64,000 nt of DNA from Fulvivirga sp. (GTDB lineage: Bacteria; Bacteroidota; Bacteroidia; Cytophagales; Cyclobacteriaceae), in NCBI GenBank assembly GCA_028280565.1, contig JANQLQ010000006.1:1-64000 (forward strand). The letters are read 5' to 3'. Position 1 is the first letter of the stretch, and every line of letters begins with the position of its first letter. Of the stretch, positions 1 through 64,000 are shown one piece after another. The notes under the pieces are model-generated. The model ran no database searches. It was not told where the DNA came from and worked only from the letters and a program-made list of their open reading frames with translations. The position numbers were made by a program, and so were the translations under genes.

Positions 1-1
1 T

Positions 2-36
2 CTATCAAATAATTGAATGTGACAAAGCAGAACTAG
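2..36 (+). repeat. 35-bp dispersed repeat, copy 1
   Basis: This stretch recurs at 3006-3040 in the same orientation with two mismatches. It begins CTATCAAATAATTGA and ends CAGAACTAG. Function unknown; it looks like part of the mosaic of intergenic repeats in this region. Confidence 0.75.
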
Positions 37-59
37 GGTATCACAGAAATTCAAGTGAC

Positions 60-284
60 GTATGGAGGGGAGACATCCAGGAACAGCGCGGCCCATTTGA
101 GGCTCGTGGGTAAGCGGCCTATAGCGGCCGGATAGCGCGTTTCGAGGGGGAAATGGGCTTGGTTCCTGGCGCCCTTTTCTCTTGTTTCGTTTTCTTTTGG
201 GCGCGCAAAAGAAAATGAAAACTGGACTTAGAACCACAAAATCACGCGTATACTGCTCATTTACAAGTCCGCACTACCCGAAAC
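60..284 (+). repeat. 225-bp dispersed repeat with hairpin, copy 1
   Basis: A diverged direct copy lies at 17995-18220. Both copies contain a perfect 10-bp stem, TTTTCTTTTG (190-199) and CAAAAGAAAA (206-215), with a six-base loop. The loop differs by one base between copies while the stem is unchanged, as expected if structure matters. No open frame is shared by the copies. It could be a MITE-like or REP-like element or an RNA-forming repeat. Confidence 0.75.
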
Positions 285-408
285 ATCTTAAAATATGGCT
301 TAACTTGCCAAAGTTAAACGTTCTACCACCAAAGCTAATTTTAAAGAACACCCTATTTTTTTGGTCCGGTTCTTAAAGTCGGCAGTTAGCAATAAGCAAT
401 CCCCTATT

Positions 409-451
409 TTTTTGCCTACTGCTTTTTGCCTACTGCTTTTTGCCGATTGCC
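409..451 (+). repeat. 14-bp tandem repeat, about 3 units
   Basis: The unit TTTTTGCCTACTGC occurs exactly at 409-422 and 423-436, followed by a diverged third unit to 451. It is intergenic low-complexity sequence with no visible gene or regulatory role. Confidence 0.7.
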
Positions 452-663
452 GACTGATCAATACCTGGAACATAACTCATCCCGTACCCGATATGTCATT
501 TGAGGCTTAACTGAACATTAGAACCACAGGGGTAACGTAGCATCACCTGTATCCCCTATAGTTAAGAGTTCGTCTTTAATGCTTTGCTGTGAAACAAGTT
601 GTTTTGGGATGCTTTATTAACGCAATACTGGCATTAATCTAAGAAACTTTGCAGTATGCCCCC

Positions 664-2481
664 TTACTTCTTTAACACACCTTTTTTATCCAGTACTATT
701 TCGTTCGGAAGCTCCTTGTCACCCGAATAACCTATGAGATCGTATTCGATTTTGACCTCTCCGCTCATACTGCTTATTTCTAAACCTGCCGGGGCAGTAT
801 CCAGGATAAGATCCTTTTCCCAAGCTAACCCGTCGGAGGTGTAAATCTTGCAAAGACTTGCTGCGTAGTTTTCTTGTTCCGCCAAGGGTAAGTAAAACAT
901 CAAATGATATATTTGACCTTTCTCGTCAATATCCACTTTACTCAAAATATCCAGTACACTGCTCTCATTGAAATAATCACCGGGAATATCGAAAAAAACC
1001 TTGGATTCAGGGATCCTTTTATTATTCACTAACGAAAAATAACCCTTTGCGCTATCTCCCGGCACAGGAAAATACAAGCCGGCAGTATATTCTTCTTCCA
1101 GGATCACCGGCATAAATCTACCGGCATATCCCGGATCATCGATATCAAAGAGTGGTATCGAGTCCCTATCATCGATAAGCCACTTGGATCGCTCCTTTAT
1201 TTGTTTTAACTCCTCTTCCACACTCATGCGCTTATCACCGGCAAAGGTGGTATTCGTATGAATGAACTCTTCAAAAACGGGAAGCTCCCCGAAAGACGAA
1301 TGAATGTAACTTTCGTAATAAGACCATTCTGTTTTCCAGGGAGAATCACTCAATAGTCTTACCGTACTGTCCAAGGCCGAAAGCCCTGCTAGTTTCTGCT
1401 CGAGCGCTTCGGCCCTGTAAACCAAATCGGCGCTATCTCGGTAGTTCATATGGGCCAATGCTTTTGACAAGTACTCCAGTTCAGCCTTCTTAACTTCGAA
1501 GACTTTTAAGGGTAAGGGATCCTTATCATAAGCCATGAGCTTTGTTTTCAGCTCACCGTAGGGTTTTATTTCATCCTGATACGAAACTGAATCCGTCCGA
1601 ACCTTTGCCGTTACTTCGTTTAACATCGCGTCATAGTCCAAAAGCTCTTTTCGCAGGGGCCAAACGTTTTCCAGCACTTCCAGTTTTACTGACTTTGTCC
1701 ATTCGGAATAGTCCCATATTTCCAATGTCTTTAGTTCGGGATCTATTCCGCTGAGCCCGTCTTGTTGGTAATCTTGAATAGGGATCACGTTAAGCCCGGG
1801 GGCATATCCCGGCCTGTCAACATTACCTAACAAGGACTTAAAATCACTTATTTCTTTTAACGCAGAGCTATGTAATACATCCAAACTGTCCAGTAATTCC
1901 AACACCTCTTGATCCGATTTTAAGTACAAGGCCTTTTCCGTAGGGTATGATTTTTTTAGCTGCTCGAAAATAGTTTGGGCAGCACTATAGACTCCCTTCC
2001 CTTTCGTGTAGTGGTCTTTCACTTTCTTCACCACCGCTTTTCGATTATCCAGTTGGTCAATATTCTTACCAAGTTGATACTGGATATCAGCCACCTTTAT
2101 GCCTACCTTCCCTGTTCTTACATCCCTTCTCTCATAAGACCTGTAGTAATCTTGATTCTTTTTTAGCTGCTTTTCGGTAAGAAGGTTTCGTGTCTTTTGA
2201 TAAAACATCACTGCGCTGTCAGAATATACGCTTACCCCTGCCGTATTCTTTATGATGTCCTGCTCCATCGATACCTTCTCTAGGTATAAGGCCATTTGCA
2301 AATGGGCATTTGCATTTACCTGTCCCTTAGGATCGAGGATATATTTTCTCAATAATGGTATAGCTAAATCATATTGGCGAGATTCTAATAAAGGATATAG
2401 CTCTTTGTACTTTACTTTTTGGCCCAAAGCAGCACAAAAGGGAATAAATAAAGCTAGTAAAAGCACTAAAAACTTTTTCAT
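664..2481 (-). CDS. Secreted TPR-like hypothetical protein
   Basis: I do not recognise a named family. The protein starts with a clear signal peptide (MKKFLVLLLALFIPF... ending near Gly-Gln). An alpha-helical segment follows, with YKELYPLLESRQYDLAIPLL resembling a TPR helix pair, as in Bacteroidota cell-envelope TPR proteins. The middle (about 130-420) is helical and charged; the C-terminal third looks beta-rich. I chose the ATG at 2481 because it places the signal peptide at the N-terminus; an in-frame GTG lies 9 bases upstream. It stands alone between repeat-filled gaps. Function unknown; a periplasmic scaffold is only a guess. Confidence 0.7.
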   Translation of the reverse strand: MKKFLVLLLALFIPFCAALGQKVKYKELYPLLESRQYDLAIPLLRKYILDPKGQVNANAHLQMALYLEKVSMEQDIIKNTAGVSVYSDSAVMFYQKTRNLLTEKQLKKNQDYYRSYERRDVRTGKVGIKVADIQYQLGKNIDQLDNRKAVVKKVKDHYTKGKGVYSAAQTIFEQLKKSYPTEKALYLKSDQEVLELLDSLDVLHSSALKEISDFKSLLGNVDRPGYAPGLNVIPIQDYQQDGLSGIDPELKTLEIWDYSEWTKSVKLEVLENVWPLRKELLDYDAMLNEVTAKVRTDSVSYQDEIKPYGELKTKLMAYDKDPLPLKVFEVKKAELEYLSKALAHMNYRDSADLVYRAEALEQKLAGLSALDSTVRLLSDSPWKTEWSYYESYIHSSFGELPVFEEFIHTNTTFAGDKRMSVEEELKQIKERSKWLIDDRDSIPLFDIDDPGYAGRFMPVILEEEYTAGLYFPVPGDSAKGYFSLVNNKRIPESKVFFDIPGDYFNESSVLDILSKVDIDEKGQIYHLMFYLPLAEQENYAASLCKIYTSDGLAWEKDLILDTAPAGLEISSMSGEVKIEYDLIGYSGDKELPNEIVLDKKGVLKK

Positions 2482-2781
2482 TATAGACACAGCCTCCGTA
2501 TATGCAAGATAGCTATTTTCAACTAGTTATACTTTCATAACCATAAAAATTAAGCACCAGGACCTATGGCTACTATATTAGAAAAGGCAAATTTTATCCA
2601 AATAACGTAATAATCACCAAATCGTATGAACTAGTAATACTTAGTCAGATTTAAGTCATTGATAATAAGATTTTCATTTTCAAACCTAGTGCCAGCGAAT
2701 TGCAAAGGATGGGGGACCAACCTGCTGTTCTAAGTCTATCCAAAACCCATACCTAAGAACGTCATACCTTACTTTCCAACA

Positions 2782-2940
2782 TCGTCATTCCTGGCAGCCT
2801 GGGCGTTGGGCTAGGCGTGACAAGGAATCTGTGAAGTCGTAAAACGACCCAGTACACCCAAAAAAGGGTTCACGTTCAACGACACAGCAGATTCCTGCTC
2901 TCGCGCATCGCTCACGCTGCAAGGCTGGCAGGAATGACGA
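2782..2940. repeat. Long imperfect palindrome (about 160 bp)
   Basis: The outer arms are 2782-2800 (TCGTCATTCCTGGCAGCCT) and 2922-2940, whose reverse complement matches at 18 of 19 positions. Inner segments also pair: GGAATCTG on the left and CAGATTCC on the right. Similar CGTCATTCC/GGAATGACG ends occur in the repeats at 6507 and 18445, so this belongs to a related palindromic family. Confidence 0.65.
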
Positions 2941-3005
2941 TAAAGAAGGTTTTTTCCGTTTTTGATAAGGAAATCCGATGGGCTCCCTTCTCTTTAAATC
3001 CCTGC

Positions 3006-3040
3006 CTATCAAATAATTGAGTGTGACAAAACAGAACTAG
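3006..3040 (+). repeat. 35-bp dispersed repeat, copy 2
   Basis: Second copy of the repeat at 2-36, same strand, two substitutions, no gaps. Confidence 0.75.
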
Positions 3041-3289
3041 TCCTACTTGCTAGATTGAACTTATAATTAATCCAATAGTCAATCACAGAAGTGTGTTTCG
3101 TTCACTGCTCAACCGCGCTCTCAAACAACGAAACCAAACTCTTTTGGTGTCATTCCTGTCTGCCACGTGGGTAGGCCAAGAATGACGTTAGTATAGTCTT
3201 TTAGTTTTAGACTAACAATAGCAAAAACAAGTGAATTCGAAAGTTAGCGTTAGTTATCAATACTTTATAATTGACAACGCGGGGCTAGC

Positions 3290-5530
3290 CTACTGGCCGA
3301 ATTTCCCTTTTAACTGTTGAAGTTTTTCTTGCATGTTCCCCCCCTTGTTTTCCTCGCTTCTTCTCTGTCGTGTTTTTGGCTTAGCAGGGGTCTTGCCAAA
3401 AGGGTCACTTTTCATGGAAAAGGCTATCCTTTTTCGTTGAATATCAACCTCTATGACCGTTACCTTCACTTTTTGCTGGACCTGGACCACAGCGGCGGGA
3501 TCTTTTACAAAACGATCTGAAAGATGGCTTATATGGACCAATCCATCTTGGTGTACCCCCACATCTACAAAGGCCCCGAAGTTGGTAACGTTGGTCACCA
3601 CCCCGGGCAATTGCATTCCTACCCGTAGGTCTTCCGGGGAGTTAACCCCCTCATCAAATTGGAAAACTTCAAACGATGCACGCGGGTCTCTTCCCGGCTT
3701 GGCTAGTTCCTGCACGATATCATTAAGCGTGGGAAGGCCGACTGTGTCAGTAATGTATTGCTCCAGTTTAATTTTGGACCGTACAGCATGGTCCTTCGTA
3801 AGTTCGGCTAACGTACAGTCCAGGTCTTTGGCCATTTGCTCCACAATGGAATAGCTCTCAGGGTGTACTGCAGACCTATCCAACAGGTTTTCTGCATCTC
3901 GAACCCTTAAGAACCCGGCAGCCTGTTCAAAGACCTTATCCCCAAGCCTAGCCACCTTGGTTAAAGATCTCTTGTCTTTAAAGGGGCCATTTTCATTTCT
4001 AAAATCAACAATACCTTTTGCTAATTGCGGCCCCAAGCCAGAAACATAAGCAAGCAGCTCTTTACTTGCCGTATTTAGCTCGACACCTACTGAGTTTACA
4101 CAGCTCATCACCACATCGTCCAAGCCATGCTTTAATAGCGTTTGGTCCACATCATGCTGGTACTGCCCTACTCCTATCGACTTGGCGTCTATTTTTACTA
4201 GCTCAGCCAGCGGGTCCATCAAACGCCTGCCAATAGAAACCGCGCCTCGCACGGTAACGTCATGGGTAGGAAATTCTTCCCTGGCCACTTCCGAGGCTGA
4301 ATAGACCGATGCACCGCTTTCGTTCACCATCAAAATTAAAATAGACTTAGGCAACCCAAGTCCCTTGACAAAGCTTTCTGTTTCACGACTTGCAGTGCCG
4401 TTGCCTATCGCTACAGCTTCTACCTCATACACATCGCAAAGGTGCTTGATCGCTGCGCCGGCTTCCATCACTTGGTTTTGTGGAGCGTTAGGATAAATAG
4501 CGCTATGATGGAGCAGCTTACCCTGCCTATCCAAGACCACCACCTTACACCCTGTCCGGAACCCGGGATCTATGGCCAGTATATTTTTCTGACCCAATGG
4601 GGCTGCCAGCAACAGCAAACGCAGATTCTCAGCGAACACCTTAATCGCCTCGGCATCAGCTTTGCCCTTGGTAAGCAGCCTGATTTCCGTTTCCATAGAG
4701 GGTTTCATAAGCCTTTTGTAGGCATCTTTTACTGCTAACTCTACTTGGGAGGAAGCTTCGTTATGCCCGGAAACAAATTGTTTCTCCAACAGGTGGATCG
4801 CCCGATCTTCATCCGGTGTTATGTCTAAGGTCAGGATCATCTCCTTTTCCCCCCTGCGCATGGCCAACAGCCTGTGGGATGGGATTTTGGAAACTGGCTC
4901 TTCCCATTCAAAATAATCTTTAAACTTTTGCCCTTCTTCTTCTTTTCCTTTGATCACCTTAGAAATGATGATGGCTTCCGACTCAAAAAGCTTACGCATG
5001 GCTTTTCGAGCCTCTTGATCTTCATTTACCTTTTCGGCTATAATATCTCTTGCTCCTTGCAACGCTTCTTCCACGGACTTCACGTCTTTCTCTTCATCGA
5101 TATACCGAGAGGCTTCTACGGCTAAGTCAATTTCATTTTGTTTGAAAATAAGATCTGCCAGTGGTTCCAGTCCTTTTTCTTTGGCCACTGACGCCTTGGT
5201 TTTCCTTTTGGGCTTGTAAGGAAGATAGATATCCTCAAGTTCGGTGAGCGTTTCGGCGTTTTGGATCTCTTTTTCTAAAGCTGGGGTCAGCTTCTCTTGA
5301 TTCTCTATAGATTTCAATATGGCCTCTCTTCGCTTATCCAGGTCTCTCAGTTGCGTGATACGGTCCCTGACAAAGGCTACCGCCACTTCGTCCATACTTC
5401 CGGTCATTTCTTTTCTATACCTGGAGATAAAGGGTACCGTAGCACCATCGTCCAAAAGCTTTACTACTGATCCTACATTCGATTCCTTTAAGCCAAGCTC
5501 TTGTGCGATTTTGCTAATGTTGTCTCTCAT
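3290..5530 (-). CDS. tex: Tex family RNA-binding transcription accessory protein
   Basis: The 746-residue length and domain order match Tex/YhgF. An N-terminal helical domain includes VPFISRYRKEMTGSMDE and the typical LEDIYLPYKPKRKTKA. A YqgF/RuvC-like fold is recognised by NILAIDPGFRTGCKVVVLD. A helix-hairpin-helix region carries VGVELNTASKELLAYVSGLG. The C-terminal S1 domain has GVVTNVTNFGAFVDVGVHQD. Tex binds nucleic acid and influences transcription and stress tolerance in other bacteria. The ATG at 5530 gives the standard MRDNISKIAQELGL start. It is monocistronic, divergent from the thioredoxin gene at 5743. A lysine- and glutamine-rich tail follows S1. Confidence 0.97.
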   Translation of the reverse strand: MRDNISKIAQELGLKESNVGSVVKLLDDGATVPFISRYRKEMTGSMDEVAVAFVRDRITQLRDLDKRREAILKSIENQEKLTPALEKEIQNAETLTELEDIYLPYKPKRKTKASVAKEKGLEPLADLIFKQNEIDLAVEASRYIDEEKDVKSVEEALQGARDIIAEKVNEDQEARKAMRKLFESEAIIISKVIKGKEEEGQKFKDYFEWEEPVSKIPSHRLLAMRRGEKEMILTLDITPDEDRAIHLLEKQFVSGHNEASSQVELAVKDAYKRLMKPSMETEIRLLTKGKADAEAIKVFAENLRLLLLAAPLGQKNILAIDPGFRTGCKVVVLDRQGKLLHHSAIYPNAPQNQVMEAGAAIKHLCDVYEVEAVAIGNGTASRETESFVKGLGLPKSILILMVNESGASVYSASEVAREEFPTHDVTVRGAVSIGRRLMDPLAELVKIDAKSIGVGQYQHDVDQTLLKHGLDDVVMSCVNSVGVELNTASKELLAYVSGLGPQLAKGIVDFRNENGPFKDKRSLTKVARLGDKVFEQAAGFLRVRDAENLLDRSAVHPESYSIVEQMAKDLDCTLAELTKDHAVRSKIKLEQYITDTVGLPTLNDIVQELAKPGRDPRASFEVFQFDEGVNSPEDLRVGMQLPGVVTNVTNFGAFVDVGVHQDGLVHISHLSDRFVKDPAAVVQVQQKVKVTVIEVDIQRKRIAFSMKSDPFGKTPAKPKTRQRRSEENKGGNMQEKLQQLKGKFGQ

Positions 5531-5742
5531 TTAAAAAAATGTGGTTTATGGTTATACGGTCAAATAATCTTGCAAACTTACCATCCTCCTGGGTTTGTAC
5601 GATATTTTGAAATAATTATTTCTAAACAGCCTGCTTCAAAACCTCGTATGCCAGGCACTTTTGAACTTTATTGTATCATTAACCTTTATATTGTCAATGC
5701 CATGACGGTGCTAAATATATCTATTGGCTATTTTTACGATAC

Positions 5743-6327
5743 ATGAATAAGAAAATCATAAAAGAGTTAAAAAGCTGGGGAGTAGTGCTCGCTATCTTCC
5801 TCACACTGTATTTTACAGGCTTACATACGGATGTAGCAGCTTTCGCCCAGCGCATGATATTGTATACCGGCTTGTTATCGCCCAACACAGAATTAGAAGA
5901 GCCTTTCGATGAAAGGGTAAACTATAATTTCAACTTAAAAGACCTCCAAGGTAACGTTGTAAGTTTTTCAGAATTTAAGGATAAGGTAGTATTTGTAAAC
6001 CTATGGGCTAGCTGGTGCCCGCCTTGCATAGCGGAAATGCCTAGTATTCAAAGTCTTTACGATAAAGTGGACCAAAATGATGTTGTATTCGTTATGATTT
6101 CGCTGGATAAGGACCCGGAACGCGCCAAAAAGTTCATTGAAAAAAGAGATTTTTCTTTTCCCGTTTATACCGCGACGGGCGCCCTTCCTAGAGCCTTCCG
6201 GCCAGGTTCGATCCCCACCACGTTGGTATTGTCAAAAGACGGTAAAATTGTGTCCAAAAAAGTGGGGATGGCCAACTATGACAAGAAATCATTTTTGAAA
6301 TTCCTGCAAAAACAAGTCTCTGGCTGA
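5743..6327 (+). CDS. Membrane-anchored TlpA/ResA-like thiol-disulfide oxidoreductase
   Basis: The 194-residue protein has one N-terminal membrane segment (about 12-29) followed by a periplasmic thioredoxin fold. The redox motif is WCPPC (91-95) within FVNLWASWCPPC, and the cis-proline loop is visible as GSIPTT. This layout is typical of TlpA/ResA/DsbE-type reductases that keep cytochrome c heme cysteines or other periplasmic thiols reduced. Whether it serves the octaheme cytochrome 1.5 kb away is inference only; the genes are on opposite strands. The start is the only ATG that keeps the membrane anchor. Confidence 0.9.
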   Translation: MNKKIIKELKSWGVVLAIFLTLYFTGLHTDVAAFAQRMILYTGLLSPNTELEEPFDERVNYNFNLKDLQGNVVSFSEFKDKVVFVNLWASWCPPCIAEMPSIQSLYDKVDQNDVVFVMISLDKDPERAKKFIEKRDFSFPVYTATGALPRAFRPGSIPTTLVLSKDGKIVSKKVGMANYDKKSFLKFLQKQVSG

Positions 6328-6357
6328 GGTGGATTCCTAGTTACATGAGTTCAATAT

Positions 6358-6485
6358 AAAAATAGGGCTAGATTAAATCGTAAAGAAGATCCCTTTGTGA
6401 TTCTTTGAGCTTTGGTGCCTTGGTGGCGAAGCTTTCTCGGCCACCAAGACACAAATGCACCAAGGGCCACCAAGCTTACTAACCT
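6358..6485 (+). repeat. Dispersed repeat E, copy 1
   Basis: A direct copy is at 17809-17935. It begins AAAAATAGGGCTAG and ends near CCACCAAGCTTACTA. Its middle is itself an imperfect palindrome: GGTGCCTTGGTGGC followed by GGCCACCAAGACAC. Confidence 0.7.
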
Positions 6486-6615
6486 GGACTCGATTAAAAA
6501 ATGAACGTCATTCCGCGCCGGTGGCTGTGCGAGGACTCATGGGGAGAGCAGGAATCTGTTGTGTCGTAGAACGGAAGCTACTACCCAGTTTAAAGACCGT
6601 GAAAGTATTCTAAAC
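6483..6615 (+). repeat. Dispersed repeat D, forward copy
   Basis: The reverse complement matches 18346-18480 with few differences, including CACGGTCTTTAAACTGGG and CGTTCTACGACA. Here it follows directly after repeat E; at the other locus E and D are separated and D is inverted, so the units move or recombine independently. Confidence 0.75.
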
Positions 6616-6989
6616 CTCATGTTAAGCCTAGGCTACCATGATTTTAAATCGAGTTGAGGTTATGACATACTTTGTCAGATTTAAGCCATTGATAACCAGT
6701 TGATAGTATTGAGCTGTGAGTCTTTAGTCTTGAGCACTCAAAAACGCAGGGGTTAGCAACGTAACGGGTTTTTATTTCCTGGTAAAATTTAGGCCCTATG
6801 TTCTAAAAGGCCTCTTTAAGTCTTTTTTCCACTATACTTAATACTCACGACTCAATACTATGGACTGAATATTGCTACCAGTTGATTTTTACAGTTAAAT
6901 AATTGATTACTAAAAAATTAAATCTAACAAAGTGGTACTGGTTAAATTGCATAATAACCGTATGATCCAGTTCAACATGGTCAATGACC

Positions 6990-7685
6990 CTATGCTACGC
7001 CTAGGTATTGTTTTAATTTTTCTATACCTACGGTAGCTCTTTCTTCTATGGGTGTTAAATTGTAATGGCCATTCAGCATGGGAATTTTAGGGTCGATAAG
7101 GTATTTAGGCACATCCGTATCCACGTAATCAATAAGGCTGGCAGCCGGGTAGACGGCCAGTGACGTACCCACCACCACAAATATTTCACTGCGGGCCGCT
7201 ATACGAGCTGCCACCTCGATCATAGGAACCATTTCACCGAACCAAACGATGTTAGGTCGCAATTGTGATCCTTTTTCGCAATGGTCTCCTATATTGAGCT
7301 CCCACCCGTCTATGGGATAAATCAAATTGGGGTCTGTTGTACTCCTGGACTCGAACAGTTTGCCATGGAGATGAAGAACATTGGTAGATCCTGCACGCTC
7401 ATGGAGATCGTCTACATTTTGAGTGACCACCGTCACTTCGAAATGCTCTTCCAACCCCGCTATTCCCAAATGCGCCGCGTTAGGTTGAGCCTTTAACGCG
7501 GCTTTTCTCCTTTGATTATAAAAATCCAGCACGAGCTCGGGGTTATTTTCCCATCCTACAGGAGAAGCTACCTCCATTACATCATGTCCCTCCCAAAGGC
7601 CGTCGGAATCCCTGAAAGTAGCTATTCCACTTTCAGCACTTATCCCCGCACCCGAGAGGATCGTCAATCTTTTCTTGTTTCCCAT
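6990..7685 (-). CDS. cobB: Sirtuin-family NAD-dependent protein deacylase (CobB-like)
   Basis: Sirtuins remove acyl groups from lysine using NAD+. Visible motifs are GAGISAESGIATFRD (NAD binding), TQNVDDLHERAG, catalytic-loop HLHG, RPNIVWFGE and VVGTSLAVYPAA. FYNQRR carries the Tyr-x-x-Arg pair that in E. coli CobB and SIRT5 recognises succinyl or malonyl lysine, so desuccinylase activity is likely. Unusually there is only one cysteine in the whole protein, so the four-cysteine zinc site is absent. I chose the ATG at 7685; an upstream TTG at 7712 would add nine residues without family support. The gene lies just downstream of the cytochrome gene on the same strand. Confidence 0.93.
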   Translation of the reverse strand: MGNKKRLTILSGAGISAESGIATFRDSDGLWEGHDVMEVASPVGWENNPELVLDFYNQRRKAALKAQPNAAHLGIAGLEEHFEVTVVTQNVDDLHERAGSTNVLHLHGKLFESRSTTDPNLIYPIDGWELNIGDHCEKGSQLRPNIVWFGEMVPMIEVAARIAARSEIFVVVGTSLAVYPAASLIDYVDTDVPKYLIDPKIPMLNGHYNLTPIEERATVGIEKLKQYLGVA

Positions 7686-7813
7686 TGTATTTTCTATAAT
7701 TACCGGTGGCAAAGAACATTGTCACATTCTACCTATTGTATAAAGTTAAGGCTATAACTGGATCAGCAAGAAAACCTCCCACTTTAATTTAGCAAAGTGG
7801 AACCTGTATTCTT

Positions 7814-10093
7814 CTAGGGATTGACACGCTCATCGGTAAGCTGTGACCAAAGCTGCTGATAATTAGGATTATTGGGGAACAGTTGGATCAACCGGCGGGC
7901 GTATTGTTTTGCTTTATCCGGGTTGCTTTTCTTCGTACTTTGTAAAAATACCATGGCATAAAGAAGGCCTTCATCCTGGGGATGAAACTGCAAGCCTTCT
8001 TCAAAGGTCGTTTCCGCTTTGGTAACTTCTTGCTGATTTTGGTAGAGCAGCCCGAGGTTGTAAAATACCCTGGCATTGTCTTTTTGCAATGTCAAGGCAT
8101 GTTCAAGTTGTTGGATAGCTTCCGCTGTGCGATTTTGTTCCGCATAAAGGAGGCCAAGCGAGTAATAAGTCCCTGCAAATCCTGGTTCTTGTTCTATGAC
8201 TTTCTTAAAGGTATCTTCGGCCTTTTGAACACTTCCTTTCTGATAATACAAGTTAGCAAGATTGATCCTGGACATATTGTTATAGTTGTCCATACTCACT
8301 GCCCTTTCATAGGCCATTATAGCAGAGTCCACTTGTCCTATTTTTTGATAATACAGCGCTTTATGGGCTTGTCCACCGGGAAAATCTGCTGTAGCCATAA
8401 GATATTGGTAAAATTCTCTTTTCGACTTTTGGTATGCTGTGCTATACTCGGCGGGAATTTGATCTAAAGGAAGGCCTGCCAGGGCCTCAAATGTTTTAAT
8501 ACGCACTGCACGACTTTCATCGGCCAATCCTTTGAACAAGTACTGGGTAAAATAAAGCGGTGCTACCTGGTCCAAAGCGTCGGTAGCGGCGGCCCTGACT
8601 AATGGCGCCTCGTCTTCCAGGTATTTCAAGATACCCTTTATCGTATTTTCATCTTGGTAACGCGACAGGTAGACCACCCCTGTGGCCCGTGCAATGGGCG
8701 GCTCCCCGGGGTCACTCACCAACTGGTGTAACATGGCAATGGCCGAAGTATCCCAAGCCCTACCCATAGCCAGCGCCTTGGAGAAATGATCATCATTTGG
8801 CTCACCATACCAGTTTATGAATGCCTCCAGGGCCCACTGATCATCTTTATCTTCATGGCACATGGTACAAGCATTAGGTGTACCATACTCAACACTTAGA
8901 TCCGGCCTAGGTACACGGAAACTATGATCCCGTCTAAAATCATTCACCATATAATACTTACCCGGCATATGGCAATTGATGCAGGAAGCACCTTCTGAAC
9001 CAGGCTTGTGGCGTACATGTTCCAGGGCATCATACTTGGGCGCCTCATGGCAATTGATACACAAGCTATTTCCCGTAGCCTTAAGCTCTAGGCTGTGGGC
9101 ATCATGACAATCTGTGCAAGTGACGTTGTTCATGTACATTTTGCTTTGCACAAAAGAACCCCACACGTAAACCTCGTCCAAGATCTGGCCATCAGCATGG
9201 TACACGCGTTCCGTTAGCAATTGTGGATAATAATGATCCATAAGACCGCCCTGCCAGTTATAAGCGAGGGTGAGTTGCTCCCGGCGAATGTGACAGCGCC
9301 CACAAGCATCTACCAACTCTTTGGGTTGGGTGATGTTGGTCATGAACTTTATCCCCGGAGATGAACCTTTTTCATAACTAGGGTCAGTAACCGCTTGCAT
9401 GTGTTCCTTCCCGGGACCATGGCAAGCTTCACAGCTCACGTTGATAAGGGCATACGTGGTATGATAGCTATCTTCCTTTTCGTTGAAATTCTTTTTTACA
9501 TTCGTAGAATGACAATCGGAACACATGGTATTCCAATTCATCGCCCCCCGGGACCAGTGCAGCCATTCTTCGTGAACCACTTTTAGGTCCGGGTAAAGGT
9601 CAAACCATTTCTTTTCTTCTGTATCCCACGCTGTGCTTAAGCATTGGTATTTCCCACCCGGGAAGGCCACAATGTATTGTTGTAAAGGTTCTACGCCATA
9701 GGTATACACTACCTTGTAGTCTTGATAAGTCCCATCGGGGCCTTCGGTATTCACCCAAAATTCCTCTCCCTTCCGATAAAAATAAGACTTCATGCCTTCG
9801 TTTGTCACGTAAGACACCCCGGTAAAATCACCCAAAACCGTTTGCTCGTTGGCGGTTTGCATGGCCAGGTCATGGTGAGACCCCTGCCATAATTGGTATT
9901 CTCCCTGGTGGCAATCCATACATTTCTCCGACCCTACGAAATCCTGGTCACTCACAAATGTAGAGGGAAGGTGGCTAAAGGGTGGGGGGTCCGGAGCCCC
10001 GGCCCTGTCCTGGCAAGCATAATATATACTACCTGTAAAAAGACCTAAAGCAATAAAAAATAAGATATGGGTTGTCTTAAAAGAGCGTTTCAT
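7814..10093 (-). CDS. Octaheme cytochrome c with HEAT and TPR repeats
   Basis: There are eight CxxCH heme-attachment motifs, at residues 58, 191, 221, 264, 326, 345, 371 and 409. The N-terminus is a signal sequence ending in YYAC (Cys27), a possible though weak lipobox. After the last heme, residues about 430-570 form HEAT-like repeats (ATGVVYLSRY, APLVRAAATDALDQV) and about 600-745 form TPR units (NMSRINLANLYYQKGSVQKAE, TYYSLGLLYAEQNRTAEAI). The doubled-CXXCH arrangement suggests an envelope electron-transfer or reductase protein; the substrate cannot be told. The tail may assemble it with partner proteins. It is followed 128 bp downstream by the sirtuin. Confidence 0.93.
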   Translation of the reverse strand: MKRSFKTTHILFFIALGLFTGSIYYACQDRAGAPDPPPFSHLPSTFVSDQDFVGSEKCMDCHQGEYQLWQGSHHDLAMQTANEQTVLGDFTGVSYVTNEGMKSYFYRKGEEFWVNTEGPDGTYQDYKVVYTYGVEPLQQYIVAFPGGKYQCLSTAWDTEEKKWFDLYPDLKVVHEEWLHWSRGAMNWNTMCSDCHSTNVKKNFNEKEDSYHTTYALINVSCEACHGPGKEHMQAVTDPSYEKGSSPGIKFMTNITQPKELVDACGRCHIRREQLTLAYNWQGGLMDHYYPQLLTERVYHADGQILDEVYVWGSFVQSKMYMNNVTCTDCHDAHSLELKATGNSLCINCHEAPKYDALEHVRHKPGSEGASCINCHMPGKYYMVNDFRRDHSFRVPRPDLSVEYGTPNACTMCHEDKDDQWALEAFINWYGEPNDDHFSKALAMGRAWDTSAIAMLHQLVSDPGEPPIARATGVVYLSRYQDENTIKGILKYLEDEAPLVRAAATDALDQVAPLYFTQYLFKGLADESRAVRIKTFEALAGLPLDQIPAEYSTAYQKSKREFYQYLMATADFPGGQAHKALYYQKIGQVDSAIMAYERAVSMDNYNNMSRINLANLYYQKGSVQKAEDTFKKVIEQEPGFAGTYYSLGLLYAEQNRTAEAIQQLEHALTLQKDNARVFYNLGLLYQNQQEVTKAETTFEEGLQFHPQDEGLLYAMVFLQSTKKSNPDKAKQYARRLIQLFPNNPNYQQLWSQLTDERVNP

Positions 10094-10275
10094 CGACTGC
10101 GTAATCTACGTAATATGTTAATGATTATGCAGGCTTTTAAACTGTTTTATTTAACAAAACAATATGAGTTTGGTCACCTCGTGTTCTCGATAAGTCGGCC
10201 TTTGGCTATTTGTCCCTATACCCTACACGGCTTCTATAGACTTACGATCCAATATCACGCCTCGATACTAGGGAA

Positions 10276-10989
10276 CTAGATCCCCAGGGAGGTACGCGTT
10301 GACCAAATCTCGTAAATGGGATCTCCCTTGCTGCTTTTCCCGCTATGGTGCCATTTTCCTTCTTTCAATTCAAAGCTGAAGGGGAGTTCCGCCCCCACAC
10401 GGGTGTTATCACGTGAAAAGAATTCGATACGTTCTGTGTACACACCTTTGACGGTAGTGTAAGTTCCGCCACCCGTACCCAAAAACTCTCCTGTTTCGCT
10501 ATTATAAGCAATCCATTGAAAGCGTGTACCTGATAAGATCTTCATCGTTTTTCGCGCGCCCGGTTGGCGGTTACGCATTTCACCATTTCTCTGCCTGCCT
10601 GTGATCAGCCAAGCCCCGGCAAGTTTCCCGGGCTTGCCTTTATCCACCTGCTGCCACTGGGTGTCGCGAAACGATAGACCTGCTTTGGTCTTTTTGATCG
10701 GATACCTCTCCTGCTTGCCTACTTTATCTTTTTCTTTGGTGTGAAACTCCCAAGTTAATTGTACCATCCCTTGGTCGTCCAGGGCCCATTTACCTCCTTC
10801 GGTATACTCAAATTGCTGCTGTTGATAGTAGGCGATACTAAAATGATCTTTGGAAATGATCCATACCGCTTTGGTACCTCCGGGGCTTGTTTCTTCCCAA
10901 GCTCCCACAAGATCACTTTCTTTTTGTCCCATCAGGGGAACTGTGGCTAGGATTAGTATTGCCGCCACAAAATTTCTAAAGGCTGTCAT
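10276..10989 (-). CDS. Secreted lipocalin-like hypothetical protein
   Basis: After a signal peptide (FVAAILILATVPLMGQ) the mature protein appears to contain two similar beta-rich halves: one begins DLVGAWEETSPGG, the other KLAGAWLITGRQRNG. This 'G-x-W' start is common in lipocalin-like domains of Bacteroidota. No catalytic motif is visible. I chose the ATG at 10989 because it directly precedes the signal peptide; the longer frame to 11034 adds a hydrophilic leader. It is 55 bp downstream of the barrel protein on the same strand, so they may be co-transcribed. Function unknown. Confidence 0.7.
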   Translation of the reverse strand: MTAFRNFVAAILILATVPLMGQKESDLVGAWEETSPGGTKAVWIISKDHFSIAYYQQQQFEYTEGGKWALDDQGMVQLTWEFHTKEKDKVGKQERYPIKKTKAGLSFRDTQWQQVDKGKPGKLAGAWLITGRQRNGEMRNRQPGARKTMKILSGTRFQWIAYNSETGEFLGTGGGTYTTVKGVYTERIEFFSRDNTRVGAELPFSFELKEGKWHHSGKSSKGDPIYEIWSTRTSLGI

Positions 10990-11044
10990 AGTTGATCTGT
11001 TTAGGATTATATGATCAGGGGTTCTTTTCTTCAACCGGGTTTTC

Positions 11045-12520
11045 CTAATTCCTTATTCTCACCCCTGTTTTAAATACTACTGGGTTGTTGTATACGCCAT
11101 CTTGGTTGTCGTGCAGGAAGTTATAGCTGATGATCGCCTGCATCTCCAGCCATTTGGTAATGTTGAATCTTCGCCCAATCCCTACTAGCAAGGTTTGGTC
11201 CCAAACACGACGGGTTTGGTCCATTTCCTGCTTGTTCCTGCTAATATTTTCTCCTTCTAGGTGGCCAAAAAAGTTTTTAAACACCATATGATTGGCAAAA
11301 ACACCATAACCATACGTATCGTCTCCATAGGCACTGATTTGCCGGTTGCTTTCTTCAAACTGCGCCCTGTAAATGCCGGTTATGCCCACTTCAAAAAGTT
11401 TATTGATACGGTAGCCTACCAGTGGTGCCAAATCGATATTGACAGGATTGGTTTGGGTAACATTGAAGTTACCGCCAAAAACAAGTCTTTTCCCCAGTGG
11501 CTCATCTTCTAGCGAGGATCTCTTTTTCGCCGTGCTTAGATCATTGCTGTTAGGCACATAGCTGTATTTTTTCTTGAGTTCACCCATTTGGGACTGTACT
11601 TGCTGGATCTTATCTGCATGTTGCGTAATATATTCCCTTGCCTGCGAGGCCATTTTTTCTTTGAGCTGCTGCTTAGCCATGGCTTGTTGTAACTCTTGCT
11701 GTGTTTTTTCAAGCTGGCCCTTATATTCCTCCAGCTTTCCTAGCTCTCCCTGGTCCCCAAGATTTTCAAAACCTTCAGCATTCTTTAACATTTCCTCCGC
11801 CCTTTGCTCTACCTGGCCCGAAATATTTGCCCTGCCTGCCGAATCTAGTTTTACACCCGTAACATCAGCCCCTAATTCTTCTTTTAAGGCAGCACCTGCT
11901 TTATTCTTCGCATGCCCCCGGAGCTGCGAGGTTAATGTGGAGTCTAATTGAACCTCGGGTACCTCCATACCTAGCTCGTCCCCTAGCCTGTCCCGGGACA
12001 CTCCTTGGACATGATCCACGGCCTGTTGTGTTAAGGTAGAATCCAACCGGACAGCGGGTATTTCTGCTTCCATTTCTTCTTCTAGCTTATTCTTAGCACT
12101 TTTCCCGAGTTCTTCTTTTGCCTGGTCAGCTAAAGTAGAGTCCAGCGCTACCCCCGGCAGGTCCGTGTGGGGTCTTAATGAGCGTTCCAAGGTATCAAGC
12201 GATTTATCGCGTAGCTCTTGCGTAAAGCGTGCACTATCTAACTCACCGGCCATCCCGGGAGCATGGCTCATTGCTCCAGGCGCCAATCGTTTTAAGCTGT
12301 CTTCTAATTTAGTTTGAACATACCTTTTGGCTTTTCGCAGGGCCTTTTGTTTTTCCAGTGAGTCCTTTTTCCAATACTTTTGATACTTTTTTTCTCTTTT
12401 CTTTTCGTCCTTAAATTTTGCTAGTTTCTGTTGATACTTTGGGGAAAGCTGGTGTTGAGACTGTGCATCACATATGCCGCCTACGAAGAGAATCAAGAAT
12501 ATGAGGGCAAAGTGTTTCAT
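11045..12520 (-). CDS. Envelope protein: 33-residue LDSTL repeats plus outer-membrane barrel-like domain
   Basis: I do not recognise a named family. A signal peptide (to about 20) is followed by a Lys/Glu-rich helix. Repeats then start with Leu-Asp-Ser at residues 94, 126, 159, 192 and 225, the last four exactly 33 residues apart. A Gln/Glu-rich coiled coil (about 255-315) follows. The C-terminal 145 residues alternate polar and hydrophobic residues with many aromatics (RLVFGGNFNVTQTNPVNIDL, LVGIGRRFNITKWLEMQAII) and end in VRIRN, as expected for outer-membrane strands. I infer a periplasmic helical stalk tethered to a small barrel. Confidence 0.7.
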   Translation of the reverse strand: MKHFALIFLILFVGGICDAQSQHQLSPKYQQKLAKFKDEKKREKKYQKYWKKDSLEKQKALRKAKRYVQTKLEDSLKRLAPGAMSHAPGMAGELDSARFTQELRDKSLDTLERSLRPHTDLPGVALDSTLADQAKEELGKSAKNKLEEEMEAEIPAVRLDSTLTQQAVDHVQGVSRDRLGDELGMEVPEVQLDSTLTSQLRGHAKNKAGAALKEELGADVTGVKLDSAGRANISGQVEQRAEEMLKNAEGFENLGDQGELGKLEEYKGQLEKTQQELQQAMAKQQLKEKMASQAREYITQHADKIQQVQSQMGELKKKYSYVPNSNDLSTAKKRSSLEDEPLGKRLVFGGNFNVTQTNPVNIDLAPLVGYRINKLFEVGITGIYRAQFEESNRQISAYGDDTYGYGVFANHMVFKNFFGHLEGENISRNKQEMDQTRRVWDQTLLVGIGRRFNITKWLEMQAIISYNFLHDNQDGVYNNPVVFKTGVRIRN

Positions 12521-12624
12521 GGGTTCTAACCAAATATAACATATTTGAAAATGAGAATGCCATGCCCACTCAAATTTTCTTTGTACCGGGCAAATTACGT
12601 GATCAATAAAATAATAGAGCTTAT

Positions 12625-13464
12625 TTATTTTACTAAATCGGGATACGTGATAAGTTGGATCTTCATCTCTTGGACCACTTTTTTCACCCGGCTACTTAGG
12701 AATAACGCCGTAACGTTGGCACGATCTTCCGCCACATTTTTATAGCCTCGGTGGCCGAATCCCCTGAGCTCCGGGGTGTCTAACCCGGGATGGTCTAAGA
12801 AATAATAATCACCGGGCGTCATGCTTTCCAACATTTCGATAAATGCTTTTTCTTTATTACGTTCGGTGCCCGGCTTAAAGTGATACGTGACCTTTTTTAC
12901 CCCTATTGCCGAGGGAAAAATGTCCAACCCGTATTCTTTGCCCAATTCTTCAAATAAGGAACGGAGTTCTTTACTTAGGCTCGTGAAACCCATGTGATCG
13001 GTAATGTGGGAGATACGGGGTAATGTATTCACCGCTTGTTGTATTTGTGCCCTAAGCTCTTTCTCCACCTCTTCCATGTCCAGCTCTTGTTCCATCAATG
13101 AAAGCTCCTCGTATCCTTCTGTTGGCCAAACCATGGGAAGAAAATAACCATTCTCATCTACAAAAGATCTTCCGGCTGTCAACGGGCGTGATTTTACGTG
13201 GTCCCATTCGCTGGTCAGCGCCAGGTGGATACCCACATCGAGTCCCGGGGTTTCTTGCAGGAGCTTCGCTGCCTCCAGGTACCATGGGCCGGTGACCATC
13301 ACCTCAACGGTGGTCATGATCCCCTCTTTGAATGACCGTATACAGGCTTCATTGACAGACTGTGCTATACCCATATCATCTCCCCTTACCACCAAGCGTA
13401 TTGGGCGATCTTGACCATAAGATGTAGAGAATAAGAACATTAAAAAAATAACAAGCTTATGCAT
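12625..13464 (-). CDS. Secreted YdjC/ChbG-like carbohydrate deacetylase
   Basis: A signal peptide (MHKLVIFLMFLFSTSYGQ) precedes a YdjC-fold catalytic domain. Family motifs are visible: RLVVRGDDMGIAQSVNEAC with the Asp-Asp metal ligands, LDVGIHLALTSEWDHVK, and the SHITDHMGF histidine motif. ChbG removes an acetyl group from chitooligosaccharides and HpnK acts on a hopanoid sugar; both are zinc enzymes. Export is unusual compared with cytoplasmic ChbG and points to extracellular or periplasmic glycan. It is divergent from the GH3 lipoprotein at 13706, but a functional link is inference. Confidence 0.85.
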   Translation of the reverse strand: MHKLVIFLMFLFSTSYGQDRPIRLVVRGDDMGIAQSVNEACIRSFKEGIMTTVEVMVTGPWYLEAAKLLQETPGLDVGIHLALTSEWDHVKSRPLTAGRSFVDENGYFLPMVWPTEGYEELSLMEQELDMEEVEKELRAQIQQAVNTLPRISHITDHMGFTSLSKELRSLFEELGKEYGLDIFPSAIGVKKVTYHFKPGTERNKEKAFIEMLESMTPGDYYFLDHPGLDTPELRGFGHRGYKNVAEDRANVTALFLSSRVKKVVQEMKIQLITYPDLVK

Positions 13465-13705
13465 AAGTCGATTTTAATCCTTAATCATCCCTTGGGCAAC
13501 AAGTATTCACTTGATTGTCCCTTGAAACACTTTGAAACAACATTGGTTTTTCCAAAAGAGACTATTGTTGCAATTTCCTAACCTATTAAGTGTCAAAAGT
13601 TTTAACAATTTTAGGCTATGTAGGGCAAAATTGGGATTACCTCGCTAAACGCTTTTTAGTTTCTACCAATACTGTTAAGTTCGAAAAGTTTAATCTTTTA
13701 AAAAA

Positions 13706-15991
13706 ATGCGCATATCACACTTTTTTCTATACATACTAGGGCTAGTTTTGATCTTACCAGCTTGTGAGCCGTCGGAACAACCCTCCACTCCTTCTTTTTC
13801 AGAAAGACGAAACCTCGAAAGGACAGATAATGCTGAAATTGAGTCTAAGATCGACCAGCTCTTAGCCGAGATGACCTTGGAGGAAAAGATCGGTCAAATG
13901 ATGCAGATCAACAACTCGGAGTACTCACTTTCAGAAAATAGGGGTACTCATTTTGGTGCGCCACCCGATGTACAGGTCTCTATTGATACCACCAAGCTGA
14001 TCACCTTTATTGAAAAGTACAAGATAGGCTCCTTTTTGAATGGTGTAGCCGTTTCCAAGGAGCGCTGGAGGGATTATTCCCAGCAGTTACAAGAAGTGAA
14101 TATGCGCTACAACAGGCTCAAGATCCCTATTATTTACGGGGTGGATCATATGCATGGCGCTAATTATCTCGAAAATAGTACGATCTTCCCACACAGCATC
14201 AACATAGCGGCTACGTTCCGAACACAATTTTCAACCGACGAGGCCGTGGCAGTAGGACAGGAAACGGCAGCCATAGGACATCATTGGATTTTTTGCCCCG
14301 TGGTGGACCTGGGAGCAAACCCGGTATGGCCACGGTTTTATGAAACTTACGGGGAAGACCCTTACCTATCGTCCGTAATGGGGGCAGCTTATGTCAAAGG
14401 CTTGCAAGATAATGTCAACACGGCGCCCTACCGGCAGGCTGCCACGGCTAAGCATTTCATCGGCTATTCAGACCCCGACAATGGATGGGACCGTACCCCG
14501 GCGGATATCTCGGACCAAAGGCTACAAGAATTTTTTGTTCCTCCATTCCAAGCATTGGTAGACGCGGGGATCAAGAGTTTCATGATCAACGGGGGCGAAG
14601 TGAGCGGGATACCGGTACATGCCTCTTACGAGTTGCTCACCGCTTTGCTTCGTGACCAAATGGGGTTCAAAGGCGTAGTAGTCACCGATTGGGAAGACGT
14701 TGTACGACTGCACTCTCAACATAAGGTGGCTAAAGACATGAAGGAAGCTACCTATAAAGCCGTCATGGCCGGTATCGATATGTCCATGACGCCTTACACC
14801 ACGAACTTCTTCGATGCGCTGAAGGAATTAGTAGAGGAAGGCCGGGTGCCACTTGAACGGATCGACCTTTCCGTGGCCAGGGTACTGCGATTAAAATTAG
14901 AGCTCGGCCTTTTCGAAGATCCATACCCAGTACAAACCAACCCGCCGGCCACACGTAGCGAGGAGAACGTAAAAAATGCACTGGAAGCAGCACGAGAGTC
15001 GTTGGTATTGATAAAAAACGAAGGCATACTTCCTTTAGCCAAGGACACCCGCAAACTGGTCGTCGCCGGGATGAATGCTGATTCCAAACGTGGGTTAAGT
15101 GGTGGCTGGACATTACGTTGGATACCCGACTCGGATGACCTGTTTCCCAGCTACGTACCTACTGTTTTCAGCGCATTAAAAAAAGAATTTGACCAAACAC
15201 AGGTGGAGTTAGCCACGGCAGCAGATATTGCGAGTAAGGCCACCAATGCAGACGCTATTATTTTAGCCGTAGGTGAGGAGCCCTATTCGGAAACGCCCGG
15301 AAACATTTATGATATGAACCTGGACAAAGATCAACAGGACCTTATAAAAAGAGCGCAAGCTACCGGTAAACCCGTGATCTTAATCATGGTAGCGGGCAGG
15401 CCCCGGTTAGTTACGGAGCTACTTCCCGAAACTGGCGCCTTTCTTTGGGCAGGTCTCCCGGGTTTCGAAGGGGGCACCGCCATTGCCGAGGTATTAAGCG
15501 GAAAGGTAAATCCCAGTGGGAAAATGCCTTTCACCTACCCCGCATTTGTCAGCCATTGGTATCCCTACAATCACAAAAATATGGAGCGGTTCTTTAGTCA
15601 TGCAGATTCTATGAATACCATAGCCGGGTTTGGGCACGGCCTAAGCTATACCTCCTTTAGTTACACCGATTTAAAACTGGATAAATCACAAATCACTGGA
15701 CAAGAAAGCACTACCGCCAGTATCACGATCACCAATACTGGGAACCGGGCCGGTAAAGAATCGGTATTATGGTTCGTTAAAGATGAGGTAGGTACGGTTA
15801 CACGTCCAGTAAGGGCGTTGAAACATTTTGAAAAAATAACGCTCCAGCCCGGCGAAAGTAAAACACTTACGTTCGAGGTCAATCCGCATGAGGACCTTTC
15901 TTATCCTAGTAAATCCGGGGAAAAGGTATTGGAGCCCGGGGATTTTAAGGTGATCTGCGGTGGACTGGAAAAGGCTTTTGTATTGAATTAA
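13706..15991 (+). CDS. GH3 exo-beta-glucosidase, lipoprotein
   Basis: The lipobox LILPAC puts the acylated cysteine at residue 20. The (beta/alpha)8 domain carries GVDHMHGANY, FCPVVDLGANPVWPR, YGEDPYLSSVMG and AKHFIGYSDPDNGWDRTPAD. The predicted nucleophile is Asp328 in VVVTDWED. The second domain includes KPVILIMVAGRPR and FGHGLSYTSFSY, and a fibronectin-like C-terminus ends the protein. The sequence most resembles beta-glucan exohydrolase-type GH3 enzymes (beta-1,3/1,4 glucosidase) rather than NagZ. Length 761 is typical for this class. The gene is alone on its strand, with 240 bp upstream for control. Confidence 0.93.
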   Translation: MRISHFFLYILGLVLILPACEPSEQPSTPSFSERRNLERTDNAEIESKIDQLLAEMTLEEKIGQMMQINNSEYSLSENRGTHFGAPPDVQVSIDTTKLITFIEKYKIGSFLNGVAVSKERWRDYSQQLQEVNMRYNRLKIPIIYGVDHMHGANYLENSTIFPHSINIAATFRTQFSTDEAVAVGQETAAIGHHWIFCPVVDLGANPVWPRFYETYGEDPYLSSVMGAAYVKGLQDNVNTAPYRQAATAKHFIGYSDPDNGWDRTPADISDQRLQEFFVPPFQALVDAGIKSFMINGGEVSGIPVHASYELLTALLRDQMGFKGVVVTDWEDVVRLHSQHKVAKDMKEATYKAVMAGIDMSMTPYTTNFFDALKELVEEGRVPLERIDLSVARVLRLKLELGLFEDPYPVQTNPPATRSEENVKNALEAARESLVLIKNEGILPLAKDTRKLVVAGMNADSKRGLSGGWTLRWIPDSDDLFPSYVPTVFSALKKEFDQTQVELATAADIASKATNADAIILAVGEEPYSETPGNIYDMNLDKDQQDLIKRAQATGKPVILIMVAGRPRLVTELLPETGAFLWAGLPGFEGGTAIAEVLSGKVNPSGKMPFTYPAFVSHWYPYNHKNMERFFSHADSMNTIAGFGHGLSYTSFSYTDLKLDKSQITGQESTTASITITNTGNRAGKESVLWFVKDEVGTVTRPVRALKHFEKITLQPGESKTLTFEVNPHEDLSYPSKSGEKVLEPGDFKVICGGLEKAFVLN

Positions 15992-16673
15992 TCATGAAGT
16001 GGTCTTGGATTGAGATATTGGATATTAGGCCTGTCTTAAGAGAGAACATCGACCTCGTTTGTGCCGGGGAATGTACCTTTTGATGCTGTCCAGGTAAGGC
16101 CAGCGCTCATCCTTAAAGGGGGACCAAACGTACCGTGGAGTGCCCCTTTGGGGGTGAGGGGCGCGATGGATCTGCTCAACTTGACCGCATTGATAAGCCG
16201 TTATTCTTCCTAGATTTCTAGGTCAATCAAGAGAAATATGGAAATTGTCATTAATCTTAACACGGGTAAGGTTTTTACCAATATTGTAAAACATCATGAA
16301 TGAACGATTTTCATTAAAAACTTTTTTGTGCAAAGAGATCAATGGCCTAGTCCTTCATAAGCAGCGATAGAGCTACTTTGTTATCCAAGGGTCACAAAGA
16401 ATGACACGGAAAGCAGAATGTATCCAAGAAGAGTACCATTGAAAACAAGCGAAAAACTCTTGAAGGTTTTGTTGGTTAAAGCACTTTTTACTTTGTTTTA
16501 TTGACATTTCCAATTCCTACAAACCTGGTCTATGGTATCAAAAGCCGATCATAAGATGTATACTTAATGATGGTTCTGTTAAAAGCCGGCACAAAGGATA
16601 TGGATAGTATCGATCACAAAACAAATTGTAAAGCAACTGGCTTACTTATTTTTTTGTTATCGAAATAAGCGGC
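15992..16673. other. Gene-free interval, one GC hairpin
   Basis: No protein-like frame is visible. A hairpin can form between AAAGGGG (16115-16121) and CCCCTTT (16143-16149), without a following T-run, so it is not a typical terminator. The rest is AT-rich and may hold the promoter of the gene at 16674. Confidence 0.45.
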
Positions 16674-17069
16674 ATGGAAGTAAACTTTACTATTACAAAA
16701 GGCAAGCAATACACGCTAATAACCGGCGAGGGGGAAAGAACGGATTTGACCTCCTTGATTGAAGGGACGAAAAAGATCCAGCAGATCGCGATGGAAAACG
16801 ATGCCGATTTCTTATTACTGGACTACAGGAAAGTGAAATTTTCCGTGCCTTACACCGAGGCATATAACATCGTAAAAATCTATGAACAAAAGATGCCTGT
16901 ATTTTCAAAACTGGTGATGGCAGCCGTGGTAAAAAAACTCGATTGGGAAATTGCTAAATTTTGGGAGTCCACCAGTAACAAAAGAGGCTACACTTTTAAA
17001 GTATTCAAACATATGAATGAAGCACAAAGTTGGCTCTCCGAAGAAATAAAAAGACGCTCACCTTTATAA
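16674..17069 (+). CDS. Small STAS/SpoIIAA-like cytoplasmic protein
   Basis: This 131-residue protein has no signal peptide. The pattern of a strand (DADFLLLDYRKVKF), a helix, a second strand (KLVMAAVVKK) and a C-terminal helix with FKVFKHMNEAQSWLSEE resembles the STAS-like SpoIIAA fold common in Bacteroidota, often annotated as hypothetical. The C-terminal part, with predicted strand TFKVF then NEAQSWL, is characteristic. No catalytic residue is apparent and the partner is unknown. Confidence 0.65.
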   Translation: MEVNFTITKGKQYTLITGEGERTDLTSLIEGTKKIQQIAMENDADFLLLDYRKVKFSVPYTEAYNIVKIYEQKMPVFSKLVMAAVVKKLDWEIAKFWESTSNKRGYTFKVFKHMNEAQSWLSEEIKRRSPL

Positions 17070-17304
17070 GCAGGCTATCTTACCTTTGCCCGGGCGTCTA
17101 GTCACACGTTAATTTGACAGGTAGGGTACATAACGAATTATACCTGCGGTATTAGGAAGTTCTCGATCCGCCAGTAATAGGCAAAGGGTAGTGGAAAAAA
17201 TAGAGGGTGGCCAACTGTCGACTTTAAGAACGAGATCAAAAAAAACAGCTGACCGTCCAATTACACTTAACTTAATATTAGTACCGGTTATTCATTGCTC
17301 AATT

Positions 17305-17703
17305 ATGTCACAAAAAATCGGTTCCGTAGCACTGCTGGTCTACGACTATGATGAGGCCATCGAATTCTACACAAAAAGACTAGGGTTTGTCCTGCTGGAA
17401 GATACCCTTCTTAGCGTTGACAAGCGCTGGGTTCGTGTAAGGCCTCCCGGGCCGAACGGAACAGATCTCTTACTGGCTAAGGCAGCTACCCCGGAACAAA
17501 AGGAAAAAGTAGGACACCAGGCTGGCGGCAGGGTATTTTTGTTTCTTCATACTGATAATTTTTGGCAAGACTACCATAAACTCACAACCAAGAAAGTACG
17601 CTTTTTGGAATCTCCCCGGGAAGAAGAATACGGTACGGTGGCAGTTTTTGAAGATCTTTATGGAAATAGATGGGATCTCTTGGAACTCAAAAAACCCAAC
17701 TAA
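17305..17703 (+). CDS. VOC-family (glyoxalase/bleomycin-resistance fold) protein
   Basis: The 132-residue protein shows the paired beta-alpha-beta-beta-beta modules of the vicinal oxygen chelate fold: VALLVYDYDEAIEFYTKRLGF at the start of module one and GGRVFLFLHTDNFWQDYHKL in module two. The end VAVFEDLYGNRWDLLEL carries the usual metal-ligand glutamate near the C-terminus. Substrate cannot be predicted. The ATG at 17305 places the first strand at the N-terminus; a GTG at 17191 would add 38 residues without family support. Confidence 0.88.
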   Translation: MSQKIGSVALLVYDYDEAIEFYTKRLGFVLLEDTLLSVDKRWVRVRPPGPNGTDLLLAKAATPEQKEKVGHQAGGRVFLFLHTDNFWQDYHKLTTKKVRFLESPREEEYGTVAVFEDLYGNRWDLLELKKPN

Positions 17704-17808
17704 GGACCTAAGGTGTCCTATAAATTAATCCAAAAGAGGTTGTAGCCGTAAAATTGACGTCAGCTAAATACTGATAGCTTTGGATTTTCAAAAACGTGAG
17801 TTAGATGT

Positions 17809-17935
17809 AAAAATAGGGCTAGGTTAAATGGTAAAGAAGGTCCCTTTGTGATTCTTCGAGCTTTGGCACCTTGGTACCCGAGGAAGCTTCGCCAACACCG
17901 CACAAATACACTAAAACTCACCAAGCTTACTAGCC
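17809..17935 (+). repeat. Dispersed repeat E, copy 2
   Basis: Direct copy of 6358-6485, shared through CCCTTTGTGATTCTT and CACCAAGCTTACTA. The palindromic middle is less well preserved here. Confidence 0.7.
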
Positions 17936-17994
17936 AAAACTACCCCGGGTAACATAAAAATGATAAATGGGGCATCATTGAAAATTTTAGTGTT

Positions 17995-18220
17995 GTATGG
18001 AGGGGAGACATCCAGGAACAGCGCGGTACATTTAAGGCCCGTGAGTAAGCGGCCTATAGGCGCCGGATAGCGCGTTTTGCGCGGAAAATGGGCTTTGTTG
18101 CCGGCACCCTTTTCTTTTGTTTCGTTTTCTTTTGGGCGTGCAAAAGAAAATGAAACACCGGGCTTAGAACCTCAAAATCCCGTGTATACTGCTCATTGAG
18201 AGAATCACACTACCCGAAAC
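17995..18220 (+). repeat. 225-bp dispersed repeat with hairpin, copy 2
   Basis: Direct copy of 60-284, with roughly one difference per five bases. The 10-bp perfect stem is at 18125-18134 and 18141-18150, identical to copy 1. Confidence 0.75.
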
Positions 18221-18230
18221 AGTTTAATTA

Positions 18231-18360
18231 TAACGTGAGTTTTGAGTTCAACCACCAAGTAATCCATGGTTTAACCACTGAGAAAACGGAGAAGACCGCC
18301 GAGAGCCACAGAGATTACTCCGTGTCCTCTGCGGTTAAAGGCTGGTTTTGAATACTTTCA
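18231..18360 (+). repeat. Dispersed repeat F, partial copy
   Basis: Matches the element at 20376-20572: AACGTGAGTTTTGAGTT at the left end, then ATTACTCCGTGTCCTC and CTCTGCGGTTAAA. Its right terminus is missing; it runs into repeat D instead. Confidence 0.65.
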
Positions 18361-18480
18361 CAGTCTTTAAACTGGGGAGTAGCGTCCGTTCTACGACAAA
18401 ACAGATGCTGACTCTCCCAATGAGCCCTCTCACAACCACCGGCGTGAATGACAGTCATTTATTTAATCGAGTCCAGGTCT
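18346..18480 (-). repeat. Dispersed repeat D, inverted copy
   Basis: Reverse-complement copy of 6483-6615, ending with ATCGAGTCCAGGT, which matches ACCTGGACTCGAT at 6483. Confidence 0.75.
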
Positions 18481-18563
18481 TTTACTATCAGATCTAATTT
18501 TCAACGACACCCATGAATGGTTATCGAGCCCAGGTTGTAAGGTGATGCTTAACACCCGTTCAC

Positions 18564-19181
18564 CTAAATCAATTTTTGGGTCTTGGCTTTCTCGATGGCC
18601 TCAAACTTATCATTGGCATCCAACTTATCGTAAATCTGTTCAATATGAGTTTTTACCGTAGCCCTGCTGATCGCGAGTTTGTTGGCGATTTGATCATAGG
18701 ACCTGCTAAGTTGTAACTCTTCGAGGACCTGCCGTTCTTGGGAGGTAAGGTCCGCGCCTAGGTCCTTTTTGAAGTTATTGAATAGGTAAGTCATGCTATC
18801 TTGGTCGAGGGTTTTTTCACCCCGGCTCACTTTCCATGTAAAATCTAATAACCCCTTATAATCATTTCTATTGGACAAGTAACCGTCAATTCCAATGGCA
18901 AGCGCATCTATGATATTAGCAGGCTCCGAATCTATTGCCAATATTTTTTTTGTCCTTAGTAACGTTTTGAACTTCACCAGATCATCTAATGATACGGTTT
19001 GAAGATCAAATATAAAAGTGTTTATATTCTCAAGTAAGTCTGACTTTAACTTTAGACTCGAAACCTCTTCAAAGTGTTTCACAAGGAGATACTTATTGGA
19101 AGCATTCAATACTCGATTATAATTATGAGCTAGCTCAGGGTCTTTAGAAATTAAAGCTACCTGGGTGTAAAAGGGTTGCAT
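18564..19181 (-). CDS. LuxR-type response regulator with degenerate receiver
   Basis: The N-terminal 135 residues look like a receiver domain in strand-helix order: QVALISKD, NTFIFDLQT with the aspartate at the usual phosphorylation position, KILAIDSE and IGIDGYLS. The C-terminal LuxR HTH is clear: LTSQERQVLEELQLSRSYDQI, then ANKLAISRATVKTHIEQIYDKL. Target genes are unknown and no histidine kinase is adjacent. A tandem paralog without the HTH lies 279 bp upstream on the same strand. The C-terminus matches the normal LuxR domain end, so this copy is intact. Confidence 0.88.
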   Translation of the reverse strand: MQPFYTQVALISKDPELAHNYNRVLNASNKYLLVKHFEEVSSLKLKSDLLENINTFIFDLQTVSLDDLVKFKTLLRTKKILAIDSEPANIIDALAIGIDGYLSNRNDYKGLLDFTWKVSRGEKTLDQDSMTYLFNNFKKDLGADLTSQERQVLEELQLSRSYDQIANKLAISRATVKTHIEQIYDKLDANDKFEAIEKAKTQKLI

Positions 19182-19460
19182 AATATAGTCATTAAGTTTT
19201 GTTGGTATTTACGCCCGCTTTACGTGAAAAACGAGACCGTTTGGGTGACTGACTACTTAAATGTGTAAACGGTTTTAGCTAAAAAAAGCGTACTATCCTA
19301 GCGAGATAACTGTTAATGATAGGGTTAGCCATCATGATTGCTAGAACTTTTGGTATTAATACAATTAATTATTTTTTGATCGTAATGTACGATTATAATA
19401 TACAACTTCATTAATAATTCTTTTACCAAAGGGAACTCCAAAATGAGTTAACCTCACCCC

Positions 19461-19901
19461 TCACAACTGGGGTTCCATGTTCTTTTCAAGGTTTTGTAAC
19501 AGATATTTTAAACTGTCTTGGTCGAGTGCCTTTTCTCCATTTGAGACTTTCCAAACAAAATCGAGTAAGGAGCCATAATCATGCTTTCGAGAAAGATACC
19601 CTCCCACCCCTATTTTGAGGATGTTGACCATATTATCAGGGCCGGAATCCACTACTAGGATCTTTTTCGACCCTACTTGGGTTTTGAGTTTGACAAGCTC
19701 TTGAATACCCATGGTCTGGGCATCGAAGATAAATGCACTTACAGTGTTAAGTAAATCTTTCTTTTGAAGAACCTCGGTAATACTGTCGTAGTCCTTCGTC
19801 AGTAGAAATTTGCTGGAGGCGTTCAGTACTTGCTCGTAGTTCTTTATCAAGATAGTATCTTTTGATACCAACACCACTTGAATGTAAAAATTATGAGTCA
19901 T
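19461..19901 (-). CDS. Receiver-like paralog lacking the LuxR HTH
   Basis: Residues 1-135 align along their whole length with the regulator at 18564-19181 (QVVLVSKD, NASSKFLLTKDYD, KKILVVDS, LLDFVWKVSNGEKALDQDS), roughly half identical. It stops after NMEPQL, exactly where the HTH would begin, and the downstream bases carry no recognisable HTH in any frame. It is therefore a one-domain receiver protein, from a duplication followed by loss of the DNA-binding part. It might compete for or modulate the full-length partner. It is not an obvious pseudogene, since the frame is clean. Confidence 0.8.
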   Translation of the reverse strand: MTHNFYIQVVLVSKDTILIKNYEQVLNASSKFLLTKDYDSITEVLQKKDLLNTVSAFIFDAQTMGIQELVKLKTQVGSKKILVVDSGPDNMVNILKIGVGGYLSRKHDYGSLLDFVWKVSNGEKALDQDSLKYLLQNLEKNMEPQL

Positions 19902-20138
19902 TTTATCACTAAATGTTGATTCTCTATCTACATTAGTGATTCCTTCAAATTTGCACTAACCTAGATGAAAAACAGGGTTATAGTTTGTACCATAATGATA
20001 ACACATATTATCGTAAATTATTGCAAAAAATTCTATGTAAGCCGTGTTAAAGGTGATTTTTTTACAATACAACTCGAAAAACACAATTTACAAACTGCTG
20101 AATAGCAGAATTTTAAATATCAATTCTTCAATATTTTT

Positions 20139-20300
20139 ATGATTGATGATCCGCATAAAATATTTGATTACTGGAGTACCCCAATTTGCGGTATATTCGA
20201 AAAAGAAATAATAACCAAAAAAAATATTGTACTTTATTTAGGTGGAATTAACTGGGATCGGATCAAGGTATATGGTAAGGACATGTATCATTTAATCTAG
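20139..20300 (+). CDS. Possible small protein (53 aa) or gene remnant
   Basis: The frame begins MIDDPHKIFDYWSTPI and ends KVYGKDMYHLI. Its composition is protein-like (Trp, Tyr, Asp and Gly well spread) in an otherwise non-coding AT-rich stretch. I see no clear ribosome site and recognise no family. It could be a real small gene, a fragment of a lost gene, or chance. Confidence 0.3.
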   Translation: MIDDPHKIFDYWSTPICGIFEKEIITKKNIVLYLGGINWDRIKVYGKDMYHLI

Positions 20301-20375
20301 AAGCTAATAAGCCAAAGAGTAATGCTACCTTTCCTATTTTATCTCTTGGATAAGTTTTTTCGACTACCTTTATTA

Positions 20376-20572
20376 ACGTAAGTTTTGGGTTTAATTACCA
20401 ATCAGTCAATGGTTTAACCCCAGGAAAAACAGGGAAGGTCGCCAAGAGTCACAGGGATTACTCCGTGTCCTCCATGTATTCATTGGTCTCCTCTGCGGTT
20501 AAAAGCGGGTTTTCAATACTTTGCATTGAATTGAAGTATTCTAGGTGGGTTGATTAACCCAAAACTCACGTT
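20376..20572. mobile_element. MITE-like element with terminal inverted repeats
   Basis: The ends are inverted copies: left AACGTAAGTTTTGGGTTTAAT (20376 onward, read here in part) and right, on the other strand, AACGTGAGTTTTGGGTTAAT (20572 backward), with one mismatch and one gap. TTATT flanks both ends and may be a target-site duplication. There is no coding capacity, so movement would need a transposase elsewhere. A partial relative is at 18231. Confidence 0.6.
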
Positions 20573-20741
20573 TTATTAATAGGTGAGAGTCTTAGAAGTT
20601 GGGTTTTCAAATAAATGAGAGTGGAGACTGCGGTGGCAATCAAACCAACAAACCATCGAACAATCACTAAAATTATTCCCATAATTTTCCCGAACTTTGA
20701 CACTGGGCTATAAGTCCTCTAACCACTACCAAAATTCATTT

Positions 20742-23700
20742 ATGTATTTAATTTTTGATACCGAAACCACCGGGTTACCCCATAATTATACGGCTCCTAT
20801 TACTGACTTGGACAATTGGCCTAGGCTGGTCCAAGTAGCATGGCAGTTGCATGACGGTAAAGGAAAATTACTTTCTCAACATAATTATATAGTTAAGCCA
20901 GAGGGCTTTACCATTCCCTACAACTCGGAAAAGGTGCACGGGATCTCCACGAAAAGAGCCCTGGAAGAAGGGCACGATCTCAAGGAAGTACTGGCCACTT
21001 TTTCGGAAGACTTGGATAAAGCCCAGGTGGTGGTTGGGCATAATATCGACTTTGACAATCGCATCGTAGGGGCCGAGTTTGTCCGGATCGACTCAGAGGA
21101 CCGGGGAAATGACCTGCAAGCTTTTCAGAAGATCGATACAGCAGAAGTTTCCATAGACTATTGCCAGCTTCAAGGTGGGATCGGGGGCAAGCTAAAGGCA
21201 CCAAAGCTCATCGAGCTGCATGAAAAGCTTTTTGGGGTAGCCTTTAATGATGCCCATGATGCTGCTTATGATGTGGACGCCACCACGAAATGCTTTTTTG
21301 GGCTGATCAAGGAAAAAGTTGTAAAGCCGCTTGATGATACCGCGCTAGCCGACATCGAGTATGAAGCTCCTCAACTGGATGATGCCAACTTTGCCAAGCA
21401 AGAAAAAAGCAAGTCCACCGGTCTTGGGGGAGACCGAATGGCAGCCCAAGCCATTGAAGAGCCGTTTGTTCACCTTCATGTACATTCGCAGTATTCGGTT
21501 TTACAGGCCGTACCGAACATCAAAGGTTTAATAGCCAAAGCCAAGGAATACGAGATGCCAGCCGTAGCGCTTACTGACTTGGGCAACATGTTCGGGGCAT
21601 TCAAATTTGTAAGAGAGGCTTTAAACAACGAGATCAAGCCTATCGTAGGATGTGAGTTTTTTATTGCCGAGGAACGCCTTAAACTAAAATTTACCAAAGA
21701 CAACCCAGACAAGCGCTTTAACCAGTTGCTGATCGCCAAAAATAAAACAGGGTATCATAATTTGGCCAAATTATCTTCTTTAGGCTACATGGAGGGGCTT
21801 TACGGCATCTATCCCAGGGTGGACAAGGAACTGGTCAAAGAATATTCAGAAGGGGTAATTGCCCTATCCGGCAGCTTGAAATCCGAGATCCCTTTCCTCA
21901 TCCTGAACGTAGGCGAACACCAGGCAGAAGAGGCCTTTCAATGGTACCACGAGGTATTTGGAGAGGACTTTTACGTAGAGCTTATCCGCCATAACCTGGA
22001 GGAAGAAAACAGGGTCAATGAAGTGTTGATGGGCTTCGCCCGGAAATATGATGTGAAGGTGGTAGCAGCTAATGACGTTTATTACCTCGGGCAAGAGGAT
22101 TCGGAAGCCCATGATGTCTTACTGTGCGTAAAAGAAGGAGAAATGAAGTCCACCCCCATCGGGAGGGGGCGCGGATATCGTTTTGGCTTTCCCAACAGCG
22201 AATATTATTTCAAATCGCAGGAAGAAATGAAAATGCTCTTCAGCGATGTTCCGGAGGCCATTCGCAATTTGAGCGAGCTTATGGATAAGGTAGAAGAATA
22301 TAAGCTGGAACGCGATGTGCTCCTCCCGGCTTTTAATATCCCGGATGAATTCAGGGACGCACAGGATGAACAAGACGGGGGAAAACGTGGTGAAAATGCC
22401 TACTTAAGGCACCTAACCTATGAAGGAGCCAAAGAGCGCTATCCCGAGATCACCGAAGGCATCAAGGAACGATTGGATTTTGAACTGGAAACGATCCGGA
22501 ATACCGGTTACCCCGGCTACTTCCTCATCGTACAGGATTTCACCCGCAAAGCCCGGGAAATGGGTGTATCCGTGGGACCGGGACGTGGATCCGCGGCGGG
22601 AAGCGCAGTGGCTTATTGCATCGGAATTACCAACGTAGACCCCGTAGCCTACGACCTGCTATTTGAGCGCTTTCTCAATCCTGACCGGGTTTCTCTTCCT
22701 GATATCGATATTGACTTTGACGACGAAGGTCGCGATAAGGTGATCCAATACGTGATCGACAAATATGGCAAGAACCAGGTAGCCCAGATCATTACCTATG
22801 GCACCATGGCCGCCAAATCCAGCATTCGGGATGCCGCCCGGGTAATGGAATTGCCCCTAATGGAGGCCAATGACCTGGCTAAACTGGTACCGGAACGCCC
22901 AGGCACGTCACTGGATAAGGCTTTCAAAGAGGTAAAAGAGCTCGAGGATTTTCGCAAAGGAAGCGACCTAAAGGCGAAGGTATTGAACCAAGCCAAGGTG
23001 CTGGAAGGTTCCGTGCGCAATACTGGGACCCATGCCTGCGGGGTGATCATTACCCCGGATGACCTGACGAAGTTCATACCCGTATCCACGGCCAAAGACT
23101 CCGAGATGCTCATCACCCAGTTTGACAACAGCGTGGTGGAAAACGCGGGCATGCTCAAAATGGACTTCCTGGGGCTAAAAACGCTGACGATCATCAAATC
23201 AGCTTTAAAGATCGTGAAAGCGAGGCATGGGATCGAGATCGATATGGACACTGTTCCCTTAGATGACCAAAAGACCTACGAGCTCTACCAGAAGGGATTG
23301 ACCAATGGCACATTCCAATTTGAGTCGCCGGGCATGCAGAAACACTTGAGGTCGTTAAAACCGGATAAGTTTGAAGATCTCATCGCCATGAACGCCCTGT
23401 ACCGCCCTGGACCGATGGAATACATCCCTAATTTCATCGCACGAAAGCACGGCAATGAGCAGATCTCTTACGACATCGAAGATATGTCGGAGTATCTTGC
23501 CGAGACCTACGGGATTACCGTTTACCAGGAGCAGGTGATGTTGCTTTCTCAAAAGCTGGCGGGTTTCTCTAAAGGCGATGCCGACGTTTTGCGAAAGGCT
23601 ATGGGGAAAAAGATCTTCGCCTTGCTCGAGAAGCTGAAACCTAAATTTATCGATGGGGGCAAAGAGCGTGGCCATAACCCGGAAACACTCGAAAAGATTT

Positions 23701-24971
23701 GGAAAGACTGGGAAGCATTTGCCGCCTATGCCTTTAACAAATCACACTCCACCTGTTATTCGCTGGTAGCTTACCACACGGCCTATTTGAAAGCCCACTA
23801 CCCAGCGGAGTACATGGCTTCGGTACTTACCCATAACCAGAGCCAAATTGAAAAAGTGACCTTCTTCATGGAAGAATGCCGTAACCTGGGCATCAAAGTA
23901 CTAGGACCGCACGTCAATGAATCTTACAAGGATTTTGCCGTAAACAAAGAAGGTGAGATCCGTTTTGGGCTTGGAGCTATTAAAGGTTCCGGGGAGGCCG
24001 CGGTGGAAGCCATCATCGAAGAGAGAAAAGCTAACGGGCCTTACAAAGATCTATTCGACTTCGCGGAAAGGATCAACCTCCGCCAAGTAAACAAGAAAAC
24101 CTTCGAATGCCTCGCCATGTCCGGTGCTTTCGATTGTTTCGAGGAATACCATAGGAGGCAGTACCTGCAAGCCGTGGAGGGAGATCAACCCTTGATCGAA
24201 AAAGTGATCAAGTACGCCAACAAAATGCAGCTAGAAGCCCAAAGCGCGCAGGCCTCCCTTTTCGGTGGCTCTGGTGGCATGGAAACCCCAAGGCCTGCCA
24301 TAGCGCCGATAGAACCTTTCGGAGATATCGAGAAGCTGAACATTGAAAAAGAAGTAGTAGGGCTATACATTTCCGGGCACCCGCTGGATAAATTCCAGTT
24401 TGAGATCGACAGCTTTTGCAATGCAGAGCTCAATGACTTAGAAGACCTGCCAAAACTTGTAGGCAAGGAAATAAGAATGGCCGGTATTGTATCCTCCATT
24501 GCTCACCGCACGACCAAGGGGGGGAAGCCCTTTGGCACTCTTTCATTGGAAGATTACAACGGCAGTTTCACATTTTTCCTCTTTGGCGAAGACTACCTGA
24601 AATTCAAAGAATACATGATGCAAGGATGGTTCCTGTTCATACAAGGAAGGGCCGCTGAGCAAAAGTGGGGAGACAATCGACTGGAATTCAAGATATCCAA
24701 TATCAGCCTCCTCAATGACATCCGTGATAAAAAGACCAAAGGTGTCATGGTGAATGTAAACCTACAAGAGATCAACGAGCATGTGATCCGGCAGATCGAG
24801 GAATTGTGCGAGGAGTATAAGGGAGAATGTGCTTTCCATCTCAACTTGGTAGACCCCACAGAAGCCATGACGGTGGAGTTGATGTCCAGGAAATACAAAG
24901 TTAATCCCAGCAATGAGCTGATCGATAAAATGAAGCGGATACCGGAGATCAATTGTAAGATCATGCTTTGA
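20742..24971 (+). CDS. dnaE: DNA polymerase III alpha subunit with fused N-terminal DnaQ-like exonuclease
   Basis: Replicative polymerase of 1409 residues. Residues 1-200 are a DEDDh 3'-5' exonuclease: Asp6 and Glu8 in FDTETTG, Asp103 in GHNIDFDNR, His172 and Asp177 in DAHDAAYDVD. A PHP domain (244 to about 460), the polymerase palm with GPGRGSAAGSAVAY and PDIDIDFDDEGRD (Asp654, 656, 658), an HhH region and an OB fold (MAGIVSSIAHRTTKGGK) follow. The PHP has lost several metal ligands: Gln255, Leu280, Ser378 and Tyr447 stand where Asp, His, Cys and His are usual. The ATG at 20742 starts directly with the exonuclease; the longer frame begins with TTG. Confidence 0.95.
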   Translation: MYLIFDTETTGLPHNYTAPITDLDNWPRLVQVAWQLHDGKGKLLSQHNYIVKPEGFTIPYNSEKVHGISTKRALEEGHDLKEVLATFSEDLDKAQVVVGHNIDFDNRIVGAEFVRIDSEDRGNDLQAFQKIDTAEVSIDYCQLQGGIGGKLKAPKLIELHEKLFGVAFNDAHDAAYDVDATTKCFFGLIKEKVVKPLDDTALADIEYEAPQLDDANFAKQEKSKSTGLGGDRMAAQAIEEPFVHLHVHSQYSVLQAVPNIKGLIAKAKEYEMPAVALTDLGNMFGAFKFVREALNNEIKPIVGCEFFIAEERLKLKFTKDNPDKRFNQLLIAKNKTGYHNLAKLSSLGYMEGLYGIYPRVDKELVKEYSEGVIALSGSLKSEIPFLILNVGEHQAEEAFQWYHEVFGEDFYVELIRHNLEEENRVNEVLMGFARKYDVKVVAANDVYYLGQEDSEAHDVLLCVKEGEMKSTPIGRGRGYRFGFPNSEYYFKSQEEMKMLFSDVPEAIRNLSELMDKVEEYKLERDVLLPAFNIPDEFRDAQDEQDGGKRGENAYLRHLTYEGAKERYPEITEGIKERLDFELETIRNTGYPGYFLIVQDFTRKAREMGVSVGPGRGSAAGSAVAYCIGITNVDPVAYDLLFERFLNPDRVSLPDIDIDFDDEGRDKVIQYVIDKYGKNQVAQIITYGTMAAKSSIRDAARVMELPLMEANDLAKLVPERPGTSLDKAFKEVKELEDFRKGSDLKAKVLNQAKVLEGSVRNTGTHACGVIITPDDLTKFIPVSTAKDSEMLITQFDNSVVENAGMLKMDFLGLKTLTIIKSALKIVKARHGIEIDMDTVPLDDQKTYELYQKGLTNGTFQFESPGMQKHLRSLKPDKFEDLIAMNALYRPGPMEYIPNFIARKHGNEQISYDIEDMSEYLAETYGITVYQEQVMLLSQKLAGFSKGDADVLRKAMGKKIFALLEKLKPKFIDGGKERGHNPETLEKIWKDWEAFAAYAFNKSHSTCYSLVAYHTAYLKAHYPAEYMASVLTHNQSQIEKVTFFMEECRNLGIKVLGPHVNESYKDFAVNKEGEIRFGLGAIKGSGEAAVEAIIEERKANGPYKDLFDFAERINLRQVNKKTFECLAMSGAFDCFEEYHRRQYLQAVEGDQPLIEKVIKYANKMQLEAQSAQASLFGGSGGMETPRPAIAPIEPFGDIEKLNIEKEVVGLYISGHPLDKFQFEIDSFCNAELNDLEDLPKLVGKEIRMAGIVSSIAHRTTKGGKPFGTLSLEDYNGSFTFFLFGEDYLKFKEYMMQGWFLFIQGRAAEQKWGDNRLEFKISNISLLNDIRDKKTKGVMVNVNLQEINEHVIRQIEELCEEYKGECAFHLNLVDPTEAMTVELMSRKYKVNPSNELIDKMKRIPEINCKIML

Positions 24972-25273
24972 TGGCATGGGTTTGAATCTATAGGCAAGAC
25001 CTAAATTACAAGGACATCCGTGTTGTTCCGGACTCATTCTTTTTAATGAATTGGATCCAGGAAACATCTTTTTGATATTATGGACTAGGATTCAAAAAAA
25101 TCACTTCCGCCAGTGCTTAGTTGCCACAGGGCAATTTTTATCCCGCTTCTATCATGATAATTTGTACTTCGAACCAATAGATCATACAGAGGGCCATTAC
25201 CGTTTTTGGCTAAACCAGGCCTGTAAGGCTTTTGAAAAGACTTTCAAGTGAGGTGAGCAATAAGTACGCGATC
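24972..25273. other. Interval between dnaE and the Crp-type gene
   Basis: A 66-codon frame (25051-25251) starts with TTG, lacks a recognisable ribosome site and resembles no family I know. Otherwise nothing is visible; the upstream region of the Crp/Fnr gene lies here. Confidence 0.4.
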
Positions 25274-25837
25274 ATGAAAAAATTTATTGACTTTATTCAT
25301 AAATACGTTCAACCTAAAGAGGATGAACTGGCTACCATCATCGGCTATTGCCATATAAAATCTTATAAAAAGGATGCCCTGCTTCTTCGTAAAGGACAGG
25401 TCGCCCAAAATTTTGTCTATCTAAAAAAGGGGGCGATACGATTCTTCAAAAAAGATATGGGACGTGAAACCACGATATGGGTAGCACTTGATGATAACCT
25501 GGCTTTTGAAATGACTAGTTATTTTACAGGACGGCCTACCAGTTTATACCTTCAAGCGATTGAAGATACCGAGGTTTATGTCATCGATAGAAAGAATATA
25601 AACAAAATGATCACTACCATGCCCGTATGGCAAGAGTTTTACAGGAAACTTTGGGAAGAAACTATTGTATCGATGATAGAAAGGATTACCTCACTTTTAG
25701 AAGATAGTGCAGGAAAACGTTATGAAAAACTATTGACAGAAAGTGAATACCCGGGTAGGGTCCCGGTGAAAGATTTGGCGTCATTCATTGGTATTGCCCC
25801 CGGTTCGCTGAGTCGATTGCGTTCAAACCTCCGCTGA
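25274..25837 (+). CDS. Crp/Fnr-family transcriptional regulator
   Basis: The 187-residue protein has an N-terminal cyclic-nucleotide-binding-like beta roll: DALLLRKGQVAQNFVYLKKGAIRFF and LYLQAIEDTEVYVIDRKNI. A long dimer helix (SMIERITSLL) is followed by a C-terminal helix-turn-helix: PVKDLASFIGIAPGSLSRLR. Bacteroidota have many such small Crp-like proteins in which the ligand is unknown and cAMP residues are absent. The ATG at 25274 gives MKKFIDFIHKY, the usual length; an in-frame start at 25232 would add 14 residues. The SnoaL-like gene begins 54 bp downstream on the same strand and is its likely partner. Confidence 0.9.
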   Translation: MKKFIDFIHKYVQPKEDELATIIGYCHIKSYKKDALLLRKGQVAQNFVYLKKGAIRFFKKDMGRETTIWVALDDNLAFEMTSYFTGRPTSLYLQAIEDTEVYVIDRKNINKMITTMPVWQEFYRKLWEETIVSMIERITSLLEDSAGKRYEKLLTESEYPGRVPVKDLASFIGIAPGSLSRLRSNLR

Positions 25838-25891
25838 CGGTTTCTAACATTTGTGAATTTTACAGGTCCCTTTTTCCTAGAAATTTGAATC

Positions 25892-26386
25892 ATGTCATTA
25901 AACAAACAAAAAATGAAAGTAAGATTCAATATCCTATTTATTTTGCTGGGACTGGGAATGATGTCTTGCGAGGATGACGACGATTCCTCCATGCAAGATA
26001 TTCTTCAGCGCAATCGTGACGTAGTGACCCGGCTTATCAATGAAGGGCTAAATAATAATAACGCTGCCATCGCCCTTGAACTCGCCGCGCCTGGTTTTGT
26101 AGACCTGGATGCATTCCCAAATCAACCAGAAGGTCCAGAAGGGTTACAATATCACTTCGATGTCATCAATCGCTCTATTCCTGACCTTATGGTGGAATTT
26201 ACCTTGGTTGCCGAGGGGAATACTGTAGTTGAGGAATGGACCGGAAGAGGGAATTTACAGGCTGATTTTGAAACCGGTGAGCCGCTTCCCTCTCCTGTTC
26301 CCATAGTTATGAATGGAATTACTGTTTTTGAGTTGAACGCAGAAGGGTTGATCACCGAGCGCCGTACCTTCCAAAGGGGGGAGTAG
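25892..26386 (+). CDS. SnoaL-like (ester cyclase family) lipoprotein
   Basis: The signal region FNILFILLGLGMMSC ends in a lipobox cysteine followed by an acidic stretch (EDDDD). Mature residues match the SnoaL/NTF2-like cone fold: RNRDVVTRLINEGLNNNN, then a YHFDVINRSIPDLMVEF segment typical of ester cyclases, and VVEEWTGRGN. Members bind or transform small hydrophobic molecules; a surface or periplasmic lipoprotein form is less common. Two in-frame ATGs (25892 and 25913) are possible; either keeps the lipobox. It closes a two-gene unit with the Crp-type regulator and is followed by a terminator. Confidence 0.8.
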   Translation: MSLNKQKMKVRFNILFILLGLGMMSCEDDDDSSMQDILQRNRDVVTRLINEGLNNNNAAIALELAAPGFVDLDAFPNQPEGPEGLQYHFDVINRSIPDLMVEFTLVAEGNTVVEEWTGRGNLQADFETGEPLPSPVPIVMNGITVFELNAEGLITERRTFQRGE

Positions 26387-26413
26387 TTGTAGCTGAAACG
26401 GACGATCTAACGG

Positions 26414-26445
26414 GGCTGTCTCAAAAAGGGTCAGCCTCTTTTTTT
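26414..26445 (+). terminator. Intrinsic terminator after SnoaL-like gene
   Basis: Stem GGCTG (26414-26418) pairs with CAGCC (26432-26436), followed by TCTTTTTTT. It starts 28 bp after the stop codon of the SnoaL-like gene. Confidence 0.6.
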
Positions 26446-26602
26446 ACAAAATATTATTTTCGTTACCGTTTATATGGAGTCCATATAGCCAATCACTGGG
26501 ATCAGCCTTTAACCTACTGGCAATCAAATGCCATATTGTTTATATGTGTAATTTTTAACCAGGATCTATATAACTAAACCTGTCTGAGGTACGTCTCCCA
26601 CT

Positions 26603-26625
26603 CGTTCTCGTTTGCAACGAGAATG
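26603..26625. repeat. Small inverted repeat (hairpin)
   Basis: CGTTCTCGTT (26603-26612) pairs with AACGAGAATG (26616-26625) at nine of ten positions, loop of three. There is no T-run. Purpose unknown. Confidence 0.55.
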
Positions 26626-26855
26626 AATGAGTCTACAGTAACGAAAACTTAGCATTTGTAATGCGGCTTTTGTATCCTTACAAGTTAAATAAAAGACTCC
26701 AAAATTAGCCCTGTTAAGGTAAATGTAATTGTAGACCACTACCTGGCTATCTTGGTTAATAAAGGACGATAAAATTAGCCTGGCGAGACGAATATGTGCA
26801 AAAGACACTTCGTTACGAAGGAAAACGACCCAATCATGTCAAGTCCGCCATCCTA

Positions 26856-28289
26856 TCAATCATATCCCAGTCTTACCCTAGCCAACCCCGGATCAAAACT
26901 ATCCCGTCGAAAGGTATGAGCTTCAGTGTTAAAAACATGCTGATCAAAATCGAAGACATCTTTCCCGGCAAAGGCGATATAGAAATATTTCAATGTCTCG
27001 GCAAAAAAGTAGGTAGCCAGGTAGTCATTCTCCTCCATGGTACGCACGTCTTTGATCGAGTGATACGCTACTTCGTTTTTACAACATTCATTGATATCCT
27101 TCCAGTATTTTTTGATCATTTCTATGTATTCATCCTTCCGAGTGACCTGGTGCAGGTAGTAAGCAGATTCGATGATTTCAGGATTCAGCTCGGAATTACC
27201 ATATTCCACCGTATCGGCACCGTAATGGTACCGGGTGGGTAGAAGCCCATACTTATCCCATAGCCAATCCCAAGTCTGCTGGTTCTTTTCTGCGGCTTCA
27301 AAATCACCACTTACCACCTGGATTGCCGGGAAAAAAGCATCGTAAAGTGACACTGACCTTTTGAGTATTTCGCCGGTGTGCATGTCTACAATGGTATAAT
27401 AGGTATGGCCATTGTGCTCATCCAATAGGTATTCGTTGATCTTTGTGATGCTATAATCCCATATTTCTTTGATCTCCCGGTCGGGAAATATCATCCAGCT
27501 TTTGTACATGTACTCATAGTAAGCATCCACTCCCGCCTGTAGATGATGCCATGGCGTACCTACCCATTCACCGGTCTCCACGTTGATATGTTCGCCGGGG
27601 AGGCCTATTTCAGACCTTCTTTCGAAAATGGCCTTGGTGGCTCTTTTGGCAGCTTGATAATACTTGGGATCCTCGGTGTAATAGCTGAGGATCCCAAATT
27701 CAAATAAGTAGGTAGCTGCCTGGGCTACATTGATCACGGTACCATCACCTTCTCCTTTGTTGCCTGCTGTTTCACCGGTACGCAGGTTGATCGAATGGTA
27801 GGGAATACCTGTTGGAGAATCAAAGGCAGGCAAGATCCTGTCTCCAAAATCACGTACTTTTTCAAGAATATCCGGGTTCCGGGTATACTCATACATGGCC
27901 AGCAGTCCACCCAAAATACGGATATTGACCTCAAAAACCTGTACATAAACGTCTTTATCCCAATTTTCGGCTAGGGCATACGCTTCAATTTCCTTGGCTT
28001 CTTCATCGAAGCCCATTACTTTCAAAGTACTGTAGGCGTCATAGGGAGATATGCCCAGTGTCTCTTCATACCAGTTATAGCCCTTTTTGGAAAGAGGCAA
28101 CAACACATCGTATCCCCAGGCATATTGTTTGTAGCCCTGCCACGAACGAAGCATTTCGTCTTTGACCTGCTGTGCTAATAATGATAAATTGTCATTACTC
28201 GTCTCTCCCTTTTTTTGCTCCTGTTTACTGGTAGGAGCCTGGCAAGAACTAAAATAAAGGAGGGTTACCAGTGTAAGAATGTATTTCAT
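26856..28289 (-). CDS. GH47 alpha-1,2-mannosidase, lipoprotein
   Basis: GH47 enzymes cleave terminal alpha-1,2-mannose from Man9-type N-glycans. A lipobox (LLYFSSC, Cys16) anchors it. Diagnostic motifs are YAWGYDVLLPLS, VFEVNIRILGGLLAMYEYT (about 119-136), GDRILPAFDSPTGIPYHSINL, ATYLFEFGILSYYT, SELNPEIIESAYYL, FFAETLKYFYIAF and the C-terminal NTEAH (454-458), whose threonine binds calcium in known members. Length 477 fits the catalytic domain alone. The ATG at 28289 is preferred; the longer frame uses TTG. It is the last gene of the eleven-gene minus-strand operon, 91 bp after cutC. Eukaryotic members act in the ER and Golgi; bacterial ones are rare. Confidence 0.92.
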   Translation of the reverse strand: MKYILTLVTLLYFSSCQAPTSKQEQKKGETSNDNLSLLAQQVKDEMLRSWQGYKQYAWGYDVLLPLSKKGYNWYEETLGISPYDAYSTLKVMGFDEEAKEIEAYALAENWDKDVYVQVFEVNIRILGGLLAMYEYTRNPDILEKVRDFGDRILPAFDSPTGIPYHSINLRTGETAGNKGEGDGTVINVAQAATYLFEFGILSYYTEDPKYYQAAKRATKAIFERRSEIGLPGEHINVETGEWVGTPWHHLQAGVDAYYEYMYKSWMIFPDREIKEIWDYSITKINEYLLDEHNGHTYYTIVDMHTGEILKRSVSLYDAFFPAIQVVSGDFEAAEKNQQTWDWLWDKYGLLPTRYHYGADTVEYGNSELNPEIIESAYYLHQVTRKDEYIEMIKKYWKDINECCKNEVAYHSIKDVRTMEENDYLATYFFAETLKYFYIAFAGKDVFDFDQHVFNTEAHTFRRDSFDPGLARVRLGYD

Positions 28290-28380
28290 ATTGTTGTTTT
28301 TAGCCAAAAGCTTTAAGGCACTTAAGTTCTACTGTATTTCACTGTCCTTAAGGTCACAAATTGTGCAAATCACGTTACGT

Positions 28381-29013
28381 TCAACCTGCACCCCCAAGCT
28401 CACCAACGATCCGCTTCCCATGGTACGCCTTCGCCCCTATCAACTCATGTACTAAGACTAAATTTTCATTGGTCACTTTACCACAGGCAATCACCTCGAT
28501 CTCGTCTTCCGCCATGATCACCATCGCTTTAAGGCATTCCTTCCCACCGATAGCGGTAAGTTCCTTCCCCGAGGTAAGCACTGCATCGATCGTGCCTAGT
28601 GCTTCCAGGTGCTTTAACTCCTCCACGGGATCATGGCAAGTGTCTATGGCTTTATGGACGGTCACTTTTAAGGGGGAGGCATGCTTGGCAAGTTCTCCTA
28701 TTATACTCAAATCCAGTGTTTTTGCCCTTGTGCATGCGCCAAAGACCACTCCCTCCGCCCCTACCGATTTGCAAAATTCGATAGCTATTTTCATTTCCTC
28801 GATCTCACCTTGCGAGTATACAAAATCACCGGCGCGAGGCCGGATCATTACCCTAATGGGAATATCCAACTGCTCCACGGCACGCTTGATGAGCTCCCGG
28901 GAAGGTGTAAGCCCGTCTTGGGCCAGGTCAGCACATAATTCAATGCGGTCAGCTCCTCGCTTTTGGGCTTCTCGGCACTGTTCAAAGGTTTCAACGCAAG
29001 CTTCTAGGATCAT
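28381..29013 (-). CDS. cutC: CutC-family TIM-barrel protein
   Basis: The start MILEACVETFEQC is the classical CutC N-terminus, followed by GADRIELCADLAQDGLTPS, RVMIRPRAGDFVYSQGE, GAEGVVFGACT, VTVHKAIDTCHDP and VLTSGKE. CutC was named for a copper-tolerance phenotype in E. coli, but its biochemical role is unsettled. Here the ATG at 29013 lies one base beyond the stop of the GH92 gene, so the two are translationally linked, and it sits between two mannosidases. No signal peptide, so it is cytoplasmic. A role in sugar rather than copper metabolism is inference. A longer frame to 29070 overlaps the GH92 and is not needed. Confidence 0.92.
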   Translation of the reverse strand: MILEACVETFEQCREAQKRGADRIELCADLAQDGLTPSRELIKRAVEQLDIPIRVMIRPRAGDFVYSQGEIEEMKIAIEFCKSVGAEGVVFGACTRAKTLDLSIIGELAKHASPLKVTVHKAIDTCHDPVEELKHLEALGTIDAVLTSGKELTAIGGKECLKAMVIMAEDEIEVIACGKVTNENLVLVHELIGAKAYHGKRIVGELGGAG

Positions 29014-29014
29014 T

Positions 29015-31216
29015 TTAGTCTTGGGTACTTGTTTTTGGTTCGCTGGACATTTCAAAAATGAGTTCTCCACCCGCCATTACCTGGTCATGAGTGATAAAAT
29101 GTTCTTCCAATGGAAGGCCATTCAAGAATACTGATCTTACATAAATATTTTCTCTTGCCTGGCCTTTTGCCTCAATCCTGAATTTCTTGCCTCCAGGCAG
29201 GTGTATTATAGCTTCTTCTACTTCGGGGCTTCCTAAAATGTATTTGCCCTCCGCGGGGTTGACGGGGTAAAAACCCAAGGCACTGAATAGATACCAGGCA
29301 GATAGCTGGCCACAGTCCTCGTTGCCGCAAAGTCCGCCGGGAGTAGTGTCGTAAAGCTCATCCATGACCTGGCGTACCCTTTGTTGCGTTTTTGAAGGTG
29401 TATTTACAAATGAATACAGGTACGGCACATGATGGCTGGGCTCATTGCCATGCACGTATTGGCCAATGTAACCGGAGATCCATTCCGGTGCCGTGTCTCC
29501 TGGCGGTTGTAAAGTAAACATTTGATCGAGCTTAGTTTCAAAGGTTTTGACACCTCCTGTTTTGGCAATAAGCTCTTCCATATCTTGCGGCACATACCAA
29601 TAGTATTGCCAGGCATTGGCTTCGCAATAGTCTTCCGGGTGGTAGGCTAATGGATCAAATCCCGGTTTAAATGCACCCGCCCCTGACCTAGCACGGAAAA
29701 AACCTGTGCCCGGGTCAAAATGGTTTTTGTAATTGTGGGTGCGATCCATAAAGTATTGGTAATCTTCCTCCTTGCCAAGCATTTTAGCTACTTGGGCGAT
29801 GCACCAATCGTCAAAGGCGTATTCCAGTGTGAGAGAAACATTCCAACCTCCATGCTCATAAGGAACATACCCCAGCGCTTTGTATTCCTTTAATCCAAAA
29901 TCGTCTTGCATGGCGCTGGTCTTCATGGCAGCATACGCTCGTTCCGTATCTATGCCCGGGGTATGTTTTAAAATGGCGTCAGCGATCACAGCTACAGAAT
30001 GATAACCTATCATCATATCCGTTTCATTGCCCCACATATTCCACACCGGTAAAAGACCATACTCATCGTAAAAGTCCAGCATGGAATTCACCAGGTCGGG
30101 CACCCTGTCCGGCTGGGTTATGGTAAGCCAAGGGTGTAATGCCCGGTACGTATCCCAAAGTGAGTAGAGGGTATACCTGGGATGGCCTGTAGAAGTCCGT
30201 ATCTTACCATCTGCCCCTCGATATTCTCCATTAACGTCGGAATAGATCGTAGGCGCCAGCATACTGTGATACATGGCCGTGTAAAACTGGACTAGGTTAT
30301 CCCGCGAGGTCTTTACTTCTACCTTACGTAACGCTTCCTCCCAAACCTGACCTGCTTGTCGTTTCACCCCTTCAAAATCAAACCCATCCTGTTCGGATGA
30401 CAGGTTCAGCATAGCGTTTTCAATGCTCACGGAGCTTAAGCCTGTTTTTATCATTACCTCCTGCGTATTAAAGGACATCTCTGCCAGCAGATCCAAGCCT
30501 CTTAAACTGTCGGCGTCGGATGCTACTCCGCCATCACTCAATGTAAACTGGAAGGGGGCCGAAAAGATCGTGGCAAAATATACCTGTTGGTTACTTGCCC
30601 AGCCAGTTGATTTCCTGTAACCGACAAGCGTGGTGTCATTTATGATGCGGATGAAACTGCCAGTCACCTTATCCCAATTCCGGCTATAGCCCAGGTGCAG
30701 CCTGACCTTGGGCTTGTCCCCGTCAAACGTATAACGTTGTAAGCCCGTATGTGTAGTAGCGGTCAGCTCGACATTCACCTGGTAATCGGGTAGGTACACC
30801 TGGTAATAGCCGGGGCGGGCCTGCTCCCCGGCATGACTAAAAACGGAGTATACCGTTTCCCTCGGGTTAATATCATCTAGTTTGGCTTGTTTGAGTGTCC
30901 CGGAAACCGGCATAAAAGAAATATCGTAAAGATCTCCCGCCCCGGTCCCGGACAGGTGCAGGTGGCTGAAACCGGCAATGACCGTGTCAGGATAGAAATA
31001 CCCCGAGATCCAATCCCAACCATTGCGGCCATTGTCTGGGCTAAGTTGCACCATCCCATACGGCACGGTAGCCCCGGGGTAGGTTTTGCCTTTTCCATCG
31101 GTGCCAATGAAGGGGTCTACATAATCTAGGAACGATTCCTTAGACGGCACTTTTTCATCTACTGCACATGCCCACAGCACATAACCCAGCAAGCCGATCC
31201 AAGTGTATTTTTTCAT
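29015..31216 (-). CDS. GH92 exo-alpha-mannosidase, lipoprotein (first of three in operon)
   Basis: GH92 are calcium-dependent inverting exo-alpha-mannosidases. Cys17 in YVLWAC is the lipobox. The N-terminal beta-sandwich shows DYVDPFIGTDGKGKTYPG, GMVQLSPDNGRNGWDWISGY and GFSHLHLSGTGAGDL; the (alpha/alpha)6 barrel includes YSLWDTYRALHPW, and GNEDCGQLSAW near residue 631 carries the catalytic base aspartate region. The motifs closely match the GH92 at 39385. Its ATG (31216) overlaps the TGA of the GH85 gene by four bases, so translation is coupled. Linkage preference (1,2, 1,3, 1,4 or 1,6) cannot be read by eye. Confidence 0.95.
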   Translation of the reverse strand: MKKYTWIGLLGYVLWACAVDEKVPSKESFLDYVDPFIGTDGKGKTYPGATVPYGMVQLSPDNGRNGWDWISGYFYPDTVIAGFSHLHLSGTGAGDLYDISFMPVSGTLKQAKLDDINPRETVYSVFSHAGEQARPGYYQVYLPDYQVNVELTATTHTGLQRYTFDGDKPKVRLHLGYSRNWDKVTGSFIRIINDTTLVGYRKSTGWASNQQVYFATIFSAPFQFTLSDGGVASDADSLRGLDLLAEMSFNTQEVMIKTGLSSVSIENAMLNLSSEQDGFDFEGVKRQAGQVWEEALRKVEVKTSRDNLVQFYTAMYHSMLAPTIYSDVNGEYRGADGKIRTSTGHPRYTLYSLWDTYRALHPWLTITQPDRVPDLVNSMLDFYDEYGLLPVWNMWGNETDMMIGYHSVAVIADAILKHTPGIDTERAYAAMKTSAMQDDFGLKEYKALGYVPYEHGGWNVSLTLEYAFDDWCIAQVAKMLGKEEDYQYFMDRTHNYKNHFDPGTGFFRARSGAGAFKPGFDPLAYHPEDYCEANAWQYYWYVPQDMEELIAKTGGVKTFETKLDQMFTLQPPGDTAPEWISGYIGQYVHGNEPSHHVPYLYSFVNTPSKTQQRVRQVMDELYDTTPGGLCGNEDCGQLSAWYLFSALGFYPVNPAEGKYILGSPEVEEAIIHLPGGKKFRIEAKGQARENIYVRSVFLNGLPLEEHFITHDQVMAGGELIFEMSSEPKTSTQD

Positions 31217-33141
31217 TTCCAATATAATTTTTGCCCTGCAGGTTTACTCTGCGTACCATCAGCCGCTACGGATATGACTTGGAGGGTAGTATACTGACGT
31301 CCGCTGTCCTTTTCTACCATCGGGAGGTAATAATATTCGCCCCGGGCCTGCCCAAGCCAAGTTTTGTTGCCGTTTGCGTTTAGCTTGTAAATGTTGTGGC
31401 AAACGCTCTTTTCATCTCCCTTTATATGCAGGTAAAGCTCAGCTTGATCTCCCTTGATGAAGGACTCAAAGGCAATCACAGGTTTAGAAATCGCTTCCGG
31501 GCGCTTATTGGTGATACCTAATTTGCCAAGATAAAGGCGATCTCCTTTATTCCCAGATACTTTGATCCCTATTTTTGTGATCTTTTTGTTCTTGATCTTC
31601 CCCACTAGCTCCCTATACACATTCCATCCTGGCCCAGGATTCACAGGGTAATCTTCCGTGGTGCCATCTGAAAAAGCCAGCGATAATTTAAGGGCAGCGC
31701 CGCCTTTCACCGCCAATTCGAACTTTTCGCCTCCTTGCAGGGCCAAGTTTGTTTTGTACAAGGGTACGTAAACCTCCTCCTGTGCAGATCGCAAGTCGAT
31801 CCTCAAGGATGATCCCCCGGTGTAGCTTTCATTGAAATCGAAGGTAACTCCTACTTTAGTGGTATCTACATTCCACTGCCAGGTAGGTAAAAGATCTTGG
31901 TTGCTAAGGTTATGCCATTCCTTACCGGAAAGCTGCCGGCCATTTTCATTGTAAAATCTACCGAGACCATAATTAAAATGCGTTACAAAAGGCAAGGTAC
32001 TTATGACAGAACGTGCTGGGAAATACTTTGTGAACCCTTTCCAGTCCCTAGCGGCCCTACCCTTTGCTTCTTTCGCGAACACCTTTCCGTTCCAAAATTT
32101 CTGTTCTTCCTTGTAAACCGTTTCGGGCTGTTTGTCTTTGGCAAGATCAAAGGTAGCGTTGGGCCAGTACAGGCTGATGGAGGTGGAATAGGGCTCCTCA
32201 TGCTGGTATAAGTTTTCCCAAGGCACATACGACCTATACCCCCGCTGTTGCACATCGATACCGGCATAAAGCTGCCATGGACTTCGGCTTAATTCCAGCG
32301 CCTTCTTGTGGGAATCTTCCAATTGGGTAGCGCTCCAGCCGAAATCAAGGAACAGGATATCAGACATCTTTTGATCTCCTTTTTGAAAATACATCTCGTT
32401 GTGATGGTTGAGTTCCTCCTGCCAGATAACACGACCATCTTCAATCATAGCGTCATACCACATGACCTGGAACTTTCCGTTCGATTTTCGCTGGTAGTAG
32501 GCTAAGAAGTCTTGCATATGATCAGCGTCCGCTTTGCCTAGCCCAGTGGTCTCTTGATTAATGAACCAGCCGTCAAACCCATAGTACTCGGCAACTTCCA
32601 AAAGTTTATCTGCCACGGGGAAATCACCTGTTTCGTTTTTTTGAAGCATTTCTCTTACCCATTCCTTTTTGCCTCCATACACCACGGGTGGGAAAAATAC
32701 CGTACCCAATATTTTCACCCCATTGCGATGTGCAGCATCGATCCAAGGCACGGCCGGGGTAACGATGATCCCCTCGGCGGAAGATCCGCCCCATTGTACA
32801 AAGTAGTCGATGTACTGCCAATAGGGAAAAGCATACTGCTGTACCGTTTGGAAGCCCTGTGAAGGGTGATTGGAGGTAGGGTGCGACGCTACTAACGAGG
32901 TGATTGACGGTTCCGTACTCAGCGCAGGGTCAATTTGCGTGGCAGCGTCTATAAACCTTCCTGCTAATGGAGTATGGCTTACATTGAACTTGGCATGTGG
33001 GTCATTATCCTTATGCCACTTTAACAATTCGTCCACAAACCAGTAAGACGAATAAGGTTGATGCTCACCGTAATCGGTTTGTGCACACACCGCATCCAAA
33101 GCAAGAAAAAAAAGTAGGGTAAAAATGCTCCTCAAATTCAT
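31213..33141 (-). CDS. GH85 endo-beta-N-acetylglucosaminidase (ENGase), secreted
   Basis: ENGases cut between the two core GlcNAc residues of N-glycans, leaving one GlcNAc on asparagine. The signal peptide ends near VCAQ. The TIM barrel shows YWQYIDYFVQWGG, VKILGTVFFPP and GFDGWFINQE, where Asn195 and Glu197 match the substrate-assisted pair (oxazoline-stabilising Asn, acid/base Glu) of Endo-D and Endo-A. Later VMWYDAMIEDGRVIWQEELN is also typical. After about 430 there are beta-sandwich domains, possibly carbohydrate binding. No lipobox, so it is periplasmic or exported. Downstream the ATGA overlap couples it to the GH92. Confidence 0.93.
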   Translation of the reverse strand: MNLRSIFTLLFFLALDAVCAQTDYGEHQPYSSYWFVDELLKWHKDNDPHAKFNVSHTPLAGRFIDAATQIDPALSTEPSITSLVASHPTSNHPSQGFQTVQQYAFPYWQYIDYFVQWGGSSAEGIIVTPAVPWIDAAHRNGVKILGTVFFPPVVYGGKKEWVREMLQKNETGDFPVADKLLEVAEYYGFDGWFINQETTGLGKADADHMQDFLAYYQRKSNGKFQVMWYDAMIEDGRVIWQEELNHHNEMYFQKGDQKMSDILFLDFGWSATQLEDSHKKALELSRSPWQLYAGIDVQQRGYRSYVPWENLYQHEEPYSTSISLYWPNATFDLAKDKQPETVYKEEQKFWNGKVFAKEAKGRAARDWKGFTKYFPARSVISTLPFVTHFNYGLGRFYNENGRQLSGKEWHNLSNQDLLPTWQWNVDTTKVGVTFDFNESYTGGSSLRIDLRSAQEEVYVPLYKTNLALQGGEKFELAVKGGAALKLSLAFSDGTTEDYPVNPGPGWNVYRELVGKIKNKKITKIGIKVSGNKGDRLYLGKLGITNKRPEAISKPVIAFESFIKGDQAELYLHIKGDEKSVCHNIYKLNANGNKTWLGQARGEYYYLPMVEKDSGRQYTTLQVISVAADGTQSKPAGQKLYWK

Positions 33142-33187
33142 TATTGTATTTCTCTTAAAAATCTCACAACTACCATGTCAATGGGTT

Positions 33188-35770
33188 TCATTTAAACGTT
33201 ATCACCTCTTTTAATCTAATGTCATTTGAAGAAGCTCCTATCAATAGCTCAACATTGCCTTCTTCCACATCCCAATCCTGCTTTGGTACTGACCAATAAG
33301 CCAGCGACTCACGGTTGAGCGTAAAAGAAACTTCTCTCATTTTTCCTTTCGGAATGTGAACTCTCTGAAAACCTCGTAATTGTTTTTTAGGCCGGTTGTT
33401 TTGACTGTCGGGGTATGACAGGTAAAGCTGGACTACTTCGTCTCCATCATATTTTCCCGTATTTTTCACTTGAAGTGATACCAGGATTTTTTTGTCTTTA
33501 TTTATGTCTGAGCTACTGATTTTAATATTATCGTATTCAAATGAGGTATAACTTAACCCATACCCAAACTCCCATAAAGGGTTTCCTTCATAATACATAT
33601 AGGTTCGACCTTCACTTATTTCGTATCTCTCTTTACCGGGTAGTGTATTGACATTTTCATAATAGGTCAATGGAAGACGGCCTGAAGGATTGTATTGTCC
33701 GAATAGTATGTCAGCTATAGCATTGCCCCCTTGTTCACCAGGGTACCAGGCATTGACCACGGCAGGAATATTTTCTTTTATCCACGGTATAGTATGCTGG
33801 CTACCTGTTATCAACACAACAATTATATTTCTGTTTACCTCGTAGACCGCCTTAAGCATGTCCAATTGATCTCCGGGCAGGTTGAGATGAAGCTTATCCT
33901 GTCCCTCCCTCTCATTATAAAGACCTGTACCCAATACAGCAATAACCAGGTCATTTCTTTTGGCTGCTTTAACCTCTCGGTCATACGCGCTCCTCTTGGC
34001 ACCGGGGATTTTCCACAACAATCGGCACGCAAATCCACCTCCACCGTCATACCATTCCAACTTAATACGGTATTTCCTATCCTTCTCAAGTGTTTTAGTT
34101 ATGCGTGAAAGAGTTTCCCCCTGGTCTTTCCACTGATCCAGCACCAACTCATCTTCTAACCATAACCGAAATCCATCATCGGAACTTACGCCAAGTTCAT
34201 ATTTACCTGGCAGAGGTGGCACCAAATACCCTTCCCATCTCACAGATTTTGTACCTTCGGGCATCAGTGGATCCGGTGGATTATCTTCACTATGCAAATT
34301 AACTTGGTCATCAGTTCTTTCCTCGTATTCACCTTCCAACTCCTTGTTCTTAAAATATACTCCCATAAGACCGTTCTCTCCCGCTTGAGTTTGAAGAGAT
34401 CGTGCTGGGACCATGGTCAGATCATGCATCCTGATCCTGGTATCGGTAAAATCAAGTTTTACCTTACCATTCAATAGATTTTTAATCCCCCGATAGGGCG
34501 AAACGGGCTCATTAAAAGGAACCCCACTGTAATCACCAAAAATTGTTTCATCGGCGTTATGTCCAATTATGGCAATAGATTTAGCTTTTTTGGAATTAAT
34601 AGGCAGTATGTCTCGATCATTTTTCAATAAAACGATGGACTGACGTGCTACTTCCAGCGCTAATTGTTTATGTGCTTCACTACCCACTATGGCAGGGTCG
34701 ATACGATGGTATGGGTTAGCCTCTACAGGATCAAATAAACCTAGTTTAAAACGTATTTTTAGTACATTACTTAAGGCGTAATCTATTTCTTCTTCTGTGA
34801 TCTTCCCCAACTCCAGTGCCTTTTTAAGGTAGTCTCGAATTATAAAGCATCCCCCGTTACATTCCAGGTCCATACCAGAACGTATGGAAGCCGCCGCAGC
34901 ATCCTCTCTTGTTGGTAAGAATTTATGGGATACTTCTAAATGGCACGGTCCGCCGCAGTCTGAAACTACATAACCATCAAAACCCCACTCTTTCCTCAAT
35001 ACATCTTTTAGCAGCCATCTATTGGCATTACTAGGCACATAATTCAATGCGTTATAAGCTGACATAATTCCGGTAGCTTTTCCTTCTACAATACATGCCT
35101 TAAAAGCGGGCAGGTAATATTCTCGCAAAGCCCTTTCTGAAATGATGGAATTGGCCCCAAACCGATTTTCCTCGACGTTGTTAGCAATGAAGTGTTTAGG
35201 GGTGGAAATCACTTTGAGATAATCAGGATCATCTCCTTGAAGCCCTTTGACAAAAGAGACTCCTATTTTAGAGGTAAGGTAAGGGTCCTCGCCATAGGTT
35301 TCTGCTGTCCTCCCCCAACGTGGGTCCCGAGCCATATTCACCGTAGGTGACCAAAAAGTGAGCAAATCCGAGTGATAGCGGGTTTGTTCCTTTCCATAGT
35401 CAAGTTCATTCCATCTCCCCCTGGCCTCATCTGAAATAGCCGTGGCCACTTCATGGATCAGCCCAGGGTTGAATGTAGCTCCAAAAGCAATAGCTTGTGG
35501 AAACACGGTAAACTTACCAGGTCGTACTACCCCATGGAGAGCTTCATTACCGTGATAATATTTATCAATATTCAGCCGTTCAATGGCTGGAGACAGCTCC
35601 CAGAGGAATCCCACTTTCTCTTCGATTGAGAGCCTGTTTATCAAATCGTTGACACGCTCCTCCAAGGGAAGGTCCTTATTTCTGAAACGATAGTCATACG
35701 ACTGCGCCAAAACCCTGGTAGTGCTCAATGCTATTAATAATAGCACGGCTATCAGGCAAAGTGTTCTCAT
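33188..35770 (-). CDS. GH3 beta-glycosidase with inserted PA14 domain, secreted
   Basis: A signal peptide (MRTLCLIAVLLLIALSTTRVLAQ) precedes the catalytic barrel: YHGNEALHGVVRPG, FWSPTVNMARDPRWGRTAET, YGEDPYLTSKIG, PKHFIANNVEENR, SERALREYYLPAF, and nucleophile Asp271 in YVVSDCGG. A PA14 lectin-like domain (about 465-590, GVYFKNKELEG to YDGGGGFACRLLW) is inserted in the second sugar domain, and FGYGLSYTSFEY is near the end. The NagZ motif is absent, so hexosaminidase activity is unlikely. The motifs favour beta-xylosidase or beta-glucosidase specificity. In an N-glycan operon, removal of core beta-1,2-xylose from plant-type glycans is plausible but not shown. An ATG at 35800 is possible too. 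Confidence 0.93.
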   Translation of the reverse strand: MRTLCLIAVLLLIALSTTRVLAQSYDYRFRNKDLPLEERVNDLINRLSIEEKVGFLWELSPAIERLNIDKYYHGNEALHGVVRPGKFTVFPQAIAFGATFNPGLIHEVATAISDEARGRWNELDYGKEQTRYHSDLLTFWSPTVNMARDPRWGRTAETYGEDPYLTSKIGVSFVKGLQGDDPDYLKVISTPKHFIANNVEENRFGANSIISERALREYYLPAFKACIVEGKATGIMSAYNALNYVPSNANRWLLKDVLRKEWGFDGYVVSDCGGPCHLEVSHKFLPTREDAAAASIRSGMDLECNGGCFIIRDYLKKALELGKITEEEIDYALSNVLKIRFKLGLFDPVEANPYHRIDPAIVGSEAHKQLALEVARQSIVLLKNDRDILPINSKKAKSIAIIGHNADETIFGDYSGVPFNEPVSPYRGIKNLLNGKVKLDFTDTRIRMHDLTMVPARSLQTQAGENGLMGVYFKNKELEGEYEERTDDQVNLHSEDNPPDPLMPEGTKSVRWEGYLVPPLPGKYELGVSSDDGFRLWLEDELVLDQWKDQGETLSRITKTLEKDRKYRIKLEWYDGGGGFACRLLWKIPGAKRSAYDREVKAAKRNDLVIAVLGTGLYNEREGQDKLHLNLPGDQLDMLKAVYEVNRNIIVVLITGSQHTIPWIKENIPAVVNAWYPGEQGGNAIADILFGQYNPSGRLPLTYYENVNTLPGKERYEISEGRTYMYYEGNPLWEFGYGLSYTSFEYDNIKISSSDINKDKKILVSLQVKNTGKYDGDEVVQLYLSYPDSQNNRPKKQLRGFQRVHIPKGKMREVSFTLNRESLAYWSVPKQDWDVEEGNVELLIGASSNDIRLKEVITFK

Positions 35771-35837
35771 GGATATATCTTTCTTTTTACAATTGTTCAT
35801 CTTTACGGCTTCCTGGAATAAAAATCAGATCTATTTT

Positions 35838-37037
35838 TTACTCCTCATATACCAGGTATGCAGATACCAACCAATGATTGAATTTATTCTCTTCCGCTGC
35901 CTGTGCAGGGATACTAACGCGAAGGGTATGATTACCTTTTGGCAGATCATTTAAAGAGATCTCAAAGGGTGCCACTTTTGACCCCGGGCACCAGTTAGAG
36001 CGGGAAAGGTCTGAAGAAGCCTGTCGTTCTTCAATGTATTTGACTTTGTACTTTCGTTCTTCCCAGTCAATATACTGTGCCGAATCACCGATGAGCCAAA
36101 CACCCGAAGAGGGGTTAAACCTCCTGAAAGATGCGCAGTCATCACGCCAGGGAATCGTATCCATTACCTTTATACCATCAAAAAAAACTTCATTTTTAGT
36201 TTTCACAAATTCGTCCCCTCCCGAATGCCCTCCATGGCCTGTTGTGACGTATTTTAAAACGGCATTACGAACAGGTTTATCCAGGTTAAACCGGACTTGC
36301 AAATCCTGGCTTGCAAAAAAATCAGGTAGCCGTTGCTTACGTCCATAGCTTACTGTATTCGCCAATGGCAGCACACGTTTTCCAGGAAGTATCCTAGGGT
36401 CATATGATAGTTCCATACTCACTTCATACCCCTCCTTTGTCCAGGAATCAATCCATATACCGATGTAAGTTTCTCCCGATAGTTCATTCCTCATATCTGT
36501 TACATCCATCTCCCAGGTAACTTCTTTTTCCCATTTAGGAATATAGACCGGTCTCCTGTGATCAGAGGAATCTTCAGTGCTGTAATGTCCTACTCCAAAG
36601 GGTGACATAAAGCGCAGCAGTTCCAGCGCAGGTTTAAATTTTTCGGTGGCTTTAACACCTCCATACCCCTCTCCCACTACAGAACCATGAGGATAACCCT
36701 GTTCCGATTGATTAATATCTATTAGCGAAAGCTGGCCGGGATCAGTGATGACAAAACAAGAACCTGATTTATCCCAACGGTCGCCGGAAGATCTAAGAGT
36801 CAATTTAAGATTAACCTCTGCCCCTTCCGGGAAAAAAGGAAGCACGATTTTTTTGATCGCTATCCGACCATTTTCAAGGCGTATGACACCGGCATCTTCA
36901 TCAATTGTTCCTCCAAAATTGATAGGTATTTTTTTAAATACCGATACTATTTGATTTGATTGTGCAAAAAGCAGATTATTACTGAACACCAGCACGAGGA
37001 CATACATCCATATTACTTGAGCAGCTGGCTTTCTCAT
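35838..37037 (-). CDS. PNGase F-type peptide-N-glycosidase, secreted
   Basis: PNGase F hydrolyses the Asn-GlcNAc amide bond and releases intact N-glycans. The signal peptide ends at LLFAQ. The two beta-sandwich domains match the flavobacterial enzyme by eye: DRWDKSGSCFVI (Asp89, aligned to catalytic Asp60), IWIDSWTKEGYEV (Asp197 at the position of Glu118), TTGHGGHSGGDEF (Glu276, aligned to Glu206), IPWRDDCASFRRFNP and SRSNWCPG. Thus two of the three key acids are identical and one is Glu to Asp. It overlaps the upstream GH92 by four bases (ATGA) and is therefore coupled to it. It may be of the F-II or F-III type rather than F-I. Confidence 0.92.
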   Translation of the reverse strand: MRKPAAQVIWMYVLVLVFSNNLLFAQSNQIVSVFKKIPINFGGTIDEDAGVIRLENGRIAIKKIVLPFFPEGAEVNLKLTLRSSGDRWDKSGSCFVITDPGQLSLIDINQSEQGYPHGSVVGEGYGGVKATEKFKPALELLRFMSPFGVGHYSTEDSSDHRRPVYIPKWEKEVTWEMDVTDMRNELSGETYIGIWIDSWTKEGYEVSMELSYDPRILPGKRVLPLANTVSYGRKQRLPDFFASQDLQVRFNLDKPVRNAVLKYVTTGHGGHSGGDEFVKTKNEVFFDGIKVMDTIPWRDDCASFRRFNPSSGVWLIGDSAQYIDWEERKYKVKYIEERQASSDLSRSNWCPGSKVAPFEISLNDLPKGNHTLRVSIPAQAAEENKFNHWLVSAYLVYEE

Positions 37038-39379
37038 TTGTCTTTATGATTTGACATGGAAAAAGGAATTGAGCTTTTATTCGTACCCCAGTTTTTATTG
37101 GGGCTATCGGTCATGGTAAATTCAAGGACACCCCCCTTTTGTAAATCATGATGATCCACCCAGGTATGATCATGTGCTTGTCCGTTAAATTTGACCGACT
37201 CGATGAATACATTTTTTGCATTGTTCATGTTTGCCTTGATGACCAATGTTTTTCCATTCTCCATGGTCAACGTGACTTTCTCAAAAAGTGGACTACCTAT
37301 TACATATTGTGTTGTAGCCGGTGTTACAGGATAGAAACCTAAGGCACTAAAAACATACCATGCCGACGTTTGTCCGTTATCTTCATCTCCACAATACCCA
37401 TCCGGTTGTGGCGCATACAAAACGTCCATGATCTCTCGTATTTTCTGCTGTGCCTTCCAGGGTTGGGCTGCATAATTATAAAGATAGATCATATGCTGAA
37501 TCGGTTGATTACCATGAGCGTAATTACCCATATTCACAATCTGCATCTCTCGTATCTCATGGATGGTGAATCCATAATATGAATCGTCAAAATCGGGAGG
37601 CATCTCAAAAACAGCATCCAGTTTTTGGGCAAATACCTCTTCCCCTCCCATCAGACCTATAAGTCCTTGTATATCATGAAAAACCGACCACGTATAATGC
37701 AGGCTATTTCCTTCGGTGAAAGCATCACCCCATTTCAGGGGGTTGAAGGGAGACTGGAAGTTGCCATCTTTATTTTTCCCTCTCATCCATCCGCTCTCTT
37801 TGTCAAAAAGATGTCGATAGTTTCGGGATCTTTCCCGAAAGGCTGCCATATCCCCCGGTTTATCCAGTTCTGACGCTACTTGTGATATGGCAAAGTCAGC
37901 AAAAGCGTATTCAAGCGTACGGGCAGCATTTTCATGGATGCCCACATCATAAGGGACATAACCCAATTCATTGTAATGTTCTATTCCCTCCCTTCCTACG
38001 GAGGTGATCACGTTGCCTTCCCGGTTAACAGGCCTGCCTTCACTGGTAGTGGCATTTTTCAGCATGGCCTCGTACAGGGTTTCAATGTCGTACCCTCTAA
38101 TGCCTTTCACGTAAGCATCAGCAATATTGATCGCAGAGTTTGACCCAATCATACTTTGCCGGTGTCCGGGACTGGCCCACTCCGGCAGCCAGCCGGACTC
38201 TTTGTAGGTGTTTACCAGCCCTTCCATGATCTGGGCGTTCAATTGCGGGTACATCAAGGTAAAAAAGGGAAAAACAGCCCGGAAAGTATCCCAAAACCCG
38301 TTATCAGTGAACATATAGCCGGGTAATACTTCGCCATTGTAAGGACTGTAATGCATGATGTTCCCATCGCTATCCATTTCATAAAACTTTCTAGGGAATA
38401 GCAATAACCGGTATAGACAAGAATAGAAAGTGCGAACATTGTCAATGTTATCATCTTCCACCTTGATCCGGTTAAGCTCCTGCTGCCATGCTTGCAGGGC
38501 TTTTGACCGGGTATCCTCGAAAGAATCCGCCCCGATCTCACGGTCTAAGTTCAGTTGCGCCTGTTCAGGACTGATGAAAGACGAGGCCACTTTCACATGT
38601 ACCTGTTCCCCTCTTTGAGTCTTAAAGCCCACGATAGCGCCTACATGATCGCCTTGATTTTCAACAGTGTTGGATTGGAGCTTCCAACCGTCCTGCCACG
38701 TATGGACCCATTCAAAATCTTTGTCGAATTCGGCTACAAAGTAGTTGTGAAAATTACCGGGGACACCCCCGCTGTTGTTCCGGCAGTATCCAATGATCTT
38801 GCGCTCTGCAGGGATCACTTTGACCTTTGAACCCCTAAAAAACCCATCCAGCAGGATGTGCGAAGAATCTGTATCGGGGAAAGTAAATCGAAAGTGGGCG
38901 GCCCTCTCTGTGGGCGATACTTCTACCGTAGCATCATAATCCGCGAGGTAAACACTGTAGTAGTGCGGCTGGGCTACTTCGGCTTTATGCGAGAACCAAG
39001 AGGCTCTTTCATCTTCTTGGTACTTCAAAGAGCCAGTGACTGCCATCAGCGAAAAAGCGGCGTAATCATTGATCCACGGGCTGGGCTGGTGGGTTTGCTT
39101 GATACCCCTGATCTTGTTTTCATCGTATTTATAGGTCCACCCGTCACCCATTTTACTGGTCATCGGGGTCCAAAAATTCATACCCCATGGGGTGGCGATG
39201 GCAGGATAGGTATTCCCATTGGAGAGGTCAAACCTGGAATCGGTACCCATCAAAGGATTTACATATTGCACTAGGTCTTTCTCCAAGGTGGCAGGCGTCT
39301 CCACCTTAGCCTGTGGCTGGCAACTGCTTAGAATAATGCAGCCCACAACTATTTTTAAGATAACTTTAAATGAATGCAT
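37034..39379 (-). CDS. GH92 exo-alpha-mannosidase, lipoprotein (divergent subtype)
   Basis: Lipobox CIILSSC (Cys20). GH92 signatures: YVNPLMGTDSRFD, IATPWGMNFWTPMT, GIKQTHQPSPWINDYAAFSL, GFWDTFRAVFPFF, GYVPYDVGIHENAARTLEYA and GDEDNGQTSAWYVFSALGF (from about 664). The substrate-binding loop differs from the two neighbours: WTPMT and HQPSPWINDY replace SPDNG and HLHLSGTG, suggesting a different linkage specificity. It lies five bases downstream of the GH92 at 39385 and its stop overlaps the PNGase F start. Length 781 is normal. Confidence 0.95.
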   Translation of the reverse strand: MHSFKVILKIVVGCIILSSCQPQAKVETPATLEKDLVQYVNPLMGTDSRFDLSNGNTYPAIATPWGMNFWTPMTSKMGDGWTYKYDENKIRGIKQTHQPSPWINDYAAFSLMAVTGSLKYQEDERASWFSHKAEVAQPHYYSVYLADYDATVEVSPTERAAHFRFTFPDTDSSHILLDGFFRGSKVKVIPAERKIIGYCRNNSGGVPGNFHNYFVAEFDKDFEWVHTWQDGWKLQSNTVENQGDHVGAIVGFKTQRGEQVHVKVASSFISPEQAQLNLDREIGADSFEDTRSKALQAWQQELNRIKVEDDNIDNVRTFYSCLYRLLLFPRKFYEMDSDGNIMHYSPYNGEVLPGYMFTDNGFWDTFRAVFPFFTLMYPQLNAQIMEGLVNTYKESGWLPEWASPGHRQSMIGSNSAINIADAYVKGIRGYDIETLYEAMLKNATTSEGRPVNREGNVITSVGREGIEHYNELGYVPYDVGIHENAARTLEYAFADFAISQVASELDKPGDMAAFRERSRNYRHLFDKESGWMRGKNKDGNFQSPFNPLKWGDAFTEGNSLHYTWSVFHDIQGLIGLMGGEEVFAQKLDAVFEMPPDFDDSYYGFTIHEIREMQIVNMGNYAHGNQPIQHMIYLYNYAAQPWKAQQKIREIMDVLYAPQPDGYCGDEDNGQTSAWYVFSALGFYPVTPATTQYVIGSPLFEKVTLTMENGKTLVIKANMNNAKNVFIESVKFNGQAHDHTWVDHHDLQKGGVLEFTMTDSPNKNWGTNKSSIPFSMSNHKDK

Positions 39380-39384
39380 ATTTT

Positions 39385-41661
39385 TTACTCGTTACTCATA
39401 GAAGGTGGAGCTTGTGACGCTGCCGAAGCCCATTGCTGGTTCGGCGTAGCTCCCATAGTAAAGACCAGCTTTCCGCCTTCCATTATTTCTGCATGTTTTA
39501 TATAACCCCTTTCCAACGGCACCCCGTTGAGTTCTGCGGATTGTACGTATTTATTGTCTACAGACACGTCATGGGCCTCAACGGCAAACGTTTTACCCTT
39601 CCCCACGTCGAGCACGGACTTTTCAAAAATAGGGCTGCCAATAACATAGATCCCCTCCGCAGGGTTAACGGGGTAAAATCCCAATGCACTGAAGATATAC
39701 CAAGCGGACATCTGCCCACAGTCCTCGTTACCACAAAGACCATCCGGTTGATCGTTGTACTGCGTGAGCATGATCTCCCGGGCTCGTTGCTGGGTTTTCC
39801 ATGGCGCCCCGGCATAAGAATAGAGATAAGCAATATGATGACTGGGCTCGTTGCCATGGGCATACTGCCCAATAAGCCCGGAGATATCAACAGAAATATT
39901 CTCCCCGGTGATCTTGGAATCTTCTGTGAACAGTTCATCCAGCTTTTGAATGAAGGGCTCATTACCCCCCATTAATTCAATAAGTCCTTGTACATCGTGC
40001 GGTACGAACCAGCTATGCTGCCAAGCATTGCCTTCTGTATAATCGGTGTGCACCCGGTGGGAAGAGTGTTTGGGGTCAAAAGGCTCTCGCCATGAGCCGT
40101 CTACAAGTTTGCCTCTCATGAATTTGGTTTGAGGATCAAACAGCTTTTGGTAGCTATGGGCACGGTCCATAAAATACTGGTAGTCTTCATCTTTGCCCAA
40201 GGCTTTGGCCACCTGGGCAATACACCAGTCGTCGTAGGCGTATTCAAGGGTTTTTGTTACTGATTCTACTTCCAGTTCGGAAGGAATGTACCCATATTGT
40301 TTTAAGTATTGAACACCACGGATGTCTTGCATCGCACTGGATTTCATGGCTGCATACGCTTCATTGACGTCAAATCCCCGGAAGCCTTTGAAATAAGCGT
40401 CGGCAATTACCGGGATAGCATGGTAGCCGGTCATCGTATTGGTCTCATTCCCAAGCAATGACCAGACAGGCAGCAGGCCATATTCCCGGTAGTGAGCTAG
40501 CATAGAATTGACCATATCGTCTACTTTGCCGGGTTGCAATAGGGTAAACAAGGGATGTGCCGCCCGAAAAGTATCCCAAAGTGAAAAAATATCATATCGT
40601 GTGTATCCGTTGGCTTGGTGTACCTGGCCGTCAACTCCCTTATATTCTTGGTTCAGATCAGAGAAAATGACCGGGGCAAGGTTGGTATGATACAGCGCGG
40701 TATAAAACGTACGTTTCAATGTTACGTTATCGGAGAAGATCGTTACCTTACCCAATTCATTTCTCCAGGCCGCCTCGGCACGTTGTTTTATCTCTTCAAA
40801 ATCCCATCCATTGATCTCGTTGAGGCTCTTTAAGGCGCCGTCTATGCTGGCACTGGAAATGCCCGTCTTCACGAACAGTGCTGATCTTTGATCGCTCGCC
40901 CCGAAGTCAAATAGTGCTTTGAGCTTTGCTCCTTCTTGCTGGGATCCTTCCATGAGCGCTGAACCGTCCGCTAAGGTATATTTGGGAATAGGCTTGGAAA
41001 AAACCATAGCAAAATAGACGCGCTGGTCTTTGGCCCATCCTGTAGAATACCGGTAGCCGGTGACGAGGGTATCATTTACAACGGCTATTTTTGACTTTAC
41101 CGGCCTGTCCCAGTTTATTGTATCAGCCAGGTCCAGGACAACGGACCGGCGTTGATCTTTTGGAAAATCGTAGCGTTGCAGGCCGGCGTACGTAGTAGCA
41201 GTGAGTGATACATCAATATCATGATCAAGCAATTTTACATAATAGTACCCCGGGGAAGCCCTTTCTTGGTCGTGGGAATACCGGGAGCTAAAATCATAGT
41301 CTGCCCGATCGGTCACTTTTTTTGTGAGGTCTACTTCTGCCGAGGTGGGCATTAACCGAATGTCAGTAAGGTCACCGATGCCTGTGCCACTAAGGTGTAA
41401 ATGGCTAAAACCAACAATAATACTATCGGAATAATGGTAGCCAGAGCACCAGTCCCAAGCAGAGATCCCATTATCCGGGCTTAACTGCACCATTCCGAAA
41501 GGCACTGTGGCTCCCGGAAAAGTGTGACCGTGAGCGGCAGTACCAATAAAAGGATCCACATATTGCAAAGGATCGGGAAAGGAAACCGGGCTATCATCTT
41601 CCGGCGGACCGGAACAAGCTGCGAGCATAAAAAGGAGTATATAATGGAGATCTTTTCTCAT
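39385..41661 (-). CDS. GH92 exo-alpha-mannosidase, lipoprotein
   Basis: Lipobox FMLAAC (Cys16). Motifs are YVDPFIGTAAHGHTFPG, GMVQLSPDNGISAWDWCSGY, GFSHLHLSGTGIGDLTD, FSLWDTFRAAHPLF, EGNAWQHSWFVPHD and GNEDCGQMSAWYIF near residue 644. The subtype is the same as that at 29015, so the two likely arose by duplication within the operon. It begins 67 bp after the symporter gene, the largest gap in this part, leaving room for an internal promoter or processing site; none is evident. Confidence 0.95.
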   Translation of the reverse strand: MRKDLHYILLFMLAACSGPPEDDSPVSFPDPLQYVDPFIGTAAHGHTFPGATVPFGMVQLSPDNGISAWDWCSGYHYSDSIIVGFSHLHLSGTGIGDLTDIRLMPTSAEVDLTKKVTDRADYDFSSRYSHDQERASPGYYYVKLLDHDIDVSLTATTYAGLQRYDFPKDQRRSVVLDLADTINWDRPVKSKIAVVNDTLVTGYRYSTGWAKDQRVYFAMVFSKPIPKYTLADGSALMEGSQQEGAKLKALFDFGASDQRSALFVKTGISSASIDGALKSLNEINGWDFEEIKQRAEAAWRNELGKVTIFSDNVTLKRTFYTALYHTNLAPVIFSDLNQEYKGVDGQVHQANGYTRYDIFSLWDTFRAAHPLFTLLQPGKVDDMVNSMLAHYREYGLLPVWSLLGNETNTMTGYHAIPVIADAYFKGFRGFDVNEAYAAMKSSAMQDIRGVQYLKQYGYIPSELEVESVTKTLEYAYDDWCIAQVAKALGKDEDYQYFMDRAHSYQKLFDPQTKFMRGKLVDGSWREPFDPKHSSHRVHTDYTEGNAWQHSWFVPHDVQGLIELMGGNEPFIQKLDELFTEDSKITGENISVDISGLIGQYAHGNEPSHHIAYLYSYAGAPWKTQQRAREIMLTQYNDQPDGLCGNEDCGQMSAWYIFSALGFYPVNPAEGIYVIGSPIFEKSVLDVGKGKTFAVEAHDVSVDNKYVQSAELNGVPLERGYIKHAEIMEGGKLVFTMGATPNQQWASAASQAPPSMSNE

Positions 41662-41728
41662 AAAATTATGGGCTATTCGTTTTTAATTTTTTTCATATTC
41701 CATGCTATCCCAGCCTATTTACTTTTTA

Positions 41729-43519
41729 TTAATCTTCCAATTTATCTAGCCAAAAAACCTTCAGTAAAATCGAGCATAGTAGCATTACTGCTATGGCAAC
41801 GGTCATGTAAGAGTATTCCCGGATCACTAAATAGATGGGGATCACCACGAGGCTCAATTGCCACAGTGTACCTATAATAACGTTGAAGGCATCCCTTCCA
41901 AAACCCTTGTTCTTTTCAAAAGTGGGATCCTTTCCTAGTACTTTACGCTTTATAGGTCCCCATACTCCCCAGGGCCTTACTTTTTTGTAAAATTCTTCGA
42001 GAACGTCCTCGTCGTCCGGTGGAGTAAGCCAGGTGCCTAACAAGGAACCGATGGTAGCAATGAGTAAAATATAGGGGAAAGCATAAAGGGGCTGTACTCC
42101 CGGGAAAGCTAACGGCATGACCAACGAGCCCGCTAATCCTGCCATCATACCCCAAAAATAACCGTACCCATTAAAGCGCCACCAATGCCATTTGAGCAGG
42201 TTGGAGGCAGCGTATCCTCCAAATAATGCACCGAATATCCACTGCATGATATCATTGATAGAGGTAACAAAAAATCCAAAAACCACCCCTATAGCCACTA
42301 AAACGAATGATACTAGGTAACTTAAGCGGACATATCGCTGGTCACTGGCATTGGGATTGATGTATTTTTTGTAGATATCATTCACAAAATAAGCGGGTGC
42401 CGCATTAACGGTAGCCGCATAGGTAGACATAAAGGCGGCCAACAGGCCAGCAATTAACAGGCCGGTAAGGCCTACTGGGACGAAATTCTTAATGGCATAA
42501 GGTAAGATCAGCTCAAAGTCGAAGATCTCTTGCTTACTTTGAAGGGAAGGGCCTAAAAAAACAAGCGCAAGTATAGTCAACCCAGCCACCAGCATATAAC
42601 GTGGGAAAAACATCACGAGGGAAACGATACCACTCATCTTAGCTGCTTCGCTCGGGGACCTCGTCGCAAGTATGCGTTGCATGTCATAATTAGGGACCGG
42701 CCCTGCCATACTGGAAAGCACCCCTTTGAAGAGCATCATCATAAAAAAATACCCGAAAAGGGTAAACCCATCCTGTTCGATCTTATGATTCACTGTATCA
42801 ATGATACCGGTCCAATCCAGGTCTAACGTCCAGCCGAAAAATAAATTCTTCCATCCCGCGGGAATGGCGGTTTCCAAGGCTTCCGGGCTTACAGCATTCA
42901 TGGCGATGATGCCCACGGCAATGGAAGCAACGGTCATAATGCCAAACTGTAACAGCTCTGTGAACACCACACTGTACATCCCCCCTTTAATTACATACAG
43001 GGTAGTAATCCCAATAATGATCAAGGCATAGGTATCTGGGGATAGATCCCAGGGTAAAAAGGTGTAAGCGAACTTTCCTATTCCCTTAAAGGCGTAAGAG
43101 ATAAACCCTATCGCGCTTACTATGGCAAAGATCACCACTACCTGGTGCGAAAGTACGGCTCCTTTACCGGTACCGAACCGGGTTTTTAACCACTCGGCCC
43201 CGGTCATCACCTCGGATCGACGGAGCCAAGCCGAGAGGTAGATCATCAAAAAAATTTGGTTGAAAGTAGGCCAGATCCAAGGAAGCCAGGCACTTTTCAG
43301 GCCGTAGACAAAACACATGGATACCAGCCACATGGTACCGGTAATGTCAAACATCCCCGAGGCATTGGAGATCCCGAGGATCCACCATGGAATGGTTTTT
43401 CCTCCTAAAAAGTAAGAATCAATGTTTTTAGAAGCTTTTTTAGACAATAAAAAGCCCAAAAAGACCGTCAGGCCAAGGTAAATGAGGATAATAACTATAT
43501 CTAAACCGGAAAGCTTCAT
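41729..43519 (-). CDS. SSS-family sodium:solute symporter
   Basis: About 13-14 hydrophobic segments span 596 residues. The N-terminus (MKLSGLDIVIILIYLGLTVFLGF, then KKASKNIDSYFLGGKTIPWW) and GLLIAGLLAAFMSTYAATVNAAPAYFVND are characteristic of the SLC5/SSS family, whose members use Na+ to import sugars, amino acids or sialic acid. The TM8-like AAFMST carries residues typical of the second sodium site. Its ATG overlaps the stop of the beta-mannosidase gene by four bases. The context points to a mannose-containing mono- or disaccharide, such as Man-beta-1,4-GlcNAc; this is inference. Confidence 0.93.
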   Translation of the reverse strand: MKLSGLDIVIILIYLGLTVFLGFLLSKKASKNIDSYFLGGKTIPWWILGISNASGMFDITGTMWLVSMCFVYGLKSAWLPWIWPTFNQIFLMIYLSAWLRRSEVMTGAEWLKTRFGTGKGAVLSHQVVVIFAIVSAIGFISYAFKGIGKFAYTFLPWDLSPDTYALIIIGITTLYVIKGGMYSVVFTELLQFGIMTVASIAVGIIAMNAVSPEALETAIPAGWKNLFFGWTLDLDWTGIIDTVNHKIEQDGFTLFGYFFMMMLFKGVLSSMAGPVPNYDMQRILATRSPSEAAKMSGIVSLVMFFPRYMLVAGLTILALVFLGPSLQSKQEIFDFELILPYAIKNFVPVGLTGLLIAGLLAAFMSTYAATVNAAPAYFVNDIYKKYINPNASDQRYVRLSYLVSFVLVAIGVVFGFFVTSINDIMQWIFGALFGGYAASNLLKWHWWRFNGYGYFWGMMAGLAGSLVMPLAFPGVQPLYAFPYILLIATIGSLLGTWLTPPDDEDVLEEFYKKVRPWGVWGPIKRKVLGKDPTFEKNKGFGRDAFNVIIGTLWQLSLVVIPIYLVIREYSYMTVAIAVMLLCSILLKVFWLDKLED

Positions 43520-46050
43520 GGGCGATCGTTGTACGTGTCGTAGACCGATAAAAATGAGAGCTCTCCTATCTTGTCTCCATCCCTTACATCGTAGTACAGG
43601 GTAGTGGGTTCATAAGGTACCAAGTCAAAAAAGTTATCGGATAAGTTGCCCGTTGCCCCTTCTAAATGAACGTAAAGATTTTTTACAAAAGTTGACGACA
43701 CCAGGTCGATGGAGATCCTACCCTCCTCTTCGGAGAGTTTATAGTCTATGGCCGGTTTAGGGAGGTCTATATCTCGTATTTTCGCAGGGTAGAAAATGTT
43801 TTTGCTCACTGGTTTATCTTCTATCGTCAAGGTCATCACACAGCAAAACGGCAAGCTAGGTATTTTTCCTATTTCCTCTCTTAAGACCTCTGCGCTAGCG
43901 TTTGGCTCCAGGGCCAAAGGCAATTGTTTCCCACTGATCGGCATTCCTTTACGATCTTTCCATGCCAGTGTAAGCAAGGCTTTTTCCTCTTTTAAGCTGT
44001 CACTTACCACGTAGAATGATACTGTACCGCCTTCCATGTGGGCCAGCACCAGGTAGGTAGAAAAGGATCGCTTGGCTTGGTAATGGAGGGCCTTCCACTT
44101 TCCATAATAATCAATTCCTGACCATGAGGCTACCGGCCAGCAATCATTTAATTGCCAGTACAACGACCCCATACAAAAAGGTTTGGCCTTACGGTGTGCT
44201 TCAAAAGCAACTTTGAGCCCCTCGGCTTGAACGACCTGGCCCAGGTAGAGAAAGCTTTCAAAGTCTTTAGGTGAGCGGTAATAGTTAAGAATGGTTTCAC
44301 TGATGATCCGATTTCCACGAGGATGCTTCTGGTGTAATTTCATGGAGGCAGAATCCACATGCTGGTCTTTCAGTGGGATGTATTTGTTCACAGAGGCCTG
44401 CAAAGGGAACGATTGGAAACCATATTCACTCATAAAACGTGGTACTCTTTGGCTGTAAGCCTCAAAGTCCTCTTCCCCATGCCACACTCCCCAATAATGG
44501 TTATCGCCCCGGCTATCGTCCGACACTACTTCCCAATGGCCAATGGGGCTTGATGGAAGGTAGAAACGCGAGGGATCAAGATCCGACACAATGCCGGGAA
44601 GCAACTGGCGAAAAAGTGAGTGATACTCCGCTTTCAACTTTTCGTATTGTTGATCAGTGTAACCGAATTTGCTTTGCCAGCCCCATTTTTCGATACCCAT
44701 CTCAATTTCGTTATTCCCGCACCATAACGCCAGGCAAGCATGATTGCGTAACCTTTTAATATTGTAAACCGCTTCTGTCTTAATATTATCTAAGAACTCG
44801 TAGGTGCCGGGGTACAAGGTGCATGCAAACATAAAGTCTTGCCAGATGAGTATACCCTTCTCGTCGGCGAGCTGGTAGAAGTAGTCATCTTCATAGGTGC
44901 CTCCTCCCCATACGCGAAGCATATTCATAGAAGCCTGTGTGACATCACGAAAAAGTTGGTCGTACTTTTCCTTGGTTTGCCGGGGAAGAAAGCTATCCGG
45001 GGGAATATAATTAGCGCCTTTCATAAAGACCGGCTGCCCGTTTACTTTAAGGTAAAAGGATTCTCCAAAATGGTCGTGTTCATTGATCACTTCCACCGTA
45101 CGTAGTCCAACCCGTTCGGAGGTAGCATGAACAAGTGAATCTCCTAGGATCAATTCGATTTCAAAACCGTATAAGTGGGCTTCCCCTAAGCCATTAGGCC
45201 ACCAACGTTTGGGATCCGAAAGGGTTACGGACAGGGTCGTCCGATTCAGCCCTAGTTTAAAAACACCTTCCCAATGGCCATTTACTGATACCTGGTCCGA
45301 ATGGACTACCAGCTTTCCATGGGTTTCTTCAAGGATATCTACCTCCACGTCAAAATCCAGCTTAACTTGGGTGTCACTAAGCCAATGTTGCTTCACATGT
45401 ACGTTTGAGATCCTGCCTTTGTTTATGTGCTGCAGGTATACAGGTCTCCAGATCCCCGAGGTCACAAAACGTGGTCCCCAGTCCCATCCGAAGTGATAAG
45501 GCGCTTTACGAGCAAATACGCTAAGTTTATCTGTGGACCTGTCGTTTTCCGCCGGGTAAATTATTCCTATTTTTTCCTTCTGATCCCGGTTTTCAAGGAT
45601 AGGGGAACGGAAGAGGACCAATAGCTCATTTTCACCATACAACAGGTACTCTTTACAAGGTACCCGGTGAGCTATGAACATATTTTCAGACTTTAGGATC
45701 ATTTGCCCGTTCAAGAACACCTCGCAGTAGGTATCTAACCCTTCAAATACTAACTCGATCTCGCTACACTGCAGGGACTCCGGTTCTATTTTGAATACAC
45801 ACTTATACTCCCAGTTTTTCTCTTCGATCCACTGTACGTGTTCTTCATTTTCACCAAAAAACGGATCTTCGATCTTAGCATGATGTAAAAGATCGGTAAA
45901 GTTGCATCCCGGTACTAGTGCTTCAAGCCATTCATCGCTGCCCTCTTGCCTAAAGCACCACCCCTCGTGAAGTAAAAACGGGTTGATATTGGTATTTCGA
46001 TACTCCCCTATGGTGATCCCGTTGTTTTCCCGCTTGATTTTTTCGAGCAT
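43516..46050 (-). CDS. GH2 beta-mannosidase, cytoplasmic
   Basis: Beta-mannosidase removes the core beta-1,4-mannose from GlcNAc. No signal peptide is visible (MLEKIKRENNGITIGEYRN). The GH2 sugar-binding and Ig-like domains precede a TIM barrel with MLRVWGGGTYEDDYFYQLAD, acid/base Glu448 in ALWCGNNEIEMG and nucleophile Glu542 in RFMSEYGFQSFP. HFGWDWGPRF and LRNHACLALWCGN match bacterial and lysosomal beta-mannosidases, not galactosidases. The end overlaps the symporter start by four bases and the gene starts one base after the asparaginase stop, so import and cleavage are co-expressed. Confidence 0.95.
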   Translation of the reverse strand: MLEKIKRENNGITIGEYRNTNINPFLLHEGWCFRQEGSDEWLEALVPGCNFTDLLHHAKIEDPFFGENEEHVQWIEEKNWEYKCVFKIEPESLQCSEIELVFEGLDTYCEVFLNGQMILKSENMFIAHRVPCKEYLLYGENELLVLFRSPILENRDQKEKIGIIYPAENDRSTDKLSVFARKAPYHFGWDWGPRFVTSGIWRPVYLQHINKGRISNVHVKQHWLSDTQVKLDFDVEVDILEETHGKLVVHSDQVSVNGHWEGVFKLGLNRTTLSVTLSDPKRWWPNGLGEAHLYGFEIELILGDSLVHATSERVGLRTVEVINEHDHFGESFYLKVNGQPVFMKGANYIPPDSFLPRQTKEKYDQLFRDVTQASMNMLRVWGGGTYEDDYFYQLADEKGILIWQDFMFACTLYPGTYEFLDNIKTEAVYNIKRLRNHACLALWCGNNEIEMGIEKWGWQSKFGYTDQQYEKLKAEYHSLFRQLLPGIVSDLDPSRFYLPSSPIGHWEVVSDDSRGDNHYWGVWHGEEDFEAYSQRVPRFMSEYGFQSFPLQASVNKYIPLKDQHVDSASMKLHQKHPRGNRIISETILNYYRSPKDFESFLYLGQVVQAEGLKVAFEAHRKAKPFCMGSLYWQLNDCWPVASWSGIDYYGKWKALHYQAKRSFSTYLVLAHMEGGTVSFYVVSDSLKEEKALLTLAWKDRKGMPISGKQLPLALEPNASAEVLREEIGKIPSLPFCCVMTLTIEDKPVSKNIFYPAKIRDIDLPKPAIDYKLSEEEGRISIDLVSSTFVKNLYVHLEGATGNLSDNFFDLVPYEPTTLYYDVRDGDKIGELSFLSVYDTYNDRP

Positions 46051-46051
46051 G

Positions 46052-47032
46052 CTACTTTTTAATTAGGTAGCGAGCTTCTGCCAGCTCTTCTACGGTATCA
46101 CTTTTAAGGGCATAGGTAAACCCTTTTTGCACACTATAGGCGCCGGTTTGTCCGTTTTTATCCATAGCCATAAAACCTACTTGGAAACCTTGCAGGTTTT
46201 GTTGTTTTTTGATCATCCTATTCACGATGGTTTCACATGCTTCTTGCGGGGTTTTCCCATATCGCATGGCTTCTACCACCATAGCGCTGCCGGCCGTTCT
46301 TATGACTTCCTCCCCCAAACCTGTAGCACATGCCCCTCCTACTTCGCCATCGATAAATAGCCCTGCACCTATAATCGGCGAATCCCCGACGCGTCCGTGC
46401 ATTTTCCAAGCCGCCCCGCTGGTGGTACAAGCGCCTGCCATTACCCCTTTTTCATCAATGGCCAACGTGCTGATGGTATCATGATTTTCTATATTGATAA
46501 GAGGCTTGTAGTCAGAAGTTTTTAACCATTCTTGGTAGTCTTTTTTAGCGGCTCTTGTTAATAGCTCCTCTTCTTTGAACCCGTTTTGCAAGGCAAACTG
46601 TTTCGCACCTTGTCCCACGAGCATGATATGCGGGGTTTCTTCCATTACCTTCCTAGCTACGGCTATAGGGTTTTTAATATCCTGTAAAAACGCTACGGCG
46701 CCACAGGCACCGTCTGCTTTCATGATACAGGCGTCCAAGGTCACTTTACCCTCACGATCGGGGTACCCTCCTATCCCTACTGTTCTCACTTTTGGATCAG
46801 ACTCTACCTCCATTACGCCTTTTTCTACAGCATCCAATGCGGAACGGCCTTTTTTGAGCAGGTCAAAACCTACGGTATTGGCTGCAACGCCATGGTCCCA
46901 TGTGGACATAATGATAGGCCAGCGCCGAGTTTGTAGAGGACCAGCTAGTGATACCGGTGAGGACGCCACTGCAGAAACCCCAAGAGCGCTTGTTCTCATA
47001 AATCTACGCCGGTCCATTTTATACTTAGTCAT
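46052..47032 (-). CDS. Glycosylasparaginase (N4-(beta-N-acetylglucosaminyl)-L-asparaginase), Tat-exported
   Basis: This Ntn hydrolase splits GlcNAc-Asn. It is made as a precursor that cuts itself before a catalytic threonine, here Thr186 in ENHDTISTLAI; the His-Asp-Thr site is the same as in the flavobacterial and human enzymes. Downstream GRVGDSPIIGAGLFIDGEVG carries the substrate loop. An N-terminal twin-arginine signal (MDRRRFMRTSALGVSA) indicates folded export to the periplasm. Two starts (47032 and 47017) keep it. It heads the operon and works on the stub left when GH85, rather than PNGase F, has acted and the peptide has been degraded. Confidence 0.95.
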   Translation of the reverse strand: MTKYKMDRRRFMRTSALGVSAVASSPVSLAGPLQTRRWPIIMSTWDHGVAANTVGFDLLKKGRSALDAVEKGVMEVESDPKVRTVGIGGYPDREGKVTLDACIMKADGACGAVAFLQDIKNPIAVARKVMEETPHIMLVGQGAKQFALQNGFKEEELLTRAAKKDYQEWLKTSDYKPLINIENHDTISTLAIDEKGVMAGACTTSGAAWKMHGRVGDSPIIGAGLFIDGEVGGACATGLGEEVIRTAGSAMVVEAMRYGKTPQEACETIVNRMIKKQQNLQGFQVGFMAMDKNGQTGAYSVQKGFTYALKSDTVEELAEARYLIKK

Positions 47033-47366
47033 GATTTGAAAAAAATGTTACGTTTGAGTGTTTGTTTTTGAGCATTTCATCAAGCCCTGGCGTGTACGAA
47101 CACTCCATCATGGCAAAGGCAAATACCCGGGCAAACCACCTCTCATTGGAAAACACTTCGACTTTCATTTTTATGCACATTTATAATTAAGCACAAAAGA
47201 CAAAAAACGCAAAATATATGAGAAATACGAAGAATTTCATGCAAAAATATAATCTCACATGCAACAAAAGCTCATTAAAACGCACAAAACACTTATTTTC
47301 GTGCAAAAAAAAGAAGGATTTACCTATATTTAAATAATATCCGTAAACTGATAGATCTCTTACACC
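47033..47366. promoter_or_regulatory. Divergent promoter region of the N-glycan operon
   Basis: This 334-bp gap separates the asparaginase-led operon from the FG-GAP gene at 47367. It is AT-rich and carries repeated TGCA/CGCA-A motifs (see 47171-47312). A 68-codon minus frame here reads through the AT-rich promoter and is not a likely gene. Promoters for both directions should lie here. Confidence 0.6.
47171..47312. promoter_or_regulatory. Phased GCA-A direct repeats, candidate operators
   Basis: Short motifs of the type (T/C)GCA(C)AAA appear with the G of 'GCA' at 47241, 47261, 47282 and 47303: spacing 20, 21 and 21 bases, two helical turns. Examples are TTTCATGCAAAAA (47235), CATGCAACAAAA (47258) and CGTGCAAAAAAAA (47300). 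Further copies are at 47175, 47191 and 47209. The same motif lies upstream of susC. Operator function is inferred. Confidence 0.5.
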
Positions 47367-49412
47367 ATGTCTTCGCTCGCTCTGAACGCTCATAAGATAA
47401 AAATCATAGTATTACAATTGAGCATATTGATCGGCTATAGTACCGCATCAAGCCTAGCACAGTCTTTCAAGGAAATAAGCGAGAGTACAGGCATCACCCA
47501 TTACCAGCATGATCCTTACTACATAAGTGGTGGGGTAGCTATATTTGACTTTAACAACGATGGGTATGAGGACCTTTACTTTACCGGTGGTTTAAAACCA
47601 GGCAAACTCTATGAAAATGTGGGCTCTGCGTCCTTTGTAGATGTAAGTGATATTATAGACTCTGATGTTTTAAAAACTGCTTTCACCCAGGGTGTGGCCA
47701 TTGGGGATGTTAATAATGACGGATACGATGATATCTTTATCACTACACACAAAGGATATGGGAATATTCTTTTGCTCAATTTCGAAGGAAAACGATTTAT
47801 TGATGCATCTGGCTCACTTAAAAGTAACTTGCGGAACGTTTGGAGTACTTCAGCAACGATGGCCGATGTAGATATGGATGGCGACCTGGACATTTATGTG
47901 GGGAACTTTGTGGACTACAACACTGAAAGTTTCAAGGATGAGTCCATCAGCGCTACCATACCCAATTCACTTTACATCAACAAAAATGGCTCCTTTATCG
48001 ATGAAGCTGCGGGATTCAACGTGGCCAATGAGGGATCAACACTGGCGGTAAGTTTTACGGACGTCAATAATGACAGTTATCCCGACCTTTATGTCGGCAA
48101 TGATCATGGGAAACGTTTTTCCCCAAATGCATTATACATAAATAACCCATCAGGAAATACTTTTGAAAGAGCCCCGGCTGAAATGGGAGCGGATGTAGCT
48201 ATTAATTCTATGGGAATTGCCATTGGGGATTATGACGAGGACGAAGACTTAGATTACTATATTACCCACATATGGGATAATGTCTTACTGAACAACAATT
48301 TTAATCTTACAAAGAGTTTTTCGGACCAATCTTTAGCCCAAGCCGTACCTTCCAGGAGCGGTATCAGTTGGGGAACTGTCTTTTTTGACTATAACAATGA
48401 TACCTATCTCGACCTGTACGTGGCTAACGGGGATATGCTAGGCATAGATATTCCACAGGAAAATATCCTTTACCAAAGAAAAAATGGAAAATACATCAAA
48501 GTATCAAATATAGAAGGCGTTGCAGATGTATCCCGTTGTAGAGGAGTTGCCTCCGGTGATATTGATAACGACGGGCAAGTAGACCTCGCCGTGGTGGCCG
48601 TTTCAGCAGAAGATGACTATTCAGTCAATAACTCTATCTATCAAAATAAAAATAACTCTACAGGGCATTGGGTAAAAGTGAAACTGGAAGGATCGACAAG
48701 TAACAGGAATGGTTATGGGAGTTGGGTAAAAGTGTTTGCCGGGGATCGGGTCTTTACAAAAGAGGTAGACGGGGGTTCAAGTTATCTATCTCATAACTCC
48801 TCCATTCTCCATTTTGGTTTAGGCCAAACCCAAACTATTGACAGTATGGAAGTGCGATGGCCGGGGGGACACAAAGAACTATACCGGTCATTAGCGGCGG
48901 ACAGGTTGATTTACTTACGGGAAGGTGATAACGCATATTATGTGTATCATAACATGCTTGAAAAAGAATGTGAAAAAGACTCCGTGCTTATCTTAGGAGA
49001 ATATAGGACCTTACCCGGTTTTTACAGGGACACGATCCAAAACGAGGCTTTCAAAGAGATCCATACTACTTTGCTCAGGTCTCCAAGACTGAAGCTTGCC
49101 AAATGTAATAATAACGACGAAAAGCTGGAAGAATCAAAAGACATCGCAATATATCCTAACCCCTTCGATGATGATCTTTCGATCATGATGCGCAAAATGG
49201 GAGATTATGATGCCATTACTATTCATATCATTGGGTCTACCGGTAACCAGGTGTTGAAACTAGCTGTAACACCTCGTATGATAGAAGGTAATACGATCAA
49301 AATAACCGGTGATATCCTCAAAAGGCTGGGTCCCGGTCTATATCTCGTAAATATTTATGCAGGCCCCGACGGGGAAAATGTCTTATTTTCAGAAAAGATC
49401 TTGAGGTATTGA
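47367..49412 (+). CDS. FG-GAP/ASPIC-UnbV protein with T9SS sorting domain
   Basis: A signal peptide (IGYSTASSLAQ) is followed by at least seven FG-GAP/VCBS calcium-loop repeats: DFNNDGYEDLYFTGG, DVNNDGYDDIFITT, DVDMDGDLDIYVGN, DVNNDSYPDLYVGND, DYDEDEDLDYYIT, DYNNDTYLDLYVAN, DIDNDGQVDLAVV. These form a beta propeller (about 30-430). An ASPIC/UnbV domain follows (NGYGSWVKVF to HFGLGQTQTIDSMEVRWPGG, about 440-520). The C-terminal 85 residues (IAIYPNPFDDDLSI to VLFSEKILRY) are a type-A T9SS sorting signal, so the protein is secreted or attached to the surface. It is divergent from the asparaginase operon. A glycoprotein-binding role is a guess. Confidence 0.88.
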   Translation: MSSLALNAHKIKIIVLQLSILIGYSTASSLAQSFKEISESTGITHYQHDPYYISGGVAIFDFNNDGYEDLYFTGGLKPGKLYENVGSASFVDVSDIIDSDVLKTAFTQGVAIGDVNNDGYDDIFITTHKGYGNILLLNFEGKRFIDASGSLKSNLRNVWSTSATMADVDMDGDLDIYVGNFVDYNTESFKDESISATIPNSLYINKNGSFIDEAAGFNVANEGSTLAVSFTDVNNDSYPDLYVGNDHGKRFSPNALYINNPSGNTFERAPAEMGADVAINSMGIAIGDYDEDEDLDYYITHIWDNVLLNNNFNLTKSFSDQSLAQAVPSRSGISWGTVFFDYNNDTYLDLYVANGDMLGIDIPQENILYQRKNGKYIKVSNIEGVADVSRCRGVASGDIDNDGQVDLAVVAVSAEDDYSVNNSIYQNKNNSTGHWVKVKLEGSTSNRNGYGSWVKVFAGDRVFTKEVDGGSSYLSHNSSILHFGLGQTQTIDSMEVRWPGGHKELYRSLAADRLIYLREGDNAYYVYHNMLEKECEKDSVLILGEYRTLPGFYRDTIQNEAFKEIHTTLLRSPRLKLAKCNNNDEKLEESKDIAIYPNPFDDDLSIMMRKMGDYDAITIHIIGSTGNQVLKLAVTPRMIEGNTIKITGDILKRLGPGLYLVNIYAGPDGENVLFSEKILRY

Positions 49413-49417
49413 TCTTT

Positions 49418-50971
49418 CTATTGGCGGGTCAACTGGTTTTCTAAGATCAATACCTCCGTACCTTCCTTATCCCATGTATTACGAATGGCAGAGGGTACCG
49501 GTACCGGTGAAGCATGGAATGCTCCCATGAGCAGGTCCATATCTCCATCTTGGTCTATATCTGCTTTTTCCAACGTTATGGAATGGGTGGGCACCTCCAA
49601 ACGCAGCGTTTTTAGGATAAATTGGTAGTTTTCTCCTTTGCTATTGTTTTGTAGGTAGATGAAGTTTTCATGGGGTAGATTTTCATAATCCGGGAAGGTG
49701 GCCAGGATTGCAAAATCAAGATCACCGTCTTGATCAAAATCATCTGCCTGCAGCCGGGTAGTTCCATAAATGGGAACAAAGTGTGCTTCTTTAAAATTAT
49801 TGTCCCCATCGTTTAAATGGATCCTAAGCCCGTGATAAGGCTTGGTAAAGTATGAATAATCTGCATTATCACCTTGTACCGTTATGATATCGTGGTATCC
49901 ATCGCCATTGAAGTCTAGCACTTCCATATCAGAAGACCCGTAGTGTGGCGGAAACCGGAGAACTCTTTCTGCTTTGAACTGCAAATTTTCCTGCTGGTAG
50001 AGAACGTACACACTTTCATCACTTTGGGCAAACAATACTACAATATCATCTCTCCCATCTTTATTCATATCCTGGATGGCAGCTTTTATAGATCCGGGTT
50101 GGTTGATCTCAAAGATGGAATTATACTTTTTCCCCGAAAGGCGATAGATATTGAAGCTACCTGTGAAATTACCGAAATTACACACCACTATTTCGTCTGT
50201 CCCATCTCCATCAAAATCATGAAAATCAGCATATACAGGCCTTTTTAAGTTGGGGATAAGTACCCTCAGTGAGTCTTTATTGATGGGCGATGTCATAAAT
50301 CCCTGGGACTTATCTGAGGGGAATAAAAACCCTATTTCGGTCATTGCCTTCCACTCCTTTGTAAAATCAAAATCTATGACCGGGCTCTTAGTGGAAAATG
50401 AACGGACTCGCCCTTGATCCTTATTCCATATATGTACACGGTTAAACCCATCTCCTATCCACAGTTCTCCCTGGGAGGGTTCATGTTTTAGCCCGGTCAC
50501 CATCGAGGTATTGGCCCCGGTAGCTATCGTATGTTTTGTGGCATGAAAGAGTTCGATACTTTCACTCCTGCCCTTTCGGTGTAATTCGGAAGGGATAGAA
50601 TCTGGGGAATGTTCAAGATAATAGTCAACAATAGTGGCCCAATGTGCCGAATCGATACGAGGTTCGAGGGGGTAAATACCGGCTTCCTTCAATAACTGGG
50701 CCTCCCCTGGGTCTAGCTGTGAATAAGGATCTAAATAAGGCCGGTAAACACCTAAAAACTCTCCCATCTTAGGCAAAACATAATCCCTCCAATAATACCT
50801 GGGGATAGACCGTGCGCTGGGCGTTAAATGACAAGAGCCACAATAGCCTTGAACAAGGCTTTCGGCCGTTTCTTGCTGATCTTTAGTATCATTCCCCTTA
50901 AAAATCCATAGTGTAGGGATCACACCTGCCACAATGACAACGACTAAAATTATCCCAGTACGTTTTCTCAT
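49418..50971 (-). CDS. FG-GAP propeller protein with N-terminal c-type heme motif
   Basis: An N-terminal membrane segment (about 6-24) precedes QGYCGSCHLTP, a single CxxCH (Cys44, Cys47, His48). LPKMGEF offers a possible distal methionine, and a short helical domain runs to about 120. A seven-blade-type propeller follows, with Asp-rich repeats such as DFDGDGTDEIVVCNFG, DMNKDGRDDIVVLF, DFNGDGYHDIITVQG, DFDQDGDLDFAIL and DIDQDGDMDLLMGAF. It converges with the T9SS-tailed gene (stops 5 bp apart) and lies 104 bp downstream of the 1095-residue paralog. I know no studied homologue. I chose the ATG at 50971. Confidence 0.85.
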   Translation of the reverse strand: MRKRTGIILVVVIVAGVIPTLWIFKGNDTKDQQETAESLVQGYCGSCHLTPSARSIPRYYWRDYVLPKMGEFLGVYRPYLDPYSQLDPGEAQLLKEAGIYPLEPRIDSAHWATIVDYYLEHSPDSIPSELHRKGRSESIELFHATKHTIATGANTSMVTGLKHEPSQGELWIGDGFNRVHIWNKDQGRVRSFSTKSPVIDFDFTKEWKAMTEIGFLFPSDKSQGFMTSPINKDSLRVLIPNLKRPVYADFHDFDGDGTDEIVVCNFGNFTGSFNIYRLSGKKYNSIFEINQPGSIKAAIQDMNKDGRDDIVVLFAQSDESVYVLYQQENLQFKAERVLRFPPHYGSSDMEVLDFNGDGYHDIITVQGDNADYSYFTKPYHGLRIHLNDGDNNFKEAHFVPIYGTTRLQADDFDQDGDLDFAILATFPDYENLPHENFIYLQNNSKGENYQFILKTLRLEVPTHSITLEKADIDQDGDMDLLMGAFHASPVPVPSAIRNTWDKEGTEVLILENQLTRQ

Positions 50972-51075
50972 ATGCGTGATTTTGAGTGTCAAATTATCAT
51001 AACATGATCATCGAAAAGGCGTATCCTGTCCTGGCGGACATTCACTAAGCTCATAATTGATGGGCTCGTTCCTAG

Positions 51076-54000
51076 TCATTTGTTTTGCACATACCATTTT
51101 GCCTGCCCATTGTTGACGATAAAAAGTAGTCCTCCCGGTATTTTTATCAATTCTCGTACATCGCCTTGAATGTTAAACCCAGAGCGGTATTGGGGTACAT
51201 ATTCAAATGCCCCGCCCTCTTTACCCATAAGGAGTACACCGTTATTGCCAGTATATTTTCCAGTCCTTACCTTGGATTTAGAAAGGTTACCCGCTAAAAG
51301 TAGATCTTGGATATGATCACCATTAACATCCATAGATTGGATGGCGTATATCGGCGCAGCCTGTGCTTCTACAGGAAGTGGTTTGGATACAAGTTTTCCA
51401 TTTATATTCTCCAAGAAAAGAGATCTGAACTCATAAGCCTTTAAAACAGACGACTCGGATAGTTCTTGGGGAGTTAGTATTTCATTTATAGTGGCTTCGG
51501 CGTAGGCATTGTACGTTTGAAACCGCTTTTTGAAAGTTACCACTTGTCTTGAAAGCTCATCCAGTGAAGCGTAAGGCCAGCTCTTCCCTTGGATATAATA
51601 ATTCAATAGGGGATCGATCGAACCGTTGTTGTCATAATCATGGTACACCAGTGTAACCGGTTCTTGTAGGCTTGGCTTGACTTGGGAGTTCAGTCCAAAA
51701 TTACCAACCACAAAATCTGTATCACCATCTTGCTCAAAGTCAAAGGCATGTATTTTGTTCCACCATCCGTTAAGCCTTTGATCCAAATATTCTCCAGTTT
51801 TATCTAAAAAGCCACCTTGTTGATTTACAAGGATCTTGATGCCTATCCAATCCCCTACCAACACTAAATCCATCATTCCATCTGTATTGATGTCGACTGG
51901 GACCGCTTCCGAAATGATCCCAAGATGACCGGCAGAAGGCAATGCACTGGAAGTAAGATCACTGAATACTCCTTTACCGTTGTTTTTATAAATACGCGAG
52001 GGGTGATACCGAGGATAGTTACCGGGAATCACACCACCTCCTATAAAAAGATCCTTGCTCCCGTCACGATCTATGTCTATTGCGGTTACGCACGCTGAAT
52101 TCATATAGTGTCCCGGCAGTGTTCTTTGCAAAACCCATTTGCCAGCATCGTACAAGTATAGCCTATCCGCTAAATACATAGAATCCTCTAAAATTTCATA
52201 TCCTCCACTCGCTACGTATAGATCGTTGTCGCCATCGCCGTCAGCATCGAAGAAAGCAGCATCGACGTCTTCATACCCCCGTACTTCCTCGTTAAGGATA
52301 GTTATTTGTGTATAGCCATGATCCCGGTCCCCTATTTGATGATAGATCTTACCGGGTTGCCCCATAGCACCGCCTACAAAAAGATCATTTTGTCCATCCC
52401 CATCAACGTCTACATAAGCCACAGCCGGACCCTGTGTTGAATAGGCTTTTGGAAGCAGTGGTTGGACTTTGAAGTCATTGAAATCATTTTCAAGATGTTC
52501 TATGGGCTTCTTTAATTCCATCTCCGAGAACATGGTCTCCATTACTGGGGTAAGTTCTTGTGTGACTTTGGCATTCTTCTCTTCCAGCGTTACCAGCCGA
52601 TCTGCCTCCACTTGGTATAAGGTTTCCTTTTTACCGCTTATCCACTGCACGATTAAAGAGTCTACAGTAGCATTAGCGCCTAAACCAAAATGAAGAATAG
52701 GCTCTACCGACGACTGGAATCCGCGATAAGGATTAAGCTCTTTCTTTTGTAAGCGGCCCTCCACAAACACCGTCACTTTTGCACCAAGTCCAAAAGTGTT
52801 TTTCTTCTCACCTTTCAGTGTCACTTTTAGATAGTGGACGGATCCGTCTTGGGGTAGATTATTCCTGTAGATACTTACCGGTTGGTCAATATTGTTTATC
52901 ACAATATCCAGGTCCCCATCTGCGTCCAGGTCGGCCCAAGCTGCCCCGTTAGACAAGGTTTTTGCATCAAAGCCCCATTCCGAGGTTACGTCTTGGAATT
53001 GGAGATCTCCTTTGTATTGATACACATAATTATTTAGCTTGTTAGAAGGCATCTTTTCTAACATTTTCAAATAGGGGTCTGCATTGCTATCGGCCCGCGA
53101 GCGTTTCACCTGTTGGTCTGCTTTATAGTTCAAAAAGTCATTATTCGTGTAGTCTCTTTTATAGCCATTGGTCACCAGCAGGTCATCAAATCCATCATGA
53201 TTAAGATCTGCAAATAGCGCCGCCCAGCTCCAATCTGTATTCGAAATCCCGGAAAGCTGGCCTACTTCCGAAAACGTGTTGTTGCCGTTATTTAGATGGA
53301 GCATATTGCGCATGTATTGATAATGATAACCGGTCTTGACTTGGTTATCAAACAATTCGAAGTTATCCGGTCCAAAGAGTTGCTTTTGTCTTTTGTTGTC
53401 TCCCGGCAACATATCCAAGGTAAAGATGTCCATATGACCATCATGATTTAGGTCAACAATATCAGCTCCCATAGAAAAATTGGACATGTGAGAGAGCATG
53501 TCGTAGGAGCGATCCTGGAAATTACCTTTTTGATCATTGATGTATAACTTGTCGTTGTCTTTGTAATCGTTGCTAACGTAGATATCCGGCCAACCATCGT
53601 TATTGATATCGGAAACTACAATCCCCAAACCATAGTTAGAAGAAGGGCCGTAGATCCCTATTTCATCGGCTATTTCAGTAAATCGGCCGTTGTCATTTCT
53701 TAAAAACCGGTTTCCTACGTGTGGATACCGGGTCTTTTTATTCACAAAAAACATACTTTGTGAATTCGACAAATCTATCAAGGAGTGGTTCAAAGAAAAT
53801 ACATCAAGGTCTCCATCACGATCATAATCAAAAAATGCGGCGTGTGTTGAATAAGAATCGTCATTTAACATCAATGGTTTGGAGCTTTCGGTGAAGGTTA
53901 GGTTCCCATTATTGATGTACATAAGGTTTTCCCGGTTTTCAGCATTCAAATCTGCGGACCTGCAAACATAAATATCTAGCCAGCCATCACCATTAATGTC

Positions 54001-54363
54001 CACCATAGCAACACCCGTCTTCCAGCCTGCTCTGCTGGCTACACCAGCATTATCGGTAATGTCTTGAAACTGGAAGTCCCCCTTATTGAGGTAGAGTCTA
54101 TTGGCTTGGTTGTTAGAACCTAAGTAAATATCCGGCAACCCATCGTTATTAATATCACCTAAGGCAACACCGCCGCCGTTGTACAAATATTCATACGTAA
54201 AAATATTCACAGCTTCTGTTTCACCACTACGGTTGACAAAATCTATAGCGGTTTCCTGGGAAGATAGCAGCTCAAATTGAGGTTGATCCGTTATAGGTTT
54301 ATTACACGCAGCTAGCCATACCATAAAACATAAAAATACACTTAAGGATATATTGTTTATCAT
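51076..54363 (-). CDS. Large FG-GAP/ASPIC-UnbV lipoprotein
   Basis: Lipobox MVWLAAC (Cys20). Two FG-GAP propellers are visible. The first (about 50-490) includes DINNDGLPDIYLGSN, DYDRDGDLDVFSLNH, DINNDGWPDIYVSND and DLNHDGFDDLLVTNG. An ASPIC/UnbV domain (about 510-590) has TFGLGAKVTVFVEGR and ILHFGLGANATVDSLIVQW. The second propeller (about 640-1050) has DVDGDGQNDLFVGGA and DADGDGDNDLYVASGG. It is downstream of susD after a terminator; such proteins commonly accompany SusCD pairs in Cytophagia. No enzymatic motif is visible. A surface glycan- or glycoprotein-binding role is inference from the context. Confidence 0.88.
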   Translation of the reverse strand: MINNISLSVFLCFMVWLAACNKPITDQPQFELLSSQETAIDFVNRSGETEAVNIFTYEYLYNGGGVALGDINNDGLPDIYLGSNNQANRLYLNKGDFQFQDITDNAGVASRAGWKTGVAMVDINGDGWLDIYVCRSADLNAENRENLMYINNGNLTFTESSKPLMLNDDSYSTHAAFFDYDRDGDLDVFSLNHSLIDLSNSQSMFFVNKKTRYPHVGNRFLRNDNGRFTEIADEIGIYGPSSNYGLGIVVSDINNDGWPDIYVSNDYKDNDKLYINDQKGNFQDRSYDMLSHMSNFSMGADIVDLNHDGHMDIFTLDMLPGDNKRQKQLFGPDNFELFDNQVKTGYHYQYMRNMLHLNNGNNTFSEVGQLSGISNTDWSWAALFADLNHDGFDDLLVTNGYKRDYTNNDFLNYKADQQVKRSRADSNADPYLKMLEKMPSNKLNNYVYQYKGDLQFQDVTSEWGFDAKTLSNGAAWADLDADGDLDIVINNIDQPVSIYRNNLPQDGSVHYLKVTLKGEKKNTFGLGAKVTVFVEGRLQKKELNPYRGFQSSVEPILHFGLGANATVDSLIVQWISGKKETLYQVEADRLVTLEEKNAKVTQELTPVMETMFSEMELKKPIEHLENDFNDFKVQPLLPKAYSTQGPAVAYVDVDGDGQNDLFVGGAMGQPGKIYHQIGDRDHGYTQITILNEEVRGYEDVDAAFFDADGDGDNDLYVASGGYEILEDSMYLADRLYLYDAGKWVLQRTLPGHYMNSACVTAIDIDRDGSKDLFIGGGVIPGNYPRYHPSRIYKNNGKGVFSDLTSSALPSAGHLGIISEAVPVDINTDGMMDLVLVGDWIGIKILVNQQGGFLDKTGEYLDQRLNGWWNKIHAFDFEQDGDTDFVVGNFGLNSQVKPSLQEPVTLVYHDYDNNGSIDPLLNYYIQGKSWPYASLDELSRQVVTFKKRFQTYNAYAEATINEILTPQELSESSVLKAYEFRSLFLENINGKLVSKPLPVEAQAAPIYAIQSMDVNGDHIQDLLLAGNLSKSKVRTGKYTGNNGVLLMGKEGGAFEYVPQYRSGFNIQGDVRELIKIPGGLLFIVNNGQAKWYVQNK

Positions 54364-54460
54364 GCCGAGAAATTAAAAAATGGTACTAAGAAATTGACTC
54401 ATTTGCATTTGCATCGGGGATGGGGATAATAACCCAAATCCAGGGGAACTCTAAATAAAA

Positions 54461-54492
54461 ACAAAAAGAGGCACTTAAAAAAGTGACCTCTC
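54461..54492 (-). terminator. Intrinsic terminator downstream of susD
   Basis: Read on the minus strand, a stem of about ten pairs with one bulge (AGAGGTCACTT and AAGTGCCTCT) is followed by TTTTTGTTTTT. It starts 24 bp after the susD stop and separates susCD from the FG-GAP genes, so those are read through at reduced level or have their own promoter. Confidence 0.75.
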
Positions 54493-54516
54493 TTTTCAAC
54501 CTATGAAGAAGCAAAG

Positions 54517-56271
54517 CTATTTATTTGGATCGTAATATAACGGTACGTTCTCCAGTTCAGACCCACCTAGAAATTCCACGGCCTGTTCATATCTTTCAGC
54601 ATTATTCACGGCTTCTGCATTAGGATACCTGATCCTTCTTGGGTATGCGTTCGGATTAGCCGCATCCAGGTCCCCTTGATTATAAACTGCCGGGTTAGGG
54701 TCAGCAAAAGGTATTAGGAATGGGTATTGCGTTTTTCTAAAATCCGCAAAAGCTTCCCACGAGAAATCAGGAAAACATCCAATATACTTTTGTGTAATTA
54801 TCTTAGCCAGTTTGCTATCCGCGGGCAGGCCATTAGGCAAAGTCTCCCCGGAGTCAAAATCAAAATTAACGGTTAGTCCATACACATTTTGATCTGTGGA
54901 GCTAATGTAAGTATCGATTAAAGAGGGATCGACCTCGTGCCAAAGCATAGATTGCCTAATACCTTCTTCATAAAACGACTTCGCATCTCCTTGGGCATTC
55001 CAACCTTTTAAAGCCATTTCAGCCCTTAAAAAAAGAACTTCGTGGTATTTTGCTACTTCGTAATCTCTTTCCGAGTTCGCATAATTATCACCGAGTGAAG
55101 CATAGTAAAAAGTGTTGTATTCCTCTTTCCCAAGGTCTACAGGATTTATACCTGCCGGGTTACCCGTCCATTGGTTATCAACATTTACCCTTTGATCGTT
55201 ACTTAATGTAGCCGAATCCTCAACGGAGAAGCCTAAGTTATCAAAATAAAGTGGCCCCCTGGGATCTACTTTAGAAGGCACTCCTTGCCTGAACCGGCTC
55301 CTGTTAGGATCCAAGGAACTCTCGATGCTACCTACAATCGGTACCCCGGGATCATCTATGATATATGTCTCTCCATCCGGTGCCTCCGGGAAATCAATAC
55401 CACCAAGCCCGATGAGGGTGTTTTCAAAAGAGCGGCTCATATTGATCGGGGCTCCCCAACCAAATTGATAGGTTGCATAACCATTTTGGCTACCCCATCC
55501 AAATTCAGGTCCTAAATCTATCAAGCCGTTATCTTCGACAGATTCTATGACCCCTGCCGCTACTGCCGCCTCTGCGTGGCTCCGGGCTAGTTCCGGGTCT
55601 ACCTCGGAGAGCCTCATGGCTATTTTCAGCCGTAAAGACTGGGCGAATTTTTTCCATTTTTCAATATCTGATCTAAACAAGCGATCCTGCTCGGGTGGCA
55701 TGGTCGGGTTATCGTTCGATAACGCCGCAGCAGCCTCCTCCAGTTCTTTTAGCATATCTTGGTAAATCACATCCTCATCATCGTAATTCGGATTATTACC
55801 GGTTAGATCCGCCATTTCAAAATACGGTATGGGGCCGTGAACACCTACCAACCTTTGAAAGATGTAAACTTTCATGATCCGGGCAATATGCTCATCATTT
55901 GTAACCTCACCCGTCGACCTTATAGTAGCAAGCGCCCGGTTCAGATTTTCAATATCACCCACTGACTTATTCCACCAAGTAGTGGTTCCCCCGTTGTTCG
56001 AGGTCCCGTCTATTCTCCCGTAATTGGCAAAGTACTGCACCCACATATCCAACTGGATAAACTGTATGTTGAAAACGTTGGACAGGTCGCCCATTGGACC
56101 CCTGGAAATCACAGGTGCCACGAAAAAATTGGGTACAACATTTTCCTGTCGCGTCTGGGTAACATCCGTATTGATTTCTTCAAAATCACTGGTACATCCT
56201 ACCAATACGGCCATAAGTAGCAGCATTACTACTATGGATCTATTTATTATGACGTGTATTGTCTTTTTCAT
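54517..56271 (-). CDS. susD: SusD/RagB-family surface glycan-binding lipoprotein
   Basis: SusD proteins cap the SusC channel and bind incoming glycan. Lipobox AVLVGC (Cys26), followed by DFEEINTDVTQTRQENV, marks the SusD-like (RagB, SusD_2-type) N-terminus. Helical TPR-like units with IARIMKVYIFQRLVGVHGPIPYFE and WKKFAQSLRLKIAMRLSEVDP (about 190-215) are characteristic; the C-terminal region has YHEVLFLRAEMALKGWN. It follows susC by 18 bp. The glycan is predicted to be a mannose-rich N-glycan from the flanking enzymes; sequence alone does not show it. Confidence 0.95.
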   Translation of the reverse strand: MKKTIHVIINRSIVVMLLLMAVLVGCTSDFEEINTDVTQTRQENVVPNFFVAPVISRGPMGDLSNVFNIQFIQLDMWVQYFANYGRIDGTSNNGGTTTWWNKSVGDIENLNRALATIRSTGEVTNDEHIARIMKVYIFQRLVGVHGPIPYFEMADLTGNNPNYDDEDVIYQDMLKELEEAAAALSNDNPTMPPEQDRLFRSDIEKWKKFAQSLRLKIAMRLSEVDPELARSHAEAAVAAGVIESVEDNGLIDLGPEFGWGSQNGYATYQFGWGAPINMSRSFENTLIGLGGIDFPEAPDGETYIIDDPGVPIVGSIESSLDPNRSRFRQGVPSKVDPRGPLYFDNLGFSVEDSATLSNDQRVNVDNQWTGNPAGINPVDLGKEEYNTFYYASLGDNYANSERDYEVAKYHEVLFLRAEMALKGWNAQGDAKSFYEEGIRQSMLWHEVDPSLIDTYISSTDQNVYGLTVNFDFDSGETLPNGLPADSKLAKIITQKYIGCFPDFSWEAFADFRKTQYPFLIPFADPNPAVYNQGDLDAANPNAYPRRIRYPNAEAVNNAERYEQAVEFLGGSELENVPLYYDPNK

Positions 56272-56289
56272 CCTCTAATCGTTGAACTA

Positions 56290-59200
56290 CTAAAATTGTA
56301 CATTAAGATTAAATCCAAAACTCCGGGTAGTTGGGTAAGGAGCTAATTCAAATGCCGCAGCATTGTTCGTGGCCGTGAGCGACTCTGGATCTATGCCCGG
56401 AATATCACTATCAATCAACCATAGGTTCCTGCCCACAGCTGAAATTCGCACACTATTAATAAAAGTATCTTGCAACCACCGCCTAGGTAACGAATATCCC
56501 AAGGTCACCTCCCTAAGCTTTACAAAACTGGCTTTATACATAAACTGGGAGGTCACCCCGGCCGCTACATCCCAGTACTGCTGTGCATTTATTTCCGTTT
56601 CATTTTCTCCTGTTACGTTCCCTTCTTCATCGACGGTGACTCCATCCACTACAAGTCCACCTTCTCTAAAAGGCAACGTTCCTTCTGCATTTCCATTGGC
56701 ATGCATCGTTGCCAAACTCCCGGAATATATATCTCCTCCTTTACGAATGTCTATTAAGAAACTAAGGTAAACGCCTTTGTATGTGAACCGGTTGTTGATA
56801 CCTAATTGCCAATCCGGCAAAATATTACCTAAAGGCTTGTTCTGGTCTTCTTGGTCCACTCGAGGGGTTCCATCGTCGTTGACGATGAGTCTTCCGTCTT
56901 CCGTATATGCAAAATCAGTACCTGATATAACGCCAAATTCAGAAACCACAGAGTCTTTTCTTGCCACAACATTGACCAACCCAAAGCTATTCAGGCCAAT
57001 CACCGTATTATCAAATTGGGATCCGATATCGACCAACTCATTCGTGTTTCTTGTAAAATTACCTGTCAAGGTCCATTCAAAACTGTTGGGGAGTTGAATA
57101 GGAATAGCCGAAAGCTGTAACTCAATACCCCTATTATCCATTCGCCCGATGTTAACCGTTTGTCTCCCTGAGCCCACCCTATTGTTTACAGGGACGTCTA
57201 TGATCTGGTTGACTGTCCTGGTGTGATAGTAGGTAGCATCTAACGACAGCCTATTTAAAAACAAGCTTATATCAAAACCGAACTCCAAGCTTTTTGACTT
57301 TTCAGGAACAAGATTCGGGCTCCTGAGTGCGTCCGGGTTGTTCGCCCTAATAATTCCCCCGTCAAATTCACCAATTTCAAACGTATTGATCAGCTGGCTA
57401 GGTAAAAGAAAGTTACCGGCTTCCGCATAGCCTCCTCTTAATTTGAGGTAGCTGATGGTAGAAGGGAAATTGGCGCCGATATCATCGAATAATTCACTGA
57501 CAATGAGGGAGGTAGATACTCCAGGGTATGTAATATCCGAGTTATCAGGATCTTGTGTGGATGACCAATCCGTCCGAGTAGTTAGGTCGAGAAAGAGGTA
57601 ATCTTTATACGCCAAATTGGCAAAGGCGTATACCGAGTTAATACGAATCCGAGTTAAGCGATTGTTACCTCGAAAGCGATCCTCCGTGCTCGGAGTATTT
57701 AGACTTATCAGCCCCCTAGGATCTTCAGTAAACTCTGCTGTCCTCCCTCCAAGAAATGACTCCTCTCCATCCCGTCTATTAGCACCCACGGAAAAATTGA
57801 CATTTAGGTCACCAAACGATTTATTGGCGGTCAACAAGACATCAGCATTTGCTTCTGAAATTGTCCTGGTACTAATTACAAAATCAGAATCATGACCAGG
57901 GCTATTGGTAGGTGTGCCCATTCCCCAAGGATTCAATCTTTCTTCTTGTCTTACCTGGTAGTCTAGACCATGTCTCAACTGGACCTTTAACCAATCCGTA
58001 ATGTTATATTCCACCCTTGCCAACGTGATGTACCTATTGGTCTCATCTTGGTTATAACCTTCATTTACAAGCCAGTGCGGGTTTGCGGAAGTAGTAAAGG
58101 CCGTTGTATCCCATAGGTTCTGGAATCCATTAGGTCGCCTGAAATTACGCTGATCTTCCATACCAATGGACCTGGGCTGGGTGATATAATTAAAGAATAC
58201 GTTACGCAAAGAGCCTGATAACCAAGGGCGGTTAAAGGCCTCTTCGTTGGTATAGGAAAGGCGCCCTTCTACGTTTAATCTATCCGAGAATTTATGTTGT
58301 GCCTTAATACTGGCGAGATTTCTCTCCAGCGAAGTGTTCGGTATAAGACCTTCGTTATCGTACCGGGTGTAGGATACCCTGAAGGTGGTCTTGTCATTCC
58401 CGCCATCCGCAGCTACACTATACGTCTGCGTTACGCCTGTCTGTAAAAAGTCTCTTAAATCATCCTCTTCGATCGTGAGTGGGGCCTCGCCGAAATTTGT
58501 CCAGTAATTATCTACGATCTGCCCTTCCGCACGTGGACCCCAGCTCCCATTGGCACCGTAAAGATAATCCCCATTGTTTCCTTGGCCGTATTCGTGCTGC
58601 ATGTTATCATAAAGCTTGAGCGGTGTATCGAACATCACATTGGCATTGAAAGATACACCTATACCTTTACCAGTCTTACCGGATTTTGTAGTGATCAATA
58701 CCACACCATTTAAACCCCGGTTTCCGTAAAGGGCCGCAGCCGAAGGTCCCTTCAGTACGGTCATACTCTCGATGTCATCAGGGTTGACCTGGTTGATACC
58801 TACCCCACCGTCAAAAGCTCCAGTAGACGAGTTATCCGCAACACCGGCTCCTTCAAAACGGTTCACAATAGGAACACCATCTATTACGTAGAGAGGTTCA
58901 TTATTTCTTGTAATGGATTTAAAGCCCCTGATATATATCACGGTAGAACCGGTGGGGCCGTTCCCTGTATTATTGATCTGTACCCCGCTGATCTTTCCCG
59001 CGAGGTTATTCAGAACATTAGGTTCACGAGCTTCTACTAATTCTTCTCCCTCCAAACTTTGCACGGCAAATCCGACAGCTTTTTTGTCCCTCTCAATACC
59101 CAAAGCTGTAACTACAATCTCCCCGAGCTGTGTAATATCACTTTCTAGTGATACGTCGATGGTCGTCCTACTATCAACAACCTCTTTAACTGTCTTAAAC

Positions 59201-59421
59201 CCTACAAAGCTAAAATTCAGGACATCGCCTGGATCTGCCTGGATTTGATAGTTTCCATCAACATCCGTAACCGTTCCAGTAGTAGTCCCTTCAATGTAGA
59301 CGCTTACCCCGGGTAAGCCTTCCCCTGTGCCAAAATCAATTACAGTCCCAGTAATTCTCACTTGGGCGCTCAAGTTTAGACACAAAGAGAAGCAGATGAA
59401 TGCAAGTACATGTTTTATCAT
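56290..59421 (-). CDS. susC: SusC/RagA-family TonB-dependent glycan transporter
   Basis: An outer-membrane transporter of 1043 residues. The order is: signal peptide (to about 19, LSAQ), CarboxypepD_reg-like domain (GTVIDFGTGEGLPGVSVYIE, 22 to about 95), TonB-box-like region, plug (GFAVQSLEGEEL, LAGKISGVQINNTGNG, SITRNNEPLYVIDGVP) and a long barrel ending in aromatic FNLNVQF. The motifs YIRGF and YVIDGVPI are SusC hallmarks. It forms the transcription unit with susD. About 340 bp upstream separates it from the divergent deoR-type gene and contains phased motifs that may be its operator. Confidence 0.97.
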   Translation of the reverse strand: MIKHVLAFICFSLCLNLSAQVRITGTVIDFGTGEGLPGVSVYIEGTTTGTVTDVDGNYQIQADPGDVLNFSFVGFKTVKEVVDSRTTIDVSLESDITQLGEIVVTALGIERDKKAVGFAVQSLEGEELVEAREPNVLNNLAGKISGVQINNTGNGPTGSTVIYIRGFKSITRNNEPLYVIDGVPIVNRFEGAGVADNSSTGAFDGGVGINQVNPDDIESMTVLKGPSAAALYGNRGLNGVVLITTKSGKTGKGIGVSFNANVMFDTPLKLYDNMQHEYGQGNNGDYLYGANGSWGPRAEGQIVDNYWTNFGEAPLTIEEDDLRDFLQTGVTQTYSVAADGGNDKTTFRVSYTRYDNEGLIPNTSLERNLASIKAQHKFSDRLNVEGRLSYTNEEAFNRPWLSGSLRNVFFNYITQPRSIGMEDQRNFRRPNGFQNLWDTTAFTTSANPHWLVNEGYNQDETNRYITLARVEYNITDWLKVQLRHGLDYQVRQEERLNPWGMGTPTNSPGHDSDFVISTRTISEANADVLLTANKSFGDLNVNFSVGANRRDGEESFLGGRTAEFTEDPRGLISLNTPSTEDRFRGNNRLTRIRINSVYAFANLAYKDYLFLDLTTRTDWSSTQDPDNSDITYPGVSTSLIVSELFDDIGANFPSTISYLKLRGGYAEAGNFLLPSQLINTFEIGEFDGGIIRANNPDALRSPNLVPEKSKSLEFGFDISLFLNRLSLDATYYHTRTVNQIIDVPVNNRVGSGRQTVNIGRMDNRGIELQLSAIPIQLPNSFEWTLTGNFTRNTNELVDIGSQFDNTVIGLNSFGLVNVVARKDSVVSEFGVISGTDFAYTEDGRLIVNDDGTPRVDQEDQNKPLGNILPDWQLGINNRFTYKGVYLSFLIDIRKGGDIYSGSLATMHANGNAEGTLPFREGGLVVDGVTVDEEGNVTGENETEINAQQYWDVAAGVTSQFMYKASFVKLREVTLGYSLPRRWLQDTFINSVRISAVGRNLWLIDSDIPGIDPESLTATNNAAAFELAPYPTTRSFGFNLNVQF

Positions 59422-59758
59422 ATTAAATATTTTTATAAAGGCTAATGTTAAGGTTTTACAAATTCAATTCAAAGAGTTTCGTGCAAAAAAATTCTGTTTT
59501 ATGCACGAAATAGATAATTTACATGCACAAATACCGCAAAATGGGGATAAACAGGTGTTACAACAGGTAAAATCGATTATATAGTTTAGAAACCGGCATT
59601 CTAATGGCAGTTAGAGCCTGAGCATAACTGCCACATTTCTAAAGACAATCGTCTAAGTATTCTAATTATTGCATTATTTTGCGGATATCTTAGACCGTAG
59701 GCCCTGCGCCTGGAGGCACAGGGAATTTCTAATGTAAATGTGAATAAACGCTTGCCCT
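59422..59758. promoter_or_regulatory. Divergent promoter region between susC and the DeoR-type regulator
   Basis: The 337-bp AT-rich gap holds the motif cluster at 59477-59540. The remainder, including GTAGGCCCTGCGCC/GGAGGCACAGGG near 59696-59722, has no gene. Promoters for susC (minus) and the regulator (plus) must lie here. Confidence 0.6.
59477..59540. promoter_or_regulatory. Candidate operator: TTTCGTGCA inverted and phased copies
   Basis: TTTCGTGCA (59477-59485) and its exact inverse TGCACGAAA (59502-59510) form a 9-bp palindrome with a 16-bp spacer. A third site, CATGCACAAATA (59522), and CCGCAAAA (59534) follow. The G of 'GCA' is at 59483, 59503, 59525 and 59536, nearly in steps of two helical turns. 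It lies 56-120 bp upstream of the susC start. Binding by the DeoR-family protein is inference. Confidence 0.55.
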
Positions 59759-60508
59759 ATGCTAAAAGTAGAGCGACAAAATATGATACTACAGGAGATT
59801 CGTACACATAATAAGGTACATTCTTCCAAATTAAGCCAACTATTGAATGTTTCTGAAGATACCATTCGAAGGGATTTGCGGGAATTAGCAGGAAACGGGC
59901 ACATCAAAAAAGTACACGGTGGGGCCATGGCTAATCCTAATTCTCCTGGAACCGTCAGAAAACAGAAAATACCTAATCAACCTGAACGAGAGGTAATCTC
60001 AAGAAAAGCAGCCTCTTTATTACAAAATGGTCAAGTTATACTCATGGAGGGCAACTCTACGAACTTCTTGCTCATCGATCACATTCCAAAGGAGATGACA
60101 CTCACCATTTTTACGAATTCTCTACAATTAGCCGCCAAATTGTTCAACTACCAGCATATTGAGACTATTTTTTTGGGAGGGAAATTATCAAATAAATACC
60201 CCATGACTTTAGGCATAGATGTTATTAACGCCCTAGGTGAAGTGCATGCGGATCTGTTTTTTGCCGAAGTCGACAGTATTCATGAAGATATCGGCATCAC
60301 GGACGGGGACCGGGAAAGCGCTTATACTAAAAAAGCCATGTTTAAGTCCGCTTCACAGGTCGTGGTCATGTGTCTTTCCAACGATATCGGCACAATACAG
60401 CCCTTTAAAGTAGAAAGTGTGGATATGATAAATATACTCATCACGGAAGCGGGTCCGGAGCATCATCAATTAAATAGGTTCAGTAACAAAGGAGTGCAAA
60501 TACTATGA
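59759..60508 (+). CDS. DeoR-family transcriptional regulator
   Basis: The 249-residue protein has the family's N-terminal winged helix: ERQNMILQEIRTHNKVHSSKL, then SQLLNVSEDTIRRDLRELAGNGHIKKVHGGA (about 5-60). The C-terminal DeoRC sensor domain, which binds phosphorylated sugars, includes GQVILMEGNSTNFLLIDHIP, TIFTNSLQLAAKL, IFLGGKLSNKYPMTLG and the ITDGDRESAYTKKAMF loop. Its stop overlaps the ATG of the downstream GH92 (ATGA). It is likely the local regulator; a mannose-phosphate-type signal fits the pathway but is not shown. Confidence 0.95.
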   Translation: MLKVERQNMILQEIRTHNKVHSSKLSQLLNVSEDTIRRDLRELAGNGHIKKVHGGAMANPNSPGTVRKQKIPNQPEREVISRKAASLLQNGQVILMEGNSTNFLLIDHIPKEMTLTIFTNSLQLAAKLFNYQHIETIFLGGKLSNKYPMTLGIDVINALGEVHADLFFAEVDSIHEDIGITDGDRESAYTKKAMFKSASQVVVMCLSNDIGTIQPFKVESVDMINILITEAGPEHHQLNRFSNKGVQIL

Positions 60509-62763
60509 CAACCCGGTTTTTATTCCTTTTCGTATTTGTGATCCATCATACGCTACAAGGTCAATCATTGACCTCATACGTCAATCCGTTCATTGGAACT
60601 TCTAATTATGGCGCCACGCACCCGGGGTCAAATTACCCGCATGCTATGGCTTCGGTTACTCCTTTTAATGTTGCTCATCGAAAAGGGGCAGAAAACAAGT
60701 TCGAGAAAGACAGCGAATGGCATTCCAGGCCTTATGTCTACGAGAACAAATACCTTACAGGATTCAGCCACCTGAACTTAAGCGGCGTAGGATGCCCGGA
60801 GGCAGGAGTAATTCTCCTGATGCCAACGACCGGTCCGTTGGAGTTCGATGCCGCAGAATACGGCAGTACTTATTCCCAGGAAAAAGCTTCTCCTGGGTAC
60901 TATAGCAGCCGACTGGATAAATACCAGGTCTTAACAGAAATGACAAGTACGAAAAGGTCGGGCATTAGTCGCTATACTTTCCCGGCGGGCAGGTCTAATA
61001 TCTTACTCAACTTAGGGCTAGGACTCACCAATGAAACCGGGGCCAGTGTAAGGATCATTTCGCCTACGGAAGTGGAGGGGTCGAAAACCATAGGTACGTT
61101 CTGCTATAACCCGGAAGATGTGCGCCCGGTATACTTTGTCGCCCAATTGAGCAAACCGGCAAAATCTTTCGGGACCTACAAGAAAATGCCCAAGTATAAA
61201 GCGGTAGAAGCCGATTGGGTAAAATACGACGATGCCTACAAACCGTATGAGAACTACCGGCATGAAATGGCTGGCGAAGACATCGGTGCCTATTTTTCCT
61301 TTGATACCCAAGAAAATGACGTAATAGAAGTGAAAGTGGGAATTTCCTTTGTAAGCATAGCAAATGCACGCGAGAATTTGCGCCGGGAACAACCATCGTT
61401 CGAATTTGAAGACATTCGCAAAAAGAACGAAGCGAAGTGGGACGAACTATTAGGTAGAATACAAGTAGAAACAAAAGATGAAACCGCCAAAACACTCTTT
61501 TACACGGCCTTATACCATACCCTCCTTCATCCCAACCTGGTCAACGATGTGAACGGTGACTACCCGGTGATGGGAGGTGGTCCTGAAATCAAAAATTCAG
61601 ATAGAGACCGTTACACTGTATTTTCTTTATGGGATACTTATCGTAACGTTCATCCTCTCTTGAGCCTGGTCTACCCAGAACTTCAATCTCAAATGGTCAA
61701 TACCATGGTAGACATGTACAAGGAGAACCATTGGCTGCCTAAATGGGAATTATTCGGGATGGAAACCAACGTCATGGTAGGAGACCCGGCATCGCCTGTC
61801 ATTACAGATACCTACCTGAGAGGCATACGGGATTTCGATGTAGAGGCTGCTTATGAGGCTATGAAAAAAGCTTCGGATACCCCGGGCGAGGAAAATCTTT
61901 TGCGGCCGGGAATTGACACATATAATACACTAGGATATGTGGCGGAAGACACTTTGGATACCTGGGGCGGAAGCGTATCGTCCTCCTTAGAATACTATAT
62001 TGCCGACTGGAACTTGGCACAGTTGGCCAAGGCGTTGGGCAACTCCACTGATCACAAAAAGTACCTGCAAAAATCCTTAGGCTACCGGCACTTATTTGAT
62101 AAGTCAACCGGCATGTTGAGGCCACGCTTTCAAGATGGTTCGTGGCTTACTCCCTTTAACCCGGAGGCCGGTAAAAACTTCGAGGCTGTAATAGGATATG
62201 TAGAGGGGAATGCTTGGCAGTATCGATTTTATGTTCCACATGACATAAATGGGCTTATCAAATTACTGGGAGGACGAAAAAAGTTCGGGTCACAATTACA
62301 ACTACTCTTTGATAGTGATAATTATGATATGGCAAACGAGCCGGACATAACCTACCCTTACCTGTTCAACTACTTACCCGGGCAAGAATACAAAAGCCAA
62401 CAAAAGGTAAGAGAGCTTATAAACCAATATTATTCGAACACCCCCGGGGGGATACCGGGCAACGATGACACGGGAACCCTCTCCACCTGGTTGCTTTTTA
62501 GTATGTTAGGGATATATCCTATTTGTCCCGGTGATATGAACTACGCTATAGTGTCCCCCTATTTTGATCAAGTGGTCATTACCCTGGATGAGCGTTATTA
62601 CACCGGGAAGTCGTTGATCATAAAAACCAACAAAAGCGCCCAGGATGCCAACTACATCCATGCCATACGCAAAGATGGAAAGGAGCTAAATTCATTTTTT
62701 ATCCATCATAAAGACTTGGTAAGCGGGGGAACACTGGAATTTGACTTGGAGACAACGCATTAA
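60505..62763 (+). CDS. GH92 exo-alpha-mannosidase, secreted (third subtype)
   Basis: The signal peptide ends at LQGQ; there is no lipobox, unlike the other three. Motifs are SYVNPFIGTSNYGATHPGSN, ENKYLTGFSHLNLSGVGCPE, YFSFDTQENDVIEVKVGIS, FSLWDTYRNVHPLLSLVYP, EGNAWQYRFYVPHD and GNDDTGTLSTWLLFSMLGIYP near 652. GNDDTG replaces GNEDCG or GDEDNG of the others and HPGSNYPHAM replaces YPGATVPYGM. This suggests another linkage specificity or a phosphate-bearing glycan. It starts four bases inside the regulator's end. Confidence 0.95.
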   Translation: MTTRFLFLFVFVIHHTLQGQSLTSYVNPFIGTSNYGATHPGSNYPHAMASVTPFNVAHRKGAENKFEKDSEWHSRPYVYENKYLTGFSHLNLSGVGCPEAGVILLMPTTGPLEFDAAEYGSTYSQEKASPGYYSSRLDKYQVLTEMTSTKRSGISRYTFPAGRSNILLNLGLGLTNETGASVRIISPTEVEGSKTIGTFCYNPEDVRPVYFVAQLSKPAKSFGTYKKMPKYKAVEADWVKYDDAYKPYENYRHEMAGEDIGAYFSFDTQENDVIEVKVGISFVSIANARENLRREQPSFEFEDIRKKNEAKWDELLGRIQVETKDETAKTLFYTALYHTLLHPNLVNDVNGDYPVMGGGPEIKNSDRDRYTVFSLWDTYRNVHPLLSLVYPELQSQMVNTMVDMYKENHWLPKWELFGMETNVMVGDPASPVITDTYLRGIRDFDVEAAYEAMKKASDTPGEENLLRPGIDTYNTLGYVAEDTLDTWGGSVSSSLEYYIADWNLAQLAKALGNSTDHKKYLQKSLGYRHLFDKSTGMLRPRFQDGSWLTPFNPEAGKNFEAVIGYVEGNAWQYRFYVPHDINGLIKLLGGRKKFGSQLQLLFDSDNYDMANEPDITYPYLFNYLPGQEYKSQQKVRELINQYYSNTPGGIPGNDDTGTLSTWLLFSMLGIYPICPGDMNYAIVSPYFDQVVITLDERYYTGKSLIIKTNKSAQDANYIHAIRKDGKELNSFFIHHKDLVSGGTLEFDLETTH

Positions 62764-62867
62764 ATGAAAATCCTGGTGATATTCATTGCTATAGGTCCTG
62801 TGAGAGGCTAATCGCCGTGTATTTGACCAAATCATGACTCGATAGATCCATAAATACAGCCTAATAT

Positions 62868-64000
62868 ATGATCAATAAAAAACCTTACATAGAAATACCC
62901 GGAAGTGATAAGGCCTGCTGGGAAGGCTGGAGTCACATCGGTGATGAGTTAAAGCGGCATATTCAGTCCATTTCCAAAAAGAAGGTGGTGATTGCCATAG
63001 AGTCTAATCTCGGGACGTATTTAGACTCCAATTTACAAGCTTTAAAAGACTGCATAGTCCCCAATGTAACCTGCCGGGCCAAAGACATATACAAAGATCC
63101 CAACATGATCATGCAATTGGCCAACAATAATGCTGGAAATGATCATTATGCCTCTACATCTACCCACAACATTGAAGATTATTTCGATAAGCAAAAGTTA
63201 GACGGCCTGCGAAACAACATTGATTTCATAGACGAGGGAGTAGTATTGATCCATGGTGTGGGTTCTTCTAAAATATGGGATCCTGATATCCTGATCTATT
63301 CCGATATCTCAAGATGGGAGCAGGTGCAACGGTTTCGCCGGGGCGAAGTATCCAATATCGGGATCAATAATGCCGGTGTCTCCTACCAAGATCAACAACT
63401 TTGGAGTTACTTTATCGATTGGCGTATATGTGATAAGATCAAAAGGAAAGCCATTATACACTGTGACTATTTCCTGGAAACCAATAATTGGAAAAAACCT
63501 AAGCTTGCTACTGGTGAGATCATCCGGAAAGGGTACGAGATGACCTATGCGCAGCCTTTTTTTAATGCGCCGTTCTTCGATCCCGAGTTATGGGAAGACA
63601 TTGTACATTACGAGGGAGAGAACAATGATTTCAACTGGGTCTTTAACTGTAGCATGGATGAGAACAATATCTTGTTGAAGCTGGGTGATCACCTGTTTGA
63701 GTCGCCCGCCATCAACTTAATATATTTCAATCCTACCCAACTGATGGGAGATGCTGTTTATAAAAAATACGGCCATGAGCTGCCTATACGTTATAATTTC
63801 ATCGATACCCTGGATGAAAAAGACATTAACGTTTATTTACAGCCCAGTGAACAATTCTTCAAAGAAAATTATGGCATTTTCCACAAGCAACATGAGATAT
63901 ACTATATCATGAATGCCGAAAAAAATGCCTCTATAGGTATCGGGCTACAAGAAGGGGTCTCAAAAGAGTACTTCGAAGAAACAGCGCTGGCGGCGAGGAC
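62868..64000 (+). CDS. Mannose-6-phosphate-isomerase-like protein, partial (cut by window edge)
   Basis: The frame is open for 377 codons from ATG 62868 to the window end. The first part (about 1-270) includes VVIAIESNLGTYLDSNL, GVVLIHGVGSSKIWDPDILIY and EVSNIGINNAGVSY; I assign no function. From about 300 (ESPAINLIYFNPTQLMGDAVY, DINVYLQPSEQFFKENYG, HKQHEIYYIMNAEKNASIGIGL) it resembles class I phosphomannose isomerase of large Bacteroidota type. The usual Gln-x-His metal pair of the VQVHP motif is not conserved (YLQPSE), so activity is uncertain. If active it would convert mannose-6-phosphate to fructose-6-phosphate. It lies 104 bp after GH92. Confidence 0.75.
   Translation, partial: MINKKPYIEIPGSDKACWEGWSHIGDELKRHIQSISKKKVVIAIESNLGTYLDSNLQALKDCIVPNVTCRAKDIYKDPNMIMQLANNNAGNDHYASTSTHNIEDYFDKQKLDGLRNNIDFIDEGVVLIHGVGSSKIWDPDILIYSDISRWEQVQRFRRGEVSNIGINNAGVSYQDQQLWSYFIDWRICDKIKRKAIIHCDYFLETNNWKKPKLATGEIIRKGYEMTYAQPFFNAPFFDPELWEDIVHYEGENNDFNWVFNCSMDENNILLKLGDHLFESPAINLIYFNPTQLMGDAVYKKYGHELPIRYNFIDTLDEKDINVYLQPSEQFFKENYGIFHKQHEIYYIMNAEKNASIGIGLQEGVSKEYFEETALAAR

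Follow-up and report, generated by a model that had tools for sequence, protein, structure and literature searches.

Gene content and packing of the locus

The locus extends over 37.7 kb, from 26856 to 64556, and ends just beyond the window (the whole 64,000-nt stretch of DNA that was analysed). When all 38 window ORFs of at least 150 aa were scanned with Pfam, every family named in the original prediction (PNGase F, GH85, glycosylasparaginase, four GH92, GH47, GH2, GH3, SSS, SusCD and DeoR), the mannose-6-phosphate isomerase (PMI) aside, was recovered at its given place, far above the curated cut-offs, and none was assigned to a different family. Matches to sequences in the PDB then sharpened several of these labels. 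Eleven minus-strand genes span 26856-47032 and are as tightly packed as had been claimed, with gaps of at most 73 bp by ORF coordinates and with overlaps between GH2 and SSS and between PNGase F and GH92.

This run begins with a GH47 alpha-1,2-mannosidase carrying a lipoprotein-like signal (FSSC by the lipobox rule; 26856..28307; PF01532, 324 bits; PDB 4ayo, 200 bits), followed by a CutC-family gene (28381..29070), which the original prediction had left unnamed, and by the GH92 alpha-mannosidase a (29015..31222; PF07971, 593 bits), which is lipoprotein-like under a loose rule (LWAC). The GH85 endo-beta-N-acetylglucosaminidase (31213..33141; PF03644, 276 bits, with GH85_C) has a signal-peptide-like N-terminus and is of the EndoA type (2vtf, 415 bits, versus 228 bits for EndoD). 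Next to it lies a GH3 protein with a PA14 insert (33188..35800), whose nearest relatives by model and PDB match are beta-xylosidases, although its 695 bits fall below the cut-off of 1250 for the NCBIfam Xyl3A equivalog. The PNGase F (35838..37037; PF09112/PF09113, about 183 bits for each of the N and C domains; 3ks7, 392 bits) is of the classical kind, scoring 402 bits against 4qhb versus 217 bits against PNGF-II. Two further lipoprotein-like GH92 alpha-mannosidases, b (37034..39379; 588 bits) and c (39385..41661; 640 bits), precede an SSS sodium/solute symporter (41729..43519; PF00474, 112 bits), whose start overlaps the end of a GH2 beta-mannosidase (43516..46050; 2je8-type, 771 bits, with mannosidase Ig domains). 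This GH2 has no signal peptide and, judged by its missing hydrophobic N-terminus, is probably cytosolic. The run closes with a glycosylasparaginase (AGA; 46052..47032; PF01112, Asparaginase_2, 216 bits) bearing a Tat-like RRRFM motif, which is nearer to glycosylasparaginases (3ljq, 367 bits; 1p4k, 366 bits) than to the best isoaspartyl peptidase (139 bits).

Beyond this run lies a plus-strand FG-GAP/ASPIC-UnbV protein (47367..49412; Pfam) with a secretion sorting domain that falls below threshold (Por_Secre_tail, 24.6 bits; cut-off 27). It is followed on the minus strand by an FG-GAP protein with a hydrophobic N-terminus and a CxxCH haem c motif (49418..50992), the latter invariant in three aligned sequences, and by a lipoprotein-like ASPIC/UnbV FG-GAP protein (51076..54363); the haem/FG-GAP and ASPIC proteins, too, had gone unnamed. 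A SusD-like lipoprotein (54517..56271, minus; PF12741, 235 bits) and a SusC-like TonB-dependent transporter (56290..59421, minus; Pfam) adjoin carbohydrate-active enzymes, as in a polysaccharide utilization locus (PUL), and a linked regulator is present in the form of a DeoR-family gene (59759..60508, plus; PF00455, PF08220). No ECF sigma/anti-sigma or hybrid two-component gene turned up among those ORFs of the locus that were scanned. The DeoR gene is followed on the same strand by the GH92 alpha-mannosidase d (60505..62763; PF07971, 550 bits; TIGR01180, 752 bits) and by a divergent, longer mannose-6-phosphate isomerase of 562 aa (62868..64000, continuing to 64556 outside the window). This last protein has no match of its own in Pfam, NCBIfam or the PDB; the earlier label of PMI-like is nevertheless right, because its C-terminal half is similar to another protein encoded in this genome, and that protein scores above the TIGR00218 manA cut-off.

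The likely substrate

By homology, PNGase F and GH85 would free the glycan from protein, and the linkages of a high-mannose core would all be covered: alpha-mannose by GH47 and GH92, beta-mannose by GH2, GlcNAc-GlcNAc by GH85 and GlcNAc-Asn by AGA. The original prediction had stated that no sialidase, fucosidase, beta-galactosidase or GH20/GH18 gene was visible, and the Pfam scan agrees, since GH20, GH18, GH29, GH33 and beta-galactosidase are all absent from the 38 window ORFs, so that the enzyme set for complex mammalian N-glycans is lacking there. Because the locus combines an EndoA-type GH85, a GH47 and four GH92 with no exo-enzymes for complex antennae, it most likely serves to release high-mannose-type N-glycans and to break them down completely.

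The prediction had left the choice between high-mannose and plant-type glycans open; the high-mannose part is favoured by this enzyme set, while for the plant-type part the evidence points neither way. It is conceivable, if somewhat unlikely, that the target is instead plant, algal or invertebrate N-glycans with a core beta1,2-xylose, which the GH3 would remove as a xylosidase. In favour of such a target, the nearest matches of the GH3 are the Xyl3A beta-xylosidase model and a structure of a beta-xylosidase, but it reaches only about half of the cut-off score set for that model, a GH29 for core alpha1,3-fucose is absent from the window, the PNGase is closer to the classical type than to PNGF-II and, according to a review (PMC10154615), plant N-glycans had no described GH18 or GH85. 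Gut Bacteroides have loci for plant N-glycans, with a group 2 PNGase, that resemble the present one in having PNGase, GH92, GH3 and SusC/D as neighbours but, as described in PMC9522356, carry GH29 and GH130; in B. massiliensis the system is split among several loci. The main text of that paper does not contain the words glycosylasparaginase, GH47 or CutC. A locus aimed mainly at mannan or mannoprotein from fungi or yeast, for which N-glycan release would be a side function, is improbable: a GH47 and four GH92 would suit such a substrate, but no GH76- or GH99-type gene was found among the 38 scanned ORFs, and PNGase F, GH85 and AGA are directed at the protein-linked core.

We also considered whether a hexosaminidase, for which the original prediction had pointed to neighbouring sequence, leaves a gap. 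None is present among the 38 window ORFs, and a GH20-like match (276 bits) lies elsewhere in the same genome, on contig C307. We rejected the idea of a gap: GH85 and AGA cover the GlcNAc bonds, and a hexosaminidase need not be missing, since the chitobiose core is cleaved by GH85, and in a related locus a GH20 occurs without a GH85. That related locus, in a genome of the same class (G065), resembles the present one in holding PNGase F, SusC, GH3, GH92, AGA and an SSS symporter within about 30 kb, but includes a GH20, has no GH85 match anywhere in its genome and shows no match to GH47, CutC or the beta-mannosidase in the 78 kb read.

The combination of an ENGase with PNGase F in one locus had been called uncommon, and this is so: a strong GH85 occurs in one of 295 genomes sampled from the class, namely the present one, and in 4/241 genomes of the order. 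Conservation of the GH85 locus in close kin was rejected, as genomes of the same family were without a match among the 241. In the three order relatives with a strong GH85, PNGase F, AGA and GH92 were unmatched in the surrounding 40-60 kb read; G518, which is one of these three, does have GH3- and SusC-like matches there.

Operator-like sites and a proposed pathway

The two divergent intergenic regions of the locus carry common operator-like sites: site 1 (TTTCATGCAAAAA, 47235..47247, plus) and site 2 (TTTCGTGCAAAAA, 47297..47309, plus) in one, and site 3 (TTTCGTGCAAAAA, 59477..59489, plus) and site 4 (TTTCGTGCATAAA, 59498..59510, minus) in the other. Four of the nine copies of the exact 13-mer in the 9.05-Mb genome, as against 0 with a reversed control pattern, lie in these regions, which are also those from which the motif was derived; of the five copies outside the locus, four are inside ORFs and one is between genes. 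When two mismatches are allowed, the window has 14 matches to the pattern against 11.4 expected, and so shows no enrichment. The two regions share a 15-base word, a length equalled or exceeded in 3 of 2000 random first-order pairs. Three pattern matches to promoter -7 boxes were seen in or at the intergenic regions and were given no weight.

By these shared sites the locus looks like one regulon, in which DeoR, with a sugar phosphate as its probable signal, would control both divergent promoter regions through TTTCRTGCAWAAA sites. Content, packing and common operator-like sites together support a co-regulated N-glycan degradation locus well, and we regard it as probably a single PUL-type locus for N-glycoproteins of the high-mannose kind. 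A division into two independent neighbouring systems, with the minus-strand enzyme operon as one and the SusCD/FG-GAP/DeoR block as the other, might be suggested by the two divergent intergenic regions and by the fact that we know of no role for FG-GAP proteins with N-glycans, but is improbable, given that both regions carry the same sites, that DeoR is followed by a GH92, and that two genomes of the same family (G095 and G127) hold SusC-like, FG-GAP and ASPIC genes together beside CutC and AGA.

For such a single locus we infer a pathway, in its localisations, step order and substrates, that would begin with GH47 and GH92 lipoproteins trimming alpha-mannose, with GH85 cutting between the two GlcNAc of the core and PNGase F cutting at Asn to free the glycan, and with SusCD, perhaps together with the FG-GAP proteins, binding and importing glycans or glycopeptides. 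In the periplasm, GH92 enzymes would take off the remaining alpha-mannose and GH3 a beta-linked cap, perhaps xylose, while a Tat-exported glycosylasparaginase would split the GlcNAc-Asn left by GH85 after proteolysis. The SSS symporter would then import mannose and/or Man-beta1,4-GlcNAc, the latter to be cleaved by the cytosolic GH2 beta-mannosidase, and PMI would pass mannose, once phosphorylated by a kinase, to glycolysis; no such kinase was found in the locus. As a fourth step, CutC could act as a cytosolic TIM-barrel enzyme on a glycan-core product or hexosamine derivative.

Lysosomal N-glycan catabolism follows the same logic of AGA, core cleavage and alpha- and beta-mannosidases, but takes place in one compartment and uses a chitobiase, whereas the present locus encodes exported or lipoprotein-like enzymes and transporters, with GH85 instead. 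To our knowledge, the high-mannose PUL of Bacteroides thetaiotaomicron lacks PNGase F, AGA, GH47 and CutC. It resembles the present locus in combining an endo-glycosidase with several GH92 of one operon that act sequentially, as outlined in a passage of PMC10154615, but the endo-glycosidase there is the GH18 BT3987 rather than a GH85. The Xanthomonas nix cluster, from another phylum, likewise groups N-glycan enzymes, with an asparaginase reported nearby in part of PMC5700972. The locus also offers, in compact form, a set of N-glycan tools (AGA, PNGase F and an EndoA-like GH85) that one regulator seems to control.

The CutC gene and its neighbourhoods in relatives

The weightier point is that the locus directs attention to CutC, a family found in bacteria and humans that has no settled function. 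The window gene lies between a GH92 and the GH47; the AGA and GH2 of the locus belong to the same run of genes, at a distance of about 14 kb. This placement in an N-glycan operon is unlike the family's customary label of a copper-homeostasis protein. Its product has no signal peptide, and translation likely starts at residue 20, with an ATG at 29013 that immediately follows the stop codon of GH92. It belongs to the family by PF03932 (182.9 bits; cut-off 23.3) and matches human CutC (3iwp, 144 bits), but reaches less than half the equivalog cut-off for the E. coli type (PRK11572, 140.8 versus 311 bits). Its structure model (pLDDT 93.4) has a fold like that of human CutC 3iwp (TM 0.85, rmsd 1.0, 40% identity). 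The conserved residues sit at the strand ends of the TIM barrel and are held in common with the PF03932 family, while the strand-7 glycines and loop depart from the family consensus. Across the family, Glu, His and Asp make up the polar positions that never vary, and C46 is a Cys with almost no variation.

Of the 47 CutC genes sampled from the class, 30 have AGA or a mannosidase-like GH2 no more than 1.5 kb away, compared with 0/32 control stretches (Fisher p 5e-10); three further control stretches next to or near CutC loci (L127-L129), left out of the 32, gave no match either. Where AGA or GH2 occurs no more than three genes from CutC, it shares the gene run of CutC in 21/23 and 20/21 cases, respectively. 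Against a strict link, AGA also occurs on its own: the five AGA stretches fetched away from CutC were all without CutC. An artefact of close kinship was considered as well; against it, at least one linked copy occurs in 20/35 genera (a genus being counted as linked if any of its copies was), and linkage changes state at least 12 times on a tree that was built by a quick method, has several long branches and serves as a rough guide only.

These data are consistent with the view that CutC may act in the cytosol as an enzyme that helps to break down the glycan core or hexosamines. More broadly, and tentatively, the whole family, human CUTC included, might comprise cytosolic TIM-barrel enzymes of glycoprotein-glycan (hexosamine) catabolism, which in Bacteroidota would work beside AGA and beta-mannosidase, perhaps on 1-amino-GlcNAc or Man-GlcNAc from the N-glycan core, with the present locus holding a specialised second copy. 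A copper-handling or moonlighting passenger, neighboured by these genes through chance or shared horizontal transfer, appears unlikely. Its curated family name and the nearly invariant C46 would fit such a role, and other contexts are common, as 17/47 class copies have no AGA or GH2 partner in 1.5 kb and, among 80 named canonical copies, mostly from Bacteroidales, a partner is present for only 5. Against it stand the unlinked controls, the spread of linkage over genera and its repeated changes on the rough tree, and the Glu, His and Asp that make up the invariant polar residues; moreover, the copper phenotype of E. coli cutC is, according to one paper, due entirely to a small RNA of the same locus. 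By title or abstract start, none of the open-access matches listed linked CutC to N-glycan catabolism, save a predicted interaction network from Xanthomonas in which CutC, nixI and asparaginase are predicted VirK partners, as given in part of PMC5700972. A role for CutC in glycan-core breakdown could be tested with a short list of glycan-core substrates.

In the sampled class, CutC is often accompanied by glycosylasparaginase, mannosidase-like GH2 and GH20, and elsewhere by GH20 and GH29. Among the few loci sampled outside Bacteroidota, neither AGA nor GH2 was found at CutC in Acidobacteria (L200), Chloroflexi (L205), Latescibacterota (L208) or Anaerobiospirillum (L194), and AGA adjoins CutC in one locus from Acidobacteriales (L211). 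What speaks against a general link with glycan enzymes is that the commonest neighbour over 127 CutC loci is a transglutaminase-like gene, present at 28 loci and in the same gene run in 10.

A probable high-mannose N-glycan degradation locus

The original prediction of an N-glycan degradation locus held up; a Pfam search recovered every family it had named apart from the mannose-6-phosphate isomerase (PMI), a label supported by another route, the match of the protein's C-terminal half to a manA-type protein. The assembly comprises 9.05 Mb in 337 contigs, with the window on a contig of 69,884 bp. By Pfam, the locus consists of a minus-strand run (26856-47032) encoding GH47, CutC, GH92, GH85, GH3, PNGase F, two further GH92 enzymes, a sodium/solute symporter (SSS), GH2 and glycosylasparaginase (AGA), followed at 47367-59421 by a plus-strand ASPIC/FG-GAP gene and minus-strand genes for a haem-motif FG-GAP protein, a second ASPIC/FG-GAP protein, SusD and SusC. 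The plus-strand genes for DeoR, GH92 (both Pfam-assigned) and the PMI-like protein complete it (59759-64556). As the next gene downstream encodes an L,D-transpeptidase, the locus probably ends after the PMI-like gene; the nearest genes on the other flank encode SnoaL-like, cNMP-binding and DNA polymerase III alpha proteins. The locus is probably complete for high-mannose glycans. A mutually divergent pair, a YdjC-family gene and an additional GH3 gene, lies about 11 kb before it (12625-15991) and was excluded from the locus count.

Comparison with PDB sequences placed GH85 closest to EndoA (2vtf, 415 bits), with EndoD more distant (228 bits). PNGase F scored 402 bits against 4qhb, 392 against 3ks7 and 217 against PNGF-II; AGA scored 367 bits against glycosylasparaginase and 139 against the best isoaspartyl peptidase; GH2 reached 771 bits against the beta-mannosidase 7op6/2je8, and GH47 200 bits against 4ayo. 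For GH3, the best model was the Xyl3A beta-xylosidase, at 695 bits, below the required 1250. The PMI-like protein matched no family model, and no PDB entry at E values up to 10. Among 149 genomes searched, proteins of about 330 residues aligned with its C-terminal half; one of these, encoded in the same genome as the window, exceeds the TIGR00218 manA cut-off (144.3 versus 116.2), and in genome G107 a full-length relative of the protein adjoins a ROK sugar kinase. The N-terminal half (first 280 residues; 868-1710 of stretch L002) had no family match; this segment is common to relatives of 600-625 residues, one adjoining a ROK kinase. Elsewhere in the genome, contig C180 carries another gene with a PNGase F C-domain, a divergent one (49.8 bits), and, about 10 kb from it, a mannosidase-like GH2 match (44% identical).

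Simple N-terminal sequence rules identified lipobox-like N-termini in GH47, three GH92 enzymes (one by a loose rule), SusD and one ASPIC protein, hydrophobic signal-like N-termini in GH85, GH3, PNGase F and the fourth GH92, and a Tat-like motif in AGA. By the same rules GH2, CutC, DeoR and PMI have no export-signal-like N-terminus. The GH2 and SSS genes overlap by 4 bp, which would be compatible with import of a mannose-containing disaccharide. The FG-GAP protein at 49418-50992 (minus strand) combines a hydrophobic N-terminus with a CxxCH haem c motif that is invariant in all three aligned sequences. A homologue of this protein adjoins CutC-AGA in two genomes from the window's own family, where an ASPIC protein and SusC-like matches are also close by. 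The FG-GAP proteins may, at a guess, be surface glycoprotein receptors.

The combination of GH85 with PNGase F, described at the outset as uncommon, is rare in the genomes sampled. The PNGase F C-domain reached at least 150 bits in eight of 295 class genomes (152 when weaker matches are counted); a strong GH85 was found in one, that of the window, with matches of 20-24 bits each in four others. Across the order, GH85 scores at least 226 bits in four of 241 genomes; the three besides the window's share one genus, and the 40-60 kb read around their GH85 genes showed no PNGase F, AGA or GH92. The best analogue, in genome G065, likewise has PNGase F, SusC, GH3, GH92, AGA and SSS, but its locus includes GH20 and its genome lacks GH85. 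In the window, GH85 may make the chitobiose cut that GH20 makes in G065.

Linkage of CutC to AGA and GH2

The part of the locus a specialist would find surprising is CutC. CutC scored above the cut-off in 48 of 149 class genomes (50 matches), and stretches of up to 20 kb were taken around 47 of these, leaving out the window and two pieces of one interrupted gene. Within 1.5 kb of CutC we found AGA in 17, mannosidase-like GH2 in 22, GH20 in eight and GH92 in two; at least one of AGA and GH2 was present in 30 of 47. None of the four occurred in the 32 control stretches drawn from the contigs of these loci, even when the distance was widened to 9.5 kb (AGA or GH2, Fisher p = 5e-10; by genus 20/35 versus 0/32, p = 6e-8). 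All nine Pfam-checked GH2 neighbours have the GH2_N2 domain of the window GH2 and three have both mannosidase Ig domains, so that some bear no label beyond 'mannosidase-like'. From these gene neighbourhoods, the link is statistically strong within the class sample and uneven across lineages.

A scan of a contig collection with five canonical CutC copies, keeping the best 80 loci (mostly Bacteroidales), gave AGA or GH2 within 1.5 kb in five, all AGA (Pedobacter, Mucilaginibacter, two Chitinophaga and one Acidobacteriales). Eight further loci have GH20 within about 0.4 kb, and nine of the 80 have GH29 within three genes. When neighbours within three genes were clustered for all 127 CutC loci, with Pfam names for the transglutaminase, GH29 and GH20 clusters based on one to three members each, the commonest was a transglutaminase-like gene (28 loci, 27 of them in the canonical set of 80, whose most frequent neighbour it is), which shares a gene run with CutC in ten and lies on the opposite strand in 17 of 28; the tested member (L170) has a transglutaminase core. 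AGA occurs at 23 loci (21 in the same run as CutC), GH2 at 21 (20), GH20 at 20 (15), GH92 at ten (13 genes; five) and GH29 fucosidase at ten (11 genes; eight). None of five stretches fetched around AGA genes away from CutC contained CutC. On a quick tree of the window copy and 124 of the 127 loci (three dropped for length), which is rough because several branches, the window's among them, are long, a minimum of 12 changes of the AGA/GH2 state is required. One class member's CutC (L041) groups closely with named Parabacteroides copies, which, like the SusC/SusD genes, suggests that the window's genome belongs to the Bacteroidota, class Bacteroidia.

Other neighbours were also seen. A gene clustering near CutC at four loci (L180, L183, L186, L193) has a phosphodiester glycosidase (NAGPA) domain in the tested member, L186; another, in the AGA-CutC run of L067, L068, L210 and L213, is a ROK sugar kinase in L213. 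At a Latescibacterota locus (L208), CutC follows a DUF4962/heparinase II/III-like gene.

The window CutC and its second copy

The window CutC (PF03932, 182.9 bits) most plausibly starts at ATG 29013, immediately after the GH92 stop; the AGA and GH2 genes of the locus do not adjoin it but belong to the same gene run. The genome has a second, canonical copy on contig C307 (221 bits). Some 0.66 kb before this copy stand two sulfatase genes, of which one encodes an SGSH C-terminal domain, and at a distance of about 4 kb there is a GH20-like match. The window copy lacks the strand-7 glycine triplet. For the window copy, AlphaFold2 run on a 29-row alignment predicts an eight-stranded alpha/beta barrel (pLDDT 93.4). 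Nine columns are invariant (E23, E44, G53, V109, G111, H139, D143, L165 and H217), and R77, T166, S167, G168 and C46 are among those conserved at 90% or more. In the model E23, E44, R77, G111, H139, T166-G168 and H217 fall within or right behind the barrel strands, where TIM-barrel active sites lie. The top Foldseek hit was human CutC (TM 0.85); many further barrels followed, among them several that bind phosphate (MJ1099 with PRPP, PRAI, HisA, ManNAc-6-P epimerase and DERA). A sugar or sugar phosphate substrate would fit the model. For E. coli, one paper ascribes the copper sensitivity linked with CutC wholly to a small RNA encoded at that locus.

Operator-like sites

The locus is probably regulated as one unit. 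Its two divergent intergenic regions, one between AGA and ASPIC and the other between SusC and DeoR, have a 15-base word in common; among 2000 random first-order pairs, three share a word of that length or more. The resulting pattern, TTTCRTGCAWAAA, has nine exact matches genome-wide (reversed control, none); four occurrences lie within these two regions, a count that is partly circular because the pattern was derived from them, while its scarcity elsewhere is not. The other five comprise four within ORFs and one intergenic (C125). The neighbouring DeoR protein (59759-60508, plus strand) would be the reader of the four operator-like sites. With two mismatches allowed, the window count shows no excess over chance (14 versus 11.4 expected); the 9-base core occurs five times in the window against 1.3 expected.
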